Assembly (NCBI RefSeq): GCF_003952165.1
Contig: NZ_RXFT01000016.1
Location: forward strand, 62,001-126,000
DNA: 64,000 nucleotides
Source: Variovorax guangxiensis
GTDB lineage: Bacteria; Pseudomonadota; Gammaproteobacteria; Burkholderiales; Burkholderiaceae_C
Direction: 5' to 3'
A model generated the notes under the pieces. The model was not told the origin of the DNA, searched no databases, and saw nothing but the letters and a program-made list of their open reading frames with translations. Of this stretch, positions 1 through 64,000 are shown piece by piece. Position 1 is the first letter of the stretch. Each line of letters starts with the position of its first letter. A program made the position numbers and the translations under genes.

Positions 1-625
1 CCACGCCGGGCGATGGCCTGAAGCCAACCACGCCGCACTTGGCAGCCGGAATGCGCAGCGAGCCCCCGGTGTCGGAGCCGGTGCACACCGGCAGCATGTC
101 GCAGGCCAGCGCGGCCGCCGAGCCGCCCGAGGAGCCGCCCGCATTGAGGTTCGGGTTGAACGGGTTGCCCGTGGCGCCCCACACGTCGTTGCGCGAGTTG
201 GCGCCCGCGCCCATCTCGGGCACGTTGGTCTTGCCCGCGACGACGGCGCCCGCGCGGCGCAGTCGCGCCACCAGCTCGATGTCTTCCGTCGGCACGTGGT
301 CGCGGTAGATCGGCGAGCCCCAGGTGGTGAGCAGGCCCTCGGTAGGCTCCAGGTCCTTCACGCCCATCGGCAGGCCGTGCAGCAGGCCCAGCGCGTCGCC
401 GCGCATGACGGCGCCTTCGGCCGCCTTCGCTTCAGCACGCGCGCGGTCGAAGCAGGTGGCGGTGACTGCGTTGACGAAGGGGTTCAGGCGCTCGATGCGC
501 GCGATGCATGCCTCCAGCAGCTCGACGGGCGAGACCTGCTTGCTGCCGATGAGGCGGCGCAGTTCGACAGCGGATTTTTCGACGAGTTCGCTGGCGGAAT
601 CGTGGGTTGTCTTGGCAGAGGTCAT
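1..625 (-). CDS. Amidase (amidase-signature family), 3' end outside the window
   Basis: About 208 N-terminal residues of an amidase-signature hydrolase are visible; the rest lies beyond the window start. The Ser-cisSer-Lys catalytic set is present: Lys90 in GVKDLEP, the glycine/serine-rich stretch GGSSGGSAAALA at about 163-174 (cis-Ser), and the nucleophile Ser189 in TGSDTGGSLR. Family members hydrolyse carboxamides in the cytoplasm and include GatA, but no gatB or gatC is visible, so a stand-alone catabolic amidase is more likely. The Bug-type binding-protein gene lies 138 bases upstream on the same strand, and such pairs often act on one imported substrate. The substrate cannot be read from the sequence. 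Confidence 0.9.
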   Translation of the reverse strand, partial: MTSAKTTHDSASELVEKSAVELRRLIGSKQVSPVELLEACIARIERLNPFVNAVTATCFDRARAEAKAAEGAVMRGDALGLLHGLPMGVKDLEPTEGLLTTWGSPIYRDHVPTEDIELVARLRRAGAVVAGKTNVPEMGAGANSRNDVWGATGNPFNPNLNAGGSSGGSAAALACDMLPVCTGSDTGGSLRIPAAKCGVVGFRPSPGV

Positions 626-763
626 CGATGTCTCTTGTTCTGGGCATGGCGCTGCGAATTCGCGGGACACCACGGAACCGGCTTCGCCGGGCCGTGGGTG
701 TCGCCCCCGGCGAGGGGGTTGGCGCAGCGACACGAAGTGCGCGAAGCCCGGGGGAGAGCCAAT

Positions 764-1756
764 TCAATCGGCGGTGATGTTGGCTCGCGCGGCAACGGCT
801 CGCATGATCGGCAGTTCGCGGTTGATCAGCTCGACGCTTGCCGCCGCGCTGCTGTAGCTCGGCTCCAGCCCCGCGGCCAGCAGCTTGCTCCTGGTTTCCG
901 GATCGGCGATGGTCGCGGCCAGCGCCTTCTCCAGCTTCGCCTTCACGTCGGCGGGCACCCCTTTGGGGGCCGCGAGCATGAGCCAGGAATCCATCTCGAC
1001 ATCGGGATAGCCGCTCTCGGCAAAGGTGGGCACGTCGGGCAGCAGCGCCGAGCGCTTCGCGGTGGTCAGCGCGATCGCCTTGATCTTTCCGTTCTTGAGC
1101 TGCGGAACGGCCGCGCTCACGGTGTCGATGCTGAACGGGATCTGCCCGCCCATCAGGTCGGTCATGGCCGGGGCGCTGCCCTTGTAGGGTATGTGCGTCA
1201 TCTTCAGGCCAGTGGCGTGCAGCACGGTTTCGCCCGCGAACTGCGCGGTGGTGCCGGTGCCGAAGGAGCCGTACGAGTACTTGCCAGGCGCGGCCTTCAC
1301 GTAGTCGACGAACTGCTTGACCGTCTGCACCGGCACTTCGCTGTTGGCCAGAAGGATCAGTGCTACGCGCCCGGCGATGCCGATGGGCTCGAAGCTCTTC
1401 ACCGGGTCGTAGGGCAGGTTGCTGCGGATCGCGGGATTGACGGTGAAGGTGGAGCCCGAACTCAGCAGCAGCGTGTAACCGTCGGGCGTGGACTTCGCCA
1501 CGTAGCTCGCGCCGACCACCGTGCCGGCGCCACCGCGGTTCTCGATCACCACCGGCTGGCCCAGTTCCTTGCCGAGCTTCTGGGCGATCACGCGGCCGTT
1601 GACGTCGGTGGCGCCGCCGGGCGGAAAGGGAATAACCAGCGTGACCGGCCGCGCGGGAAAACCCGTCTCGGCAGCAAGCGAAGCCAGCGGCATGGCGCCA
1701 AATCCAAGGCTGCAGCACAGCAATGCCATGCGCGCCACGAGCGGGAGACGGTTCAT
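764..1756 (-). CDS. Bug-family tripartite tricarboxylate transporter substrate-binding protein
   Basis: A 330-residue periplasmic binding protein. The first 28 or so residues form a signal peptide (basic start, hydrophobic core, cleavage near SLA-AE). The mature part shows the family's usual blocks: PARPVTLVIPFPPGGATDV, GAGTVVGA, the LPYDP loop and a long C-terminal helix. Bug (TctC-like) proteins bind small carboxylates and deliver them to TctAB permeases; no permease genes are visible here, which is common for orphan Bug genes in Burkholderiales. I chose the start with AGGAG six bases upstream; a longer in-frame start exists at 1813. It is transcribed away from the LysR gene, probably with the amidase downstream. 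Confidence 0.92.
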   Translation of the reverse strand: MNRLPLVARMALLCCSLGFGAMPLASLAAETGFPARPVTLVIPFPPGGATDVNGRVIAQKLGKELGQPVVIENRGGAGTVVGASYVAKSTPDGYTLLLSSGSTFTVNPAIRSNLPYDPVKSFEPIGIAGRVALILLANSEVPVQTVKQFVDYVKAAPGKYSYGSFGTGTTAQFAGETVLHATGLKMTHIPYKGSAPAMTDLMGGQIPFSIDTVSAAVPQLKNGKIKAIALTTAKRSALLPDVPTFAESGYPDVEMDSWLMLAAPKGVPADVKAKLEKALAATIADPETRSKLLAAGLEPSYSSAAASVELINRELPIMRAVAARANITAD

Positions 1757-1862
1757 CGGGACTCCTGGAATTTCGACTGGATGACAGGGGTTCGAGGGTG
1801 CGAACGAGTTCATCCTAGGATCGTCATGACGGTGTCACAAGCGCAATGTTTAGAATTCTTCG

Positions 1863-1877
1863 TTGCCGAATCGGCAA
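1863..1877. promoter_or_regulatory. Perfect dyad with T-N11-A spacing, likely LysR operator
   Basis: TTGCCGAATCGGCAA is a perfect inverted repeat (7-base arms, one central base) with the T-N11-A geometry of LysR-type binding sites. It lies between the divergent Bug and LysR genes, about 40 bases before the LysR start, where an autoregulatory site is expected. Confidence 0.6.
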
Positions 1878-1915
1878 TCCACAGACTTCATCCAGATCAC
1901 TTGCAGGAGCAATAC

Positions 1916-2830
1916 ATGGCGCCTCGTGCCTTGCAGGAAACCGCGGTGCGCTACTTTCTCGAGGTCGTGAAGACCGGTTCGGTGAAGGAAGCCGCGGTCA
2001 AGCTCAACGTCGCGCCTTCGGCCGTGAGCCGGCAGGTCGCGCGGCTGGAGCGCGAGCTCGACACCCTGCTCTTCGAACGCCATGCGCGCGGCATGGTGCC
2101 CAATGCCGCGGGCGAGCTGCTGGCGGCGCACGCCAAGCGCGCGCAGCAGGACATCGAGCGCGTCGCCAACGAGATCGCCGGCCTGCGCGGACTGCGCAGC
2201 GGCCATGTGCGCGTGGCGAGCACCGAGGGCTTCGCCTTCGACTTCATTCCCCGGCTGATCGCGCAGTTCCGCCTCAAGCACGCGGGCATCCGCTTTCACC
2301 TGGAGGTGTGTGCGCCCGCCGACATCTCACGCCTGGTGCGCGATGGCGAAACCGACGTGGGTATCACCCTCAGCGCCCTGCCCGAGCCAGGCATCGAGGT
2401 GGAGCTGCGGCACCCGAGCCCCATCCTTGCGGTGATGGCGATGGACCATCCGCTCGCGCAGCAGCGGCAGCTGTCGCTTCGCCAGGTGGTGGCCTATCCG
2501 CTGGGGCTGCCGCAGGAAGACAGCTCCATTCGCCGGCTGCTCGATGCCAGCTGCTCGCGGCAGGAGCTGCGCTACGAGCTGGCCATGTCCAGCAACCATG
2601 CGAACTCGCTGCTGAGCTTCGCGGCCGCGGGCGGCGGCAGCATCGCCTTCTACGGGCCGCTGTCGATCCGCACGCTGCTGCAGAGCAAGGCGCTGGTCGC
2701 TATTGCGCTGAAGGACCGAGAGATGCACGAGCGGCATCTCGCCATCGAGACCATGGCGGGCCGCTCGCTGCCCGATGCGGCGAAGGCCTTCGTGCGCTTC
2801 CTGGTGGATGCGGTGAAGGCCTCGGGCTGA
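1916..2830 (+). CDS. LysR-family transcriptional regulator
   Basis: A 304-residue regulator of normal family length. An N-terminal winged helix-turn-helix spans about residues 8-66 (SVKEAAVKLNVAPSAVSRQV, then RLERELDTLLFER), followed by an effector-binding domain from about residue 90. The start has GCAGGAGC just upstream. It diverges from the Bug-amidase unit, so that unit is the probable target, in response to its substrate (inference). Its TGA stop and the stop of the convergent dienelactone hydrolase gene form the palindrome TGAGCGCTCA, with only four bases between the genes. Confidence 0.93.
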   Translation: MAPRALQETAVRYFLEVVKTGSVKEAAVKLNVAPSAVSRQVARLERELDTLLFERHARGMVPNAAGELLAAHAKRAQQDIERVANEIAGLRGLRSGHVRVASTEGFAFDFIPRLIAQFRLKHAGIRFHLEVCAPADISRLVRDGETDVGITLSALPEPGIEVELRHPSPILAVMAMDHPLAQQRQLSLRQVVAYPLGLPQEDSSIRRLLDASCSRQELRYELAMSSNHANSLLSFAAAGGGSIAFYGPLSIRTLLQSKALVAIALKDREMHERHLAIETMAGRSLPDAAKAFVRFLVDAVKASG

Positions 2831-2834
2831 GCGC

Positions 2835-4076
2835 TCAGCGCTCCATCAGCGTATTCGACGGCAGCGTCTCGTCGAGCAGCTTGCGCGCCGTCTCGATGCC
2901 GGCCACCGGCAGCAGCTTCGGGTCGAGCAAGCCCACCTGCACCAGCACGCTGGCCTGGTCCCAGTAGATGTGCTCGTGATAAAGCTTGTCGCCGCGGAAC
3001 TTGATGACCGCGAGCAGCGGAATCTCCACGCGCTTGCCGGTGGGCGCCACGCCCGGCAGCATCCACGGGATCTCGGTGGTGTGGGTGAAGCAGAACAGCA
3101 TCTCGTCGACCACCTGCGTGGCGCCGATGGTGCGCGAGATCGGCACCAGCGAGGTGTCGGGCGGGTTGCTGTTGACGAAGTGGTTCGAATAGAAGGCGTG
3201 CAGGTTCCTGTAGCCCACGCCGCCGGTCATGGTCGGGATGTGGTTGACGTAGGGCTCGGCCACCATGGTCGACATGGTGTCGTCGACGTTGCGCGTGCCG
3301 AACTCGTACTCGCAGTGCTTGTCCCACAGCGCCGAGAGGTCGTAGTGCGGTCCGATGGCGTCCTTCAGCGTGGCGATGCTGCGCTCGTGCGCCATCAGCG
3401 CCGAGGGCTTGTGGTAGTGCTCGCCGCCCAGGCGAGCGAAGGCGTGGTCCATGCCCGGGTACACGTGCAGCGAGACGCCGGGGCGGCCCTTGAGCGCCGC
3501 GGCGATGCGGTCGCGCGCCTCGGGCGGGCAGAACTTGTCGAGCTCTGCGATGTGCAGCGTGAGCGGGCGCCTGATCTTGTCGGCCTCGTCGAGCGCGGCA
3601 TCGATGCCCACGCCGTAGTAGCCCACGGCCACGTCCGCGTCGGTGCGGCATGCCGCGAGGTAGGCCAGCTTGCCGCCGAGGCAGAAGCCGAGCACGCCGA
3701 CCTTGGCACCCTGCACTTCGGGGCGCTGGCGCAGGGCGGTGATGGCGGCCTGCATGTCCTCCATGCCCTTGGCCTCGTCGAAGCCCTGGTAGAAGCCGAA
3801 GGCGCGCTGCCAGTCTTCGGGCGAATAGCCCAGCTCCACGTCGGGCTGCTGGCGCCAGAACAGGTCGGGCACGAGCACCACGTAGCCTTCTTCCGCGTAG
3901 TAGTCGGCCACCTCGCGCATCGTGGAGTTCACGCCGAAGATTTCCTGCGCGATGACCAGGCCAGGGCCGGTACCCGAGGCCGGCAGTGCGAGGTAGCCGC
4001 TGAAACTGCCGCTCGCGTCGGTGGCCTCGATGCGGATGCGTTGTGGTGCCGCTGCTTGAGGTGCTTTCTGCTGCAT
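2835..4076 (-). CDS. Dienelactone hydrolase fused to a SnoaL/NTF2-like domain
   Basis: 413 residues. The N-terminal part, about 10-240, is a dienelactone hydrolase-type alpha/beta hydrolase with Cys132 in GFCLGG, Asp180 in AELDKF, His211 in YPGMDHAFA and Glu45 in IAQEIFG, matching the family's Cys-Asp-His triad and activating Glu. The C-terminal part, about 250-400, resembles a SnoaL/NTF2-like cone fold, usually a small-molecule binding or isomerase domain. Single-domain dienelactone hydrolases have about 230-290 residues, so this is a real extension. The chosen start has GGAG ten bases upstream; another ATG lies 18 bases earlier. It is last in the styA operon and may open a lactone or ester formed from the monooxygenase product (inference). 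Confidence 0.88.
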   Translation of the reverse strand: MQQKAPQAAAPQRIRIEATDASGSFSGYLALPASGTGPGLVIAQEIFGVNSTMREVADYYAEEGYVVLVPDLFWRQQPDVELGYSPEDWQRAFGFYQGFDEAKGMEDMQAAITALRQRPEVQGAKVGVLGFCLGGKLAYLAACRTDADVAVGYYGVGIDAALDEADKIRRPLTLHIAELDKFCPPEARDRIAAALKGRPGVSLHVYPGMDHAFARLGGEHYHKPSALMAHERSIATLKDAIGPHYDLSALWDKHCEYEFGTRNVDDTMSTMVAEPYVNHIPTMTGGVGYRNLHAFYSNHFVNSNPPDTSLVPISRTIGATQVVDEMLFCFTHTTEIPWMLPGVAPTGKRVEIPLLAVIKFRGDKLYHEHIYWDQASVLVQVGLLDPKLLPVAGIETARKLLDETLPSNTLMER

Positions 4077-4122
4077 GTGTTTTGCTCCGTTCATGGGGTG
4101 GTGGTTGATGCGGGCCGCGCGC

Positions 4123-5856
4123 TCATTGCATGCATTCCGGATGTCTTGTGGTCACCTGGTAGTAGCCCGAATGAAAGACCAGCGGCTCGCCGTCGAAGCG
4201 GTCGTAGCGCTCGACCTCGCCGATGAAGATGAGGTGGTCGCCGCCATCGTACTGCCTGACGTTGCGGCACACGAATCGCGCGATCACGCCGTTGAGCAGC
4301 GGCACGCCGGACGTGCCCTCGCAGCACTCCACGCCGCCGAACTTGTCCGCCTGCGGCGTCGAGAACTGCCGCGACAGGTGATGCTGGTTCGCCGCCAGCA
4401 CGTTGATCGCGAAATGGCTCGCGCCGGTGAAGTCGGCCAGGCTCGGCGCCTGCCGCGCGAGGCTCCAGAGCACCAGCGGCGGATCGAGCGAGACCGAGGA
4501 GAACGAGTTGGCGGTCATGCCCACTCGGCGGCCGTCCATCGCGCGGGTGGTGATCACAGTGACGCCGGTGCTGAATTGCCCCAGCGCCTTGCGGAAGTCG
4601 CGCCGGTCGAAGCGGTCCACGACGGCCTCGCGCGCCCGATCTTCGAGAAAGCGATCCGCCTCGGCGGCATCGAACCACCAGGGCGCGAAGGCGCGCGGAT
4701 CGTCGAAGCCGTTGACCACGATGCTCGCGACCGCGGGCATGCTGGCGGCGCTCTGCAGCAGCTTCTGCAGATGAGGTTGGGGCGGCGCGAGCAGGCTGTT
4801 GGTCCAGCCTGTGGCCCAGCGGGCATAGCCTTCCCAGTAGCGGTCGAAGGTCTGCTGCATCCACGCGGCGTCGAAGGGCGCGTCGCCGTGTTCGAGGATG
4901 CGCTTGAGGTAGATGTCGGCGCACTTGGCCGCGTTGTTGGAGCCCTGTCCGGTGATCGGATCGTTGAGCACCACCGCGTCGGCCAGGCCCAGGACCTTGC
5001 GGCCCGACGGCAGCCGCGCCACCGGCTTGCGCACCGTGGGCGTGAAGCGGCCCGAGAGGATGCCGTTGTCGTCGGTCAGCTCGATGTCGCGGCAACGCTC
5101 GGCCTCCCAGGGCAGGAAGGTTTCCAGGATCCACTTGCTGCGGGCAAGGTGCTGCTGCGGTGTCTTCACGTCGGCCCAGCAGTCCATCGGGCCGCCCGGC
5201 ACGCCTTCGAACACCATGATCTCGCACGGCCCCGTGGTCGTCAGCGCCGGAAACACGAAGTACTCGCCGACGCCGGGAATCAGGTTGAAGCACACCGCCG
5301 AGTGCGACGCGCGCGGCTTCATGCCCTTCACGTAGGTCAGCGCCAATGCGCGCTGCGGCTGCTCGTACGGGGAACGCTCGTCGTCGCGCTCGAAGAGCCT
5401 GGAGATCTCGCCCTTGCCACTCGCGACGACCACGAGGTCGTTCATCCGCGCGCAGGTCTCCAGGTCGTCGATGCCCATGTCCTGCAGCACCAGCCGGCCG
5501 CCGCGCCTCTCGAACTCGGCCATCCACGCGGGAATCTTGAGCCGCTGGTCGACCGACTGCGCGGGGCCGTCGAGCTTCGCGCTCCATTCGATGGCCTTGC
5601 CGCCCTCCGGATTGCGCACCGCGATGCCGATGCCCTCCACCGGCGGACACTCGTCCGCCCACCAGTCCAGTCCCAACTCGCGCTCGGTCTGCAGCGCGGT
5701 CTCGAACATGCACTGGCTGGACATCACCGGCCCTTCGCCGATCTCCTGCGCGCTGCGGTTGGAGAAGACCGTCACCTCGAGCCCCGAGCGCTGCAGGCCC
5801 AGGGCGAGCTGCATGCCGGACTGGCCGGCGCCGACGATGGCCACGCGTCGCTTCAT
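4123..5856 (-). CDS. styA2B: StyA2B-type flavin monooxygenase-flavin reductase fusion
   Basis: 577 residues. Residues 1 to about 405 form a styrene/indole monooxygenase-like FAD-dependent StyA unit, with the FAD loop GAGQSG at 9-14 and the block GQGSNNAAKCADIYLK. From about 412 to the end is a complete HpaC/StyB-like flavin reductase domain (FRKALGQFSTGVTVITT, then MTANSFSSVSLDPP). Such natural fusions are self-sufficient: NADH reduces FAD in the reductase domain and the monooxygenase domain oxygenates the substrate. It lies 18 bases after styA1, and a GGAG site precedes the start. I recall the homologous V. paradoxus EPS pair being reported to act mainly as an aryl-alkyl sulfoxidase. The natural substrate here is not known. 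Confidence 0.93.
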   Translation of the reverse strand: MKRRVAIVGAGQSGMQLALGLQRSGLEVTVFSNRSAQEIGEGPVMSSQCMFETALQTERELGLDWWADECPPVEGIGIAVRNPEGGKAIEWSAKLDGPAQSVDQRLKIPAWMAEFERRGGRLVLQDMGIDDLETCARMNDLVVVASGKGEISRLFERDDERSPYEQPQRALALTYVKGMKPRASHSAVCFNLIPGVGEYFVFPALTTTGPCEIMVFEGVPGGPMDCWADVKTPQQHLARSKWILETFLPWEAERCRDIELTDDNGILSGRFTPTVRKPVARLPSGRKVLGLADAVVLNDPITGQGSNNAAKCADIYLKRILEHGDAPFDAAWMQQTFDRYWEGYARWATGWTNSLLAPPQPHLQKLLQSAASMPAVASIVVNGFDDPRAFAPWWFDAAEADRFLEDRAREAVVDRFDRRDFRKALGQFSTGVTVITTRAMDGRRVGMTANSFSSVSLDPPLVLWSLARQAPSLADFTGASHFAINVLAANQHHLSRQFSTPQADKFGGVECCEGTSGVPLLNGVIARFVCRNVRQYDGGDHLIFIGEVERYDRFDGEPLVFHSGYYQVTTRHPECMQ

Positions 5857-5874
5857 GATGGGCTCCGCTCCAGG

Positions 5875-7113
5875 CTATGCGACGGCGGCGCAGGTGTCGA
5901 TGAAGCGCTGCGCCTCGGTCGGATCCGCGAACCACGGAAAGTAGGTGCGCGGATCGTCGAAGCCGTTGGAGAATGCGCTGGCCAGCGGCGGCATCGCACC
6001 GGCCGCGCCGAGCAGGTTGAGCACGTGGGGCGGCGGCGGTGCCAGCAGCATGTTGGTCCACTGCGAGACCCATTGCGCGTAGCCGAACCAGTAGCGGTCG
6101 AAGGTCTGCTGCATCCAGGCCGCGTCGGCCGGGCCGTCGCCGCGCGCGAGGATGCTCTTGAGGTAGGTGTCCGCGCACTTGGCCGCGTTGTTCGAGCCCT
6201 GCCCCGTGATCGGATCGTTGAGCACCACCACGTCGGCCAGGCCCAGGACTTTGCGCCCCGATGGCAGCGTTGCCACCGGCTTGCGCACCGTGGGCGCGAA
6301 GCGGCCCGCGAGGATGCCGTTGTCGTCGGTCAGCTCGATGTCGTGGCAGCGCTCGGCCTCCCACGGCGTGAAGGTGTCGACGATCCACTTGCTGCGCGCG
6401 AGGTGCTCCTGCGGCGTCTTCACGTCGGCCCAGCAGTCCATCGGGCCGCCGGGCACGCCTTCGAACACCATGATCTCGCACGGCCCCGTGGTGGTGAGCG
6501 CGGGGAACACGAAGTACTCGCCCACGCCGGGAATCAGGTTGAAGCACACGGCCGAGTGCGGTTCGCGCGGCTTCATGCCCTTCACATAGGTCAGCGCGAG
6601 CGCGCGCTGCGGCTTGTCGTAGGTGGATTTGTGGGCATCGCGCTCGAAGAGCTTGGAGATTTCTCCCTTGCCGCTGGCCACCAGCGTGAGGTCGTGCGTC
6701 TGCGTGCAGGTCTCGAGCTCGTCGATGCCCGCATTCTTGAAGACGAGCTCGCCGCCCTTCTTCCGGAATTCGTCCATCCACGCCGGAATCTTCACGCGCT
6801 GGTCGACCGACTGTGCGCTCGAATTCAGCCGTGCCACCCAGTCGATGGCCTTGGCGCCCTTCTGCTCGGGATGCGGCACGGCCAATCCGATGCCATCCAC
6901 CGTGGGGCACACGCTGCCCCAGTGGTCGAGCCCCAGGTCGCGCTCGATCTGCAGCGAGGTGTGGAACATGCACTGGCTCGACATGACCTTGCCCTGGCGG
7001 ATGTCGCCTCCCGTGCGGTTGCTGAACATCGTGACCTCGTAGCCCGCGGCAAGCAGGCCCAGCCCCAGTTGCAGGCCCGACTGGCCCGCGCCGACGATTG
7101 CGATTCGCTTCAT
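5875..7113 (-). CDS. styA1: StyA1-type FAD-dependent monooxygenase subunit
   Basis: 412 residues, homologous along its length to the first 405 residues of the neighbouring StyA2B, with long identical blocks such as the GVGEYFVFPALTTTGPCEIM region and the GQGSNNAAKCAD motif. It has the FAD loop GAGQSG at 8-13 and no reductase domain, so it must receive reduced FAD from StyA2B's reductase or another reductase. The start has AAGGAGCAAGG immediately upstream. It sits between the SDR gene and styA2B with gaps of 26 and 18 bases, clearly one operon. The pair probably arose by duplication followed by a fusion in one copy (inference). Confidence 0.93.
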   Translation of the reverse strand: MKRIAIVGAGQSGLQLGLGLLAAGYEVTMFSNRTGGDIRQGKVMSSQCMFHTSLQIERDLGLDHWGSVCPTVDGIGLAVPHPEQKGAKAIDWVARLNSSAQSVDQRVKIPAWMDEFRKKGGELVFKNAGIDELETCTQTHDLTLVASGKGEISKLFERDAHKSTYDKPQRALALTYVKGMKPREPHSAVCFNLIPGVGEYFVFPALTTTGPCEIMVFEGVPGGPMDCWADVKTPQEHLARSKWIVDTFTPWEAERCHDIELTDDNGILAGRFAPTVRKPVATLPSGRKVLGLADVVVLNDPITGQGSNNAAKCADTYLKSILARGDGPADAAWMQQTFDRYWFGYAQWVSQWTNMLLAPPPPHVLNLLGAAGAMPPLASAFSNGFDDPRTYFPWFADPTEAQRFIDTCAAVA

Positions 7114-7139
7114 TGCCTTGCTCCTTGCTTGGTTGCTTG

Positions 7140-7931
7140 CTAGTCCATCAACTTGGGAATGGCGGGCACGGCCTGCTCGGGGCCCATGGCGGAGTAGCCG
7201 CCGTCCACCGCATAGTCGGCGCCGGTCACGAAGCTCGCGTGGTCGGAACACAGGAACAGCACCACCTGCGCCACCTCGTCCGGGTCGCCGACGCGGCCCA
7301 GCAGGTGGAAGGGCGCGGCCACGCGGTCGGTCTTGGCGCGGTCGCCATTCGTGAGCTGGTTCATCACGGCCGACCAGGTCCAGCCCGGGGACACGCTGTT
7401 CACGCGGATGCGGTCGGGCGCGAGGTCCATCGCCATGTTGCGCGTGAGCTGCGCCATCGCGGCCTTGCTCACCGGATAGAGCCAGCGGCCCGTCTGCGCC
7501 ACGCTCGACGAGATGCTCGTGAAATTGACCACCGCTCCGCCACCGGCCGCCACCATGTGCGGATGCACGGCCTGCAGCATCGCCACCGCGCTGGCCACGT
7601 TCACGTTGAACGAGGTGAGCCAGTCGGCGCGCGGCGACTTGAAGCCGTCGTCCACGTAGGAGCACGCCAGGTTGACGAGAAAGTGCACGCCGCCGTGCCG
7701 CTCGGCCGCTTCAGCCACGCAGGCCTTCACCTGCGCGTCGTCCGTGATGTCGGTGCGCACGAAGTGCACGCCGGCGCCCAGCGAATCGGCCAGGGCCTGG
7801 CCGTTGCCGGCGTCGATGTCGGCGATGACGACCTTCACGCCCGCCGCATGCAGGGCGCGCACCACGCCCGCGCCTATCAGTGTGGAGCCACCGGTGACGA
7901 TGGCGCTCTTGCCTTCGAGTCCCTTGAACAT
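7140..7931 (-). CDS. Short-chain dehydrogenase/reductase (SDR)
   Basis: 263 residues with classical SDR features: cofactor loop TGGSTLIGAG at 13-22, Asp40 after the second strand (favours NAD over NADP), the active-site pair Tyr152-Lys156 in YPVSKAA with serines at 139-143, and the C-terminal block DGGYSAMG. The usual NNAG motif reads NLAC. It probably oxidises a hydroxy product, or reduces a carbonyl, made by the monooxygenases. It is first in the styA operon and has GAGGAG upstream of its start. The 214-base gap to the divergent AraC-type gene should hold the operon's promoter. Confidence 0.92.
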   Translation of the reverse strand: MFKGLEGKSAIVTGGSTLIGAGVVRALHAAGVKVVIADIDAGNGQALADSLGAGVHFVRTDITDDAQVKACVAEAAERHGGVHFLVNLACSYVDDGFKSPRADWLTSFNVNVASAVAMLQAVHPHMVAAGGGAVVNFTSISSSVAQTGRWLYPVSKAAMAQLTRNMAMDLAPDRIRVNSVSPGWTWSAVMNQLTNGDRAKTDRVAAPFHLLGRVGDPDEVAQVVLFLCSDHASFVTGADYAVDGGYSAMGPEQAVPAIPKLMD

Positions 7932-8145
7932 GACGCTTGCTCTCCTCGGTTGATCGGGCAGGCCCGGCTGGTGCCTGTGGGAGCGAACGTTAGGGGCAAG
8001 GGTTGCCAGGACGAGTCCCGCAAACGCAGGCGCTGTCCCTGGCGCGCAGATTTCTGGGGAGACGGCTCTCGCGGGCCCCGAGGGGAGGCCCGAATTGTGG
8101 GTAGGGATGGTTTTTGCTACGGTGCCCTGGCCCTGTACTCGCCCC

Positions 8146-9156
8146 ATGGAAACCCTCACGACCCCACCGTTGCCGTTGCAGCGCTACCGGCTTTTCGAGA
8201 GCCACGACGTGGACGAGGCTCGTGAAAGCGTGGCCCGCATCTTCTGTCCGCACGGCCTGGTCATGCTCAGGCCGCGCACCACGCTGGACGCCTGCCACCA
8301 CAGCGCGCGGCTGCATCGGGACGTGAGCCTCAACTACGTGCAGTACGGCCCCGGCGTGCAGATCGACCCGGGCTACCTGCAGGATTTCTTCCTGTTGCAG
8401 ATTCCGTTGCGCGGCGGCGCCGAAATCCGCTGCGGCGCGCAGCAGATCGACGCCACGCCCCGCCTCGCATCGCTGCCCTCGCCCACCGAGCCGCTGTCGA
8501 TGCGCTGGGCCGACGGCAGCCCGCACCTCATCGTGCGGCTGGCCCGTTCGGCGCTGCATTCGCGGCTGGAGTCGCTGCTGCAGGCGCCCCTCGGACGGCC
8601 GCTGGTGTTCGACCTCGGCGTGCCGCTGGACAGCCCCACGCTCGCGCCGCTGGTGCATTTCATCGACTACCTGCGGCTCACGCTCGACGCCGGCAACGGG
8701 CTGGAGGCCGGCGGCCCGCTGGCCGAGCATGCGGAGGCGTACCTGATCTCCAGCCTGCTGATGTCTGCCGGGCACAACCACTCGAAGGCCCTCGCCGGGG
8801 ACAACCAGCGGCGCCTGCTGCCGCGCGTGGTCAGAAAGGCGCAGGAATACATGTCGGCGCATGCGGACCAGCCCCTGTCGCTGGCCGACGTCTGCCGCGA
8901 GGTCGGCTGCAGCGCACGCGCCCTGCAGCTGGCGTTTCGCCAGCATGCGGGTCAGGGGCCGATGGAGTTCCTGCGCGAGACGAGGCTCGACAGGGTGCGC
9001 ACCGAGTTGCAGCGCACATCGGGCGGCGCCGCCGGAGCCGGCGTGCGCGAGGTGGCGCAGAAGTACGGCTTTCTCCACCTGGGGCACTTCGCGGCGCAGT
9101 ACCGCTCGCGCTTCGGAGAGCGGCCCTCGGAGACGCGGGCTCCGCGCCCCTGCTGA
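8146..9156 (+). CDS. AraC/XylS-family transcriptional regulator
   Basis: 336 residues. The N-terminal half, about 1-210, is an AraC-binding-like sensor domain of the FeaR/XylS kind. The C-terminal part, about 230-336, carries two helix-turn-helix motifs (SLADVCREVGCSARALQLAF, and VREVAQKYGFLHLGHFAAQY leading to the RSRFGERPSE end typical of the family). It is divergent from the SDR-styA1-styA2B-hydrolase operon and is its likely activator (inference from arrangement). The chosen ATG fits the sensor domain's start; a start 51 bases earlier is possible but adds a non-family sequence. Confidence 0.92.
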   Translation: METLTTPPLPLQRYRLFESHDVDEARESVARIFCPHGLVMLRPRTTLDACHHSARLHRDVSLNYVQYGPGVQIDPGYLQDFFLLQIPLRGGAEIRCGAQQIDATPRLASLPSPTEPLSMRWADGSPHLIVRLARSALHSRLESLLQAPLGRPLVFDLGVPLDSPTLAPLVHFIDYLRLTLDAGNGLEAGGPLAEHAEAYLISSLLMSAGHNHSKALAGDNQRRLLPRVVRKAQEYMSAHADQPLSLADVCREVGCSARALQLAFRQHAGQGPMEFLRETRLDRVRTELQRTSGGAAGAGVREVAQKYGFLHLGHFAAQYRSRFGERPSETRAPRPC

Positions 9157-9178
9157 CCGCGCGCCCGCTGGGAGTGGA

Positions 9179-9538
9179 TCAGACCGCCAGCGTCTGCTCC
9201 ACGTCCTGCGTCTTGCGGCGCGCGAGCGCGAGGTTCGACTTCGACTTGTCGAGCACCAGGTAGATGAACAGGCCTTCGTGCTTCTGCAGCGGGCGGATGA
9301 TGTGGTACTGGCGCCCCAGGGTGATCAGGATGTCCTCGATCACGTCGTTCAGGCCCAGTGCACGCATCGTCTTGTGCTTGGCGCGCACCACTTCGGTATT
9401 GCCGGCGGCGGCGACTTCCAGGTCGACGCCCGAACCGATCTGCCCAAGGATCATGCCGCTGCCCGAATCGACCAGCGCCGCGCACAACGCACCGTCGATC
9501 GTCATGAGTTCGTCCATGGATTGCTTGATGTTTGCCAT
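9179..9538 (-). CDS. Roadblock/LC7-domain protein (first copy)
   Basis: 119 residues, a single roadblock/LC7 fold (about 100 residues is usual). Such proteins bind Ras-like GTPases and act as GAPs or scaffolds, as MglB does for MglA. The order is a helix-rich start (IKQSMDELM), the strand block GALCAALVDSGSGMILGQIG, then the RQYHIIRPLQ and GLFIYLVLDKSKSNL strands. It is last in a four-gene operon with a second roadblock gene and a small GTPase. Neither the chosen start nor one 24 bases earlier has a good ribosome binding site, so the N-terminus is uncertain. Confidence 0.82.
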   Translation of the reverse strand: MANIKQSMDELMTIDGALCAALVDSGSGMILGQIGSGVDLEVAAAGNTEVVRAKHKTMRALGLNDVIEDILITLGRQYHIIRPLQKHEGLFIYLVLDKSKSNLALARRKTQDVEQTLAV

Positions 9539-9629
9539 CGGAGTCTTTCGTAGGTAGTCCATCGCCCTGATGATCGGCCGCCGCCCGGGCGAATGATGAG
9601 CGGCGGCCGCTTGTAAAAAGGCTGGGTGC

Positions 9630-10013
9630 TCAGGCTCGCTGTAGCGCGAGCGTGGCCTGCTTGGAGAAGTACAGCGCCTGGCCGATGACGGCGTCCTTGC
9701 CCGTCACCACGCTCACGATCAACCCCGCTTCCTCGTGGCGGGCCTGCAGCATCAGGATGTGGCCCAGCGCGGTTTCGATGGCGACGTTCTCGCACTGGCC
9801 GAGGCCGCTCTCCTCGCCCGCCACCGCGCCGAGCGCGGCCAGCGAGCTCGCGATGGCCGACATGCGCGCGACCTGCGCGGTGTTCTCGGCGCGCGCGGCG
9901 AGCTCCATGCCGTCCTCGGTCGCGATCACCACGGCCTTCACGCCCTTGATCTCGCGCATGAGCGTGTCCACGACGGTCTCGGCGGCGTCCTTGATGCGGG
10001 GTGCGATGTTCAT
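9630..10013 (-). CDS. Roadblock/LC7-domain protein (second copy)
   Basis: 127 residues, again one roadblock/LC7 domain: MREIKGVKAVVIATEDGMEL, then MSAIASSLAALG, with the terminal strands HILMLQARHEEAGLIVSVV. This is the MglB-like layout expected of a GTPase partner. It lies between the other roadblock gene (gap 91 bases) and the GTPase gene (gap 77). Its sequence differs clearly from the first copy, so the two may form a heterodimer or act at different steps (inference). Confidence 0.85.
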   Translation of the reverse strand: MNIAPRIKDAAETVVDTLMREIKGVKAVVIATEDGMELAARAENTAQVARMSAIASSLAALGAVAGEESGLGQCENVAIETALGHILMLQARHEEAGLIVSVVTGKDAVIGQALYFSKQATLALQRA

Positions 10014-10090
10014 GTGGGTGGGGTCCGGCGTTGCGGCAGGAAGAGAAGAAAAGGGAAGAACAGGAAAAAAGAAAGCAGTCCGGTGCCCGC

Positions 10091-10609
10091 TCAGGCTTCG
10101 AGCTGGATCAGCAGCAGATCGAGCAACTGCACCACCTGCTGCGGATCGGTCACGTTGGCGGGCAGCACGGGGCACAGCACGCCCTTGTCCTGCATGCGCT
10201 GGGCGTAGGCCTCCAGCCCGGGCTCGGGGTGCGTCTCCATGCGGCCCACCGCGACCACGCAGGCGGTCTTCTCGATGAGTTCGGCGAAGCCATCGAGATA
10301 CACCTCGAGATCGGCCAGCGGATCGGGACGGCTGTTGTCGACCAGGACCACGAGGCCCAGCGCGCCGCGCGCGAGGATGCGCCACATGAAGTCGAAGCGC
10401 ATCTGCCCGGGCGTGCCGTACAGGCGCAGCTTCTCGCCGTTGTCGAGCGTGAGCTCGCCGTAGTCCAGGCCGACGGTGGTGGTGGCCTTGGCGACCGAGG
10501 CGTCGTTGTTGCGCACCTCGGTGCGCACCGGTGGAATCTCGCTCACCGCGGCGATGGCCGTGGTCTTGCCCGCACCCATGGTGCCGGTGAAAAGAATCTT
10601 GTGCTCCAC
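10091..10609 (-). CDS. Small Ras-like GTPase (MglA/Cvn-type)
   Basis: About 172 residues. The P-loop is GTMGAGKTT at 8-16, followed by a threonine-rich switch I (ATTTVGLDYGEL). Switch II reads YGTPGQ where eukaryotic Ras has DTAGQ, and VVLVDNSRPDPL lies near the G4 position without a clean NKxD. These variations are usual among bacterial GTPases encoded beside roadblock genes (MglA/MglB, Streptomyces conservons). I placed the start at a GTG five bases after the upstream gene's stop, with GAGGG about 11 bases before it. It probably switches a cytoplasmic or membrane-linked process, but nothing in the sequence shows which. Confidence 0.85.
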   Translation of the reverse strand: MEHKILFTGTMGAGKTTAIAAVSEIPPVRTEVRNNDASVAKATTTVGLDYGELTLDNGEKLRLYGTPGQMRFDFMWRILARGALGLVVLVDNSRPDPLADLEVYLDGFAELIEKTACVVAVGRMETHPEPGLEAYAQRMQDKGVLCPVLPANVTDPQQVVQLLDLLLIQLEA

Positions 10610-10614
10610 GCTGT

Positions 10615-11403
10615 TCAGGCCCTCGGTCCGGATGACAGCAGCCCCAGGCGGCTGCGGATGCGCGCGAGCAGGCCCGGCTCCACGGTGGCTCGCGGCGCGG
10701 GAGGCGCGGGAGGTGCGGCGTGAGGCGCCTCGTTGCCGGTTGCGATGTGCGAATCGGGCCAGATCGACTCGGGCGCGCGGCTGTTGGCGAAGCCGGTGGC
10801 CCCATGGCCACCACCACTGCTCGCGACGAAGCCCGCGCGTTCGAGCGCGGAGATGAAATCCGCGCACTCCTGCGCGCTGGCGTTCGAGCGCTGCTGCAGC
10901 GCCTGCAGCGAGGCCGGACGACTCGCGAGCAGCGTGGCGAGCTTCATGCGCATGGTGGTGTCGAGCAGCGTCGACGAGGGCCAGCGCAGCAGCCGGTATT
11001 CCTCGCTGCGCGCGGCCTGCTCGTTGCGGCTGCGCGAAGCCGCGGCCAGCCCGAGTTCGCGGGCATGGACCACCATCGCGCCGAGGCGGTTGAGCATGGC
11101 CTCGAGCGCATCTGCATGCAGCGGCAGGCGCAGGAACGGGCCGCGCGAGGGTGGCGTGTCGCCGATGGTCAGCAACGGCACCGGGCGGTCGGCCGGGTCT
11201 TCTTCAGGCGGCGCCGCAGCGAGCTTGTCGCCCACCACGCGGAGGTCGGCGTCCTCGACCTGCCAGGCCCAGTGCTGATGGGTGCGATGGTCCAGCAGCC
11301 GGACCAGGGACTTGAAGAGCAGTTCGTCGCGGGCCGGCAGGCCCTCGACGCTGAAGCTCAACAGCGGCCGGCGGGCACGCGAGGCGGCGACCGGCGTGTT
11401 CAT
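10615..11403 (-). CDS. Conserved protein of unknown function, first gene of the roadblock-GTPase operon
   Basis: About 262 residues if translation starts at the ATG before NTPVAASR; alternative starts lie at 11424 and 11505, and none has a strong ribosome binding site. I recognise no named domain. The middle is helix-rich (LHADALEAMLNRLGAMVVHARELGLAAA), followed by a likely winged-helix-like stretch (MRMKLATLLASRPASLQALQ, then ISALERAGFV). The C-terminus is Ala/Pro-rich and probably disordered, ending with a short basic helix. Five bases separate it from the GTPase gene, so it is probably an effector or regulator of that module (inference). Confidence 0.7.
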   Translation of the reverse strand: MNTPVAASRARRPLLSFSVEGLPARDELLFKSLVRLLDHRTHQHWAWQVEDADLRVVGDKLAAAPPEEDPADRPVPLLTIGDTPPSRGPFLRLPLHADALEAMLNRLGAMVVHARELGLAAASRSRNEQAARSEEYRLLRWPSSTLLDTTMRMKLATLLASRPASLQALQQRSNASAQECADFISALERAGFVASSGGGHGATGFANSRAPESIWPDSHIATGNEAPHAAPPAPPAPRATVEPGLLARIRSRLGLLSSGPRA

Positions 11404-11818
11404 GGACAGCCCCGGGACAGGCATGCGACGGCCGAAGCTGGCCGCACCAAATTGGGGCTTTCTTGCGGCTTGAACTGCAATTCCGGAGCTCCCCATGATG
11501 AACATTCACAGGGAGACGCGACGTCTGCCCTGGACTGAATGCCTAAGTGTTATGAGAATGTTTCTGGGAAAATATAACATTCGTTGCAAATAAAAACACT
11601 AGATTACAGAACCCGACTGTGGCCTACGGGAATCGGTGGGGAGGGGTGTGGCGAGGCGGCGACGGAATGGCGGATGGCTCGCCACTCCATGCACGTCGAT
11701 GTGGCTGTCAGCCTGGCTGCGCGACTTCGTGAAAGCCCCGCGATCTGTCCCGCGCACGAGCTTCCCTCTGGGCAAGTCCAGGGCTGCCGGGAACTACCAT
11801 CGGAACGTGGAAAAACAA
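11404..11818. other. Intergenic region between divergent genes
   Basis: A 415-base gap between the roadblock-GTPase operon (leftward) and a small secreted-protein gene (rightward). The part around 11,540-11,610 is clearly AT-rich for this genome and probably holds the promoters. I see no gene, repeat or strong hairpin. Confidence 0.5.
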
Positions 11819-12367
11819 ATGAAATCTGCTGCCAGCCTTCTCGCATTTCTTCTGGCAGCCATGACCGCTCATGCCCAGACGAGCTACGAGCAACTGTCCC
11901 CCACCGCGCGCAAGAGTTACGACGCCTGTACCGATGCGGCAGCCTCGAAGCCAACGACCGAGGGCGTCCGCATTGCCATGAGCACATGCAACCGCCGCTT
12001 TTTCTCCGAAGAGCCATCTGCGGCGGCGGAGACCATGGACACGGAATCGTTGGCGGCCGCAATTGCCGAAGGCTTCAACAAGGAGCAGCAGCTACCGGAG
12101 GACGTCATCAGCAGGTCCGCCGTAGCCATCGGCAAGCAAGTCATCATCAAATACAAGGTGCGTTCGGGAGCTTGGGCTCCCGACAGTTTGGCTCGGAGGA
12201 AGAAGTTCGAGAATCTCGCCAAGGATGGTTGCGAAGTCTTCTCGGCGATTCCGGAGTTCTCGACTGGCGGGCTTTCGGTCACTTACATCTACGACGATGA
12301 CGAAGGAAGTCGGCTAGCCAAGATCGTTACGAGTCAAAGGCACTGTGATCTGATTCGGTATCGCTAA
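11819..12367 (+). CDS. Small secreted protein of unknown function
   Basis: 182 residues. A clear Sec signal peptide runs to about residue 19 (KSAASLLAFLLAAMTAHA, cleavage before Q). The mature protein is hydrophilic with four cysteines (YDACTD, STCNRR, DGCEVF, RHCDLI), consistent with two disulfide bonds in the periplasm. I do not recognise a family. It is the last gene before the island boundary; a hairpin and the attachment-site repeat follow. The ribosome binding site is weak, and the in-frame GTG nine bases upstream is an alternative start. Confidence 0.7.
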   Translation: MKSAASLLAFLLAAMTAHAQTSYEQLSPTARKSYDACTDAAASKPTTEGVRIAMSTCNRRFFSEEPSAAAETMDTESLAAAIAEGFNKEQQLPEDVISRSAVAIGKQVIIKYKVRSGAWAPDSLARRKKFENLAKDGCEVFSAIPEFSTGGLSVTYIYDDDEGSRLAKIVTSQRHCDLIRYR

Positions 12368-12419
12368 CGTCTCCCAGCGGGGAGCACCTGGCCGAGAAAG
12401 GTGCGAGGGCAGATCAAAG

Positions 12420-12454
12420 AAAAAAGTCCCGTCGCATGAACTGCGCGGGACTTT
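12420..12454 (-). terminator. Intrinsic terminator, probably the displaced terminator of tRNA-Ser
   Basis: Arms AAAGTCCCG (12423-12431) and CGGGACTTT (12446-12454) pair perfectly. Read on the minus strand the stem is followed by six T residues, so it stops leftward transcription. No leftward gene ends nearby now, but in the pre-integration chromosome the tRNA-Ser gene would have ended 23 bases upstream of this hairpin on that strand. That fits its being the tRNA's original terminator, cut off by the island. Confidence 0.7.
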
Positions 12455-12477
12455 CAGAAACTGCCAGAGATTGATTC

Positions 12478-12491
12478 TGGCGGAGAGTGTG
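12478..12491. repeat. Left attachment-site repeat (copy of tRNA-Ser 3' end)
   Basis: TGGCGGAGAGTGTG, identical to 61573-61586, which on the minus strand is the last 14 bases of tRNA-Ser including the CCA. The match ends at mismatches on both sides. Confidence 0.8.
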
Positions 12492-12620
12492 GCCGCCAAA
12501 TTATAAACCCAGCGCCACCCAACAGCAACCAGCAAAGTACAAAAAACCTTTGGCCGCAAGCACTTACGCAAAGGCCATTGCCCAACAAAACCCAATGCGG
12601 TTTATTGGCAGCCAGTTCAA

Positions 12621-12642
12621 AAAATGGGCAAAAACAGGGGCA
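12621..12642. promoter_or_regulatory. Putative integrase arm-type site, left end
   Basis: Contains ATGGGCAAAA followed by a CAGGGGCA-like tail; a near copy with the same core lies at 61471-61492 inside the other end of the island, in the same orientation. Such motifs near both ends of an island are typical of integrase arm sites. The claim rests only on this similarity. Confidence 0.4.
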
Positions 12643-12731
12643 TTTTTTAGGGTGCCACCCGGTAAAATTTGGGCCTAAAAGCAGCCGCCTATTAGTTGCA
12701 AATCCAACAAGGTACAGCTAGGCCCAAAAAA

Positions 12732-13994
12732 ATGACCCGCCACAACCTACTAACCATCACCAGCATCAAAAGCAAAGCCAAAAAGCCCGGCTACCACCTG
12801 GACGGCCGGGGCCTGTACCTGCGCGTGGCCCCTGGCGGAAGCCAAGCCTGGATACTGCGCTACACCTTCCTGGGGCGCGTCCGCGACATGGGGCTTGGCT
12901 CCCTGGCCGACGTGAGTTTGGCCCGAGCTCGGGAACGCGCACAGGAGCACCGGATTCGAATCGCCGAAGGCATCGATCCCATCCAGCATCGCGAGCAGAG
13001 GAACATCGAACTCAAAGCAGCCGCCGCTCAATTGGCACAAGCTGCTGTCACCTTCAAAACATGTGCCGAGGAATACCACCGCGAACACGCTGGCGACTGG
13101 AAAAACGAAAAGCACAAGGATCAATGGATCAATACGTTGACCACCTACGCCTTTCCGCATTTTGGTGCTACACCTATGCGCGAAGTTGGGAAGCCGGAAA
13201 TCCTCAAGGCGCTGACGCCGATTTGGAAAGAAAAGGCCGAAACTGCTGATCGCCTCTTGCAGCGGATTCGCAAGGTAATCAATTACGGTGCGGCCAAAGA
13301 TTATTGCGGTGGCGTGGATAGCGAATTCTGGGAACAAGTCCGAATCGCGCTCGGCGCCAACAAGAAGGCCCGCGAGGTTGAGCACCACCCGTCTTGCCCG
13401 CATCCGCAGGTCGGCGCGCTGCTGGCGCAGGTGCGCGCCAGCACAGCAACAGCTACGGTGCAACTCGCCTTCGAGTTCGGCGTGCTGACGGCTGCCCGGT
13501 CGGGGGAGATTCGCGGTGCTCGCTGGTCAGAGTTCGACGAATCTCTGAGCAACTGGACGATTCCGGCCGAGCGCATGAAGGCTGGGCGTGAGCACCGAGT
13601 CCCGCTGCCGAACCGAGCTACCGAAGTGTTGCGAGCAGCGCGCGCCCTTCAAGCGGAACGGGAGGCCGAGCGCGACGGCGCAGCGAAGACTGCCGAAGCC
13701 AACGATCTGGTGTTCCCCTCGCCGCGCGGCAAGACCTACAGCGACATGGTGTTCACGCAGTTGCTGCGCCGCCTTGAGCAGCCGTACACGATGCACGGCT
13801 TTCGGGCCAGCTTCCGCACGTGGGGCATGGACCACACGCAGTACCCGGTTGAAATGCTGGAGTTCGCGTTGGCCCACTTGGTCGGCGATCAGACGGTGCG
13901 CGCCTACGCCCGTAGCGACATGGTGGAAAAGCGCCGGCAGCTGATGGAGAACTGGGCAATCTACATCGCGAGCCAAGCGACCTCAGCCGCGTAG
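12732..13994 (+). CDS. Tyrosine recombinase (P4-type island integrase)
   Basis: 420 residues, normal for P4-like integrases. The N-terminal arm-binding domain (DUF4102-like) spans about 15-95 (GYHLDGRGLYLRVAPGGSQ). The core-binding domain is near 105-200 and the catalytic domain follows. Catalytic residues are in order: Arg256 (TAARSGEIRGARW), His355 and Arg358 (MHGFRASFRTW), His382 (AHLVGD) and nucleophile Tyr392 (VRAYARS). The set is complete, so the enzyme looks active. I used the first ATG; a TTG 36 bases earlier is in frame. It sits just inside the left island end, reading inward, and should recombine the 14-bp tRNA-Ser repeats. Confidence 0.93.
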   Translation: MTRHNLLTITSIKSKAKKPGYHLDGRGLYLRVAPGGSQAWILRYTFLGRVRDMGLGSLADVSLARARERAQEHRIRIAEGIDPIQHREQRNIELKAAAAQLAQAAVTFKTCAEEYHREHAGDWKNEKHKDQWINTLTTYAFPHFGATPMREVGKPEILKALTPIWKEKAETADRLLQRIRKVINYGAAKDYCGGVDSEFWEQVRIALGANKKAREVEHHPSCPHPQVGALLAQVRASTATATVQLAFEFGVLTAARSGEIRGARWSEFDESLSNWTIPAERMKAGREHRVPLPNRATEVLRAARALQAEREAERDGAAKTAEANDLVFPSPRGKTYSDMVFTQLLRRLEQPYTMHGFRASFRTWGMDHTQYPVEMLEFALAHLVGDQTVRAYARSDMVEKRRQLMENWAIYIASQATSAA

Positions 13995-14131
13995 TCGAAT
14001 CCTTTACTGTCCACGCCGAAATAGAAACTGAGCTTCCGGGGCTAGCGCGCGTGCCGGCTCTGAACGCCCAATCAGCACCGCCACTCGGGAGAGCATACGA
14101 CAGGCCCCTCCGACAGGCCTGCCGAGCAGGT

Positions 14132-15277
14132 CTACTCCGCAGCTTCTTTAGAAAACTGCGTTCTTGCGAGATTTCGAAGTGCAGGCACTTCCTTGTCGAA
14201 AACCGCTTCCATTCGCCTCACATGATCGACAAGCCATTCGATCATCTTCGGCCACGTATCACGGTTATGGCCTTCAAAGGGCGCAGCGCACTCGATGAGC
14301 GAAACCTTCTTGTCGTCCATTCGCCTCCAAGAAAGCGCCTCACCGAACTCCGCATCCAGTTGTTCCCGACGGGCATAAAGGTGGTCAAACAACGCCTTGT
14401 TCGCCTCCTTTGACCGCGTCCCAAGCGCAAAGTCCACACGCGCCTCGTCTCGATTAAAGATCATCGAGTAATAGATGCCGCTCGCCCCCGAACCGGCGTT
14501 GAGCCAGATGTCTCGGCTCGGGCTCACATTGGCATAAAGGCCGACATTGGACATCCGCAGAGCCTCAAGAGCTGCATGCCAGAAATCCGTACGCAGTTGA
14601 TGGCGGGTCGCTTGACCGCGCTCGGAAGATTGCTCTTCATCCTCCTTCTCGGAGATCCCAATCATGAGTTCCTCGGCTTCAGGCAGCGGTATCACCTGCT
14701 CCACCGTAAGGAAAAGATCGCCACCGTCTTTGAATGGGGTTACTCTGAAACACTTCACAAGCACGCGGTGCTTCAAGAGCCATAAAACGGTTGAGGTTAC
14801 TTCTTTGCGAAACTGCGCAGCCACCATGATTAGGCGCTGGTCGTTCCCGGGGTTGAGCACCACCTCGGCAAATTCTTCCTGCCCCAGGAAGTCACAGATG
14901 AGGGCCTTTGCATCTTGCCCAGGACCGGACTTATCGAGGTACTTCTGGAATATCTCGGCAATCTGCGATTTCGACAACGTCGAACAGTAGGACGCATACT
15001 TGAGTGCCTGCCACACGACATCTTTTCCGGAGTCGTCCAGCTTGTTTTCAATGATGACCAAGCCTCCGCTCTTGTCGATAGCTAGAAGATCTAGTCTCTC
15101 GCGGGTGTCATCGAAGCCATCAAATTCCTTTTGAATGATGAGCAGGTCTTCACCGAGAGCGTCAGGCTGGTTCGCGAGCCATTCCTGCAGATGGTTGCGC
15201 TCTGTGAATCCAAGCTCCGAGAAACTGAACTCCTTTACCTTGAGGATACGGTTCGATGTAGGATTGATTCGAAACAT
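14132..15277 (-). CDS. DUF4268 protein with PD-(D/E)XK nuclease-like N-terminus
   Basis: 381 residues. The N-terminal part has the block RLDLLAIDKSGGLVIIENKL (about 60-80), the D...ExK core of PD-(D/E)XK/NucS-like nucleases. The C-terminal 160 residues match my memory of DUF4268 (LRTDFWHAALEAL, GIYYSMIFNRDEARVDF, then DHLYARREQLDAEF). Proteins of this type often occur on mobile islands, sometimes near restriction or defence genes, and their function is not established. It is encoded convergently to the integrase. A DNA-cutting role is inferred from the motif only. Confidence 0.75.
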   Translation of the reverse strand: MFRINPTSNRILKVKEFSFSELGFTERNHLQEWLANQPDALGEDLLIIQKEFDGFDDTRERLDLLAIDKSGGLVIIENKLDDSGKDVVWQALKYASYCSTLSKSQIAEIFQKYLDKSGPGQDAKALICDFLGQEEFAEVVLNPGNDQRLIMVAAQFRKEVTSTVLWLLKHRVLVKCFRVTPFKDGGDLFLTVEQVIPLPEAEELMIGISEKEDEEQSSERGQATRHQLRTDFWHAALEALRMSNVGLYANVSPSRDIWLNAGSGASGIYYSMIFNRDEARVDFALGTRSKEANKALFDHLYARREQLDAEFGEALSWRRMDDKKVSLIECAAPFEGHNRDTWPKMIEWLVDHVRRMEAVFDKEVPALRNLARTQFSKEAAE

Positions 15278-15348
15278 TGGGGCCGAGCAAGCTGACGATC
15301 AGATATCGGGCTGAAACAGGCAGACGCGGATTCCGACTTCGCAAGCTT

Positions 15349-16146
15349 TCAGTGCGGAATTGAGATTGGCGTGTCCGAAATGATTGGTGCCTGAGCCGTC
15401 AAGCTCACGGACCAGAGGCCCTCTGCCTCCTGCTTCGGCACCAGCAGATCATAGGTTCGAACCATATCGAGCAGGCCGGAGTGGCCGTAGGACTTCGGCG
15501 AGAAGGCCGGGTCGGTACGTTTGAGGTACTGCCCAAGCGCACCCAGACCAACCTTGCCTTCGGAGGTATCGCTAGCAAGTAAGCTGACTGCATCGACGAT
15601 GAACCGAGGCCTGCGCTTGACTACCGGTTTGGCCGCTTCAGGCTTCGCCGTCTCGGGCTTCATGACAGCCCTTTCAGGCGTATCCACTGCCAGTTGAACA
15701 GCTTCAGACCTCGCCCATTCGAAGAACTGATCGCTGGCATTGCGGAGCGCATCCGGCGTCTTGGCCTCGCCAACGATGCAGACCGTCGCGCCACGCTCGC
15801 GTAGTTTCCGACAAAGATAGGCAAAGTCGGAATCACTGGTGACCAAGCAGAAGGTGTCGGCCCGGTGATCGAACATGGCCTCCATCGCATCGAGAGCCAG
15901 CGCGATGTCTGCGGTGTTCTTGCCGGCCGCATACTGGTACTGCAGGCATGGGGTGAACGCCAACCGGACCAGAGCCTCCTGCCACTTGTGAGCCAAGGTG
16001 CCGTGATTCCCATAGCCACGGCGCAAGACGACACGCCCAAACTGGGCGATCACGCGCAATGCGTACTCGAGGATTTCCGGGGTGACGTTGTCGCAGTCCA
16101 CAAGGACTGCCACTCGAGTTTCAGCACTTGCCGACGCAGGATCCAT
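15349..16146 (-). CDS. NYN-domain RNase-like protein with OST-HTH/LOTUS domain
   Basis: 265 residues. Residues 10-155 form a NYN (LabA/DUF88, PIN-like) domain with acidic residues where the metal site lies: VLVDCDN at 14-20, a GKNTADIALALDAM segment, and LVTSDSDFAYL. From about 180 to 260 is an OST-HTH/LOTUS-like winged helix (VDAVSLLASDTSEGKVGLGAL, then SYGHSGLLDMVRTY). A Pro/Ala/Lys linker joins them. NYN domains are predicted ribonucleases, and LOTUS domains bind RNA or protein partners. The RNA target is unknown. It lies 13 bases before the lipoprotein gene, probably in one transcript. Confidence 0.85.
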   Translation of the reverse strand: MDPASASAETRVAVLVDCDNVTPEILEYALRVIAQFGRVVLRRGYGNHGTLAHKWQEALVRLAFTPCLQYQYAAGKNTADIALALDAMEAMFDHRADTFCLVTSDSDFAYLCRKLRERGATVCIVGEAKTPDALRNASDQFFEWARSEAVQLAVDTPERAVMKPETAKPEAAKPVVKRRPRFIVDAVSLLASDTSEGKVGLGALGQYLKRTDPAFSPKSYGHSGLLDMVRTYDLLVPKQEAEGLWSVSLTAQAPIISDTPISIPH

Positions 16147-16159
16147 CCGAAGGCTCGCC

Positions 16160-16828
16160 TCAGCGGTACCGGGCGAGCAGCGCCTGCAGTCGCTCCTTGG
16201 CTGGCGGCTTTAGACGCTCCGATCCTGCAAGCTCGCCAGCTTTGGCAAGGAGGCTGCTTTTCGCTTCGGCTTGCGAAGTCTTATAGAACTGCACAAGCTG
16301 CTGAGCATTGTCCGAAACAGCCACGGGGACTGGCTTTGAGCTGCCCCGATAGATCATCTTTTCCGGTCCTGGCAAGACACCGGATAGCTTAGGTTGAAGC
16401 ACAGTCAACATCGCGAGCTGGATGCCGATGGCCTCGACGTATTCCTCTTGATACCACTTGCCCTGGCTTTTCTCGAACGCCGTTTCGTAGCGCTGAAGAA
16501 TAGGTGGCAGTCCGTTGAGAATCTCGTTCGTGGCCTTCTCATTGCCGACGCCTGCGTGGGCGAGGCCATAGAACACCATGGCCGCGTTGTCCGCGTTCAA
16601 GACCGTGTCAACGCTCCTGCCGCCCTCGTCATGCAGCCAAAGGGGCTCATCTGGATATGCGACTTGTCGCTTCTCTGCCGCTCGCAACGCCAATACGTAT
16701 TGATTCAAGAGGCTGGAGCTTTGGATTGCCGGATATGGCAATGCGGGCAGCGTGGCACGCCCGCAAGCAGTCGTCGCAACGACGGCACAAAGCACAAGCA
16801 CTAGGCGGAGTTGGGGAATCTGCTTCAT
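16160..16828 (-). CDS. Putative lipoprotein of unknown function
   Basis: 222 residues. The N-terminus is a lipoprotein signal peptide ending in TTAC-G (lipobox Cys at about 22). The rest is largely helical with repeated leucine- and alanine-rich stretches, such as QYVLALRAAEKRQVAYP and the final KPPAKERLQALLARYR. I recognise no named family. It is upstream of the NYN gene with a 13-base gap, so the two are probably co-transcribed. Confidence 0.72.
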   Translation of the reverse strand: MKQIPQLRLVLVLCAVVATTACGRATLPALPYPAIQSSSLLNQYVLALRAAEKRQVAYPDEPLWLHDEGGRSVDTVLNADNAAMVFYGLAHAGVGNEKATNEILNGLPPILQRYETAFEKSQGKWYQEEYVEAIGIQLAMLTVLQPKLSGVLPGPEKMIYRGSSKPVPVAVSDNAQQLVQFYKTSQAEAKSSLLAKAGELAGSERLKPPAKERLQALLARYR

Positions 16829-16960
16829 GTCACCAGTGTAATCATTGGTAACCAGAAAACCATCCCATATTCGTGCGAGTCGACTGGTGAAACTACTTAC
16901 ATTTCTTCATGCCGAGAGGGCCAGTTGATGCTGCCCGCTCGCCCTCCCCAAATTGCGACT

Positions 16961-17284
16961 TCAGATCTCGAATTCCGACAAGGATTTGCCCGCAGCCAGC
17001 ACGTCAACTACCCACCTGGGCTTTCGTCCACGACCACCTGACCAAGTTTCACCGTTGGCATTACGGTATTTGGGAACCCCGATAGGGCGACCACCTTTGC
17101 TGCCTTTGGACGCAGCGAGCTTCAGGTCAGCAGCGGTGATGCCGTACTCCGCAATCTGCTTGCGTACTTCCTCGATCACCGTACCACGCTCGACTGCGTG
17201 AAGTTCCTTCGCTTGCTTCTTGAGTTGAGCAATCTTCTGCTCTTCTTGCTCGATTTGCAGGTTGATGTCGGCGAGCGATGTCAT
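16961..17284 (-). CDS. H-NS-family nucleoid protein (xenogeneic silencer)
   Basis: 107 residues, the usual length. The N-terminal coiled coil (INLQIEQEEQKIAQLKKQAK) drives dimerisation. The C-terminal DNA-binding block is typical of the betaproteobacterial H-NS/Bv3F group: PKYRNANGETWSGGRGRKPR at about 71-90 with the RGRKP minor-groove hook, then WV. Island-encoded H-NS proteins bind AT-rich foreign DNA and damp its expression; the AT-rich CDI immunity region on this island is a plausible target (inference). It seems to be transcribed alone. Confidence 0.92.
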   Translation of the reverse strand: MTSLADINLQIEQEEQKIAQLKKQAKELHAVERGTVIEEVRKQIAEYGITAADLKLAASKGSKGGRPIGVPKYRNANGETWSGGRGRKPRWVVDVLAAGKSLSEFEI

Positions 17285-17465
17285 TCGGGTCTTTCCAAGT
17301 GAGGTTGAGTGCTTGAATAATTCCGCAATTCATTGCGGCGCACGCATTGTGCTTGCAAACCTCCGAGGGTTTATCCGAATTTCGAACGCCTATGACTTAT
17401 TCACCCGAATGGTGAGTGAGTTGATGATTGAATGCTGGGCATGCCAGAGGAGTTGCTTTTGAGGT

Positions 17466-17681
17466 TCAGCCATCGCCAATTTTCTTGCGCTCTGCTCTCC
17501 GCGCTTTCTGATCAGGAACTCTTTGTGGATGATTTCGCCATTGAAGCGGGTTCCAGCGATCCAGGATGCCGGATTTGTTGGTACTGATGATTCGCTTTGA
17601 CTTCTCGCGCTTGAGAATTGTGGGACGCCGCTCCCGCTCTTCTCTGGCGGTGCTGTGTCGTTTCACCGCCGGTGGATTCAC
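17466..17681 (-). CDS. Possible small basic protein (71 residues)
   Basis: Begins with GTG overlapping the TGA stop of the upstream gene by four bases (GTGA), the classic geometry of translational coupling. The product is very rich in Arg and Lys (REERERRPTILKREKSKRII). I recognise no family, and a chance open frame cannot be excluded. If it is not a gene, 17285-17677 is a 393-base gap that also holds the H-NS gene's promoter region. Confidence 0.35.
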   Translation of the reverse strand: MNPPAVKRHSTAREERERRPTILKREKSKRIISTNKSGILDRWNPLQWRNHPQRVPDQKARRAERKKIGDG

Positions 17682-18412
17682 ATACGGATGGCACCTGTGA
17701 ACCGCTTGTAAGGAATCTGGGCATAGACCGACACGATCTCGTGCCAGTGCTCAAGCAACTGGCGAGGCACCGCATGCGGGTCGTTGGAGAAAGCTTTGAT
17801 GTGAATCGCGCGATCTTGCTCCAGCCTGACGAATGTCAGCCCCAGGCTCGCACTCCCCCAACGATTGAAGTCAAACCAGCTTGCGCTCGAGCCGTCGCTG
17901 GACAATGCCCCGATGACCGGATACTGCGGGTAGTGCCCCCAATCGCCAATAGGACGGCCCAGCATTCCGTCGAGAAAAGCACGACCGTCCTGGGTCGATC
18001 CATAGGTCAGGCTCGCCACGCGATGCTGCATCTCACGTTCCACCGCGACAGCGTCGGTCTCGAACGTCACATAAGCCTCTATGTGCGAATGGGGGGCGAC
18101 GGTTGCGTTGACCTTGCCATCGCTGACGACTTTGGCATCTGCGGCAAAGTAGAAGAAGTACTCACCGAACGGCTCACGGCCCCATGAATAGATATCGTCG
18201 AGGACGCCCGGTGCATCTGTATCGACGGGCCTTTGCATCAGGATGTCCATGGTCGCGTTCTTATCAAGTGCAGTTGCAGAGCCGAGTAGCTCATGGCGAT
18301 ATTGTCCGATAGCGGAAGTCCAACCTGCAGGTCGATGACCCATCAATTCGTCGAGTTGAGATTCATGTTCGCTGACTTTCTGGTTGCGGGGGTCGATGTC
18401 GACCAGAAGCAT
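17678..18412 (-). CDS. Conserved protein of unknown function, possible effector
   Basis: 244 residues if started at the ATG before LLVDIDPRNQ; this start overlaps the upstream AP2-repeat gene by 50 bases, and a later ATG at 18343 would remove the overlap. The sequence is acidic and aromatic-rich, with stretches such as SWGREPFGEYFFYFAADAK and IGDWGHYPQYPVIG, and has no signal peptide or membrane helix. The AYVTFETDAV and MLGRPIGDW parts look like an ordered globular domain. I recognise no family. Confidence 0.6.
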   Translation of the reverse strand: MLLVDIDPRNQKVSEHESQLDELMGHRPAGWTSAIGQYRHELLGSATALDKNATMDILMQRPVDTDAPGVLDDIYSWGREPFGEYFFYFAADAKVVSDGKVNATVAPHSHIEAYVTFETDAVAVEREMQHRVASLTYGSTQDGRAFLDGMLGRPIGDWGHYPQYPVIGALSSDGSSASWFDFNRWGSASLGLTFVRLEQDRAIHIKAFSNDPHAVPRQLLEHWHEIVSVYAQIPYKRFTGAIRM

Positions 18413-19412
18413 CTTGCGTGGCGATCTTCGCCTCGCGCACGACTTCCTCGACCGGATGGACCCGCGCCATTCCCTGCATCTGTGCGAGCTGCCTTTGCCG
18501 TTCGGCAATGGCAAGGCGCTCTGCATCCTCGCCATAGCGGTAGACACTGAACGCTTTTTGCAGGATGTTGCCCGGACCTACCCATGTCTTCGCAAGCCAC
18601 TGTCGCGGACGACCGTCGGGCCACACGATGCAGGTCACGCCCGGGATGCCCGTCTTGTTATTGCGTCGCACCTTCTGGGCGCGCTCCTTGCGCGCGACTG
18701 GCGGGTGGGCCGCCACGATCTCATCGCGCCACGCTTGGGCCAGTGCGAGTGCCACATCCCGCCCTCCAAGCTTCGCGAACGAGAACGTGCGGTTGAAGCG
18801 CTGTCGGTTGCGTTCGATCTTGACCCGCCAATGCGTCTGATGTTCGACGACCCCGTACATCGGCGCGCTTCGCAGGCCATTCGACAAGCGGTCGGCTTGT
18901 TGGCTATGTACGAGGTGAGTATCGTAGTGGGCCACCATGAGCAACAACTGCCGTTCGCGAGCCATGATCGCCAGTTCGCGTGCAGCCTGGCTTTCACGGG
19001 TGAATCGGTGGACTCGGCCAGGGCGGGCATCGGGGATTTGCGCGCCAACATCAAAATACTCACGCAGCACCGCGCCATTACCCAGAGGCGTTTCCGCCCA
19101 CCAACGTTCAGGGCGTCCATTGACGTCCCGTTGAAGCCGGATGCCACCCGGTTTGCCACCACACAATGCCAACTCGATGATGCGCCATCGGGTGATCTCG
19201 CGATGAGTGGCCATGACGTCATCGCGCCACTGCTGGGCTATCGCCAGCGCGGTTTGGACGCTACGTTCAGGGCGGTCTTGATTCCCGCCTTCCGAGCTTT
19301 TGAAGGCCTTGCGATGCGATATGCCATTGCGAGTGATCTCGACCACCCACCCGGCTCGTGCATTGCGCACGATGCACTGCATCGCAACGGGGTTGGGCTG
19401 GCCTTTGGGCAT
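18363..19412 (-). CDS. AP2/ERF-like DNA-binding repeat protein
   Basis: 349 residues that I read as four diverged AP2-type (integrase-like three-strand) DNA-binding units. They start near MQCIVRNARAGWVVEITRNG (about 11), GIRLQRDVNGRPERWWAE (about 90), MYGVVEHQTHWRVKIERNRQ (about 183) and TGIPGVTCIVWPDGRPRQWL (about 255). Each continues into a [KR]xF strand and an alanine-rich helix with ...A..WRDE or ...AERQRQL. Bacterial AP2 domains occur in homing endonucleases and mobile-element proteins; here no HNH or other nuclease domain is visible, so a DNA-binding role is inferred. The C-terminal 50 bases overlap the next gene. Confidence 0.65.
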   Translation of the reverse strand: MPKGQPNPVAMQCIVRNARAGWVVEITRNGISHRKAFKSSEGGNQDRPERSVQTALAIAQQWRDDVMATHREITRWRIIELALCGGKPGGIRLQRDVNGRPERWWAETPLGNGAVLREYFDVGAQIPDARPGRVHRFTRESQAARELAIMARERQLLLMVAHYDTHLVHSQQADRLSNGLRSAPMYGVVEHQTHWRVKIERNRQRFNRTFSFAKLGGRDVALALAQAWRDEIVAAHPPVARKERAQKVRRNNKTGIPGVTCIVWPDGRPRQWLAKTWVGPGNILQKAFSVYRYGEDAERLAIAERQRQLAQMQGMARVHPVEEVVREAKIATQDASGRHRPPQPESQRT

Positions 19413-19452
19413 TGCGGTTTCTAGAATCTCGCATTGAGATTGAAGGCAAGCA

Positions 19453-19638
19453 TCAAAACCCCGATTCCCACGGCATGGCCTCATCCGTGCCGCTGGACCC
19501 GCAGTACGCCCAGGGCTCGGAACGCCTGTAGCCGCCATAGCCAGTACTGAACTGCACCTCGTATGGCGGCAGCAATGATTGGTGAGGTGACTGCCGATAC
19601 ATCCGACTCAAGGCACAGGATTGCAAGGCCTCATTCAT
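19453..19638 (-). CDS. Possible small protein (61 residues), doubtful
   Basis: An ATG-started frame 15 bases after the lipoprotein gene on the same strand, rich in Ser, Tyr and Gly (YGGYRRSEPWAYCGSSGTD). Spacing fits an operon member, but there is no recognisable family. It could equally be a non-coding gap between the lipoprotein and AP2-repeat genes. Confidence 0.25.
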   Translation of the reverse strand: MNEALQSCALSRMYRQSPHQSLLPPYEVQFSTGYGGYRRSEPWAYCGSSGTDEAMPWESGF

Positions 19639-19653
19639 GGTATGGACGCCCAG

Positions 19654-20148
19654 CTAAAGGTCTTGTCGCCGCTTGCACGCCTTGTGTCCCGTCCACGCGT
19701 CGCTGTATGCCGGCTCCACAATGACAGGAAGCGACGTGTCGCCGATCTTTTGGGATACTGTCAACAAGCACTGGAGGCCGAGAATCTGGCCCTGAAGTAC
19801 ATATTGCGCGTCCGCCGTCGTGGCACGAAATGAAGCGGTCACACTGCATGACATAATTCCACTGCCGTAGGCATAGCCGACAAGAATGTCCTTGTTGACA
19901 GGAATCTTGTAGACAGTTTCGGCATGCTCCGGTTTCGCAGGCTCAGACTTGAAAAATCTTCCGCAGCCGCGGTCGTCGGCTATCGAGAAACTCAACGTCT
20001 TGGAGCCAGCACTTCCTGGTCGCCAACTTGTTATCTTTGAGGGGACGACTAGCATGGCGGACGGACCGTCATCGCTAGGCACGTACGGTACTGCCGAGAC
20101 ACAACCGCCCAGTGATATGGCCATCACAACGGCAAGAACTCGTTTCAA
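19654..20148 (-). CDS. Small lipoprotein downstream of the CDI locus
   Basis: 164 residues with a lipoprotein signal ending in SLGGC (Cys at about 16). The mature part has several cysteines (RGCGRFF, IMSCSV, LQCLL) and predicted beta-strands. It follows the TpsB gene by 29 bases on the same strand, so it is probably the last gene of the CDI operon. Burkholderia-type CDI loci often carry a small lipoprotein gene, bcpO, but between I and B; this one is after B, so the analogy is positional only. Confidence 0.65.
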   Translation of the reverse strand: MKRVLAVVMAISLGGCVSAVPYVPSDDGPSAMLVVPSKITSWRPGSAGSKTLSFSIADDRGCGRFFKSEPAKPEHAETVYKIPVNKDILVGYAYGSGIMSCSVTASFRATTADAQYVLQGQILGLQCLLTVSQKIGDTSLPVIVEPAYSDAWTGHKACKRRQDL

Positions 20149-20177
20149 GCAACCTCCACCAAGTGTCTGTGCTTCAC

Positions 20178-21938
20178 TCAGAAGCTGGCATTCAGATTAA
20201 AGCCCAGCGTGACCTTCGCAGTGCGATAGCCCTCCGGCTTGCTGATCGGTGTGCCGACGAAGAAGTCGTAGCTCAGTTTGCTCCACTGGCCTCGCACACC
20301 GACGACTGCGCCAGCCAAGCTGCGGCCGAGCAGATCGACCGTCGAGCGGCCGCCGACATGGCCATAGTCGGCACCGACGTACAGCTCTGCCCCGCTTTGA
20401 CCCACGGCCCATCCGATGTCGTTGCGGATGAGCCAGCCGCGCTCGCCCATCAGGCTTGTCTCTCCATCGAAGCCGCGCACCGTGTAGCGCCCGCCGATAG
20501 CGAAGCGGTCCTGCGGCGTCAGCGGCGTGCGATTCCACTGGGCGCGGATCAGGCCGGAGTAGCGCATCTTCTGCTCGCCCAGCTTGAAGGGCGCGTTGAG
20601 GCTGATGTCGGCGGTATAGAGCTTCAGGCGCGAAGTGCCCTCGCCGAACTCCTCTTCCGGCGCAGCACGCGAGCCGAAGCCACCGGTGCCGCGCTTGTAG
20701 GCCAGCGTGCCTTCCAGCGTCGCGTCACCGATGTACTCCTTGTGATTGAGGCTGAGCTCCCAGCCACCGACCACGCGGTGCTGCACCTCGACCTCGGTGT
20801 CGTCCACGAAGTTGCGCGACTCACGGCGCCAGCCCTTGATTGCCACGGTGGTCTTTCGGCTCTGGTCGCGGTAGACGAGACGTGAGAGCTTGACCTCGGC
20901 GTTGTTGGTCTTGCCGGCGTAGACGTAGTCCTGGTTCAGGCCGGTCACGCTCTGGTGGTACTGGCTGTTGGAGGCCGTGAGGCCCAGCAGCCAGTAGCCG
21001 TACGGCAGCGAGTAATGAACGGTCTGGCCCTCGGTGCCCTTGGCTGGGTCGCCGAAGACGTGGTTGTTGATGTTGTGGTTGGCGCTGACGTAGAACAGGT
21101 CGTTCAGGCCGAAGGGGTTGTCCAGGGACAGCGTGGCGCCGGCCTGGTAGCGGCCGGTGGCTTCGGTGCCACTGTCGTCCAGGCTCAGGGTGACGCGCCA
21201 CTTCTTGGACTGGACGTATTTGACGACGAGGTCGCTGTCGCCGGGTTTGGCGTTGGGGGCGGTCGAGGGTTCGATCTGGATGTCGGCTTCGGCGGTCGGA
21301 GCACGCTTCAGGTTCTCCAGACCCTGCTCGATGTCGCGCAGGTTCAGCAGGTCGCCGCGGCGGGCTGGGATGGCGGAGGCGAGCAAGGCGGAGGCACCAA
21401 GCAGTGTCGACGAGGACTCGGCCGTGGTACGAATGGCAGCAATCCGGCCGGGCACCAGCGAGAGCGTCAATGTGCCAGTCGACAAGTCCTGTGGGGCAGC
21501 GAGGGCTCGGGTGGTAACGAAGCCGCGGGCGATGACGGCTTGCTGGGCGCGGGCAAGAACCACGTTGACGCCAGCCGTGCCGAGGCAGCGGCTAACAGGT
21601 GAATCATTGCCTTCGGGACCGGACAGATCGGCGACGGCCCACTGGAAAGACTCGGACTGTTCGCCAACCAGCAACACGCGGTCGATGCGAAAGCACGGGG
21701 ACTCGGATTCGGGGATGCGCTGCGCGGGCGCAGCCGGCGCGGCCTGCGGTCGTTGATCGGCGGTGCGCTCGTTCTGCTCACGCAAGGCGCGCTCACGCTC
21801 TTGCTGCCGCTGTTGTTCGACAAAAGGTTGGGGGGTGCTAGCTGATTGAGCCCACGAACACAGTGATAGTCCCATGAGACAGGCCATCCATGCCCCTTGT
21901 ATGGCCGTAGGTAAGCCAACTTGGCTGCGTCTTTCCAA
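20178..21938 (-). CDS. cdiB: TpsB/CdiB-type outer-membrane transporter (FhaC/ShlB family)
   Basis: 586 residues. A signal peptide is followed by a Gln/Arg-rich linker (EQQRQQERERALREQNERT), two POTRA-like domains (about 75-230) and a C-terminal 16-strand beta barrel. The barrel has the family's conserved loop-6 motif in RFAIGGRYTVRGFDGE (near 485) and ends in an aromatic residue (NLNASF). FhaC/CdiB proteins export and expose the large TpsA partner, here the deaminase-tipped protein upstream. Translation probably begins at a TTG, because GGGAGGAAAA lies directly before it; the first ATG would remove part of the signal region. Confidence 0.93.
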   Translation of the reverse strand: MERRSQVGLPTAIQGAWMACLMGLSLCSWAQSASTPQPFVEQQRQQERERALREQNERTADQRPQAAPAAPAQRIPESESPCFRIDRVLLVGEQSESFQWAVADLSGPEGNDSPVSRCLGTAGVNVVLARAQQAVIARGFVTTRALAAPQDLSTGTLTLSLVPGRIAAIRTTAESSSTLLGASALLASAIPARRGDLLNLRDIEQGLENLKRAPTAEADIQIEPSTAPNAKPGDSDLVVKYVQSKKWRVTLSLDDSGTEATGRYQAGATLSLDNPFGLNDLFYVSANHNINNHVFGDPAKGTEGQTVHYSLPYGYWLLGLTASNSQYHQSVTGLNQDYVYAGKTNNAEVKLSRLVYRDQSRKTTVAIKGWRRESRNFVDDTEVEVQHRVVGGWELSLNHKEYIGDATLEGTLAYKRGTGGFGSRAAPEEEFGEGTSRLKLYTADISLNAPFKLGEQKMRYSGLIRAQWNRTPLTPQDRFAIGGRYTVRGFDGETSLMGERGWLIRNDIGWAVGQSGAELYVGADYGHVGGRSTVDLLGRSLAGAVVGVRGQWSKLSYDFFVGTPISKPEGYRTAKVTLGFNLNASF

Positions 21939-22032
21939 TTTTCCTCCCAGCTCGACTTCTTATTTTGAGAAACTCAATCACTTGAGGCAAAGCTCAAGAA
22001 AATGAAATTAAACCCTTGGCCGTGTCACGGGC

Positions 22033-22686
22033 TCATTCTTCGTAATAAATTTCGTCCACAACAAATGTCTTGCAGATAAAGGAGTAATCGCGAATCTGTC
22101 GAATTTCTTCCTCAGCAAGCCACTTCGAGGGTGCCAATTCAAGTTTACTTATCACCCACTCAAGGTCTGCAGCGGCTTGACCAAAGGTAGGAAACTTCAA
22201 ATACTCCTCTCGCGAGAGAGCGTCCCACTCCATTTTTTGGGTTGTAAGAGATTCAACTTTCCCACCAACTCCATCATGGACGACAAAGAATAGCTGGTTG
22301 CAATCTCCATGGCCCAAAAAGAAAGAGAAGCCTGAGATAAAAGCAAAAACAGAAGATCGAAAAACCGAATCAACAGGATTGGGCTTGCCAAGCGATTCAG
22401 GATAAGCGTAGATCTCATCCATCAATGAGATCATTCCATCCTCTAAACTTTGATAGTCAAATTTGAGAGTTACTTCTTTGACTATCAACTGATCCCACAA
22501 CCCCTCAATCTGCTCCCTCAGATCAAGCTTTCTGGGAAAGCCAACCTCTTTAATTCTGATTTCAATGTTTTTGTAGAAAACCTGAGCGCAAAAAGCAGAA
22601 AACACCATCTGCCGCTCTACAGGCAGCGCGCTTAGCCGCTGAAAGATTTTCTCAAGTTGCGAATTTTTTTTGATCTGAATCAACAT
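22033..22686 (-). CDS. Candidate CDI immunity protein (CdiI)
   Basis: 217 residues. Its ATG directly abuts the stop of the giant CDI effector gene (TAAATG) with AGGA before it, so translation is coupled. It is far richer in A and T than its neighbours and is acidic with many aromatic residues. No family is recognisable, which is usual for immunity genes because they vary with their toxin. Position alone (immediately after the A gene, before B) supports the assignment. Predicted to bind and neutralise the deaminase domain in the cytoplasm (inference). Confidence 0.75.
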   Translation of the reverse strand: MLIQIKKNSQLEKIFQRLSALPVERQMVFSAFCAQVFYKNIEIRIKEVGFPRKLDLREQIEGLWDQLIVKEVTLKFDYQSLEDGMISLMDEIYAYPESLGKPNPVDSVFRSSVFAFISGFSFFLGHGDCNQLFFVVHDGVGGKVESLTTQKMEWDALSREEYLKFPTFGQAAADLEWVISKLELAPSKWLAEEEIRQIRDYSFICKTFVVDEIYYEE

Positions 22687-25600
22687 TTACTGTCCTCGAT
22701 AAGATAGCCAGCGATCTGTTCCTGTACCATTTTTTGACGCTTTGTTTGAAAAGGTCACGCCAGGAGCATTTGTTATTGGTATTCCACTGGTTGTCTGGAA
22801 AATGGTGCTATTGCTTTCACAATTGGTGCACATTGGCTTGCTGGGGGCAAGAACGATGGATTTAATTTTAACCCCAGGCAGGGCTTCTGCAATATTTGTG
22901 ACGATTGCATTAACGGAATTCCCTTCCGCATGCACATTTACGCCACCTTTTGCCAAAGGAACAATGCCGTTGGCTGTAAGGAAGTCTCTAGCGTCACGGC
23001 TCAAGACAGTCCCGCCGCTCTGAGAACCCACCAGAATGGTAGAGCCGTCTTCCAGTGTGACGCGTGAAATGTTGATCGTCTTGTAGTTGCCAAGCTGTGC
23101 GTCCAGTGACTTGGCCAGCGCAACCAGTCCCTCGTCCCCTGCGGTCTCGTAGGCCTTGGCCGTATCAAGTGCCTTCTGCCGGAACGCCGCGGAGGCCAGT
23201 GTGTCGCTAGCCAGTGGAGTCCCCATCGCATCGATCATCTTCCCGATGTTCGGACTAATGGGAGGCAAGGGCGCGGCGGTTGCAGAGCCAGTAAACCATT
23301 GCTTGACCCCCGTGCTGAGTCCTCCCACGAGATCAGATGCAGTCTTCCACGTGATCCCCGCAGTCGAGCTGACTGCCTCCACAATCGCGGCGACCCTACC
23401 AAGGTCACTCGTCGCTATAGAGCCTTCGGCCGCAAGCCCGAACTCCACGAAGGCAGCACCAACGACCTCGCGCTGAGTTGGCGTGAGCGGATAGCCCGAA
23501 CAGTCGGTTGCGGCGGCGCAACTTTGAGCCAATGCCAGGACACCAGCGACGACGACGTTGCTCATGCTGCGAACGCCGCCCGTATCGTTCTGGTTGCGGA
23601 AAGCCTGATACAGCCCGGCAGCATCATTCAGCGCAGCACTGAGCGTATCCAGATTGGCTTTGCTGGGATCGAGCAAGGCAGCTTCTTTGGCTGCGGCCAG
23701 CTTGGTAATCGTGCCCTGCTGGGCTTTGTCGACCACATCCCATTTGATGCTTGTCGTGATGCGGCAACCAAGGTCATCACCGCACGCGGCAAGTTCCGCG
23801 CGTTTCTTGCGCTCTTGCGATCCACTCAGCTTGTTGTTGGCCGCTGCGTTCGCACCGGCCGCTGAGGCGATATCCACAGCAGCCTGGCCACCCCCGACGA
23901 GCGCCCCTGCCAGACCGGCCATCAACCGGCTGATCTGGACCGTTTGATCCTGATACGCAAGATTCCCGTCGGGGTTGTACAGGTCCGCTGTCAGGTGACC
24001 AACCAGTGCACCAATCGCGCCCGCACCACAGCCACTTCCAGAACTGATGCCGCTGGTACCACCTGCTCGGCCCGCTCCGACGACACACCCCGCAATGACA
24101 TGGGCGACATTACTGGTCAGCCCGTCGATGTCCGCCTGGCCGATGGCAAAAGCGCTCTGTGCCGCCAAGGTGTCCAGGAAGGCGGTTCTCAACCCATTCT
24201 TGAGGTTTTCTTCCAGGCTGCCACCATTGATCGCTGTTGCGACCAAAGCGCGCGCGGTGCTCGCCTGCAAGTTCTGCCCGAGTTGGGTGAAGAAGCCTTG
24301 GCTGCCGCCACCGACTGCCGGCAAGCCGAGAGGATTTAAGTCAAGGCCCGCCAACACGCCACCCGTAACGATGGCTGTCAGCAGGTTCTTCACATTGGCA
24401 CTGCTACCCAGATCATGCAGGGCCCCTGCAAGATCGCCTTGGTTGTTCGCGAGGGCAACTGCCGCTTGTCCCGCCAAGGCTGTGAGCCCCGCAGTCACCG
24501 CTCCACCCACAACCCCCGAGATGGTGAGACCCGTCCCAGTCAGGAATGCTCCGCCACCTGACAATGCAACGCCTTCCCCAACGCCGATAGCGGCCGAATT
24601 GCCAACTGCTGCGCCAGCACCTTGTGCAGCCCCGAAGCTCAAGTAGCTTGCGACCAGCGTCACAATGGCCGCACCTTCTGGCGTCAGCCCCTGCTTGTCG
24701 TAGTCCCAGGTTTTGTGGACTTCCTCGACACGCTGCCAATCGATCTTGCCGCTGAGCTTGGGATCATTGGCTAACTGGTTCACCCAACCCATGCCTGGCT
24801 GCTTGGAAAGCTGTTCGATACTGTCACGAGCGCCCAGGCCGGCCTGTACATGATTCGCAGTGACGGACAGGCTTCCAGCGTTGATCTGGTTGTAGTTCGT
24901 CGTCTGGTTGGTGCTTCCGTTGTCCCGGTTTACCTGGTAAACCACGTCGCGCCCCTGACTGGTCGTGCGCGTGGTCTCTTCGGTCGTCTGCGTTCCCATC
25001 AACAACGTATCAGCGGTCAGGCTCACTTTGCCCGGCGTGTTGATGGTCGTACCCGCCAAGGCCAATGTATCGGCGGCGGTGATGCTGACATTTGCGCCGT
25101 TGATGTTGGTTCGGGTCAAGGTCGTGGTATCCACCTCGGTGGCGGTGGTCTCCCTCGCCTTGATGCCTTTGCCGACATCCTTGAGGATGGCCATGCTGCC
25201 GAAGTCGTACCAGGCGCTCTTGCTGCTGGTCGTCCCGGTCACCGACTGCTTGTTCGTGGCCGCCTGAATGACGACATTGCCGCCCAGGATCTCGACATCC
25301 TTGGCTGCATCCACCAGCACGCCCTGCAAGAAGACACCGTTGTTGCCTTGCAGCAAGATGCCGCCGTTGCCGCTGGTGACGGTGCTTGGCGCAGCAATGT
25401 CGGACTTGACCTCAATGCCCGTGGTCGTCGCCTTTCCGGACGGCATGACAAACCCCATGGCGGCGCCAAGCGCACTGATTCCTCTTTTTTGTTGATCCAG
25501 TTCGACACTGACGTTCGAGGTGTTGCGTCCTTCTACGACCGTGAGGTTGCGTTCCGCCACTATGGCAACGCCATCCTTGCCGCTGATGCTGGAGCCAATG

Positions 25601-28600
25601 ATGTTGATGTCGTTTTTCGCGCCAATAGAGACAAGTCCACCAGAGAACTTGCTGCCCACACTTGTCGTGGCGTCGAAGCTGCCGGAAAGCTTGTTGTCTG
25701 TACGACTGAAGGTTTTCTTGTCCGACCACTGCGCGGAGTAGTTACCAAGCACCTTGGCTTCACCCGCTTCGATATTGATGTCCCGGTCTGCATGCACGCT
25801 CAGCAAGCCTTTGCCCGCATCTACGGTCGCCTGACGCGCATTGACGTCACGCCCGGCACTCAAAATCGTGGTGCCGTTGGTGGAGATAGTGCTTCCAAAC
25901 TCTTGTGAGCTGGCCATCGCCATCGATGTCGTGGAACTAACGCCCATCATGGCTCGGGTCTCTGTCACAGTCCCCAGGTTGACATCGTTCTTTGCCGTGA
26001 TCGAGGTGTAGCTGCCAGCGCCTTGATTGGAGATGATCCCTCCGATCAGGTTCACATCGCGACCGGCGCTGGCAATCAGCGTTCCTCCCGGGTTCGTCAC
26101 GTAGAGGCCCGCGACGCGGTCCACGTTCGTGTTGTATCCGTTCGTCTGGGTAGTGGTGCGGATGTTGATGTCGCGCCCCGCATCGATTTTCAGACTGTCG
26201 CGAGCGTCGATGCTCCCGCCGATATTGTTCAGATCAGTCTTGGCATTCAGCGTGACGCTGCCGCCACTGATACGACCACCGAGGTTGTTGATGTTGTCGG
26301 CATCGATCCTGAGCAGGGTGCGGCCGGCGATGGTGCCCGTATTGACGAGGTCCCCGCTGCCCTTGATATTGAGCGTATCCGCGCTCAGCACTGCGCCATT
26401 GCCGTTGATGTCCCCTGGGCGTACACGAACATAGAGCTGCGGAACCAAGACCTGCTGAGTCGAACCGTCGGGCAAGGTCACGGTTTGCTCGACCAGCCAA
26501 ACGATGTCACTGGTGAGCTGCGCCATCTGCGCCGGAGTCAGGGCGATGCCGGGGCGCAAGCCATACTCCTTGGCAAAGGTCGCGCCTGCGTTCATCAACG
26601 CGGCGTATTGGTCTTCATCACTACTGAACCCGTCAAGGTAGCGGTAGCCCGTCAGTTGGGCTACTTGCTCGCGGATCAGTTTCTGCTCGTAGAAGCCATC
26701 GCCCAAGCGCTTGAGCGTGTTGTTCGGGTCGAGTCCAAGACGGTCGAGCAGATAGTCGCTGCTTAGCCATTGACGATAGTTCGCGAAGCGTGGATCTGTC
26801 TCGATGAGGTATCGATTCCCTCCGTTCAGGCCGAACAGGCTGGCGCGTGGAACGGTGACATTGGGCGTGCTGGTACGAACCACCATCGGCACGGCTTGTC
26901 CTCCGGCGCTTGCGGCCCCATCCGTGCCTGTCGCTGCACCTGCGCTCGCCCCGCTGGCTTTGATCACGCCACTCACATTTGACGGCACTTCAACGATAGC
27001 GCCCTGGCGCCCACCAGAAGCAACGCCGCCACTGCCACCTACGACGTTACCGACGGTGGTGTAGCCAGCGACGCCAGCGTTGTAGCCCTTAGTCGCGCTC
27101 AGATGCTCCTGAGGTTGGTAGTCCGTGAGTTTGTAGGTACTTGTCGTCGTTGTAGGAGGGATATAGAGCGGATCCTCCGGAGGCTTTCCAGGGCGATTGG
27201 GGTTGTAGCCAATCCAGATTGCGCTCACGGTGGTATCGCGTTTGCCCGGCGTAGCCTGGTTGTCTACATCAGGCGCGTCCAGAGCGCCGCCCGCCATGAT
27301 CTGGCTGTCGCGGTTGTAGACGTGACCATCAAGACGCATGTTGCCGCCGGAGACGATGCGCGCTGGGTCTGCCGTCCCCGGGGTGACCGAGTCTTCAGTG
27401 ACCGTGATGTTGGTGACGGCGTTGGTCCAGCCCTTACCAATCACGCTGACCGTGCCGTCTTCAGCCTTGTGATAGACCAGCCGTGTACTCGGGTCGCCCC
27501 ACGTGATGAGGTTGCCCTGTGCATCGAACGGCTCCCAGGATTTCCCATCCATCGTGATGATGCTGGGGACCGAAACGGTGCTGCTGTTGGTTGCGACCTT
27601 CAGGTGCGTGTCGAGGTTGTTGATGCTGCCCATGGCGATGGACATGTCACCTAACGATTCGATGCTGGCACTCTCGTTGTTGAGCGTACCGCCCTTGCCG
27701 GTTGCTTGCCGCTTGGAGTCCAGGGCGCCACCGATAAACATGTCACCGGAACTGAAAAGCAGCGCATGCTCGCGGTTATTGATGGTGCCCGCGCCGATAT
27801 CCAGGCTGTCACGAGCAGCTATCGTTCCAGCTTTGGTGACACCATTGGCCGTCTCTGCATCATTGTTGAGCGTACCCGCCGCAATGGAGACTGCGTCGCC
27901 GTAGATGCGTCCAGTGCCGATGTTGGTCAGTGTTCCCGCATTGACCTGCGTGCTTCCCTGGCTGTCGATCAGGCCACGGTTGGTCAGTGTTCCCGCGGCG
28001 TTGATGACGGTGTGCGTCCCGGAAATCTCCGCGTTGACGGCATTCTCGACATCGTTGCCACTGGCCGTGACGGTTCCACCCGCCAGCAGCTTGCCGTTGT
28101 TGGTCAGCTTGCCGGTGGTCGCATACGTGAGGTTGCCGCCAGCCTTGACGTCGACGTTGTTGGTCACATCCTGCGCCAAGGCAATGCGCAGGTCATTGAC
28201 GCCCACGGTCGTGCCGTCGCCGCTGAAGCCCTTGGCGTCGATCTCCAGCTTGCCGAATGCGGCGGTCTGAACCTTGCCGTCCGAGCCGAGCACAGCGGCC
28301 GTGCCTGCGATCAGCGTGCCGCCGGTGTTCACGACGCTCAGCGTCTTGGCGCTCGGATTGGCGGCGTTCGGATCGACGAGCTTGAGGGTGTCGCCGGCTG
28401 ACATGAGGCCGCCCGAGGAATTGTCCACGGTGCCGCCACTGGTCACCGTGAGGTTCTGCGCCGCACGCACCGCGCCCGTCTGGTTCCCAAGGTCCGTCGC
28501 ATTGATCGCGACGTTCGTGCCCTCGATGCCCTGGTTTGTGCCGCTGGTGCTGGCGTTGTTGACGTTAGCAGCGTTCAGGGTGAGGGTGTCGCTGGAGCGC

Positions 28601-31600
28601 AGCAGGCCGCCGGCATTCTGGACAGCACCGGCATTGACCGTCAGGGCGCCGACCGCCTGCGTCTGGCCGCCGCTGTTGTCGTAGGTGGCGCCGTTGGTGT
28701 TGACCGTGACGGTGGACTGCCCGATGACCTGTCCGCCAGCGGTGTCGGAGAAGCTTTGTGTACTGGCCCCGATGGCGCCCTTCGCGCCGATGAAGCCGGC
28801 CGCGTTGTCGAGCACTCCTGTCTTCAGATCGAGCGTGCTGGCGCTCGCGATGCCGCCCTGGCCACTGGTGTAGCCGGCGGCGTTGGTGTTGGTGAGCGCC
28901 TGACCGTTCGTGTCGATGGTCATGGCAGCACCCGACTGGGCGAGGCCTGTGTCGTTGTTGAGCGCCCCTGACTTGATATCGACAGCGGTGGTCGCAGCGA
29001 TTGTCCCCTTGGCGCTGTTGTCCAGGGCATTGCCGTGCGTGTCGATGCTCAGGCTGTTGCCGAAGACCTTGCCGCCCTGGTTGCTCAGGCCACGGTTGTC
29101 CAGCGTGGTGGTGCCGCCAGCCTGCAGCGTGCCGCTGTTGTTGGTGGTCGTGCCCGTGGTCCTGACGGTCAGGATGCCATTGACGGCTGCGGTCGCCCCT
29201 GCGCTGTTGTCCAAGCTGGCGGCGGTGACCGTGGTGTTGCCATTGGCGGCCAGCGTGCCGCCTGCGTTCGTCGCAGCTCCGCCGACAGTGGCGTTCAGGT
29301 CCCCAACCGCCGTGACATTGCCAGTGTTGTTGTTGAAACTGCCTGCCGCGATGGTGGTGTTGCCACCGGCGCCGATGATGCCCTTGTTGCTGTTGTCCAG
29401 GAGGCCACCAACCGTCAGATCGAGACTGGAGGTTTCTGCTGCGCGTATGGTGCCGCCCTGACTCGTCAGGCTACCGGCCGCGATGTTCGTGTTGCCATTG
29501 CTGGCAATGGTGCCGGAGGTGTTATCGACCGCGCCCACGACCGTGATACGGGTGGCATCGGAGCCGGTCTGAACAATCTGGCCGCCCCGATTGCTGAGCG
29601 AGCCGGCGTCGATGGTGATCTGCTTGGCGCTGGTCGCTGCCTTGCTTCCATCCTGATTGAAAGTGCCCGACATGGCGACAACCAGCGCATTGTTCGCCGT
29701 GATCTGGCCGTCCGTACCGCTGAAGTTGCCGCCCGTAAGGGTCAGGGCGCCGCCCCCGGCATGCTCGATCTTGCCGGAGGCATTCGTGATGGATGCGCCT
29801 TGGAGCGTCAGATCCTGGCCGTTGCTGGCGATGCGACCGCCGTCGTTGTTCAAGGTGCCGCTGGTGGCGATGGCCGTCGCACTCGTGCCGGTCTGCACGA
29901 TCTCGCCGCCGTTCGTGTTGGCGAGGTTCGAGACCTTGACCTGCAACTGGCCGGCATTGAGCTGACCGGCATCGTTGACAAGGGTTTGCGCGGCGTTGCT
30001 GTTGGCGGTGACGGCCAGCGTGCCTGGAGTGACCACCGTGGCCTTGCTGGTGGTGACGTTGCCCTGCGTGGCCGTGATCGCAATGTTGGCCGCGCTGGTC
30101 TGGCTGGCGGAGAGGTCGACGCTCTGACCTTGCAGCGTTGCGTTGCCGGCCGCGAGGTTGGTGCCGTCGGCGACGAGTGCGCCTGAGGCGGTGACGCGAA
30201 GATCGCCGACGCTGCCAAGTTTTCCATCGCTCTGGATACCCGCGCCCAGCACGCCCGAGTTGTTGCTCTGCACGCTGCCGGCTGTGAGCGTGGTGTTGCG
30301 TCCCGCCGTGATGCTCCCATCGTTGGTTAGCGCGCTACCGACCGCAATGGTGACATCGTTGCCACCACGCAGACTGCCTCCATTGGCCAACGAGCCTGCC
30401 TGGACGCCCAGATCGGTGGCCGCATTGATGCTGCCACCGTTCGCATTGGTCAGCGCGTTGGTCACGCCGAGCTGCACACCGGCCTGTGCGGACTGGATGC
30501 TGCCCTGGGTGTTTTGCAGCGAGTCGGACTTCAGCGTCAGCGCCTGGTTGGAAGCCAGGGTGCCGCTGTTGTTGATGGTGGCTCCAGCTACGTTCGCGGT
30601 CAGTGCGCCTGCGGCCGAGATCGTGCCCCGGGTGTTCTCGACTTTGCCGCTGACCGAAAGGTTGGCATCGGTGGCGCTGGTCAGCGTGCCGTCCGTGTTG
30701 ATCAGGTCGCCGCTGGTGGCGATGTTCAAGGAACCGGCGTTCAGCTTGCCACCGGTGTTGTCCAGTTGTCCGACGTTGGCGCTGAAGCTGTTGCTGACGT
30801 TGAGAGTGCCGCCCGCGTTGCTGAAGTTCGGACCGGTGACGGCCATGGTGGCCACGGAAAGAGTTCCACCCGCATTGTTGATCTGCGGCGTTTGCAGGGC
30901 GATAGGACCGCCTGCGTAGATGCGGCCACCGTCGTTCAGGATGCTGCCAGCCGCTGTGATGGTGCCGGGTGAGGTGGGAACGAATGGAGCCGGTGCTGGT
31001 GCGGCAGTGGAACCGCTGGAGCTGGTGCCCGTCCCGGAGGTGGGCGTGCTGGGGCTGGTGGTGGTGCCGCCTGTGCCTGCACTGCCTCCAGTTCCAGCGC
31101 CTGTACCGCCACCCGTGCCAGCCGTCGGCGTCGACACAGGTTCAATGCCGATCACGCCGCCATTCGTGTTCGACAGCGTTGGTGCGGCAATTGTGAGACC
31201 GACGCTGCTGGTCTGGCGGATCGTTCCGCCACGGTTGTCGATGTCTCCGGCGCTGGCGAGCTCGACGCGCGTGCCTTCGAGCGTGCCGGTGTTCTCGAGC
31301 CGGCCAGCCGAAGTGACGATGAGATTGCCGTTGCTCGCGCCGATGTTGCCAGCGTTGCGCACGCCGAGACCAGCTTCCGTCCCCACCAGGAAGATATGGT
31401 TCGCGAACATCCCGCCGAGCTGCGAAACATCCAGGGCGAAAGTCGGCGGTGCACCAGTGCCTGTGGTCGGCGTGATCTGCGAGCGGTCGGCCGAGACCGT
31501 GTTTGCACCAGTCACCACCTTGAGGTCGTTCGCATAGATCGCTGCGTTGACCTGCACTGCCCGCGCCAGAATCGCGGCGTAGTCGGTTTTGCTCACATCA

Positions 31601-32268
31601 AGGCCCGTGCCGTTGATGGTGATCGTGCCGCCGCGCACGACATAGGAATCCAAGCCACCGAACGCATTGAATTGGGGTTGGCCCGTGGTTAGCGTGACGC
31701 CTGCCGCGTTGATGAAGGTGCCTCCCCCGACCGCGATGCCCGATGGGTTCGCAAGGATGAACTCGGCGCGCTGGCCCGCGATCTCCACGGGGCCATTGAT
31801 GTACGACGGATTGCTGGAGCTGACCTCGTTGACGATCACCCTCGCCGGGCCTGTTGCGAGGTAGGGATTCCCATTGATCCATCCCCCAATGGTCGACTGC
31901 ACATTGCCGCGTGAGTTGTTAACAACCACACCTCGGCCGGAAACGTCGAACTGGATGTACTGGTTCCTGGAGACGCCAGCTGCACTCGGGGTCGTGGGGT
32001 TGATGACAGGGATGCCGTTGGGCGCCACGAGGATCGTGGGACGCTGACCACCTGGGGCCATCGGGTTGGCGACGATCTGTGCGTGGGCCGCGGGCATCGA
32101 GAGCAACCCGGTCAGCGCAACGCCGAGCAGCATGGGAGCGAAGGCAGGGGCACCGGCAGCCGTCGTCGCCGTGTTCGATCCCTTGCCAGTGCTCACGGTC
32201 GTCTCCGCTACGACCATGCGCATGCCGCGCGCAGCATTGAAAATGATGCGAAAGAGCTTCTTATTCAC
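22687..32268 (-). CDS. cdiA: CdiA/BcpA-like TpsA effector with C-terminal deaminase toxin
   Basis: 3193 residues. In order: an extended signal-peptide region (MNKKLFRIIFNAARGMRMVV); a TPS secretion domain from about 60 to 300 (RNQYIQFDVSGRGVVVNNS, and a NPSGI element); very long filamentous-haemagglutinin repeats; a DUF637-like region near 2450-2600; an alanine/glycine-rich hydrophobic pretoxin region; and a toxin at the end. The last 120 or so residues carry His3113-Ala-Glu (VNVHAEGNSVN) and Cys3147-x-x-Cys3150 (SKPMCTNCES), the zinc-binding HAE...CxxC pattern of the deaminase superfamily toxins. I do not see a VENN motif. Starts at GTG. Exported by the TpsB encoded downstream, it should intoxicate neighbouring cells on contact. 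Confidence 0.92.
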   Translation of the reverse strand: MNKKLFRIIFNAARGMRMVVAETTVSTGKGSNTATTAAGAPAFAPMLLGVALTGLLSMPAAHAQIVANPMAPGGQRPTILVAPNGIPVINPTTPSAAGVSRNQYIQFDVSGRGVVVNNSRGNVQSTIGGWINGNPYLATGPARVIVNEVSSSNPSYINGPVEIAGQRAEFILANPSGIAVGGGTFINAAGVTLTTGQPQFNAFGGLDSYVVRGGTITINGTGLDVSKTDYAAILARAVQVNAAIYANDLKVVTGANTVSADRSQITPTTGTGAPPTFALDVSQLGGMFANHIFLVGTEAGLGVRNAGNIGASNGNLIVTSAGRLENTGTLEGTRVELASAGDIDNRGGTIRQTSSVGLTIAAPTLSNTNGGVIGIEPVSTPTAGTGGGTGAGTGGSAGTGGTTTSPSTPTSGTGTSSSGSTAAPAPAPFVPTSPGTITAAGSILNDGGRIYAGGPIALQTPQINNAGGTLSVATMAVTGPNFSNAGGTLNVSNSFSANVGQLDNTGGKLNAGSLNIATSGDLINTDGTLTSATDANLSVSGKVENTRGTISAAGALTANVAGATINNSGTLASNQALTLKSDSLQNTQGSIQSAQAGVQLGVTNALTNANGGSINAATDLGVQAGSLANGGSLRGGNDVTIAVGSALTNDGSITAGRNTTLTAGSVQSNNSGVLGAGIQSDGKLGSVGDLRVTASGALVADGTNLAAGNATLQGQSVDLSASQTSAANIAITATQGNVTTSKATVVTPGTLAVTANSNAAQTLVNDAGQLNAGQLQVKVSNLANTNGGEIVQTGTSATAIATSGTLNNDGGRIASNGQDLTLQGASITNASGKIEHAGGGALTLTGGNFSGTDGQITANNALVVAMSGTFNQDGSKAATSAKQITIDAGSLSNRGGQIVQTGSDATRITVVGAVDNTSGTIASNGNTNIAAGSLTSQGGTIRAAETSSLDLTVGGLLDNSNKGIIGAGGNTTIAAGSFNNNTGNVTAVGDLNATVGGAATNAGGTLAANGNTTVTAASLDNSAGATAAVNGILTVRTTGTTTNNSGTLQAGGTTTLDNRGLSNQGGKVFGNSLSIDTHGNALDNSAKGTIAATTAVDIKSGALNNDTGLAQSGAAMTIDTNGQALTNTNAAGYTSGQGGIASASTLDLKTGVLDNAAGFIGAKGAIGASTQSFSDTAGGQVIGQSTVTVNTNGATYDNSGGQTQAVGALTVNAGAVQNAGGLLRSSDTLTLNAANVNNASTSGTNQGIEGTNVAINATDLGNQTGAVRAAQNLTVTSGGTVDNSSGGLMSAGDTLKLVDPNAANPSAKTLSVVNTGGTLIAGTAAVLGSDGKVQTAAFGKLEIDAKGFSGDGTTVGVNDLRIALAQDVTNNVDVKAGGNLTYATTGKLTNNGKLLAGGTVTASGNDVENAVNAEISGTHTVINAAGTLTNRGLIDSQGSTQVNAGTLTNIGTGRIYGDAVSIAAGTLNNDAETANGVTKAGTIAARDSLDIGAGTINNREHALLFSSGDMFIGGALDSKRQATGKGGTLNNESASIESLGDMSIAMGSINNLDTHLKVATNSSTVSVPSIITMDGKSWEPFDAQGNLITWGDPSTRLVYHKAEDGTVSVIGKGWTNAVTNITVTEDSVTPGTADPARIVSGGNMRLDGHVYNRDSQIMAGGALDAPDVDNQATPGKRDTTVSAIWIGYNPNRPGKPPEDPLYIPPTTTTSTYKLTDYQPQEHLSATKGYNAGVAGYTTVGNVVGGSGGVASGGRQGAIVEVPSNVSGVIKASGASAGAATGTDGAASAGGQAVPMVVRTSTPNVTVPRASLFGLNGGNRYLIETDPRFANYRQWLSSDYLLDRLGLDPNNTLKRLGDGFYEQKLIREQVAQLTGYRYLDGFSSDEDQYAALMNAGATFAKEYGLRPGIALTPAQMAQLTSDIVWLVEQTVTLPDGSTQQVLVPQLYVRVRPGDINGNGAVLSADTLNIKGSGDLVNTGTIAGRTLLRIDADNINNLGGRISGGSVTLNAKTDLNNIGGSIDARDSLKIDAGRDINIRTTTQTNGYNTNVDRVAGLYVTNPGGTLIASAGRDVNLIGGIISNQGAGSYTSITAKNDVNLGTVTETRAMMGVSSTTSMAMASSQEFGSTISTNGTTILSAGRDVNARQATVDAGKGLLSVHADRDINIEAGEAKVLGNYSAQWSDKKTFSRTDNKLSGSFDATTSVGSKFSGGLVSIGAKNDINIIGSSISGKDGVAIVAERNLTVVEGRNTSNVSVELDQQKRGISALGAAMGFVMPSGKATTTGIEVKSDIAAPSTVTSGNGGILLQGNNGVFLQGVLVDAAKDVEILGGNVVIQAATNKQSVTGTTSSKSAWYDFGSMAILKDVGKGIKARETTATEVDTTTLTRTNINGANVSITAADTLALAGTTINTPGKVSLTADTLLMGTQTTEETTRTTSQGRDVVYQVNRDNGSTNQTTNYNQINAGSLSVTANHVQAGLGARDSIEQLSKQPGMGWVNQLANDPKLSGKIDWQRVEEVHKTWDYDKQGLTPEGAAIVTLVASYLSFGAAQGAGAAVGNSAAIGVGEGVALSGGGAFLTGTGLTISGVVGGAVTAGLTALAGQAAVALANNQGDLAGALHDLGSSANVKNLLTAIVTGGVLAGLDLNPLGLPAVGGGSQGFFTQLGQNLQASTARALVATAINGGSLEENLKNGLRTAFLDTLAAQSAFAIGQADIDGLTSNVAHVIAGCVVGAGRAGGTSGISSGSGCGAGAIGALVGHLTADLYNPDGNLAYQDQTVQISRLMAGLAGALVGGGQAAVDIASAAGANAAANNKLSGSQERKKRAELAACGDDLGCRITTSIKWDVVDKAQQGTITKLAAAKEAALLDPSKANLDTLSAALNDAAGLYQAFRNQNDTGGVRSMSNVVVAGVLALAQSCAAATDCSGYPLTPTQREVVGAAFVEFGLAAEGSIATSDLGRVAAIVEAVSSTAGITWKTASDLVGGLSTGVKQWFTGSATAAPLPPISPNIGKMIDAMGTPLASDTLASAAFRQKALDTAKAYETAGDEGLVALAKSLDAQLGNYKTINISRVTLEDGSTILVGSQSGGTVLSRDARDFLTANGIVPLAKGGVNVHAEGNSVNAIVTNIAEALPGVKIKSIVLAPSKPMCTNCESNSTIFQTTSGIPITNAPGVTFSNKASKNGTGTDRWLSYRGQ

Positions 32269-32984
32269 CGCCCGAACTCCCTGAGAATTTTGAGTAACCG
32301 TGACGGTCTTGTATCAAAACGCGTCAGAGCTCCATTGTCAGGGTACGAAAGGCCTACGCGAAGGGCTGCCGGATGTCAGCCTGCGTACAAGGTCACGAAT
32401 AAAGAGGCGGCAAATCTCAAGAATTCTTGTGGCTAATACTTAAGCATTGAAGTGAGGTCAGCCTTGGCCTGCGCCGCGTTAACGGCAGGGAGGTCGGCGA
32501 TGACGAGGGGCGCGCTGCCGCCGCCCCAAGAAACTCGAACCCGCGCCGTGCCGGTCATATGTCCGATAAGCGCGTTCGCATTTCGCGAAGCCAGCCGACC
32601 TGGCAGCTCCACGTTGACCTAAACTGCACACACAGGTACATTAGTACCGCGTGGGGGCCTTGCCTTTACGTTAAGAGGCTTGCCTCTCCCTTTACCATTC
32701 AGGGCACGACTGCAACGGTCAGCCCCGAAGCCAGTTCCGCAACTAGCGCGACCGGCTTTTTACTTAACGCGCTACTCTTTTTCCGGCTGGCACTCCAGTC
32801 GTTGAATCACATCCACCAGACGCCGCCGTTTCGATGGGGCGAAGCTTTGGGCTGCCGTCTTTGCGCAGGCCGAAGGCTTTTTTCTGTGCCGGATCGCGAT
32901 GGAATGCGCCATCGCTTTACGTATCCGGCTGACTAGCGCGCTTTCCCAAAAAGCGATTTGTCAACAAATCTCATGAGGATTCCA
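32269..32984. other. Intergenic region upstream of the CDI locus
   Basis: A 716-base gap between the leftward CDI effector and the rightward AlpA-type gene, so it should hold both promoters. I see two short inverted repeats: GGTAC/GTACC at 32635-32648 and AGAGGC-TT-GCCTCT at 32674-32687. An open frame of 125 codons at 32559-32936 has no recognisable product and codon use unlike the neighbours, so I do not call it a gene. Confidence 0.5.
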
Positions 32985-33194
32985 ATGAACCCTCCGCAGC
33001 AGTTCGTCCGGCTCAATGCATTTATTAAATTGATGGGCTGGTCTCGATCGACTTATTACAACAGAGTTAAGGCGGGGCTTGTACCAGCCGCACGCACCAA
33101 CGGTCCCAGAACGTGTGGCTACTTCGCGAGCGAAGTGACGGCCATCCAGCAGGCGCTGATGACCGACTCGTCCATGGAGGCCCACACGAAGTAA
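32985..33194 (+). CDS. AlpA-family helix-turn-helix regulator
   Basis: 69 residues, normal for AlpA/excisionase-like proteins. The motif FVRLNAFIKLMGWSRSTYYN, then RVKAGLVPAA, is the usual wHTH, with a following YFASEVTAIQQ helix. AlpA proteins activate excision or replication genes on phage satellites and islands. The start was chosen for TGAGGATTCC just upstream; an ATG 12 bases earlier is possible. It begins a rightward block with an HTH protein and a Rep-like gene, and may also control island excision, although the integrase is 19 kb away. Confidence 0.88.
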   Translation: MNPPQQFVRLNAFIKLMGWSRSTYYNRVKAGLVPAARTNGPRTCGYFASEVTAIQQALMTDSSMEAHTK

Positions 33195-33511
33195 CCAAGC
33201 CAGCGAATGTCGCTCAAGCGGGCCAAGCAGCCAATCGGCGTTGGCCCGCCCATTTCCCGACAACCGCGGCAGCACACAACACCGAGTCCGCTGCCGCCGC
33301 CGCCTCACCGGTCATTAGTTTAATCACACCTAGCGCCGTTAGTTAGACGGCAAACCTACCTCGTCGCGACCTTGTTCTTGGATACCGCGCGATCGGCCGG
33401 GGCAAGACGCACCTCAGACCATTCAACACAGCAACAACATGCCCCACCATCTCCCCGACAAGAGCGCCACCCAGGCATCTATTCCTCCGACTGAACACGG
33501 CGCCCAGCATC
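33195..33511. other. Leader region of the HTH-protein gene
   Basis: A 317-base gap. A 27-codon reading frame (33439-33522) begins with ATG and ends 11 bases inside the next gene, so it could be a leader peptide coupled to that gene; the evidence is only positional. No strong hairpin or repeat is seen. Confidence 0.3.
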
Positions 33512-34408
33512 ATGGCAGCTGACGCCACGACACCACCTTTCGCGGAAAGCGGCGTGCTGATGTTCGCGTACACCACGCCTCTCCCTGTCGGCTATCTCAA
33601 CGCATTCTCGACTCAGCAGGTGCGCACCGGAAAACCGATCGCTGGTGTACCGATCCAGCGCAGCGCCGTCAGAACGTTGTACGCCGCCCGCAATCGCATG
33701 CGGACCCAGTTCGAGGCTCAAGCTGCCTTGTTTCCTGTCCCTGCAGATGCGGCCAAGCACACGTTTCGCCATCTTGGCGAGCGCGAGTTCGATTGGGCGC
33801 GCAGCGAGGGGCTGTTCAGCGCAATCGCCGGCACCGAGCCGGGCACGGCAAGGGCGATGATGCAGCGCGTCCCCCACCCGATCCCTCCGCACATGCTCGA
33901 AGGCATCAGTCGGCTGAACATGGAGGCTAAGCGCAAGGACGTCTACATGCTGATGTTTACTCATTTCGACGACGAGGCCGATGCCATTCGATTCCGGGAT
34001 GCTACGAGCGAGTTGTTTGATGTCGCGGTCTGCGAGCACGACCCTCTTTTTCACACGGCTTTCTCGATCCACAATTCGACGACGGAATCGGGGCTTCTCG
34101 TCGACACCCAGCAGGACATCTTGGTTCAAGTGCGCGCCGAAGGCCAGCACCACCGCTTCTCGACCGAGGCCTTCATCGCGGCACAAGTCATTGACCGCGT
34201 GATCTGGAAGATGCGCTGCGACGGCGCTTCGCTTGACAAGATCGCCAGCGTCGTGGGGCTGAACAAGTCAAGCGTCAAGCGCCGTCTCGACAAGATGCGC
34301 ACGCCTCGTCCGGCCGAAGTCAGCGACAACTGGCGCAAGACCTACGATGGTTCGTTCAACATTCCTCCCCGAGGCGGGCACATCTTCGACAACCCGGCCG
34401 AAGACTAG
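33512..34408 (+). CDS. HTH-containing protein of unknown function, replicon-associated
   Basis: 298 residues from the first ATG; a second start at 33560 has a better GGAAAG upstream sequence. Near the C-terminus is a clear helix-turn-helix (LDKIASVVGLNKSSVKRRLD, about 248-267). The N-terminal 200 residues have no family I know; they contain a region rich in acidic and aromatic residues (LMFTHFDDEADAIRFRDATS). Its position between an AlpA-type gene and a Rep-like gene suggests control of replication or partition of a small element (inference). Confidence 0.62.
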   Translation: MAADATTPPFAESGVLMFAYTTPLPVGYLNAFSTQQVRTGKPIAGVPIQRSAVRTLYAARNRMRTQFEAQAALFPVPADAAKHTFRHLGEREFDWARSEGLFSAIAGTEPGTARAMMQRVPHPIPPHMLEGISRLNMEAKRKDVYMLMFTHFDDEADAIRFRDATSELFDVAVCEHDPLFHTAFSIHNSTTESGLLVDTQQDILVQVRAEGQHHRFSTEAFIAAQVIDRVIWKMRCDGASLDKIASVVGLNKSSVKRRLDKMRTPRPAEVSDNWRKTYDGSFNIPPRGGHIFDNPAED

Positions 34409-34590
34409 CTGGAGCGCTTCCTCGCAGAGCCGGGCCTTCCAGCAGGCTCGTCCCATCGGCACCTTCCACTGCCAGCTGGTGCCGATCGGCCTGGCAGGGA
34501 TTGAGGCCACCACGGACGCCGCGCCTTCTCTACTTCAGTAACTCCCGGTGCTGGCCTGGAACAGCGTTGCGGCATACCGCGCACTACTGT

Positions 34591-34653
34591 GCAACACGCG
34601 CAACGTGCGCAACACGCGCAACACGCGCAACACGCGCAACACGCGCAACGCTG
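34591..34653. repeat. Nine-base tandem repeats upstream of the rep-like gene
   Basis: Seven head-to-tail units: GCAACACGC five times, one variant (GCAACGTGC, second unit) and a diverged last unit. The array lies 48 bases before the Rep-like ATG. Directly repeated sites before a rep gene recall iterons, although iterons are usually 17-22 bases long and spaced. It could also be a simple-sequence expansion. Confidence 0.8.
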
Positions 34654-34700
34654 CCGACCGGCCAACCCCACCGTCGACTCAACAAGAATCGATCATCACT

Positions 34701-35528
34701 ATGTTCAAGCCCACTCGCGTCGATGCGTTCGATCACGTCAAGTTTCGCCTCACCGGCCCTCTTTCGAAGAAGCAAATTGCGAAACTGAAGCCGCATTGTC
34801 ACGAACTGACTCATGAAGGCGTCAGCATTCACTGTATGCCCAACTCGCCCTATGTCTTGGAGGTGAGTCAGCCACATGCGACCTTCTTTCGCGTTCTTCG
34901 GCAAGAAGCCGGCACCGATATGGGGATCGAGCCCGCCGGAGCTGAAGTGGCCAGAGACTACACGACGCGCTCCCGTCTCGAAGCCAAACGGATGCTGCGC
35001 TACTTCCTTCAGACGGCCACGCTGCGCCATGGCCCGAAGAAGATCAAGCAGTTCAAGTCGACCATCTACTACGGCAGCCGCGAACGCAACCGCCGTCTGG
35101 CCCTTTACGCTGACAAGCCGTCGAAACTGTCGACCTCATCGAAAGGTATGCCCTGCCTGCACACGGAGATTCGACTGAAAGGGACCACCGCTTTGCGCGA
35201 TCAAGGTCTTGGCACGCTGGATGAATTTGACAACTTCGACTTCAACGGCTTCTGGTCCCGGAATCTACGTTTCTGGGATTTTGGTACTCGCAGCACGCTC
35301 GGCAAGCTCTTGGGCAAGAAGAAGTCGATCAGCGACGAATCCGCGCGTGCACGCGTTCGCAGGATGTTTCATTCCAAGCACTACCTTGTGGCCGACAAGT
35401 TTGTGCTGCAGAAAGTGTTGATCAGATATCCCCAGATCATGAACGCACTTGAGCGAATCAACACCAAGGCCTGGGAGAGGCGAGCACGTGATGCCGCACT
35501 GGAGCAGTTCGTTCCGGGCAAGCTCTGA
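34701..35528 (+). CDS. Putative replication-initiation (Rep) protein
   Basis: 275 residues. The middle carries the block TIYYGSRERNRRLALYADK followed by CLHTEIRLKGTTALRDQGL, which recalls rolling-circle initiators of filamentous phages and small plasmids (Rep_trans / phage CRI type), where a YxGS strand precedes a conserved acidic strand. I cannot place the catalytic tyrosine with certainty. The C-terminus is basic. The start is the ATG at MFKPTRVDAF, after the 9-base repeats; no strong ribosome binding site is seen. A 10-bp-arm hairpin follows the stop. Confidence 0.55.
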   Translation: MFKPTRVDAFDHVKFRLTGPLSKKQIAKLKPHCHELTHEGVSIHCMPNSPYVLEVSQPHATFFRVLRQEAGTDMGIEPAGAEVARDYTTRSRLEAKRMLRYFLQTATLRHGPKKIKQFKSTIYYGSRERNRRLALYADKPSKLSTSSKGMPCLHTEIRLKGTTALRDQGLGTLDEFDNFDFNGFWSRNLRFWDFGTRSTLGKLLGKKKSISDESARARVRRMFHSKHYLVADKFVLQKVLIRYPQIMNALERINTKAWERRARDAALEQFVPGKL

Positions 35529-35577
35529 TTCCCTACTGGTTTAGGTATTGCCTTTATTTATTTCCTGTTTGTACTCG

Positions 35578-35614
35578 GCATCGAAAACACAGCTTTCTCT
35601 GTTCTTTTCGATGC
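35578..35614 (+). terminator. Hairpin after the rep-like gene, likely terminator
   Basis: Arms GCATCGAAAA (35578-35587) and TTTTCGATGC (35605-35614) pair perfectly and are followed by CTTTTCTTC. The T run is broken, so termination strength is uncertain. The same sequence precedes the helicase gene by about 175 bases and may isolate it from read-through. Confidence 0.6.
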
Positions 35615-35789
35615 CTTTTCTTCACTTTCTTCTTGCTGAGGACACGGCAAAAACACTACAAAACACACTACAAATTTTGTCTGCTTCTCCTCCCCCTCCC
35701 CTCTTCAGTACACGCAAAAGTCGATCAATACGGCTTCCATACAGCCCAACACGAATCCGTAATCTCTGCCTGTCGGCAACGGTCAAGAT

Positions 35790-37346
35790 ATGAAGAAAAC
35801 CAAGCTTTCCAAAGAGGCTCGGCGTATCGCCCAGTCCACCAGCCGATACGTTGAGGTTCAGGCGTGTCCGGGCAGCGGGAAGACCACGGCAGCCACTGCT
35901 CGTGTCGCCCATCTTCTGCGGGCGAACCGAGCAGCCGAGGTGTTGGTGCTGTCGCATTCGAACACCACGGTCGACAATTTCAAGGCTCGCCTCCGTGATT
36001 TGGGTCTTGGCGATCATGCCGGCATCACGGTCCTTACCTGTCACGCCTGCGCGCTCCGGACCGCTGGCGGTGGTATTTCGGTTCCCACGGGCCTGGAGCG
36101 CGAGGCCTACGACAAGATGCTGCGCCAAGGCACAAAGGCCGTGAAGAAAGACGGATCAGATTCCGTACAAGCCGACCACCTGATCGTCGACGAGTATCAG
36201 GACTGCAGCGCGCTTCAGCTCAAGTTCATCGTGCAGTTGGCTCGCCACGTTCAATCGGTGGTGGTGCTGGGGGATCGCCAGCAGGTCCTGTACGGATTCG
36301 CTGGCGTCGCCTACACGCCACTGGAATCGCTGATCAAGGACGTGACAACTCTGCCCCTGTCCACCTCGTTCCGCTTGACCCGGCAGACCGCTGATCTAGC
36401 CCAGGCGCTTTCCCGGCCAATGGGCGGAGGGATCATTACCACCGAGACCACGGGCAAGATGCCGAGGTATCGCCGCTCGGCCGATTCAACGGCGATGGCC
36501 AAGCGCGTGGCCGCCAGTATCCGGAAACTGGTAGACACCGAAGTATCGCCGTCCAGCATCGCCGTGCTGGGGCGCAACCGGTCGACCGTCCGTCCTGTGG
36601 CGCTGGCGCTCCGATCGGCCGAAGTGCCATCCACGCTGCTCGGAGCCGGCGATCAGCTGGGCGAGCGCCTGTTGGAGCTGATTCGGGTGGTTGAAGCTGT
36701 CGAGCAGCATCTTCCCGATCCTTCGGTTGCCACCGGTAGCGGTGCCGGCGTGCGCGAGCGCCGGGCGCGTTATCGTGATCTGCTTGGCCTCGCGCTTGAA
36801 GACGTGATTGCCGAAGACGACCCGACACGCGCATTTAGCTCGACAAAGTGGAAGGCCTTTGTGTCTGAAACCGCCAAGGTGGCGGCCACCCAGTCCCGTC
36901 ACCTGGAAACACGCTACATGGGCTGCGTGCGGGCCTACTTGCGCCTGCGCGGCGGCGTCCGGGCCGACAAGGAGCTGCGCAACTACCTGAACGCTTGGCA
37001 ACCCATGTGCCGGGCGTTTGGTTCCGCAGCCGAGTTGCACGCGCGCGCTGTGCAAGATGTAGCGGGCGATGCGGTCACCGTTACTACCATCCACCAGGCC
37101 AAGGGCATGGAATGGGACTACGTGTTCGTAGTCGGGGTCACGGACGGCGTGCTGCCAGACAGCCGAAGCAAGTCGAAGGCGCAGTTGGACGAAGAACGGC
37201 GGATTCTGTACGTGGCGGTAACGCGCGCGCGTCAGCGCGTATACCTGCACCAGGCTCCGATATGGGGCCGACACGCGCGCCAGACGTTCACCAAAGAGTC
37301 GCGCTTCATGACCGGCAAAAACGTGAGAGCCGTGCTTCAGAAGTGA
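35790..37346 (+). CDS. UvrD/Rep-type superfamily I helicase, compact
   Basis: 518 residues, shorter than UvrD (about 720), so accessory subdomains are missing or reduced. All key motifs are present: Walker A ACPGSGKTT (25-33), Walker B VDEYQD (near 133-138), the LGDRQQVLYGF motif III, HQAKGMEWDYVFV (motif V region) and EERRILYVAVTRAR (motif VI, near 470). It is an ATP-driven 3'-5' DNA translocase by family. Its stop lies 64 bases from the stop of the convergent HNH gene. It could work with the replicon genes upstream or with the defence operon; its own promoter is likely in the AT-rich 260-base gap before it. Confidence 0.9.
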   Translation: MKKTKLSKEARRIAQSTSRYVEVQACPGSGKTTAATARVAHLLRANRAAEVLVLSHSNTTVDNFKARLRDLGLGDHAGITVLTCHACALRTAGGGISVPTGLEREAYDKMLRQGTKAVKKDGSDSVQADHLIVDEYQDCSALQLKFIVQLARHVQSVVVLGDRQQVLYGFAGVAYTPLESLIKDVTTLPLSTSFRLTRQTADLAQALSRPMGGGIITTETTGKMPRYRRSADSTAMAKRVAASIRKLVDTEVSPSSIAVLGRNRSTVRPVALALRSAEVPSTLLGAGDQLGERLLELIRVVEAVEQHLPDPSVATGSGAGVRERRARYRDLLGLALEDVIAEDDPTRAFSSTKWKAFVSETAKVAATQSRHLETRYMGCVRAYLRLRGGVRADKELRNYLNAWQPMCRAFGSAAELHARAVQDVAGDAVTVTTIHQAKGMEWDYVFVVGVTDGVLPDSRSKSKAQLDEERRILYVAVTRARQRVYLHQAPIWGRHARQTFTKESRFMTGKNVRAVLQK

Positions 37347-37409
37347 GTAGCCTTACCTTGGCGAGGGCAACGGAATCCGGCCTCTCTCGTTCTTCACAAC
37401 CAATCACCC

Positions 37410-38333
37410 CTAACCTACGAACCGATTCTCGTTGTGCCAACGCAAGTAGGCTTCGCCGGGCCTGTGGTCCGGGTGTTCTGGCAGCCGAGACAGCGGCTGT
37501 CCGTGCAAACGGTAGTAGGCCTTGCCGTTGAACCATTCTTCGCGAATCCGGGGACTGACCTCGATGCGATGGTCCGGCGTGACAGTCACCAGACCAATGT
37601 CGAATAGCTTGTGAAAGTCGGAGCGCAACAACAGTCCGTTGGCGGGATCGTGCGGACCGCTTTCCGCATAGGGCTGGATGTGTGCCGCCTCCAACACGGG
37701 CAGGGTGGATTCACCCGTCAGCGCGCACCGGCGCTGGTAGGCATCTGTGACCAGCACGCGGAAAGCGCCTTGTCCGAGCCTGGGGCGCACTGGTATCGGT
37801 GCGCCATATCGCTCCGTCAATTCAGGCTCGCCGGCTCGCAGTGGCTCATTGAATAGAGCCATTAGTCTCGACTGCACCTCGGCCCAGAGTTGAGCTCCTG
37901 GTGGTTCGGCCGTGTCGTAGTACCGCCCGCGGACGATGTTGGCGGCAAAGTCGATCGGGTCAGGGATCCAAGCTTCACGCGTCCAGAAGAAGGGTTGTGC
38001 GAGCACTGTGCAGCCGATCTCGGGGTCCCTCACCGTGGGATCGACAAGCAGGCTGCGGATCATCTTTTCGAAAATGCCGCGCTGCGCCGCGCCGTTTTTC
38101 GGCCCGAAGGCCTCCCAGGCTATAGAGAGTGGCAGCGATGTTGACTTCACGAAATAGCCGCCGCCCGCGATGTGGTGATAAGGGCGTTTGAGCTTGAACA
38201 AGAACGGGGTGCCCGGTTCCAGCGCAGCGTAGGTGGCAGCGCCTCGGGGCTGCCAGAAGTTGACCTCGTCCGGGGCCGACTGGCTCAGAAAGTTGAACCA
38301 GGCATTGTCCGTTACCCCAGCCCAGAACTTCAT
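37410..38333 (-). CDS. HNH endonuclease with N-terminal accessory domain (distal operon gene)
   Basis: 307 residues. The C-terminal HNH block (about 200-280) reads CALTGESTLPVLEAAHIQPY then NGLLLRSDFHKLFD, the HNH_2/PF13391 pattern with the invariant His pair. The N-terminal 150 residues start MKFWAGVTDNAWFNFL and contain FKLKRPYHHIAGGGYF and AWEAFGPKNGA, a module I associate with predicted restriction nucleases; it may read a base modification (inference). It is last in the ten-gene operon, and its ATG overlaps the upstream HNH gene's stop by four bases (ATGA). Confidence 0.85.
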   Translation of the reverse strand: MKFWAGVTDNAWFNFLSQSAPDEVNFWQPRGAATYAALEPGTPFLFKLKRPYHHIAGGGYFVKSTSLPLSIAWEAFGPKNGAAQRGIFEKMIRSLLVDPTVRDPEIGCTVLAQPFFWTREAWIPDPIDFAANIVRGRYYDTAEPPGAQLWAEVQSRLMALFNEPLRAGEPELTERYGAPIPVRPRLGQGAFRVLVTDAYQRRCALTGESTLPVLEAAHIQPYAESGPHDPANGLLLRSDFHKLFDIGLVTVTPDHRIEVSPRIREEWFNGKAYYRLHGQPLSRLPEHPDHRPGEAYLRWHNENRFVG

Positions 38334-39127
38334 TCTCGATTCCCGATTACCACGTTCGAGCCTTCGCTGAAGCGCATACGGTGATATTGCAGGTAGCCTG
38401 TATGCTCGGGAGCCAGCCAACGCAACCGCATGGGGCGGTCGAGGCCGAGCAATTCGCCATCGCGGGCTGCGATCGAAGGCGAGACAAGCATCCGGCCCGT
38501 CTCGTCAAAACTGATTAGGAATCGATCGAATAGCGCGTCGAGGTGAGCGCATAAGAGGAACCCGTTGAAGACATCGAGCCGTTCACCATCGCTGGCGCAG
38601 TCCGCCCAGGGCTTGGCATGGCTGGCACGCAGCACTGCCGGAATGTTCACCTTTGTGATCGAACAGGCGCCGCCCCAATAGCCCAGCATCGCGGCGCGGA
38701 ATCTATCCTGCCCCACCCGCTGGCGCACTAGACGCTCCACCTCGGTACCACGGCTACCAGCGGGGAGATTTTTCAGCGCTTCCGCGACTTCAGCCTGGTA
38801 ATCCTGCTCCGCCTGGCTGGGCAGTGCCTGCGACAGGTTGGCAGCGCGGCGCAACAGCAAAGCCAGACCTGCCACGGTGGCAACATTGAACGAATCCACG
38901 GATGCCGCAGCGCCCCCTTCGAATGTGCGATGCAGTTCCGAAAGCAATGCAGGGGAAGCCGGTTGAAAAAGGATGTTGAAACCGCCACTGTGTGGCACCG
39001 ATACCAACGCGCAGGCTTGATGGCGCGCTGAAGCCATTGCAACCACGGCGGGCTCTTGCGCCAGCACATGCTCAAAGCCGTTGTCGTGGCCGGCTTTCTC
39101 GATCAGGGTGCGTTGCAGCGGATTCAT
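38330..39127 (-). CDS. HNH endonuclease (second of a tandem pair)
   Basis: 265 residues. The C-terminal part has ACSITKVNIPAVLRASHAKP followed by VFNGFLLCAHLDALFDRFLI, the same HNH_2/PF13391 type as the downstream gene but clearly diverged. The N-terminal 120 residues are unlike that gene's N-terminus: helix-rich, with an alanine-rich GLALLLRRAANLSQALP segment. Start and stop overlap the flanking genes by four bases on both sides, so it is translated as part of a coupled chain after the RNA ligase. Which DNA it cuts is unknown. Confidence 0.85.
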   Translation of the reverse strand: MNPLQRTLIEKAGHDNGFEHVLAQEPAVVAMASARHQACALVSVPHSGGFNILFQPASPALLSELHRTFEGGAAASVDSFNVATVAGLALLLRRAANLSQALPSQAEQDYQAEVAEALKNLPAGSRGTEVERLVRQRVGQDRFRAAMLGYWGGACSITKVNIPAVLRASHAKPWADCASDGERLDVFNGFLLCAHLDALFDRFLISFDETGRMLVSPSIAARDGELLGLDRPMRLRWLAPEHTGYLQYHRMRFSEGSNVVIGNRE

Positions 39128-39825
39128 CGTTGTTTACCGCTGCTTGAATCCACCCGATTCCATTCAATGGCGCGCTTGCGCCAATGCGTCTCAATGGCCT
39201 GCGCGAAGTCAGATCGAACAAGCTTCGCTCTGGCCTCGCACCATTGCTCAGACTCACGACGAATGACCACACCCTCCAGCGGCCCACAGCGATAGCGGCT
39301 GGTGGTTGTTGCCACCAATTGCTCCAGCGCAATAGCGGTGTACTTTCCACGCGCCACTAGGGGCACTGCGGCCAATTCTGCCGAGGCCGCTAGTACATTT
39401 CGGCGTGAACTGCTCCAGAAAAGCCCTGCGCGTCGCTCATACACATCAAACAGCAGAAACCAGTCCGGCAATGCAGCATAGTCCAGCGAATGGCGCGCGG
39501 CGCACCACTCGCCAAACAAGATGATGTCGGGTGTCAGAATGCAGTGCAGTGCGTCACCATGCTGGGCAAGCCATGCGGGTAGCCGGGCAAACTGCCCGGC
39601 ATGGGGTTCGGCTAAGTACTGCCCACGGTTCTGCGCTCGCAGACTGCCATCGGGCGCAAGCGAAAAGCCGAGATTGGCACCATCAAGCTTTTCCTCCACC
39701 ACCACGTCGCCGGCTAGTAAGGTATGGACCTCGGCAAACGAAAGCACCTTGTCATCGCGCGGATCGCCCTGACCGAACCAAGCCAAGTGTGGGGTGTGAG
39801 GGAAGCGGAAGAAGTTTCCATCCAT
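39124..39825 (-). CDS. RNA ligase (Rnl2-like nucleotidyltransferase)
   Basis: 233 residues. All signature motifs of ATP-dependent RNA ligases are seen in order: motif I VEEKLDGANLGF with the adenylated Lys46, motif Ia around RAQNRGQY (67-70), motif III IILFGEWCAA (near 105), motif IV LEGVVIRRE (near 185) and motif V RAKLVRSDF (near 200). This is a minimal catalytic core; Rnl2 itself has about 330 residues with a C-terminal domain that is absent. The family seals 3'-OH/5'-phosphate nicks in RNA. It is five bases from the PIN gene and overlaps the HNH gene by four. A role in repairing RNA cut by PIN, or by phage or host RNases, is inferred. Confidence 0.9.
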   Translation of the reverse strand: MDGNFFRFPHTPHLAWFGQGDPRDDKVLSFAEVHTLLAGDVVVEEKLDGANLGFSLAPDGSLRAQNRGQYLAEPHAGQFARLPAWLAQHGDALHCILTPDIILFGEWCAARHSLDYAALPDWFLLFDVYERRAGLFWSSSRRNVLAASAELAAVPLVARGKYTAIALEQLVATTTSRYRCGPLEGVVIRRESEQWCEARAKLVRSDFAQAIETHWRKRAIEWNRVDSSSGKQR

Positions 39826-39830
39826 AGCAT

Positions 39831-40358
39831 TCAGCCCGGTAGCTGGGGGGCCGGTTTTGCAGGGAACTTCTTGCCATAGAACGAGCAGGCGTCAGCCGCG
39901 CACAAAAAATCGACTTCAATTCCCTTTATCCGCAAGGCTGGCCACCAGTCCAGCCATTTGCAGTCTGCCGCTTGCCAGATCGTGGGCTTATCCGGGTGAG
40001 CATGGGCCACGGCGGCAAACTTCCGATCCGGTGCATCGAACATTGGTTCCAGCGCGGAGTCAGGGAACTCGGCGAAACAGTTTTCAGCAGTTTCGTTCAC
40101 CGTGACTTGTTCCACCAGCGCAGAGCCCGATTGCCGCAGCAGCCATTTCAGGAAGACATCCCCAACGCCCTTGGGCGGATTGAGACTGGTTTTGTGCTGG
40201 TACTCACCTAAAATTCGAAAACCATCGTCGATGACGGTAACTCCCCTCTGTTGCATGGTCTGCAGCCGCTTGACACATTCAGCGACGCATTCAGGAGAAA
40301 CATCTGCATGTTGGCCGTTGGCGACCAGGAGCACGTTGGTATCGATCACCGCTTTCAC
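39831..40358 (-). CDS. PIN-domain ribonuclease-like protein
   Basis: 175 residues. The fold-typical acidic residues appear in order: Asp6 in MKAVIDTNVLL, an acidic central region, then FDAPDRKFAAVAHA (near 110-123) and the terminal QAADCKWLDWW (near 130-140). PIN domains cut single-stranded RNA with metal ions; VapC-type toxins are the best-known members. It starts with GTG overlapping the stop of the ATPase gene by four bases (GTGA), so the pair is translationally coupled. No VapB-like antitoxin is seen; the ATPase may instead control it (inference). Confidence 0.85.
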   Translation of the reverse strand: MKAVIDTNVLLVANGQHADVSPECVAECVKRLQTMQQRGVTVIDDGFRILGEYQHKTSLNPPKGVGDVFLKWLLRQSGSALVEQVTVNETAENCFAEFPDSALEPMFDAPDRKFAAVAHAHPDKPTIWQAADCKWLDWWPALRIKGIEVDFLCAADACSFYGKKFPAKPAPQLPG

Positions 40359-41752
40359 AGAGCACCGCCTTGCTGGCTGAGCTCTTTCTTGCGTCGCATT
40401 GCCGCCAGGGTGCGACCTGCGATGTCGGCCATCTCGTCGCCGAAGAAGTGTTCGGGCCAGTTTTCGATCTCGCCAAACATGTTCAGTCGCAGCGGCTCCA
40501 GCTCAGTGGCTGAGCCTGCGCGGCGGCAAAAGTACACCGCCACATCTTCAGGTTTGACTACCCCTTCGGCGACTCGGCGCTGCAAGCGGTTCAAGAAATG
40601 CTCAGAGTGACTCTCCACAATCAGCTGCACGTTGCGCGGCTTTCCGCCTTCACGAGCCTGAGTCGCGGAAATGAATACGTCGGCCAACTCGGCCTGAACT
40701 TGCGGATGCAGATGGATCTCAGGTTGTTCCATCCATACGGTGGAATGCGGCGGGCAGTAGAACGCTTGCACCAACGCAGGCAGCACCTGAGAAATTCCAA
40801 AACCAACGTCAGTGATTTTCACCTCGGGTGCTTTGGCGTGCGTCTTCACCAGCACCTCGTATTCCTTGCGGCCCTCGGCCACCGGACGCACAGAAAAGTC
40901 GTGTATGACGCCCAGATCTTTGAGCCACGCCGCAATAAACTCGGCAAAGCCTTTGGTGTGGTGCCCGACCTGGCGGTTGAGTCGTCGGCCTTCACCTTGG
41001 GCCGCCAAAATGGCTGCCACCGCGTACTCGCCCATTTGCCCGACGCTGGCTGGCGTATCGCCTGACCACTGGTAAATCCGCTGCGGATGGCTGCGCAAAG
41101 GCCCCAAGTAAGAAATGCGCTCTAGCATGGCCTCGGTAGCCAGCGCGAAATCCGCCAGAAAACCGGCGTTCTTGTATCGTGCCATGCTGATATCGGACAG
41201 TCGGTAGAACTTCTCGGGCTCTTCCAACGGCCATTTGCGCCCGTCGGCCATCTTGAAGCCGTAGTGGTCAGAAGTCAGGTTGAGCTTGCGCTTCTCGTCG
41301 CGCTCAAGCGCAACGTCGAGTACCTCGTTGTCACCTGAAGCCAGGGCGTAGCGTAGTGCCTGAACTTCCGGTTGCTGCGCTTTGTTGGCGGCCAGCGTCA
41401 CATTCAGGTGCATGTGATCGCCCTCGTAACGAGACTCGATCTGTAATGGATCCCGGATCTCCATGGTCTTGGGCAGGAGCCAGCCAAGCTCAAAGGAAAG
41501 CGACTGTTTCAGATCGTGCCCATGCAGGCAATCTGTGAACGTGCCCAAGTCGATCAGTGACGAGGCATCACCCAGATGCAGCGCGCGCTTGCGATCTGTG
41601 GAGCGTGCCGTTTGTTGCAATGCCAGGAGCAGGTGGCCCAAGCTGCTCTTGCCCGCGCTGTTGGCGCCGAAGAGAACGGTGAGCGGAGCCAAGCGAATCG
41701 GTCCTGTATCTTTCCAGGCCTTGAAGTTCTTGATGTGCAGGTGAGTAAGCAT
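40355..41752 (-). CDS. DUF3696 AAA (OLD/ABC-like) ATPase
   Basis: 465 residues. An ABC-type P-loop FGANSAGKSSL lies at 28-38. The Walker B and catalytic region is VWMEQPEIHLHP (near 325-336), followed by the H-loop-like VESHSEHFLNRLQ (near 362) that is typical of overcoming-lysogenisation-defect-type ATPases. The C-terminal part fits DUF3696. ATPases of this kind occur with a nuclease or effector partner in several known defence systems, such as Septu, PARIS and Gabija. Here the overlapping PIN gene is the obvious partner. No DNA-cutting TOPRIM domain is visible. Confidence 0.87.
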   Translation of the reverse strand: MLTHLHIKNFKAWKDTGPIRLAPLTVLFGANSAGKSSLGHLLLALQQTARSTDRKRALHLGDASSLIDLGTFTDCLHGHDLKQSLSFELGWLLPKTMEIRDPLQIESRYEGDHMHLNVTLAANKAQQPEVQALRYALASGDNEVLDVALERDEKRKLNLTSDHYGFKMADGRKWPLEEPEKFYRLSDISMARYKNAGFLADFALATEAMLERISYLGPLRSHPQRIYQWSGDTPASVGQMGEYAVAAILAAQGEGRRLNRQVGHHTKGFAEFIAAWLKDLGVIHDFSVRPVAEGRKEYEVLVKTHAKAPEVKITDVGFGISQVLPALVQAFYCPPHSTVWMEQPEIHLHPQVQAELADVFISATQAREGGKPRNVQLIVESHSEHFLNRLQRRVAEGVVKPEDVAVYFCRRAGSATELEPLRLNMFGEIENWPEHFFGDEMADIAGRTLAAMRRKKELSQQGGAL

Positions 41753-41823
41753 TTATGCGATTCTCCTGGGTCCGATTTTTCTCTGCGGTGGACGTGCCAG
41801 TAGTCTGTGCGCGCTCCAGTTCC

Positions 41824-43767
41824 TCACGTCAACGGTCTCTGCTCTGCACCCACGCGGCGGCGAAGCAGAAGACCGTTCTCGCTGTCCGAAGAAAGCCTGA
41901 GACGCTCAAAGGGCTTGAACGCCTCGGCGGGCTCTGTCGAGGTGGTGACGATGTACTGGAAGGCATCGCTTTCGCCCGATGCCACGTGGCCCAGCAGAGC
42001 CCACAGCATGGACTCGCTCATCTCCGCCTCTCGCGGCGAGTCATGCAGAAGGAAGCCCGGATGAAGGCTTTCCGGAGAGGTGCTATCGATCAGGCAGGCA
42101 ATGTCTCCGGCCAGTATTTCGAGCACCTTGAAGGTCGTCGAGTGCATGGGCCCCATCTGGAACGGGCGGTTGCGGTGCTTGTCGTCATCGCTGAGCAGGC
42201 CCCAGTGAAATGAGGGGAGTGACTTGGCGACAGACTGCATCGCGGCACTGATGACCTGGCGGCGCCCTTTCACGGCGTCGCGCTCTTTGTCGAGCTGGAT
42301 TTGAAGCTGGCTATGGCGGCGCTGCGTCGATTCCAGTTGGCGCTCCAGCGTCGCGATCTCCGGTGAGGATGACTTGCCTGTGGCGATGTCTTCATAGAGT
42401 TCATAGTCCTCGATGGCATCGCTGAGAAGCTGGTCGGCGGACAGGGACTGTGCATGCCTCGTGGTCAGCGCGGCATCCCGCTGGTCGATGGCTGTCAGTT
42501 GCTCATTCATGGGGACCGCTTCGGTCTCCAGTTCGGCCAGGCGGCGACGCAGGGGCAGCAGCTCGCTTTCAAGCGTCTCTTTGGCGCGCTGATGCTGTGT
42601 GATGCGTTGTTTTCGGTCAATCTGCGTCTGCTCGATCCGCGTCATCACGTGACTGCAGTCCCTCAGCAAACGGTTTCCTGCATCGCAGCGGGTGGGTAGC
42701 TGTTGCTGTAAAGACGATGCCTCTTTTTGGAGCCTATCTACCTCTTGTATGTCACCGTCCGCCAACGCTTCCATTTGCTTGATCTCATTGGTCAGAAGAT
42801 CGATGCCAGCTTTCAGAGGCGCACGCTTTTCCATCCATGCCTGGCGCCGCGCCGCGAACTCTTGCCGCTCGGCATCGATGGTCAACAGTTCCTGTTGATA
42901 GGCCCCATGCCGCTGCTTGGCGATACCGATCAGATTCGGATGTTCAAGCAAACCATCTTGCCGGAACGGCGTTTGGGCTGAGACGTTCAGGCGGCGGGCC
43001 AACTGACGGCGAACGTGTTTCAGCAAGCGCCCGGGCTCCTCGCGCAGCGCTTGCAAATTTGCTTTGTGCTTTTCCAGCGCTTTGGCTGTGCCGTCCAGCT
43101 CGCGCAAAGTGGCGCCATCGGGCAGCAGGCCCAGCACGATCTGCATCAGCGCAGCAGGTGATTTGGCGGGCCAACTGAAGCCGGAGCCATCTGCGCGCCA
43201 CTGGTAATAGTTCTGATAACGGGCGTTCTGATCGCGTGAGCACCAGGCCAGAATCTGATGCCATTCGATGGACTGCTTGGACCCCGGCAGTTTCTGTACG
43301 GGCAGTATTTCCACCAGATGCCGCCGTAGCGCGGCCTGGTAGGCGGCGAATTCATTCTCAGCGCCATTGGCGGCCAGTTGCTGCCAGTCCGCCGTGCGCG
43401 ATGCGCGGTAGTGCTTCTGGTGCAGCCACGGCTTGACCACTGTCCAGGTTTCACCACCCACGTGCACACGCGCGGCGACAGCGCCCTCTTTCAGTTCGCG
43501 GCTGTGCAACAATTCATCGCGCAAGGTGGAGCCATCGGACCAGAGTGGGTCATCCAGCACAAAGCGTAGCAACTGACAGAACGCAGTTTTGCCCACGCCG
43601 TGCCCGGAGCTGCCCGTGCCTGGTGGCGACACGATCAGGTTCAGCCCACGCCGCAAGGGGATTTCGCGCAAGGGCTGGGTAGCTGTGAGCGAGTCCAGCA
43701 GCCACAGCGTTTCCACCCACAGACGGGGCTTAACCGAGTTTAGTGCAGAGATGCTGACGTCGCTCAT
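41824..43767 (-). CDS. SMC/Rad50-like coiled-coil ATPase
   Basis: 647 residues. The N-terminal P-loop is in SPPGTGSSGHGVGKTAF (48-63). Two long coiled-coil arms (about 255-345 and 365-525, with heptad-like EAVPMNEQLTAIDQRDAAL and ERQLESTQRRHSQLQIQLDK) flank a short hinge-like region with CDAGNRLLRDC, which could be a zinc-hook-like turn. The C-terminal lobe has a Walker B-like GFLLHDSPREAEMS (near 568). The layout is that of SMC/RecN/Rad50 ATPases, which bind or scan DNA. It is four bases from the methyltransferase gene, in the same operon. Confidence 0.85.
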   Translation of the reverse strand: MSDVSISALNSVKPRLWVETLWLLDSLTATQPLREIPLRRGLNLIVSPPGTGSSGHGVGKTAFCQLLRFVLDDPLWSDGSTLRDELLHSRELKEGAVAARVHVGGETWTVVKPWLHQKHYRASRTADWQQLAANGAENEFAAYQAALRRHLVEILPVQKLPGSKQSIEWHQILAWCSRDQNARYQNYYQWRADGSGFSWPAKSPAALMQIVLGLLPDGATLRELDGTAKALEKHKANLQALREEPGRLLKHVRRQLARRLNVSAQTPFRQDGLLEHPNLIGIAKQRHGAYQQELLTIDAERQEFAARRQAWMEKRAPLKAGIDLLTNEIKQMEALADGDIQEVDRLQKEASSLQQQLPTRCDAGNRLLRDCSHVMTRIEQTQIDRKQRITQHQRAKETLESELLPLRRRLAELETEAVPMNEQLTAIDQRDAALTTRHAQSLSADQLLSDAIEDYELYEDIATGKSSSPEIATLERQLESTQRRHSQLQIQLDKERDAVKGRRQVISAAMQSVAKSLPSFHWGLLSDDDKHRNRPFQMGPMHSTTFKVLEILAGDIACLIDSTSPESLHPGFLLHDSPREAEMSESMLWALLGHVASGESDAFQYIVTTSTEPAEAFKPFERLRLSSDSENGLLLRRRVGAEQRPLT

Positions 43768-43771
43768 AAGA

Positions 43772-46700
43772 CTACCCCTGCTTGCGTAACTCGTGGGACT
43801 GCACGGCCGATGTCGAACCGGCCAGCGTCTCTTTCAGCGCCGCCTCCCTCCGATCGCGGGCCTGGATCAAAGCGGTAGCCAATGACTGGGTGCGGTGATC
43901 GCCAATGACGTCGGCCAGCGCCTCCGGGTTGCGGATGGACAGGGGCGCGGTGATAGGAATGCCCAGCAGGTCATGCAGCCAGCCACGCATATGCCCCCAA
44001 CGCTCCGTATTCACGGGTGCCAGCCAGGAAGGCAACACCTCGACGGATGGTATGTTGTTGGGCAGCGGGGCCAACAGGATGAGCCGAAGGCGGCTGTCGT
44101 CGCACGGGCCGGCCTGTATGAGTACATCGCACACCAGGCCCGCCAACCAATCCTCGGCTTCGGAAGCCGGTGTGCCGCCCTTCAGATAGATAGGCAGCGG
44201 CACGGTGCGCCGCACCGGCTGGGGCGCCGGAATATTGACAGGGGGTTGCGCTCGCAGAGCGTCCCATGCCGCCAACACGAGCCTTTGCGTGCGGTATTCG
44301 CCCAGCTCGCGTAGCTCCTTATTCTTGAGCACGCGGAAGGTTTCGCTGGGGTAATCCTCGCCCATCACATCGGCGGGGTCGAGGATGTAGCGCAGTTCGT
44401 CTTGGGTGAGGCCGTAGAGCTTGGCGTAGTAGGCGTCGAGTTCGGCGCGTAGGATGGCGCGGCGGTCCGCATCGAAGGAAAAGGGCGGGCCGCCGTAGCC
44501 CAGGTCTTTGGCCCAGTCGACTAGGTCGTGAGCAACGTAGGTGAGTTCGAGTACCCGCGGGACGATATGGGCGAGATCGGCTTCGGTGTATCGGTCAGGG
44601 GGCAGGACAGGAAGCTGCTTGTAAATGAAATAGTTCATATGCGTGCCGCCCGTCTTGTGGCGAGCCACGAAGTCGAACACCAGCGCATCAAGGTTTCCCA
44701 GCAAGGCAGCAAACGGCCGCGAATCTTCACGCTCGGCAAACAACATGAGTGGCAATTGGTTTCCGACCCCTACCACCGGCATCACCGACGCAATCACCGT
44801 GCGTTCGTTGGTGGCATTGGTAATGTCTCGCCAGCCCATCAACCAGCCGTGCTGCGAACCCTTGTCGCTCAGGCGCTCTTCCACTTCACTGCGGTTGACC
44901 CAGTAACGCGGGGCGACGGTGAAATCCGCCGAGGCTTTTTCAATGGCGGTGACGTCGCGGCTGCCGCCATCTTCCGCGTAGGTAGCCCAGCGGTGGTCGA
45001 ACTGGTGGATGAGCTTGGCTTCATAAAGCGGTAGGCGATTGAGGGCAGGCGCGTCCTTGAACAGGTGGCTGTCATTCGACATGTGCAACATGGCCATGAA
45101 CGAAATGCCCCACGGGTTTTGCGCGGGCCTCACGGTCATGGCCTGCTTGCCCTCGCCTGCGATCACAGCGTCACGCATCAGCACTGGCGCGGCGCGATAG
45201 AGTTTCTTAGTCAGCTCCGCGTCGCGCTCGCTACGGAACACCGGGCAGGTCAGCGTGTTAGGGTTGATTAGGCGGAATTCGTCGGGCGTGAGGGCGAAGC
45301 GGCGGCGCGGGTCGGTTAAATCCTCAACAGACAACAGGTAATGCGCAAGATCGGCAGGGCCATCCGTTGCACCTATCGTCACGAGAGAAAACGGCGTGTC
45401 TGGATGAACCGAAGGGAAAATTCTTCTGGCGTTGTCGAAGCCAAATAGAGAAATCAGTTTCTGGTTGTTCACCAAGAACTGGAAGAATCTTTTCGTAGTG
45501 TCGTCGGTAGCAATGCCGGACGGAACGATGAAACCTCCTCGCCCTGTTGTTGAATGAATCTGCGAGATGGTCTCAGCAAACAGTGCATAGGTGTTCACAT
45601 CCCCTATACCTGTGAGCGGATAGCGGCCACCGTCTTCTTCGTTGACGTGGGCAAACAGGCTGGCGGCTTCTGCGGTGCGGCGTGCGCTGATGAATTCGCG
45701 GTAGATACGCTGCTCGGCCTCGTCCTCGTGCGCTTCATGCGCCAACTCGGGGTAGAGGTGGCGCGCCAGCATGCCTTCGCCGAGCCACTGGATGCGCTGG
45801 GCACGCTCGGCCTTGTTGCGGGCATCAAACACGTCGCGATGGCGGGTGGCGAAGAATTCTTCCTCCTGCAGCTTGATGCGTTCCCACGGCGGATTGGCCA
45901 GTACGCAATCAAAGCCGCCTTGCGCGAACACTTGCGGAAAGGCCAGCGGCCAGTGGAACACGCGGGCTTCTGCGCAGGCTTGTTTGGCGGCGGCCAGCGC
46001 GGGCTGCTGGTCGGCGGGTAGTGCGCTGCCCAGCAGGGTGAGGTAGAGCGTGGAGGTGGTCGGGATGGCCTGGGCCATGCCTTCGGTCTTGGGCAGCAGG
46101 TAGGCGCCTAGCAGCAGGTCGGCGGCCAGGGCCAGGTGGTGGTTGCGTGCGTGGCGCAGGTATTGGTCCCATGCATTGGCCTTGGCGGCGATCTGCTGGG
46201 TGCTGTCTTCGGGTAGGGCTTCTAGCGCTTGCAGTTCGGCTAGGCCGCTGGCGTTGTCGAGGTGCAAGCGACTTTGCGGGCTGGTGCGCTCGACGTTCAG
46301 TTGCTTCAGTGCGTGGGCATTGGCTTTGGCCAGTTGCTTGCAGATGTCCTTGTCGTCGCCGCTGAGGGGCTTGAAGGCCTCCTTGGCAATGCCGCGTTCC
46401 AGCGCATGCAGGTCGGTCAGGCCCAGCAGGGCGTCGCCCACCTGCAGGTGGTGTTCGAGAAAGCCCAAGGGGCGGCCTTCCTCGTAGCCCTCCAGCCACA
46501 GGGCCATGCGCGCGAGTTCGATCGCCATGGGGTTGCGGTCCACGCCGTAGATGCAGTGGGCCACCACTTCGCGCAGGGCATGACGGTAGTCCTGCGGCTT
46601 GATGGAGCCTTCCTGTCCGCCTTCGAGGCTACGCAGCTGTGCCAGCTTCTCCGCCAGGCGGCGGGCGGCGGCAAGCAGGAAGTGGCCGCTGCCGCAGGCG

Positions 46701-48331
46701 GGGTCGATGACGCGGATAGCCAGCAGGGCCCGCACGGGATCTGCGGGCTGGGCGGCCAGGCGCTGGTCGATGACGGGATCGAGCGCGCTGTAGATGAGCT
46801 GCTGTACCAGACTGTCGGGTGTGTAGTAGCTGCCGGTGAGCTTGCGGTCATTGCCGGCCACGGTGCTGGTGGTATTGCCTTCTGCATTGAGGCCGATGAA
46901 GCCGAAGCGGCGCGCAGGCAGATCGACTTCAGGTACGAGTTCGAGCAAGCTCTCGTACACGCTGCCCAGTTCTTCGGTGCCCATGTTGCGATAGTCGATG
47001 GGAGCCAGCGGCGCGCCGGGCTGCCTGGCCCAGCGCAGGCTGTGCATGGCGGCCAACAGGTCGGCGTTGCTGAGCTGGGCGGCGTCAAGCGCGGGGCATT
47101 GCGTAGGGGCGAACAGGCCACCCAGGGCGGGCAGGCCCAGGCGAGGTTGTCCGTGGGCCAGACCTTGGAAGACGATCTTGACGCCTTGCCAGAGGTCGTC
47201 GAAGCGGTTGCGGGCGCGGCGGCGCAGGGCCAGGTCGCGCAGGCGGGTGAGGGCGTAGCCCTGGGCGTAGGCTTGGGCTGCGGCGTGTTTGGCGCGCAGC
47301 GTGGCTTCGTCGTCGCTGGGCTGCGGGGCGCTGGGGATGAGGGCGCGCTCTTCGACGCTGAAGACGAAGATGAAGCGGTAGATGAGCCGCAACAATTGGG
47401 CGTAGTAGGCGTCCTTGCCCAGGCTGCCGTCTTGCAGGGCCTGGCGCAGAACGTTGTTGGCAGGGTGCTGCACGAAGCCCTGGCCCAGGGTGATGAGGGC
47501 TTGTGTGACGCCTCGGCGCAGGCCGTTGCGCACGCGGGTGCCTTCTTCCTGCCCGGCCTCGCGCCAGGCTTCCCATGCCAGCGGTGCAGAGCTGTCGTCA
47601 GTGCCCGGCAGCAGGCCGGCGCGGCTGGCGTGCAGCAGGCGCCAAGCGTAGGCGAATTCAGCCAGGCGCTGGCCGGCCAACAGGTCTTGCAGATCGATGT
47701 CGAGGTAACTGGGGCGCGTGAGGGTGGCGGCGTCACGCAACAGGCGCAAGGTTTTGCCGTTGCTGACCAAGGCCCAGTGGTGGTCGGGGCTGGCGTTAAG
47801 CAGTTCCTGCGCGAGCTGGAAGGCAGATTTTTTGCGGCTGCCGCTGTTGCCGCCGTCAGCGTGATGCACGGCGAAGCGGGGATGGGGTTCGTCCAGCCCC
47901 AGGGTGTGTGGGGCCACCACGATGGGGATGGCGTGGCTGAGCGCGCCTCCCGCGCCCGCCGGGCCGGTGGCCAGGTGGGTAATGGGGTAGTGCCGGTCGC
48001 CCACGGTGAGGCCAGCGCTGGCTGCTACCACAGGGTAGGCCAGTGCGTCGTGCAACAGTTCGGTGATGAAGCTGGCGCTGGCGTGCTGGGCGGGGACGTC
48101 GGTGCGCTCCAGCAGCGGGGCAAAAGCACGCCATTGGGCGCTGGCGATCTGGAAAGCGCGGCTGTATTCGTCCTTGAACTTGAGGCCCTTGGGCAGGCGG
48201 TAGTCGGCCTCGGTCTGCAGGCGGGCCAGGCCGAGGGCGGCTTTTTCCAGCACATCGGGCAGGAACAGGCCGCCCTCCAGCCGCAGGGTGGGCAGGTTGA
48301 GCGTAGTGGCGTGGCGGCGGACGCTTCTCAT
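43772..48331 (-). CDS. Large N6-adenine DNA methyltransferase (Eco57I/DrmMI-like)
   Basis: 1519 residues. The central methyltransferase has motif I DPACGSGHFLLAAARR (near 542) and motif IV VLANPPWERIK (near 808-818), the NPPW form of N6-adenine enzymes. The N-terminal 500 residues resemble the N-terminal region of type IIG enzymes (AFQLAQELLN, then HWALVSNGKTLRLLRD), where a PD-(D/E)XK nuclease may lie; I cannot identify an intact nuclease triad. The C-terminal 600 residues should hold the target-recognition domain. Class 1 DISARM uses a comparable methylase with a SNF2 helicase, as here. It presumably marks host DNA so that the system ignores self (inference). Confidence 0.88.
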   Translation of the reverse strand: MRSVRRHATTLNLPTLRLEGGLFLPDVLEKAALGLARLQTEADYRLPKGLKFKDEYSRAFQIASAQWRAFAPLLERTDVPAQHASASFITELLHDALAYPVVAASAGLTVGDRHYPITHLATGPAGAGGALSHAIPIVVAPHTLGLDEPHPRFAVHHADGGNSGSRKKSAFQLAQELLNASPDHHWALVSNGKTLRLLRDAATLTRPSYLDIDLQDLLAGQRLAEFAYAWRLLHASRAGLLPGTDDSSAPLAWEAWREAGQEEGTRVRNGLRRGVTQALITLGQGFVQHPANNVLRQALQDGSLGKDAYYAQLLRLIYRFIFVFSVEERALIPSAPQPSDDEATLRAKHAAAQAYAQGYALTRLRDLALRRRARNRFDDLWQGVKIVFQGLAHGQPRLGLPALGGLFAPTQCPALDAAQLSNADLLAAMHSLRWARQPGAPLAPIDYRNMGTEELGSVYESLLELVPEVDLPARRFGFIGLNAEGNTTSTVAGNDRKLTGSYYTPDSLVQQLIYSALDPVIDQRLAAQPADPVRALLAIRVIDPACGSGHFLLAAARRLAEKLAQLRSLEGGQEGSIKPQDYRHALREVVAHCIYGVDRNPMAIELARMALWLEGYEEGRPLGFLEHHLQVGDALLGLTDLHALERGIAKEAFKPLSGDDKDICKQLAKANAHALKQLNVERTSPQSRLHLDNASGLAELQALEALPEDSTQQIAAKANAWDQYLRHARNHHLALAADLLLGAYLLPKTEGMAQAIPTTSTLYLTLLGSALPADQQPALAAAKQACAEARVFHWPLAFPQVFAQGGFDCVLANPPWERIKLQEEEFFATRHRDVFDARNKAERAQRIQWLGEGMLARHLYPELAHEAHEDEAEQRIYREFISARRTAEAASLFAHVNEEDGGRYPLTGIGDVNTYALFAETISQIHSTTGRGGFIVPSGIATDDTTKRFFQFLVNNQKLISLFGFDNARRIFPSVHPDTPFSLVTIGATDGPADLAHYLLSVEDLTDPRRRFALTPDEFRLINPNTLTCPVFRSERDAELTKKLYRAAPVLMRDAVIAGEGKQAMTVRPAQNPWGISFMAMLHMSNDSHLFKDAPALNRLPLYEAKLIHQFDHRWATYAEDGGSRDVTAIEKASADFTVAPRYWVNRSEVEERLSDKGSQHGWLMGWRDITNATNERTVIASVMPVVGVGNQLPLMLFAEREDSRPFAALLGNLDALVFDFVARHKTGGTHMNYFIYKQLPVLPPDRYTEADLAHIVPRVLELTYVAHDLVDWAKDLGYGGPPFSFDADRRAILRAELDAYYAKLYGLTQDELRYILDPADVMGEDYPSETFRVLKNKELRELGEYRTQRLVLAAWDALRAQPPVNIPAPQPVRRTVPLPIYLKGGTPASEAEDWLAGLVCDVLIQAGPCDDSRLRLILLAPLPNNIPSVEVLPSWLAPVNTERWGHMRGWLHDLLGIPITAPLSIRNPEALADVIGDHRTQSLATALIQARDRREAALKETLAGSTSAVQSHELRKQG

Positions 48332-48391
48332 GGGCGTTGGTAACGTGAGAACGGTTGGGTGCGCGGCTTCTGGTGCATGGCTTCGTTTGAG

Positions 48392-51277
48392 CTAAAGGGC
48401 ATCGGGCAGCAGCACATAGACGCCCATCACATCCAGGGGCAGGCAGGGGTTGACGCTGTACTGGCCCACGTCACGTGCGGCTTCGCGCACGCGGCGGTGG
48501 TCGGCCAGCAGGGCCTGGGCGCGTTCGTGGGCCAGGGTCTGCAGGCGTTCGGGGTGGGCGGACAGAAATGCCAGGGCTAGAGCCACTTCGCGCGCCATGG
48601 CATCGCGCGGCAGGTTGCCGGTGGGTACGCATTCCAGCAACTGTGCCGTGGTGTCGTCGCTCAGCCATTCGGGCTGGCTGCGGCCGCGCACGGCCAGGGC
48701 GATGGTTTCCTCGGCCATCAACTGGTAGGGCTGGCGGCGGCGCACGTAGCCCAACTGGTGGCGCAGGCGCAGCAGCACGACAGTGGTGACCACGTCCACC
48801 GCATCGGTGATGGTGGCGGCGCAGCGTGCGGTGATGACCGATTCGCCTTGCAGGGCGGTTTCGAGCAGGTGATCCGCCAGCACGGTGACGAGCGGGTGGC
48901 TACGGTGCAGGTCCGCGAAGTCCAGGTCCAGCGTGGTTTGCATAGCCTTTATGGCGCCTTCGGGCACCAGGCCATCGTCGGCCAAGCGCTGGCGAAGGGC
49001 TTCGGGCAGGTGCTGGGTGGGCAAGCGGTAGCGGGTGTTGCCGTCGTTGCGCCGAGCGGCTTCCAGCGGAGCGCCCAGGCGGGCGCAGGCGCTTTGCACG
49101 AAGCGCAGCACGTCTTGGTTGCTGCCCAGGGCGGCTTGCTGTTTTTGCCATTCGGGCAGCACTTCGTCGGGCCGGATGCGGCGCTGGGCGAATACGGTGC
49201 GGTTGGCCTTGGCTTTTTCGAGTGCGTCGGTCCACTGGGTCTGCAGGGGGGCGAGCAGTTGCTCGGCATCGCCGAAGTCGAAACCACGCTGCAGACTGTC
49301 GGAGGAGATGCGCCTCACCAGTGCGGCTTTGACGAGTGCCTGGTTGATGCGCTGCTTGTCTTCGGGCATGGGCACGAGCACACCCAGTTCCTTCTGGATC
49401 GCTTCGCCCTTGCGCAGGATGACGTTGAGCACGAAACCATCGACCGGGTTGTCGTGCCCGTAGAGCATGGTGCAGCGCACTTCGGGGGCCTGCTGGCCAA
49501 AACGGTCCACGCGCCCTTCGCGCTGTTCGTGGCGGGTGGGGTTCCAGGCCAGGTCGTAATGCACCACGGCGGTGAACAGGTGCTGGAGGTTGATGCCTTC
49601 GGAAAGGCAGTCGGTGGCAATGAGGATGCGGCCTGCCGGGGCGTCGCCGCCTTCCTCCATGCTTTCGACGCGGTCGCGGCGCTCTTCGGGGCTGAGTTCG
49701 CCGGTCACCACTTCCACCTGTGCTTGGGAAAAGTGCCTTTTCAGTTCACCGGTCACATAGTGCGCAGTGGCCACGTAGCGGCAGAACACCACGGGGGCGA
49801 AGCCGTCCTTCAGCAAGCCGTCCAGGTGGTCGATCAGTGCAGCAAGCTTGGGGTCGCCAGCTTTGCCAGAGAGGCGTTGAGCTTCGGCGATCAGAGCCTG
49901 GAGGCGGTTGGTGTCCTGCTGCGCGACATTCCACTGGCCAGCGGGTTCCAGATCGTTACCGACCAAGTCGTCGGCCTGGCCGTCGTGCAAGCGTTCGTCG
50001 TCCAGCGGATCGTCGAGTGCGTCATCGGATTGAGCCTGGGCGAAGTTGAGGCTTTTGCCTTCCAGCCGCGTGGTGAGGGCCTTGACGGCGGCAGCGGGCG
50101 ACGAGGCCACGCAGCGCAGCATGGCCAGCGTGGCGTACCAGATGAGGCGTGCACTGCCCGGCTGCTGGCTTTGCTCCACGGCTTCGGCCATTTCGCGGCA
50201 GTAGCTTTGCACGGCATCGAAGAAGGCGCCCCAGTCGCCGGTGAGCTGGTAGGTCAGTTCGGTTTTCATCCGGCGAGCAAAGCCCCGGCCGTCTTGGGTT
50301 TCTGCCTGCCATTCCACGATGTCCTTGCGGCGACGCTGCACGAAGTGCCGGGCCAGTTTCTGGCGCAGCGGGTCGTCGGCAGCGGTGCGGGACTGCAGCC
50401 GGGCAAAGGCAGGGTCGAGCAGAGAAAGCAGGTTGTAGAAGGCGACTTCATCGCCCGAATGGGGCGTGGCCGTGAGTAGGAGCAGATGGCGTTCGGCGTT
50501 TTTTGCCAGTCGTTGAAGCAGCTCAAAGCGCAGTTGCTTGCCCGTGCCGCTGCTGGCGCAGGTGTGGGCTTCGTCCACGACGATGCACTCGGGTGCAATG
50601 GAAAGGAAGTGCTCGCGGTGGCGCTCGCTCTTGATGTAGTCCAGACTGACCACGACCACGGGGTGGTGGTCAAACAGGCCTACACCGTGGGGCAGTGCAC
50701 CTTCGATGCGGCTTGCGCTGGCCGAAGTGAGCGCAACGGCCTGGAGATTGAAACGGTTTTGCAACTCGCCCTGCCACTGCTCCACAAGGTGAGGCGGACA
50801 GAGCACGGCCAAACGAGTGATTTCGCCGCGGTCCATGAGTTCGCGCACGATGAGGCCAGCCTCGATGGTCTTGCCGATGCCCACATCGTCGGCGATGAGC
50901 AGGCGCACGGTGGTCAGGCGCAAGGCCATGAGCAGGGGCACCAGTTGGTAGGCACGGGGCTCCACGGCAATGTTGCCGAATGAGCGGAAGGGGCCGCCTC
51001 CCGAGCGCAGCTTGAGGCGCAGTGCATCGCGCAGCAGCAGCGCAGCCGCATGGTTGCCCGCTTGCTCGGGCTGAGGCCAGGCAAAGGTGGCTGGTTCTAC
51101 CGGCGTGAATTCCAGCTCCGGAATGAGGGTGATGGCGTCTTCGTCTGCACCGCCCAGGGGGCGCAGACGCAGCAGATCTGCACTGTCGTCATGGCGGGTA
51201 TCAGCAAGGATCACCCATTCGCGCCCACGGGCGCGCACCAGGTTGCCGGGCATGAAGTCGTGGGTCGCAGTGGTCAT
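48392..51277 (-). CDS. SNF2-family helicase (DrmD-like)
   Basis: 961 residues. Superfamily II motifs run in order: Walker A DDVGIGKTIEAGLI (about 130-143), CIVVDEAHTCASS (DEAH, near 237), LLTATPHSG (motif III), ATDCLSEGINLQ (motif V) and HEQREGRVDRFGQQ (motif VI). The N-terminal 60 residues (FMPGNLVRARGREWVILAD) form a small beta-rich domain usual in the RapA/DrmD-like subgroup. It is the same type as the DrmD helicase of class 1 DISARM and lies between the methylase and the second helicase, also as in DISARM. Predicted to translocate on duplex DNA. Confidence 0.88.
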   Translation of the reverse strand: MTTATHDFMPGNLVRARGREWVILADTRHDDSADLLRLRPLGGADEDAITLIPELEFTPVEPATFAWPQPEQAGNHAAALLLRDALRLKLRSGGGPFRSFGNIAVEPRAYQLVPLLMALRLTTVRLLIADDVGIGKTIEAGLIVRELMDRGEITRLAVLCPPHLVEQWQGELQNRFNLQAVALTSASASRIEGALPHGVGLFDHHPVVVVSLDYIKSERHREHFLSIAPECIVVDEAHTCASSGTGKQLRFELLQRLAKNAERHLLLLTATPHSGDEVAFYNLLSLLDPAFARLQSRTAADDPLRQKLARHFVQRRRKDIVEWQAETQDGRGFARRMKTELTYQLTGDWGAFFDAVQSYCREMAEAVEQSQQPGSARLIWYATLAMLRCVASSPAAAVKALTTRLEGKSLNFAQAQSDDALDDPLDDERLHDGQADDLVGNDLEPAGQWNVAQQDTNRLQALIAEAQRLSGKAGDPKLAALIDHLDGLLKDGFAPVVFCRYVATAHYVTGELKRHFSQAQVEVVTGELSPEERRDRVESMEEGGDAPAGRILIATDCLSEGINLQHLFTAVVHYDLAWNPTRHEQREGRVDRFGQQAPEVRCTMLYGHDNPVDGFVLNVILRKGEAIQKELGVLVPMPEDKQRINQALVKAALVRRISSDSLQRGFDFGDAEQLLAPLQTQWTDALEKAKANRTVFAQRRIRPDEVLPEWQKQQAALGSNQDVLRFVQSACARLGAPLEAARRNDGNTRYRLPTQHLPEALRQRLADDGLVPEGAIKAMQTTLDLDFADLHRSHPLVTVLADHLLETALQGESVITARCAATITDAVDVVTTVVLLRLRHQLGYVRRRQPYQLMAEETIALAVRGRSQPEWLSDDTTAQLLECVPTGNLPRDAMAREVALALAFLSAHPERLQTLAHERAQALLADHRRVREAARDVGQYSVNPCLPLDVMGVYVLLPDAL

Positions 51278-51286
51278 GCGGATGGC

Positions 51287-54200
51287 TTAGCTGAAAACAT
51301 GGGGATAGCTGGCGAACTGTTCAGGCCAGTGCTGGGGGTTGGACATGTCCAGCACGGCTTGGCCTTTGTCCACCAGGGCCGCCACTTGGGCTGGGCTGGG
51401 CGGAGCCAGGACCACCACCGTGCGCGCGGCCTTGTATTGGCCTGCTACGGTGAGTTCGCCGCCCAGTGCAGGCACTTGATACTGATCGGGCTCGCGGTGA
51501 CTGCCGGCGCGCAGAGCTTGCTGCCATTGCATGAAGAGGTCGCCATGGCCTGCGCCAGGATTGGGTTGCATGACTCCGTTCGCCGTTGGCGCTGCGGCGC
51601 AAGGAGGCTGCTCTGGTTCCGCAGGCGCCACCTGCGCATTGGCCAGGGCCACGAGCATTTCAATGGCCTGGGCGTTGCGGCGGTTGATGTGGTTGTGGTC
51701 GGGCTGGTTGAAGTACGACAGCAGGCACTGGTAACAGCCGGCTTCGCAGATGCTCTGGCCGTGTTTGTTCTTGTGTTCCAGAGCATCCAGGCCTTCGACC
51801 GTCCAGGGGCCGGTGGGGGTATCGTGGTGCATCAACCGCAGTGCGGCAGCGGCAACCTGAGCCATGGCTCCCGGCTCCGTGGCCAGGCGCGTGAGCACGC
51901 CCGCACCGCCTTCGGCAGCCTCATAGAACAGCAGAGCCTTGCGGTCGTCCTGCTTGGGCAGGGATTCGGCCACGAGTTCGGACTCTTCAATCTGGAAGGT
52001 CATTTCAATGCCGCGCTTGAGCGCGGCCTGCAGCGTGGCCATGGCCTCCATGTCCAGGGGCATCCTGGGGGAGAGGATGAGGATGTTGCGGTGATCCTCC
52101 ACGAACGGCACGATTTGCTGGTTGGGCACCTTGTCCAGTAGGTCGCCTTCGGGTTCGGCTCCGTCTGTGGTGGCACCAGGCTCGTCCTTTTTGCTCCACT
52201 GTCCGGTGATGGGGTTGATATAGAAGCCGAGCTGCTCTTTGTATTTGCGACGGCGCCAGCCACGGTTGATGCGCCAGATTTGCGCCGCCGGGGCATAGGT
52301 CAGCGCCGCGAGGACGTCGGTTTCGCCGCTGCCACCCGCGCCGCCTAAGACGAGAGACTTGTGCTGCGCGATCTTGCCCTCGGGGCCGGGCAGGAAGCGG
52401 TAGGTGGTTTGCAGTTCGAAGCCCTGGCGCTGACGGTCTTCGTCATTGATGGAAATGCGCTCGACCGGCACGGTTTCCACGGTTTCGATGCGGTACAGGT
52501 TGCGCACCCAATCGAGGTCGGTGAGAAGGGCCTCGCAGTTCTCGCATGTGTTGTGGTGGGGTTCGGTGCCGTTCTCCTCACCCATGTGTGCGTAGCCGCA
52601 CTGGCTGCACACGCGGCTAGCCACTGTGGCGAGTGTGCTGTTGCCTGAGATGTGGTCGGCTGAGCCTACGTTGAGCTTGGCGCGCACCACGCGGTACATG
52701 CGACCCTGGTGGTAGATAAGGCTGCGTGGCCCGAACTCGGACAGGGCCAGGAAGCGCGGGCGGCTGACCATGCTGCCTTCGTCGTCCTTGCCTTTGGCTG
52801 TGGTACCGCCTTTGGCGGGTATCCAGGCCATGAGCGGCAGGCGTGGGAAGTTGTAGCCGGGCAAGAAGCCCTGGCTGGCAAGGTAGCGGTAGGTGTAGAA
52901 GTCGGCGTTCTGGCCATTGCCCGGCTTGAGCAGTACGGCGTACTGGCGGGCCGCGTCGCCATAGCGTCGCTGGGCATTCTGCTTTTCGGCATGGGTGGTG
53001 GTGTAGCTCTTGACCACCTGGTCGGCCATGTCCATCTGCTTGCGCGTGGCGTCCACGAGCACGCGCCAGCGTTGCAGGGCGGCATCGAAGTCTTGCGCTG
53101 CACGCTGAATGGCTTCTTCCACAAGGTTGGAAGAGAACCACGTGCTGCCTTGCAGCACCGGGGCGAGTTGGGCCATGAACGCATGGGCGCTTTGCAGGGC
53201 GCGTGCGTGGGCTTCGGGCGCCAGGAGCTTGTCACGCAGGGCGCTTTGCAGGGGCTTGCCTGGCTGCTCCAAATCCAGCAGTGGGCCTATGCTGGTGTCC
53301 AGTTGCACCTGAAGGGCCGCGAGCCATACAGCGTGCAGATGACTTTCGACCAAGTCCCGATTGGCCAGGTCCAGCGTCGGTGGTCTGACGATGCCATGCA
53401 CCATCTCGGTGGCATGGTGGAAGAACCATTGGTCGTGCGGACTGAGGGCCGCGCAATACGTGATGACCAGCGCCTGCTGGCCTGAGCGCCCGGCACGGCC
53501 GCTGCGCTGGGCATAGTTGGCCGGGGTGGGCGGCACATTGCGCAGGTACACCGTGTTCAGGGCCGAGATGTCCACGCCCAACTCCATGGTGGGTGAACAG
53601 AACATCACGGGCAGGCGTTCCAAGGGCGCCTCATGGGCGGGGTTGTCTGACCAGTCGCGGCGGTCTTTGTCTGTGTAACGGAAGCGCTGTTCCAGCAACT
53701 GGCGGCGGGTGGCATCCACCTGAGCGGTGTGCTCCTGGGCCTCGAAGTCGAACAGCGCATGGCCCTGCTGGCGTAGGGTTTGGGCCAATGCCAGGTACAG
53801 GTTGCGGAAGAACCGGTTGTGCTTGCCGTCTTCGGTGGCCTGTGTCTCCTCCACTAGCAGCCAGTCCATGGACGATGCGTTGAGACGCCAGCCAACGGTT
53901 TGCTGGTCCACCTCGGATCGTTGAACGTAGCCGTGGTCCTTCGCAGCCTGGAGCAGATGTTCCAGAAGTTCGACCCACTGCGGCTCTTTCCAACCCTTGA
54001 TCAGGGCCGAGGCACCGTCGCTCTTCCAGAAGTCCGCGGACTTGATGTCTTTCAGCAGGCGGGAGCGTGACCCGCCGGGAACCAGGTCGGTGCGGGGTTT
54101 GCCTTTGTACTCGGGACGCTTGGTCAGGATCAGGTATCTGGCGGTCTCCAGGTTTTCATCGGCCGCGAAGGCCCAGCGTTCATTCAAGTGCTGGTGCGCC

Positions 54201-56623
54201 GTGGCTCTGGCTTTTTCCTGTTCCACCGAATCCAGGTAACGGGTTTCCAGGCAGAGGTGGCGCCGCATGTGGTCGAACACCGTTCGCGCCAGAGAGGCCC
54301 GTTGGCTTGGCTCGATGGTGGCGAGTACGGAGCGACCTGTGAATAGCTGGGATTCCTGTGAGAACTCGTCCAACGCACGATAGGCGATGGAGAGCAGGTT
54401 CAATTGGTCGAGATTCGGATTGTTGAAGCGCCAGCCACGCCGCAGATCGCGCAGCAGACGGTAGCCAATGATGAAGCGCATGGTGCGCTGGGCATCCTGG
54501 CGTGCGAGGCCCATCAGCTTGGGGGTGCGCAGATACTCAGCCAGTGTGGCGAAGTCGGTCTGGTCGAAGCCCAGCGCCTTGAAGACCGCATCCGCGAGCA
54601 TTTCCTCGGTGAGCACGCCGTGGTGGTTCTGCAGCGCGCCAATGAGGGCTGAGCGCAGGGTGAGCAGAAACACGAAGTCGTTGAAGTGCCCGGCTTGCAG
54701 CGCGGCGTCCTGTCGGTTGTCGGTGAAGCCAAGAAGCTTGCGCGGATCGGGCTGGCCGGCCGGGATGTCCTTGATCGCAAAGAGTTGCCGGAGGGCACTC
54801 AGTGTCAGGATGGTCGTGGCCGAGGATCGACCCTCCCCCGACAGGCTGGCCAATCGGTTGATGTCCTTGCCGTGAACTTCATGAGTTTGGCCGCAGTTCA
54901 GACAGAAACGGAACTTGCCTGGAATGAACCAGTACTCCTTGCCCTGGCCTTGCACAGTCTGCAACCCCTGCGGTGTGACGCGGACATCTTCCGGGATGGA
55001 TTTTCGGTAGGTGCTTTTGACCTTGGGTTCGGCCTTCGCCAGATCCAGCCACGCTTCGGGCAGATCTTCAATGTTTCCACGGTAGGTCTGACGAATGTCG
55101 GCCGGACACAGGAAGCCGTAGCGCGCGTTTTCGTCGTCGTCCCCAGAGATGTCGTCGATTTCTCGGGGGGCGTATTCCACCTGCGACTGGCCAGAGCGCC
55201 ACACCGGGTGATATTCCTGTCCGCAATCGCGGCAGAAGTGAACGGGATAGAGCTGCGTGCCTTCCTCCTGCCGCCCCGGCGCGTAGCGCTGGGCATCCAG
55301 CGCGATGTGGCGCTCGCCTTCGGCTTCCAGGGTGGCCAGCACCTTGCCTGGCCCGCTGATGAACTGGTGGAGCTTGAAGGCAAATGGCGCACGGCCCTGC
55401 ACTGTTCGTACAGCATGTGCGGCAACCAGAAAACGCTGAAGCCCGGCGCTCGCTTCTTCAAAAGTGCATTGCGCATCACCAGCCAGCCGCAAGGCGGCAT
55501 CGCGCAGTGTCATGGGTTTGGCGCGGCGGGGCGGTTCGTTGGTTGGCAGTTCAATTCCAAGGTTCAGCTCAACCCACACAGCTAATGGGTCATCACTGAA
55601 GGCTGCGAAGTCCGGCCAGTGATGAACTTCTTTTAATAGCGCCGGCTTGAGTAGCGGCTTGACGGCAGGAATGCCTTTGCCTGGGTTCGTGACCCGCTCC
55701 AGGGTTTCGCCGATGACGTCGTTTTCAGAAATGTGCGCGCCAAAGAGCAGGCTGGCCACATCGGCAACAGTCTGGTTTCTGTCAGCCTGAGTGCCCGTGG
55801 ACGACATGGTGGCGGAAGTACCGATGCACACCAGTTGTTCGGCCTGCAGGCGCTCGCGCAGCCGTCGTACGAGCAAGGCCACGTCGGCGCCTTGCCGGCC
55901 TCGATAGGTATGCAGTTCGTCGAGGACAAGGAATTCCAGCCCTGCGCAATGCTCCACCACCTGCCGGTCCACCGCCTCAAATCGGGTCAGGATCAACTCC
56001 AGCATCATGAAGTTGGTGAGCAGGATGTCTGGCGGGTTGCTGGCGATTTCCTGCCGCTGCGTAGCGCTTTCCTGGCCGGTGTAGCGTGCGACTGTGAATG
56101 GCTTTTGATCTTCCGGGTAACCGTGCAGGAACTTGTCTAGTTCTTCCAGCTGGCTGTTGGCCAACGCATTCATGGGGTAGATCACGATGGCTCGAGTGCG
56201 CTTACTTGGGTCAGCTGCCTTGGCTCTCACGATGCGATCGATGATCGGGATGAAGAACGAAAGCGATTTGCCCGACCCTGTACCGGTAGTGACTACATAG
56301 CTTTGCCGGCTCTGGGCCTTGGCTAGCGCCTGCAGTTGGTGCACATACAGATGCAGATCTGCTGCCGCTCCCTCAGTCTTGCCCACCTGGAAAATATGCG
56401 CGCAATCGGCATGCAGCATGCCTTGCTGTGCCAATTGCTGAACTGTGGTGTCGCGTTTGTAGTTGGGGTTGATCTGGATCAACGGCTCAGGCCAGTAGCG
56501 GCCACGGGCATATTCCTGTTCAACCGTGCGAAGGATGTCATCGGATGCAATGCGGCTGAAGCTGCGGGAGAAGCTGCTGTATTCCGCGATCAGTTGATCT
56601 CTAAAACTGAAGACGTTGTCCAT
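51287..56623 (-). CDS. DEAD/DEAH-box helicase with DUF1998 (DrmA/DrmB- or DruE-like)
   Basis: 1778 residues. The N-terminal helicase has Walker A VTTGTGSGKSLSFFIPI (111-127), DELHTYRGRQGADVALLV (DEAH-like box near 234) and SGRAGRSGQQALVI (motif VI). Further on are zinc-type cysteines CSQCGY...CENC (near 1334-1370) and the DUF1998-type cluster CEAGCYQCLLSYFNQPDHNH (near 1620), typical of the MrfA/DrmB/DruE families. DISARM splits these parts between DrmA and DrmB, and Druantia DruE is a similar large single protein, so this may be a fusion of the DrmA and DrmB activities (inference). It starts 2 bases after the Fic gene's stop. Confidence 0.88.
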   Translation of the reverse strand: MDNVFSFRDQLIAEYSSFSRSFSRIASDDILRTVEQEYARGRYWPEPLIQINPNYKRDTTVQQLAQQGMLHADCAHIFQVGKTEGAAADLHLYVHQLQALAKAQSRQSYVVTTGTGSGKSLSFFIPIIDRIVRAKAADPSKRTRAIVIYPMNALANSQLEELDKFLHGYPEDQKPFTVARYTGQESATQRQEIASNPPDILLTNFMMLELILTRFEAVDRQVVEHCAGLEFLVLDELHTYRGRQGADVALLVRRLRERLQAEQLVCIGTSATMSSTGTQADRNQTVADVASLLFGAHISENDVIGETLERVTNPGKGIPAVKPLLKPALLKEVHHWPDFAAFSDDPLAVWVELNLGIELPTNEPPRRAKPMTLRDAALRLAGDAQCTFEEASAGLQRFLVAAHAVRTVQGRAPFAFKLHQFISGPGKVLATLEAEGERHIALDAQRYAPGRQEEGTQLYPVHFCRDCGQEYHPVWRSGQSQVEYAPREIDDISGDDDENARYGFLCPADIRQTYRGNIEDLPEAWLDLAKAEPKVKSTYRKSIPEDVRVTPQGLQTVQGQGKEYWFIPGKFRFCLNCGQTHEVHGKDINRLASLSGEGRSSATTILTLSALRQLFAIKDIPAGQPDPRKLLGFTDNRQDAALQAGHFNDFVFLLTLRSALIGALQNHHGVLTEEMLADAVFKALGFDQTDFATLAEYLRTPKLMGLARQDAQRTMRFIIGYRLLRDLRRGWRFNNPNLDQLNLLSIAYRALDEFSQESQLFTGRSVLATIEPSQRASLARTVFDHMRRHLCLETRYLDSVEQEKARATAHQHLNERWAFAADENLETARYLILTKRPEYKGKPRTDLVPGGSRSRLLKDIKSADFWKSDGASALIKGWKEPQWVELLEHLLQAAKDHGYVQRSEVDQQTVGWRLNASSMDWLLVEETQATEDGKHNRFFRNLYLALAQTLRQQGHALFDFEAQEHTAQVDATRRQLLEQRFRYTDKDRRDWSDNPAHEAPLERLPVMFCSPTMELGVDISALNTVYLRNVPPTPANYAQRSGRAGRSGQQALVITYCAALSPHDQWFFHHATEMVHGIVRPPTLDLANRDLVESHLHAVWLAALQVQLDTSIGPLLDLEQPGKPLQSALRDKLLAPEAHARALQSAHAFMAQLAPVLQGSTWFSSNLVEEAIQRAAQDFDAALQRWRVLVDATRKQMDMADQVVKSYTTTHAEKQNAQRRYGDAARQYAVLLKPGNGQNADFYTYRYLASQGFLPGYNFPRLPLMAWIPAKGGTTAKGKDDEGSMVSRPRFLALSEFGPRSLIYHQGRMYRVVRAKLNVGSADHISGNSTLATVASRVCSQCGYAHMGEENGTEPHHNTCENCEALLTDLDWVRNLYRIETVETVPVERISINDEDRQRQGFELQTTYRFLPGPEGKIAQHKSLVLGGAGGSGETDVLAALTYAPAAQIWRINRGWRRRKYKEQLGFYINPITGQWSKKDEPGATTDGAEPEGDLLDKVPNQQIVPFVEDHRNILILSPRMPLDMEAMATLQAALKRGIEMTFQIEESELVAESLPKQDDRKALLFYEAAEGGAGVLTRLATEPGAMAQVAAAALRLMHHDTPTGPWTVEGLDALEHKNKHGQSICEAGCYQCLLSYFNQPDHNHINRRNAQAIEMLVALANAQVAPAEPEQPPCAAAPTANGVMQPNPGAGHGDLFMQWQQALRAGSHREPDQYQVPALGGELTVAGQYKAARTVVVLAPPSPAQVAALVDKGQAVLDMSNPQHWPEQFASYPHVFS

Positions 56624-56625
56624 CG

Positions 56626-57723
56626 TTAGCCTCCTTGTTCTTCTTGGTGGCTGCTAGATGGTGCATCGGACGACGACGCGAACTCATACCAGACCCCCCG
56701 GCCAGCCCCGTGTTGCGCGAGATGGCCACGTTCCACTAAAACACGAAAATGCTGCTTGAGCGTGTTACGGTTGCCGGCAGTCAGCCGGATCGCATCGCCC
56801 ATGGTGATGCGCCCATGCTCCCGCGCGAACTCGACGATGTGTAGCGAGAGTTCGGGCAGTGCGGCGAGTACGATCTTCTCGCGCTCCACTTTGCGGCTGA
56901 GGCGACGAACCTGCTCCGCTAGCGCGCGTAGAAAGAAAATGAGCCAGGGCTGCCAATTCGGCGATTCCATACGGATGGTCCCCCGCGTCTGCCGCAGCGC
57001 CAGGTAGTAAGTCTCCTTGCTCTGCTCGATCACACTTTCGAGCGAGCTGTAAGGCACGTAGGCATAGCCAGCCTGTAGCAACAGCAAAGTAGTTAGGACC
57101 CGGCTCAAGCTGCCATTGCCATCTTGAAAGGGATGGATCTCCAGAAAGATCACGACCCAGATACCGATGAGCAGCAGGGGATGAAATCGTGCCGCATCGC
57201 GCTCTTCGTTGAACCAGGTGACCAACTCGGTCGTCAGGCGCGGCGTATCGAAGGGCGTCGAGGTTTCGAACACCACACCCAGTTGCTTGCCGTCTTCATC
57301 GAAGGCGACCAAGCTGTTCGTGGAAGTCTTGTAGTTGCCCCGGTGCCACGCGTCCTTCTCGCTATAGGTCAGCAAATCGCGGTGCAGCTGCTTGATGTGC
57401 TTCTCAGTCAGCGCGATGTCCTGCCAGGACGTGAACACTAGTTCCGTGACTTCGGCGTAGCCGGCCACTTCCTGCTCGTCACGAGTCGAGAAAGATTTGA
57501 TCTGGAGGTTGGACAGCAGGCGCTCGATCTCCTGGTCCGACAGGTTGCTGCCCTCGATGCGGGTGGACGAACCGATGCTCTCGATGGCGGCTACCCGGCG
57601 CAAGGCCGAGAGCCGGTCCGGTGCGAGAGCGCCGAGCGCGCGCCAAGCCCCCTTGAACTCGTCGATGCTGGCGATGAGCTTCAGGATTTCGGGGGTGATC
57701 CGGACAGCATTGGCGGCGATCAT
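56626..57723 (-). CDS. Fic-domain protein with altered active-site motif (first operon gene)
   Basis: 365 residues. The N-terminal inhibitory helix motif SSTRIEG (52-58) matches the (S/T)xxxE(G/N) signature of class II Fic proteins. The Fic motif reads HPFQDGNGSLSR (197-208): the catalytic His is present but the conserved Arg after GNG is Ser205 (codon AGC). The family's usual YVPYSSLE block follows, and a C-terminal winged helix (ITMGDAIRLTAGNRNTLKQH) ends the protein, so it could act as a regulator. Fic enzymes AMPylate proteins; the substitution may weaken this. I used the first ATG; a TTG 21 bases upstream would overlap the predicted -10 box. It leads the ten-gene operon. Confidence 0.88.
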   Translation of the reverse strand: MIAANAVRITPEILKLIASIDEFKGAWRALGALAPDRLSALRRVAAIESIGSSTRIEGSNLSDQEIERLLSNLQIKSFSTRDEQEVAGYAEVTELVFTSWQDIALTEKHIKQLHRDLLTYSEKDAWHRGNYKTSTNSLVAFDEDGKQLGVVFETSTPFDTPRLTTELVTWFNEERDAARFHPLLLIGIWVVIFLEIHPFQDGNGSLSRVLTTLLLLQAGYAYVPYSSLESVIEQSKETYYLALRQTRGTIRMESPNWQPWLIFFLRALAEQVRRLSRKVEREKIVLAALPELSLHIVEFAREHGRITMGDAIRLTAGNRNTLKQHFRVLVERGHLAQHGAGRGVWYEFASSSDAPSSSHQEEQGG

Positions 57724-57743
57724 TTCGCTCGATACTACATCCA

Positions 57744-57770
57744 ATTACACCCAATATTTCCTAGTGCCAA
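57744..57770 (-). promoter_or_regulatory. Putative promoter of the ten-gene operon
   Basis: On the minus strand TTGGCA (57765-57770) and TGTAAT (57744-57749) resemble -35 and -10 boxes with a 15-base spacer, shorter than ideal. Transcription would begin about 14 bases before the Fic ATG. The match is moderate and untested. Confidence 0.35.
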
Positions 57771-57810
57771 CTACCCTTTCTAGTTCGTACCCGTGCAGCC
57801 AAAATGTTGA

Positions 57811-57833
57811 TTCGCATCGAAAAGTGATGCGAA
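57811..57833. promoter_or_regulatory. Perfect inverted repeat upstream of the ten-gene operon
   Basis: TTCGCATC and GATGCGAA, 8-base arms separated by 7 bases, about 40 bases upstream of the putative -35 box and between the Fic operon and the next gene. It could be an operator or a weak stem-loop; no T run follows on either strand. Confidence 0.5.
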
Positions 57834-57940
57834 GGCTCGTCAACTGCGGCGCGACAAGCCAGTGCCGTTGGATGCTGATATCGAGGCGCGCGACATATCA
57901 ATGCAGGTTTGTGAGTTCTGCCATGGCCGTACTAAGAGAC

Positions 57941-58819
57941 CTAGAGGACGTAAGGTTGGGCCCGCGGCGTACTCACGACCATCGTCAGATAGGCTGTCGG
58001 GTCACCCAAGCCGGGCCGACTACGCAGCCGGACGGTCAGGTGCAAGGCGCCCTCCCCTAACGCTTCGCCCAAGCTGCACCCCAGGCCGCGCACCACACGA
58101 ACGGTGAGCTGGTACTCCGAAGGGGCCCACAGCACCAACACCGCGCCCAGCGCCTGCTCCAGCCAGACCCCGCGGTGCCTGAACTCCTCCAGAACTTGCA
58201 CCATCGCCGCATCCAACTGCGCCGGCTCGTCCAGCGACTGCGTGAAAAGCTCTAACTGCACTTGGCCGAAGTCCAGGGTTTCGACAACATCCGAATGATC
58301 CCAGGCGGCCTCCAGGATCGAGAGCCCTTCGAGCACCGAACGTTGCAGCGCCACATAGAACCATTGCAACGGCGCGAGCCCTTCGAGGTCGACCGGGTCC
58401 GCGATGCCGATGCGCGCATCGATCGAATCACACAGGATGCCGAGCATGGAATCGCCGTCTGGTGGCGGATGATCATGGGCGCCGACCACGATACCAATGA
58501 CATGAGCCTCCCGATCCCACATGCTCCAGACCAAGTGCATGGCTACCTCAATCTCGGCAGCCGTCATGTCAAAGCCATAGGCCAGGCAGAGGATGCGTGT
58601 GTCCTGAAGGTCAATCCGATCGACTATGGACTCTGCCGGCTCTCTGACAATATCGATGTACTCCGGTTGTTGCGCCAGCAAGTCCGCCAACGGGGTGTGC
58701 AGCGGCGCACCAATGCGGCTATGAAACTGCTGGACGAAGCGCTGACCGGTTGCGCCGATGCCGAACAGGCGGACGGCGGCGTTCGGCCCGCTATCGGCGG
58801 GCGTATGAAGTGTGTTCAT
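57941..58819 (-). CDS. FtsZ/tubulin-like protein of unknown function
   Basis: 292 residues from the ATG before NTLHTPADSG. Residues 16-25 (AVRLFGIGAT) form a glycine-rich nucleotide-loop-like strand. The C-terminal half recalls the FtsZ core: VVETLDFGQVQLELFTQSLD, an alanine-rich helix region, then GAVLVLWAPSEYQLTVRVVR and a TVRLRSRPGLGDPTAYLTMV strand. I cannot find the GGGTG(T/S)G tubulin signature, so GTP hydrolysis is doubtful. FtsZ-like genes on islands have been proposed in membrane remodelling. The fold assignment is by eye and needs a profile search. Transcribed leftward from its own promoter, downstream of the lipoprotein gene's terminator. Confidence 0.5.
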   Translation of the reverse strand: MNTLHTPADSGPNAAVRLFGIGATGQRFVQQFHSRIGAPLHTPLADLLAQQPEYIDIVREPAESIVDRIDLQDTRILCLAYGFDMTAAEIEVAMHLVWSMWDREAHVIGIVVGAHDHPPPDGDSMLGILCDSIDARIGIADPVDLEGLAPLQWFYVALQRSVLEGLSILEAAWDHSDVVETLDFGQVQLELFTQSLDEPAQLDAAMVQVLEEFRHRGVWLEQALGAVLVLWAPSEYQLTVRVVRGLGCSLGEALGEGALHLTVRLRSRPGLGDPTAYLTMVVSTPRAQPYVL

Positions 58820-58933
58820 GAGAAATGATTGCGCCGCGCTTGCGGAGGCCGGAGGCTCGAAACCCGAGCCAGCGCGCAAGTTGGCGAGAGTGAAAGAAGG
58901 ATGAGGGAGGTGTGTTGACACCCAGAAGCAGCA

Positions 58934-58971
58934 AAGGCGCCGGCTGACCTTGACGGTCGGCACGGCGCCTT
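58934..58971 (-). terminator. Intrinsic terminator after the lipoprotein gene
   Basis: Arms AAGGCGCCG (58934-58942) and CGGCGCCTT (58963-58971) pair perfectly, with further pairing between CTGACC and GGTCGG inside. It lies 45 bases after the stop of the leftward lipoprotein gene; a short T-rich stretch follows on that strand. Confidence 0.7.
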
Positions 58972-59015
58972 CTCAGCGGGCGCGGTGTTAGCGAAGTTCC
59001 GCTAACAGCGAACGA

Positions 59016-60125
59016 TCAGCATTGGCTGTCGAGCCCATCGGCAGAAAAGTTCCTGCCCTCAGTGCGCGCGACACCTTGCAGACAGACGGGCGTCTTGCCA
59101 CGGATGGCCGTGTCCAACATGGCGAAGTCCATACGACGCAGCATCGCGGCTTGCATCCAGACGGTGTTGCCCTTGGCGGTATGCAGGCACACCGCCTCCT
59201 CGCCACAAGCCTCGTAGCGCGTGATGACGGCCATGATGTTTTCTGGGCCGCTGTTGGTGCTGGTCGCGGGAGATTGGGCTGACGATACAGGTGTCTCAGC
59301 GCCTCGCTGGGGGTTGCCGGCCGCGATCATGTCAGCCGCCTTCTGCAGCTTGGCCTGTTCGACTTGCTCAGCAGCAGTGGAGTCTGCTGCTCTCGCTGGG
59401 GTCACAGACTGACCTGCGGTCGACGAAGGGGTGGCAGACGCTGCGCCCGCAGAGGATGCAGCCGACTGCCCGTACTGCATCGATGCCGGCACGGCCTTTC
59501 CACGGGCTTTGAGGACGTTGCGCACGTACTCATCGAAAGCCAGCGCGTTGGACGCGACTTTCAGATACGGCGTCGTTGTCGCGGTGCTGTAGCTGACGGA
59601 CGTGCTGAACGTGTTCTTTCCTTCGTCTTTCACGATCTTGTACGCAACGGGTAGCCGCAAAGGCGCTTCGCTGACTCTGTCGCCAGTCACGCTTCGGATC
59701 ACCGCGGCGTCGATCTGAAATTGCTGCGGTCTTTGAACCTCCGAGAAGAGTTCGGGAATGCCGTACTTGAGGGAGGAGCCCAACGGATCGCCCATCCAGT
59801 CCATGTAGAAGTTCATCTTCTGGACCACGGTTGGCTTGAAAGCAAGTGTCAGGTGGACCTCGCAGGACCGGCGCTTGATTGATTCGTCATAGGACGTCAC
59901 AGCAGGCGCTCCGGCTTCAAGGGACACGAAATCGGCCGACTTGAACTTGTAGTTGCCGAGGTCTTCGTCGTGTCCCTTTCCGACCATCCTCAGCACCGAC
60001 TCGATGCGCTGTGGATCGTTGCATGGAGGGGCTTCGGGGCTGCAGCCGATGAGCAATGCGGAGGTCGAGATGACCATGGCCACAATGCACAGTCTGGATA
60101 TGGCCTTACGAATGTAGTGAAGCAT
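59016..60125 (-). CDS. Putative lipoprotein, low-complexity central region
   Basis: 369 residues with a lipoprotein signal (LIGC-S, Cys at about 28). Residues 40-190 form a globular, beta-rich domain; residues 220-290 are Ala/Ser/Thr/Gln-rich and probably disordered; the end is a small Cys-containing domain (ITRYEACGEEAVCLHTAKG, then PVCLQGVARTEGR). I recognise no family. It diverges from the XRE regulator gene across the perfect palindrome at 60247-60269, so that regulator probably controls it. Confidence 0.72.
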   Translation of the reverse strand: MLHYIRKAISRLCIVAMVISTSALLIGCSPEAPPCNDPQRIESVLRMVGKGHDEDLGNYKFKSADFVSLEAGAPAVTSYDESIKRRSCEVHLTLAFKPTVVQKMNFYMDWMGDPLGSSLKYGIPELFSEVQRPQQFQIDAAVIRSVTGDRVSEAPLRLPVAYKIVKDEGKNTFSTSVSYSTATTTPYLKVASNALAFDEYVRNVLKARGKAVPASMQYGQSAASSAGAASATPSSTAGQSVTPARAADSTAAEQVEQAKLQKAADMIAAGNPQRGAETPVSSAQSPATSTNSGPENIMAVITRYEACGEEAVCLHTAKGNTVWMQAAMLRRMDFAMLDTAIRGKTPVCLQGVARTEGRNFSADGLDSQC

Positions 60126-60246
60126 GATTGAGTTCTCTTCGTTCTAGCTGTTGATTGGGTCAGGCGTTCGGGTTCCGCCCGATGACCTCCAGCGATCACC
60201 CATCCACTCGTTTGATCGCGCCTCACCCTCTGAAGGCTGGCGGCTC

Positions 60247-60269
60247 AATACTACCAAATCGGTAGTATT
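60247..60269. promoter_or_regulatory. Perfect palindrome, likely XRE operator
   Basis: AATACTACC and GGTAGTATT, 9-base arms with a 5-base centre, in the gap between the leftward lipoprotein gene and the rightward XRE gene, 51 bases before the latter. AT-rich dyads of this kind are typical helix-turn-helix dimer sites, and one site could control both genes. Confidence 0.7.
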
Positions 60270-60319
60270 TGAGGCGAGCATTGTCGGGACTATCTTGATC
60301 TTTGGACCCAAAGATCTAA

Positions 60320-60622
60320 ATGACCGTTCTGGGGAGACGCCTCAAACAGGCGAGGCAGTTGGCCGGCTTGTCACAAGAACAAGTTGGCATTGAAGCCGAC
60401 CTTGATCCGATGTCTGCCAGCACGCGAATGAATCGCTACGAGTTGGGCAAGCGAGCGCCTGCGTATGAGTTGGTGGAAAGGTTTGCGAAAGTGCTTGGCG
60501 TCCCGACTGCATATTTCTATGCGGTAGCCGATGACGAGGCTCAGCTCCTGCTTGCGTTCAGCAAGCTACCGAAAACCAAGAGATCACAAGCGGTCGAGTA
60601 CGTCGTTGGCTTGAGCAAGTAG
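60320..60622 (+). CDS. XRE-family transcriptional regulator
   Basis: 100 residues. The N-terminal Cro/CI helix-turn-helix is clear (RRLKQARQLAGLSQEQVGIE, then MNRYELGKRAPAYELVERFA) and is followed by a short dimerisation tail (DEAQLLLAFSKLPKTKRSQA). Such small regulators usually repress their own and a divergent gene. The palindrome just upstream is the probable site. It is convergent with the small conserved gene at its right. No ribosome binding site better than weak is seen. Confidence 0.9.
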   Translation: MTVLGRRLKQARQLAGLSQEQVGIEADLDPMSASTRMNRYELGKRAPAYELVERFAKVLGVPTAYFYAVADDEAQLLLAFSKLPKTKRSQAVEYVVGLSK

Positions 60623-60651
60623 ATGCCGCATCAAGCACGGCGAGGTTTATC

Positions 60652-61023
60652 TCAGTACTCCTCGGGCAGTAGCAACGTCGTGACGGTGCGATTTGCCTCA
60701 GTGATCAACCAAATGCGGTTGTCGTCCTCGTCCACTTGCGCTAATGTCTGCTCCTTCTTTGCGGCGTCTTTGCCCAACCTCTTGAGCGGCAGTCGATAGA
60801 CCGACAGCACGCGATTGCCGTGCACGAGAGCGTCTTCGTTGGTCTGCGCATCCTCGGCACAGCATTCGCCCCAGTCGCCTGAGACGTGGAGCGCCAGCAG
60901 GGCAAGCGGATGGCTGTTCGTGCGGTGCATGAGTTCGAGAGCACCCGGGGTGGCAACGACGCGGCCGAGTTCGAAGCGTGGCGCGCCGTCGCGCTTGGTA
61001 TGGCCGGAGGGAAGTTTTTTCAT
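60652..61023 (-). CDS. Small conserved island protein of unknown function
   Basis: 123 residues. I recall similar sequences annotated as plasmid-related proteins on integrative elements of Proteobacteria: the central block is MHRTNSHPLALLALHVSGDW, then CCAEDAQTNEDALVHGNRVL, ending with strands RIWLITEANRTVTTLLLPEEY. The N-terminus is basic. No biochemical role is known to me. Its roughly 200-base leader contains a promoter-like sequence and an intrinsic-terminator hairpin, so expression may be attenuated. Confidence 0.75.
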   Translation of the reverse strand: MKKLPSGHTKRDGAPRFELGRVVATPGALELMHRTNSHPLALLALHVSGDWGECCAEDAQTNEDALVHGNRVLSVYRLPLKRLGKDAAKKEQTLAQVDEDDNRIWLITEANRTVTTLLLPEEY

Positions 61024-61119
61024 GATTGATTGCTCAAAATGAAACGCCCATGCGGCAGCGCGCCTAGGCCTGTGGAGGCAAGGCGTGCTGACGGAGGACG
61101 AGGGGTTGGAAAAGAAAAA

Positions 61120-61162
61120 CAGCCGCAGCGGCTACCGGGTGGTCCGGCTCCTACTGCGGCTG
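61120..61162 (-). terminator. Intrinsic terminator hairpin in the leader (attenuator or sRNA end)
   Basis: Arms CAGCCGCAG (61120-61128) and CTGCGGCTG (61154-61162). Read on the minus strand the stem is followed by GTTTTTCTTTT. It lies about 100 bases before the start of the leftward small conserved gene, so it could stop most transcripts early or end a small RNA. Confidence 0.65.
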
Positions 61163-61227
61163 CGGGGGCTTACACACGGGCATGGTCCTGCCTAGCTTGC
61201 GCCCAGCAGGTTTCTACCCGCCGGTAT

Positions 61228-61256
61228 ATTGTAGCACAAAAACAACACATTGCCAG
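61228..61256 (-). promoter_or_regulatory. Putative sigma-70 promoter, leftward
   Basis: On the minus strand CTGGCA (61251-61256) and TACAAT (61228-61233) are spaced 17 bases apart, matching 4 of 6 and 5 of 6 consensus bases. Transcription would begin near 61221, giving a leader of about 200 bases to the small conserved gene. Confidence 0.5.
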
Positions 61257-61470
61257 CGAGGCGACTCCCCTTCGCTGGACGGGAAAACGCTGTTTTTTGA
61301 CGGTTTTGGGCGCGCTGCGTAGGGGTGCCCAAGCAGCCCGGCGGCGAGGCCCAAACGGGCCTAACGGCCCCTCGGAGGGCACGCCCCAAGGGCAACAACC
61401 ACGCGCCCCACCAAGCCCCAAAACCACCAGCCAACCGCAACCACATGTGCCGCGCGCCCAGGACAAACCA

Positions 61471-61492
61471 AAACATGGGCAAAACCATGGCA
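61471..61492. promoter_or_regulatory. Putative integrase arm-type site, right end
   Basis: Contains ATGGGCAAAA and a CCATGGCA tail, closely similar to 12621-12642 just inside the left end and in the same orientation. Confidence 0.4.
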
Positions 61493-61572
61493 TGCGGCCC
61501 ATTGGCCCGCGCTGCAAGCCCAGCGCCCAGCAAAAAGCCTCTGTGGCAGGGGCTGTTACAGGGGCTCGAGTT

Positions 61573-61586
61573 TGGCGGAGAGTGTG
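61573..61586. repeat. Right attachment-site repeat, within the tRNA-Ser 3' end
   Basis: TGGCGGAGAGTGTG, identical to the left copy at 12478-12491. On the minus strand it is the tRNA's acceptor strand and CCA. Confidence 0.8.
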
Positions 61587-61660
61587 AGATTCGAACTCAC
61601 GGACGCTTTCACGTCGGCAGTTTTCAAGACTGCTGGTTTAAACCACTCACCCAACTCTCC
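61573..61660 (-). tRNA. tRNA-Ser(UGA)
   Basis: 88 bases including an encoded CCA. The acceptor pairs GGAGAGT with ACTCTCC. The anticodon TGA is at 61624-61626 in loop CTTGAAA, between stems GCAGT and ACTGC. A long variable arm (CGACGTGAAAGCGTCC) and the T-arm GTTCGAATC mark a serine tRNA. The gene is intact: the island copy has rebuilt its 3' end, as for most tRNA-targeting integrases. Confidence 0.95.
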
Positions 61661-61692
61661 GGAGCCGGCGATTTTATGCCGACCGTGGCGTC

Positions 61693-62955
61693 CTACTCCT
61701 CGTCGGGCAGGAACATGGCCTGCAGGTCGCTCAGGAAGTCGAGGCCGCGCTCGGTCGGCCATACGCGGAACAGGTCTCGGGCAATGAGGCCCTTGCGCTC
61801 GGCCTCTTCGAGGCCGCGCTGGATCGACGTCATCGCCAGCCCGGTGCGTTCGCTGAACTGCGGCAGCGTGAAGCCCTGTTTCAGCCGCAGCGCATTCAGC
61901 ATGAATTCGAACGGCAGGTCTGCCAGCGCCACTTCGTCGCTCTGCGACACGGCGGCGCCGGCGCGTGCGTTATCCATATACAGGCGCGGTTCGCGAAAAC
62001 GCACCTGCCGCACGATGCGGTGCGCGAAGCTCAGCTTGCTGTGCGCGCCGGCGCCGATGCCGAGGTAGTCGCCGAATTGCCAGTAGTTGAGGTTGTGCGC
62101 GCACTGGTGCCCCTCGCGTGCATAGGCCGAGATCTCGTAGCGCGACATGCCGCTGGCACTGGTGCGCTCGGTGATGCGGTCGAGCATGGCGTAGGCGATG
62201 TCGTCCTCGGGCAGGGCCGGCGGGAACTTGGCGAACCAGGTGTTGGGCTCGATGGTCAGGTGGTAGACCGAAATGTGCGGCGGAGCGAGCGCCAGCGCCT
62301 GCGAGAGGTCGGCCTCGAGGCCTTCCAGGGTCTGGCCCGGCAGGGCGTACATCAGGTCTAGGTTGAAGGTGTCGAAGGTGCTCGCTGCCTCTTCGAGGGC
62401 GGCAATGGCCTGCGCGCGGTCGTGCACGCGGCCCAGCGCCTTCAGGTGCTCGTCGTTGAAGCTCTGCACGCCCACCGACAGGCGCGTGACGCCGGCCGAG
62501 CGGTACGCGCGGAAGCGGTTGCGCTCGAAGGTGCCGGGGTTGGCTTCGAGCGTGATCTCGCAATCGGGCGTGAGCTTCAGGCGTGCGCGCACGTCGCTCA
62601 GCAGGCGGTCGATGGCCTGCGGCGAGAACAGGCTGGGCGTGCCGCCGCCGATGAAGATGGTGTGGACGCTGCGGCCCCAGATGAGCGGCAAGGCGGCATC
62701 GAGGTCCGCCACCAGCGCGTCGATGTAGGCGGCTTCGGGAATGCCGTCGATGTCGGCCTCGCTGGCGGCGCGCCATTCGTGCGAATTGAAGTCGCAGTAC
62801 GGGCACTTGCGCAGGCACCACGGCAGGTGGATGTAGAGCGACAGCGGCGGCAGCGCGCTGAGCTGCAGCGGGCCTGGGCGCATCCAGTGCAGGACGTCGT
62901 TGGCGTGCTGCGCGCCGGCGGGCTGCGCCGGCTGAATCGGGAAGGTGGTAGCCAT
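61693..62955 (-). CDS. hemW: Radical SAM haem chaperone HemW
   Basis: 420 residues. The [4Fe-4S] motif is Cys47-x3-Cys51-x2-Cys54 in WCLRKCPYCDFNSHE; the CPYCDFNSH form is typical of HemW rather than HemN. FIGGGTPSLFS (near 98) is the SAM-binding GGxxP element, and the C-terminal HemN-type domain is present. HemW inserts haem into respiratory proteins and does not act as a true coproporphyrinogen oxidase. It lies 14 bases downstream of rdgB and is followed by tRNA-Ser 33 bases on, all on one strand. Confidence 0.95.
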   Translation of the reverse strand: MATTFPIQPAQPAGAQHANDVLHWMRPGPLQLSALPPLSLYIHLPWCLRKCPYCDFNSHEWRAASEADIDGIPEAAYIDALVADLDAALPLIWGRSVHTIFIGGGTPSLFSPQAIDRLLSDVRARLKLTPDCEITLEANPGTFERNRFRAYRSAGVTRLSVGVQSFNDEHLKALGRVHDRAQAIAALEEAASTFDTFNLDLMYALPGQTLEGLEADLSQALALAPPHISVYHLTIEPNTWFAKFPPALPEDDIAYAMLDRITERTSASGMSRYEISAYAREGHQCAHNLNYWQFGDYLGIGAGAHSKLSFAHRIVRQVRFREPRLYMDNARAGAAVSQSDEVALADLPFEFMLNALRLKQGFTLPQFSERTGLAMTSIQRGLEEAERKGLIARDLFRVWPTERGLDFLSDLQAMFLPDEE

Positions 62956-62969
62956 CTATCGACCGCCGG

Positions 62970-63569
62970 TCAGAACCAGCGCTCGCGCATCAGCACCAGC
63001 ATGGCCTGTGCCGCGCGGCCGCGGTGGCTGTTAGCGTTCTTCACCTCGGGCGTCAGCTGCGCGAAGGTCTTGCCGAAGGACGGCAGGTACATGACGGGGT
63101 CGAAGCCGAAGCCGTTGTCGCCGATGGGCGCGGGCGCGATCTCGCCGACCACGCGGCCTACGGCGATGAGCGGCTCGGGGTCGTCGTGGCTGCGCAGCGC
63201 GACCAGCGTGCTGACGAGCGCGGCGCGGCGGTTGGCGACGCCGTCGAGCTGCTCGAGCAGGGCCTTCACGTTGTTGGCGTCGCCCTTGGCGTAGCCGAAC
63301 TGCGTGGCGTAGTAGGCGGTGTCGACGCCCGGCAGGCCGCCGAAGGCATCGACGCACAGGCCGGCGTCGTCGGCGATGGCCGGCAGGCCGGTGGCGGCGC
63401 TGGCATGGCGCGCCTTGGTCAGCGCGTTCTCGACGAAGGTACGGAAGGGTTCTTCGGCCTCGCTCACCCCCAGCGCCGACTGCGGCACGAGGGTGACGGC
63501 GAGCTCCGCGAACAGTTGCTGGAGTTCGGCGAGCTTGCCCGCGTTGTTGGAAGCCAGAACCAGTTTCAT
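62970..63569 (-). CDS. rdgB: XTP/dITP diphosphatase (RdgB/HAM1)
   Basis: 199 residues, normal length. The nucleotide-binding start LASNNAGKLAEL fits the family's SxNxxK motif, and later blocks IADDAGLCVDAFGGLPGV, FGFDPVMYLP (near 150) and SHRGRAAQAM match RdgB. The enzyme removes inosine and xanthosine triphosphates from the nucleotide pool, preventing their incorporation into DNA and RNA. It lies between hemW and rph, a common order in this group. Confidence 0.96.
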   Translation of the reverse strand: MKLVLASNNAGKLAELQQLFAELAVTLVPQSALGVSEAEEPFRTFVENALTKARHASAATGLPAIADDAGLCVDAFGGLPGVDTAYYATQFGYAKGDANNVKALLEQLDGVANRRAALVSTLVALRSHDDPEPLIAVGRVVGEIAPAPIGDNGFGFDPVMYLPSFGKTFAQLTPEVKNANSHRGRAAQAMLVLMRERWF

Positions 63570-63588
63570 GAATTCGCCAGTGGATGCG

Positions 63589-64000
63589 TCAGTTGGAAAG
63601 CAGTGCCTGCTTCTGCAGTTCCACGAGTTCGCCGATGCCCTTCTCGGCCAGGCCGAGCAGGATGTTCATTTCTTCGCGCGTGAAGGCCACGCCTTCGGCC
63701 GTGCCCTGCACTTCGACGAAATGGCCGGCGCCCGTCATGACGACGTTCATGTCGGTGTCGCAGGCCGAGTCTTCGGTGTATTCCAGGTCGAGCAGCGGCG
63801 TACCGCCGACGATGCCGACCGAGATGGCCGCCACGTGCCCCTTGATGGGCGATGCGGCAATGGCGCCCGAGGCCAGCAGCTTGTTGACGGCGTCCTGCGC
63901 GGCGACGAAGGCGCCGGTGATGGCCGCGGTGCGCGTGCCGCCGTCGGCCTGCAGCACGTCGCAGTCGAGGTGGATGGTGCGTTCGCCGAGCGCGGCGAGA
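63589..64000 (-). CDS. rph: Ribonuclease PH, 5' part outside the window
   Basis: The C-terminal 136 residues are visible: [20 protein letters not shown] (the phosphate-binding GGTRT block), [39 protein letters not shown] and [13 protein letters not shown], all diagnostic of RNase PH. The enzyme trims tRNA 3' ends by phosphorolysis. The 19-base gap to rdgB indicates co-transcription. The start lies beyond the window end. Confidence 0.95.

What the first reader, a model, noticed from the sequence alone, without database searches (positions are those of the whole stretch)
37410..57723. Ten-gene, 20-kb operon combining DISARM-like parts with two ATPases, a PIN nuclease, an RNA ligase and twin HNH nucleases
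Ten genes run on one strand with gaps of 72 bases or less and four-base overlaps at three junctions. Class 1 DISARM is known to use a SNF2 helicase, an N6-adenine methylase and DrmA/DrmB (helicase and DUF1998). Here the two helicases and methylase are present, but the usual DrmC phospholipase is absent. Instead there are a Fic protein, an SMC/Rad50-like ATPase, a DUF3696 ATPase overlapping a PIN nuclease, an RNA ligase and two HNH nucleases. I know of no named system with this set. A plausible working model is sensing of unmodified DNA by the helicase/SMC module, cutting by HNH, and an RNA-level second line (inference).
Basis: partly seen in the sequence, partly recalled or inferred. Interest (0 to 1): 0.92.

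Follow-up and report, generated by a model that had tools for sequence, protein, structure and literature searches.

The report
ARMADA defence operon with exchangeable cassettes
This operon is a variant of a recently named anti-virus system (ARMADA) whose DNA-cutting job appears to have passed from a decayed helicase domain to a separate HNH enzyme, and which carries swappable extra modules, one of them pairing an RNA-cutting enzyme with an RNA-sealing enzyme.

Summary
The ten-gene operon is real. Its core (YprA/DUF1998 helicase, SNF2 helicase, PglX-type methylase) matches ARMADA Type I, named in a September 2025 preprint (PMC12458937), not DISARM (no separate DrmB, no DrmC). Comparing 57 loci, the window included, gave four results. 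(1) The C-terminal Vsr nuclease that the preprint calls active in ARMADA has lost its catalytic signature here; a separate HNH gene follows in 33 of 35 testable Vsr-lost loci, against 2 of 11 Vsr-active. Few evolutionary events underlie this. (2) Between methylase and HNH lies a cassette slot: operons with cores 93-97% identical carry different cassettes, with breakpoints at the methylase 3' end and the HNH start codon. (3) The SMC-like ATPase always comes with an in-frame 159-219-residue methylase tail (13 of 13 with SMC; 0 of 36 without). (4) DUF3696 ATPase, PIN nuclease and RNA ligase form a mobile module also found without ARMADA; PADLOC knows the first two as HEC-03, and the ligase is frequent but optional. 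The whole sits on a 49-kb tRNA-Ser island. Mechanism is inferred, not tested: a new variant of a known kind.

The parts
56626..57723 (-). Fic protein (HPFxDGN motif and an SxxxEG inhibitory-type motif, both read by eye), optional upstream accessory
   Evidence: Pfam Fic 2e-12; PADLOC SoFic 2e-41. Of 28 clade-A loci listed (window included) have a Fic ORF ending within 10 bases of YprA; L012 has one overlapping the called YprA start and G056 a broken one
51287..56623 (-). YprA-family helicase with fused MrfA-type Zn domain (ArmC-like); decayed Vsr-like C-terminus at about residues 1690-1778
   Evidence: DEAD 4.8e-26, MZB 6.6e-10; DruE models 3.9e-92; C-terminal alignment
48392..51277 (-). SNF2/RapA (BrxHII-like) helicase (ArmA-like)
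   Evidence: PADLOC DpdE 2.5e-211 and DrmD 3.2e-91, labels of a library older than the name ARMADA
43772..48331 (-). PglX/Eco57I-type DNA methylase (ArmB-like, NPPW by eye) with 159-residue C-terminal tail
   Evidence: Eco57I 4.6e-19; DrmMI 1.2e-66; tail
41824..43767 (-). SMC-like ATPase (LmuB/DUF2326-like), cassette 1, coupled to the methylase tail
   Evidence: LmuB 3.1e-11; DUF2326 0.0026, below its cut-off
40355..41752 (-). DUF3696 OLD/AriA-like ATPase (HEC-03B), cassette 2
   Evidence: HEC-03B 6.6e-131, AriA 1.6e-22
39831..40358 (-). PIN nuclease (HEC-03A), cassette 2
39124..39825 (-). ATP-dependent RNA ligase, cassette 2
   Evidence: PF09414 5.5e-32; K46, D48, G49, E184, G185 and K201 in 16 of 16 homologues
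38330..39127 (-). HNH1 endonuclease, last gene conserved in this lineage
   Evidence: HNH_2 6.5e-12
37410..38333 (-). HNH2 endonuclease, optional extra gene
   Evidence: HNH_2 1.2e-12; homologue beside HNH1 in one relative, G175
12696..13994 (+). tyrosine integrase of the island
   Evidence: Phage_int_M 2.3e-26, Arm-DNA-bind_3 4e-21, Phage_integrase 2.4e-13
12478..12491 (.). putative att copy TGGCGGAGAGTGTG beside the integrase
   Evidence: direct repeat D11
61573..61660 (-). tRNA-Ser(TGA); its 3' end (61573-61586) is the other att copy

Best explanation
It is an ARMADA Type I restriction-like defence operon of an HNH sub-lineage. Core (inferred by analogy with the tested Type II system): the PglX-like methylase with variable segments marks self DNA; the SNF2 and YprA helicases act on unmarked phage DNA. 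Shown here: the nuclease domain fused to YprA has lost its catalytic signature, and a separate HNH gene follows in the operon. Inferred: HNH1 now does the cutting, and was recruited before the fused nuclease decayed. Between methylase and HNH1 is a slot for exchangeable cassettes (shown). Here it holds two. One is an SMC-like ATPase with a methylase tail that comes only with it (association shown; docking inferred). The other is a DUF3696 ATPase/PIN/RNA-ligase module, inferred to be a PARIS-like sensor and RNA cutter that backs up the core, its cuts resealable by the ligase.
For: Core order YprA-SNF2-MTase with fused DUF1998; the preprint's Type I definition. Vsr signature (DF.Y and DGP.H or DGT.H) kept in 12 loci by script, plus pChlh scored by eye, and lost in the window and 40 others; three active tails match DUF559 (1e-3, below cut-off; 2.5e-5; 4.8e-5), the window tail nothing. 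HNH1 in 33 of 35 testable Vsr-lost loci against 2 of 11 Vsr-active (Fisher 2.5e-6). The 6 plasmid records with HNH1 at 80% coverage or more all also hold the ARMADA SNF2. Cassette swaps: L008 against L009, L010, L011 and G312 is 93-97% identical in the core, stops at L008 16372-16410 and resumes at 18844/18845, the HNH1 ATG. Relics in the slot: ligase fragments in pAcal and L017, ATPase fragment in L017. Methylase segments that fail to align between near-identical cores. SMC and tail: 13 of 13 against 0 of 36, 12 of 12 independent pairs. Triad: 10 of 10 testable high-scoring ligases follow the ATPase.
Against: No function of any gene here was tested. The Vsr/HNH contrast is only 2 independent pairs on the tree, so the Fisher value overstates it. 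The two trees disagree on the order of clades, so 'HNH first, Vsr loss later' is weak. The model of the decayed domain found no significant PDB match; the loss rests on sequence. G175 keeps both nucleases; two Vsr-lost loci (L020, pKoz) lack a clear HNH1. HEC-03 without a ligase exists: G013 and G133 and 3 of 12 plasmid records; 2 of 11 plasmid ligase records (31% identity) have no PIN match. No sequence named ARMADA by its authors was in the tree.
Confidence: 0.72

Rival explanations
1. The ten genes form one obligate multi-subunit machine, with the helicase/SMC module sensing DNA, HNH cutting and the RNA parts acting together.
For: Tight gaps and three 4-base overlaps; the SMC is coupled to a methylase tail.
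Against: None of the other 56 loci shows all ten (some are cut short); the accessory genes vary among operons with near-identical cores; the ATPase-PIN-ligase triad also lives without ARMADA.
Confidence: 0.1
2. The operon is just a crowded defence island: ARMADA core plus unrelated systems that landed next to it, with no functional link between cassettes and core.
For: Triads without ARMADA, a TA pair (pAcal) or a Schlafen-like gene (L011) between SNF2 and methylase, a GmrSD-type gene after HNH1; embedding of defences inside others is a known pattern (Payne et al. 2024, seen only as cited in passages of PMC12988326).
Against: The SMC cassette comes with an in-frame methylase tail in 13 of 13 loci; HNH1 accompanies the lineage; in the near-identical cores compared, the swap borders are the same.
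Confidence: 0.2
3. The RNA ligase is not an antidote but an effector or a counter-measure: it repairs host RNA damaged by phage or by another system, or joins phage RNA.
For: It is absent from some HEC-03 copies and so not obligatory for self-protection; T4 Rnl1 with Pnk repairs PrrC-cut tRNA (passage in PMC12409363).
Against: Pairing with two divergent PIN subfamilies (26-31% identity) points to the PIN product as substrate; PIN cuts are expected to leave 5'-phosphate and 3'-OH (recalled), which such a ligase can use directly.
Confidence: 0.35

Closest known systems
ARMADA Type I (Bell et al. 2025 preprint, PMC12458937; seen: abstract and outline, part 1 of 3 of section 4, sections 8 and 26, search passages)
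   Same: YprA helicase with fused DUF1998, BrxHII-like SNF2 helicase and PglX-like methylase in that order; carried on tRNA-targeting islands
   Different: Vsr domain decayed here; separate HNH1, SMC with methylase tail, ATPase-PIN-ligase and Fic: in its main text HNH occurs once, in the reference list; SMC, Fic and RNA ligase not at all. Its supplements were not read
DISARM Class 1
   Same: SNF2 helicase, adenine methylase, YprA-like helicase
   Different: no separate DrmB, no DrmC phospholipase D
HEC-03 (PADLOC, Hma-embedded candidate)
   Same: HEC-03B 6.6e-131 and HEC-03A 1.1e-23
   Different: an RNA ligase follows; the copy that fits the model best (G133, 251 bits) has none in the stretch read
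PARIS (AriA/AriB)
   Same: AriA-like ATPase beside an RNase; likely guard logic (inference)
   Different: PIN in place of Toprim effector; RNA ligase added
Lamassu / ABC-3C SMC-like ATPases
   Same: LmuB models 3.1e-11, DUF2326 below cut-off
   Different: no Lamassu effector shown; partner appears to be a methylase tail
HARP (protein-only RNase P; PIN-type fold recalled) with Rnl3 RNA ligase (PMC12153264, part 1 of 3 read)
   Same: an RNase gene co-localised with an RNA ligase gene
   Different: other ligase family (PF18330), no ATPase, tRNA maturation context; the paper says the pair is mostly not co-linear

Membership tests
ARMADA Type I | YprA-like helicase with DUF1998 in one protein | tested here: met
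   DEAD and MZB domains in one 1778-aa ORF
ARMADA Type I | gene order YprA, BrxHII-like, PglX-like methylase | tested here: met
   definition
ARMADA Type I | YprA falls in the authors' Type I clade | not tested
   reference WP_108720193.1 was not available here; assigned by gene order and fused domain
ARMADA Type I | predicted active C-terminal Vsr nuclease (the preprint's description, not stated as defining) | tested here: not met
   signature lost in the window and 40 other loci, kept in 12 (13 with pChlh by eye)
ARMADA Type I | BrxA-like insert after RecA1 of YprA | not tested
   named in a passage of the preprint
ARMADA Type II | GajB-like helicase fused to a RelE-like domain as fourth gene | tested here: not met
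   no such gene among the ten; a GajB-like ORF (35790-37346) is on the other strand
DISARM Class 1 | separate DrmB (DUF1998) gene | tested here: not met
   (PADLOC lists show the best 25 per protein)
DISARM Class 1 | DrmC phospholipase-D nuclease | tested here: not met
   no PLD nuclease family in the Pfam scans of the ten
Druantia | DruE with DruH, DruA-D, DruM/F/G or similar partners (recalled) | tested here: not met
   only DruE-like similarity; no partner among the families shown (best 25 per protein)
HEC-03 | HEC-03B ATPase plus HEC-03A adjacent | tested here: met
PARIS | Toprim AriB nuclease beside AriA | tested here: not met
   PIN fold instead
Lamassu | LmuB with effector LmuA (recalled) | tested here: not met
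   no LmuA among the families shown (best 25 per protein)

The most novel reading that the evidence does not exclude
The ATPase-PIN-RNA ligase triad is a reversible RNA-level immune system: an activated PIN enzyme cuts a cellular RNA to stall the phage, and the partner ligase reseals the same cuts once the threat is gone. The antidote repairs the damaged target and does not bind the toxin. In this operon it guards an ARMADA core that has handed its nuclease from the helicase to an HNH protein.
Probability: 0.3. Interest if true: 0.85.

Novelty: new variant of a known kind. Interest (0 to 1): 0.62.

Why it matters
It indicates that ARMADA operons evolve as a chassis: a fixed self/non-self core, a replaceable nuclease, and a cassette slot with sharp borders that accepts whole defence modules. 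The methylase tail that comes only with the SMC-like ATPase is a direct lead to how SMC-type sensors are coupled to restriction cores. The PIN-RNA ligase pairing makes a sharp question testable in one experiment: can a defence RNase be paired with its own repair enzyme?

Tried and rejected
Rejected: DISARM (no DrmB or DrmC), Druantia, Lamassu and PARIS membership. Rejected: a strict rule that HNH1 and active Vsr exclude each other, because G175 has both and G223 has a C-terminal HNH1 half 7.7 kb past the methylase.

Led nowhere: fold search of the decayed YprA C-terminus gave no significant PDB match (model pLDDT 77.2, pTM 0.56). The methylase tail matched nothing in Pfam or PADLOC. Sequence search of PDB gave no useful match for the ligase, none for the SMC, and one OLD-family match (0.002) for the ATPase. 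An attempt to find the end chemistry of PIN cuts in a VapC paper (PMC13273310, passages) failed, so that point stays recalled. Literature: (DISARM, Druantia, HNH, RNA ligase, Fic, SNF2; five of six terms) 0 papers; (HEC-03, Hma-embedded candidate, DUF3696) 4 papers, of which one (PMC13356809) names HEC-03 once and was not opened; (RNA ligase with PIN and defence terms) listed 6 and 12 of 40 papers, none by its title or abstract start a PIN-ligase defence system; some searches gave listings only. Passages of PMC13092281 and PMC12988326 were seen: no RNA ligase in either. The library lacks most subscription papers.

Trees: the first (LG+G4, 57 rows) joins the Vsr-active group C and pHydro (9 rows, 99) and leaves its order with A and B open. 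The mixture-model tree of 36 rows contradicts this: it splits C and joins A and B (100). Both are quick searches with SH-aLRT and no bootstrap. On the first tree HNH needs 4 changes and Vsr 2.

Rows dropped: one hit of the class search (G650, cut at a contig end) was not used. The plasmid search found 63 records, 40 were listed and 12 fetched. Of 19 genomes with a ligase match the context was read for the 11 with 190 bits or more. Vsr/HNH table: of 57 loci, left out were L006, L007, L016, L018, L025 (lost, too little downstream), G286 and pRmuc (active, likewise), L014, G605, G750 (no readable YprA end) and L026 (no methylase), leaving 46. pChlh was scored active by eye although the script called it lost. 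G288 was scored HNH-positive on a second contig that starts with a methylase end; linkage inferred. L019's HNH1 is cut at the contig end. L020 has a weak HNH-like ORF (53 bits) that was not counted. G286 has an HNH1 on another contig beside a gene 84% identical to the one before HNH1 in G175; not counted. SMC/tail: 49 of 57 loci had a readable methylase end; in L014, L016 and L025 fewer than 600 bases follow it, so SMC absence is less sure there.
Full report
WHAT WAS CHECKED. The ten minus-strand genes at 37410-57723 are present, tightly packed, with three 4-base overlaps. The PIN protein has no Pfam match; the call rests on PADLOC HEC-03A, on D6, E52, D108 and D111 in 16 of 16 homologues (D132 in 15 of 16), and on a confident model whose best match is a VapC, at E 3e-3.

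IDENTITY OF THE CORE. PADLOC gives the SNF2 protein a DpdE label (2.5e-211), the big helicase DruE labels and the methylase DrmMI. This mixture is what a 2023 library would show for ARMADA, named in 2025 (PMC12458937): YprA helicase with fused DUF1998, then a BrxHII-like helicase, then a PglX-like methylase, is Type I. DISARM is excluded because DrmB is not separate and DrmC is absent. Placement in the authors' clade was not tested by tree.

RELATIVES. The SNF2 protein brought 24 named loci, 16 of 399 genomes of the order, 7 of 369 of the class (both counts include the window's genome) and 63 plasmid records, of which 12 were fetched. With the window, 57 loci entered the tree.

NUCLEASE HAND-OVER. 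In some relatives, the outermost ones included, YprA ends with a Vsr/DUF559 domain bearing DF.Y and DGP.H (or DGT.H); the window and 40 other loci lack these acidic and histidine residues and about ten residues of that loop. It is kept in 12 loci by script and in pChlh by eye. Three active tails match DUF559 (1e-3, below cut-off; 2.5e-5; 4.8e-5), the window tail matches nothing. HNH1 stands downstream in 33 of 35 testable Vsr-lost loci: 29 on the same stretch, L005 and L017 just past the fetched stretch by coordinates, pHydro across the plasmid origin and G288 on a second contig. The two without are L020 and pKoz. Of 11 testable Vsr-active loci two have HNH1 (G175; a half copy in G223) and nine do not; the held assemblies of L023 and L024 have no match at all. 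Fisher p is 2.5e-6 but the tree holds only two independent contrasts, so this is a pattern of few events. In the mixture-model tree the G175 group is sister to the two Vsr-lost clades (support 87), and the HNH-bearing branches, pHydro included, join at a node of support 99. On that tree the simplest story is HNH first, Vsr decay later, in two lineages. The larger tree without the mixture model groups pHydro and all of group C together (99) and does not support that order. So the order is a hypothesis.

CASSETTE SLOT. L008, L009, L010, L011 and G312 have cores 93-97% identical to L008 at DNA level, yet between methylase and HNH1 they carry SMC; an NA37 gene plus unknowns; an unknown plus the ATPase-PIN-ligase triad; an unknown plus an AAA-like gene (below cut-off); and a diverged SMC (27% identity). 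Homology stops at L008 16410 (16372 for G312) and resumes at 18844/18845; 18845 is the first base of the HNH1 start codon. L021 and G237, which have the same SMC cassette as L008, align straight through it. Relics in the slot: ligase fragments in pAcal and L017 and an ATPase fragment in L017. Two methylase segments also fail to align between these cores, as expected if recognition domains are exchanged. A second slot lies between SNF2 and methylase: Schlafen-type AlbA_2 gene in L011, Phd/VapC pair in pAcal.

SMC CASSETTE. In 13 of 13 loci with the SMC-like ATPase the methylase has an extra C-terminal 159-219 residues; in 36 of 36 without it the tail is at most 30 residues (49 of 57 loci were readable). 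On the tree this gives 12 independent pairs, all concordant (the tail state was entered as equal to the SMC state, as observed). Of 8 plasmid records with an SMC match, 5 also hold the ARMADA SNF2 and a sixth shows the ARMADA core beside it; two were not examined. The tail matches no known family. That it docks the SMC protein is inference.

ATPASE-PIN-LIGASE MODULE. Of 399 genomes of the order 19 have a ligase match; the 11 with 190 bits or more were read. Ten have the DUF3696 ATPase upstream; the eleventh (G096) is at a contig end. Four lie in ARMADA operons (own, G228, G095, G200 at a contig edge), one follows ARMADA relics (G100), five show no ARMADA core in the fetched stretch (G338, G205, G063, G107, G303) nor an SNF2 match. 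HEC-03A occurs in 10 of 399 genomes: 7 with the ligase next to it, 2 without (G013, G133), 1 at a contig end. In plasmids 9 of 12 records with the PIN gene also have the ligase (Aeromonas 6, Azotobacter, Tistrella, Rhodococcus), in one of them 1.6 kb away and partial; 3 Acinetobacter records lack it; 2 of 11 ligase records, at 31% identity, have no PIN match. In the five plasmid regions read no ARMADA core is annotated, though in Azotobacter a short helicase ORF precedes the triad. Ligase residues K46, D48, G49, E184, G185 and K201 are in 16 of 16, so it should be active. PIN enzymes are expected to leave 5'-phosphate and 3'-OH ends (recalled; the same ends are reported for AriB of PARIS, PMC12409363, passages), which an ATP-dependent ligase can seal without end repair. 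This is the basis of the reversible-damage model, which remains untested. The nearest precedent found is HARP with Rnl3 (PMC12153264, first third read).

ISLAND. The operon lies on an island of about 49 kb: a 14-bp copy of the tRNA-Ser 3' end at 12478-12491, a tyrosine integrase at 12696-13994 and the tRNA at 61573-61660. A stricter search with 24 bases of the tRNA end, up to 3 mismatches, found no second copy, so the repeat is short. G+C is mostly 0.52-0.65 inside against 0.66-0.69 in the first 12 kb. This fits the tRNA-targeting elements described for ARMADA islands in PMC12458937.

VERDICT. Real; core known; a well-supported new variant with an exchangeable cassette slot, a coupled SMC-methylase tail and a likely nuclease replacement. 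Mechanism is by analogy with the tested Type II system and by chemistry, not by experiment.

Noticed in passing
window 20178-32268 (-): Two-partner secretion pair: a 3193-aa TPS/filamentous-haemagglutinin protein and its ShlB transporter, with a small ORF between them (DUF416, below cut-off); possibly a contact-dependent inhibition type locus (the last is a guess).
   Followed up: no
window 14132-16828 (-): DUF4268 protein, NYN-LOTUS protein and an unknown ORF in a row inside the same island.
   Followed up: no
window 35790-37346 (+): GajB-like UvrD helicase on the opposite strand directly past the operon's end; the two plus-strand ORFs before it (one with a phage Rep match below cut-off) have no GajA match.
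   Followed up: no
L008 19626-21341, L011 21978-22784, G175 15610-17373: A GmrSD_N gene sits directly after HNH1 in L008; ORFs with the same first residues follow in L009, L011, G237 and G312, and a similar one precedes HNH1 in G175.
   Followed up: partly
L159 3465-7915: An HNH2 relative follows a type ISP restriction-modification enzyme on a Mesorhizobium plasmid, so HNH2 is not tied to ARMADA.
   Followed up: partly
L174 2909-5489; L173 7-1496: The ATPase-PIN-ligase triad and a ligase-HNH1 pair occur on IMG/VR contigs, suggesting spread on phage-like elements.
   Followed up: no
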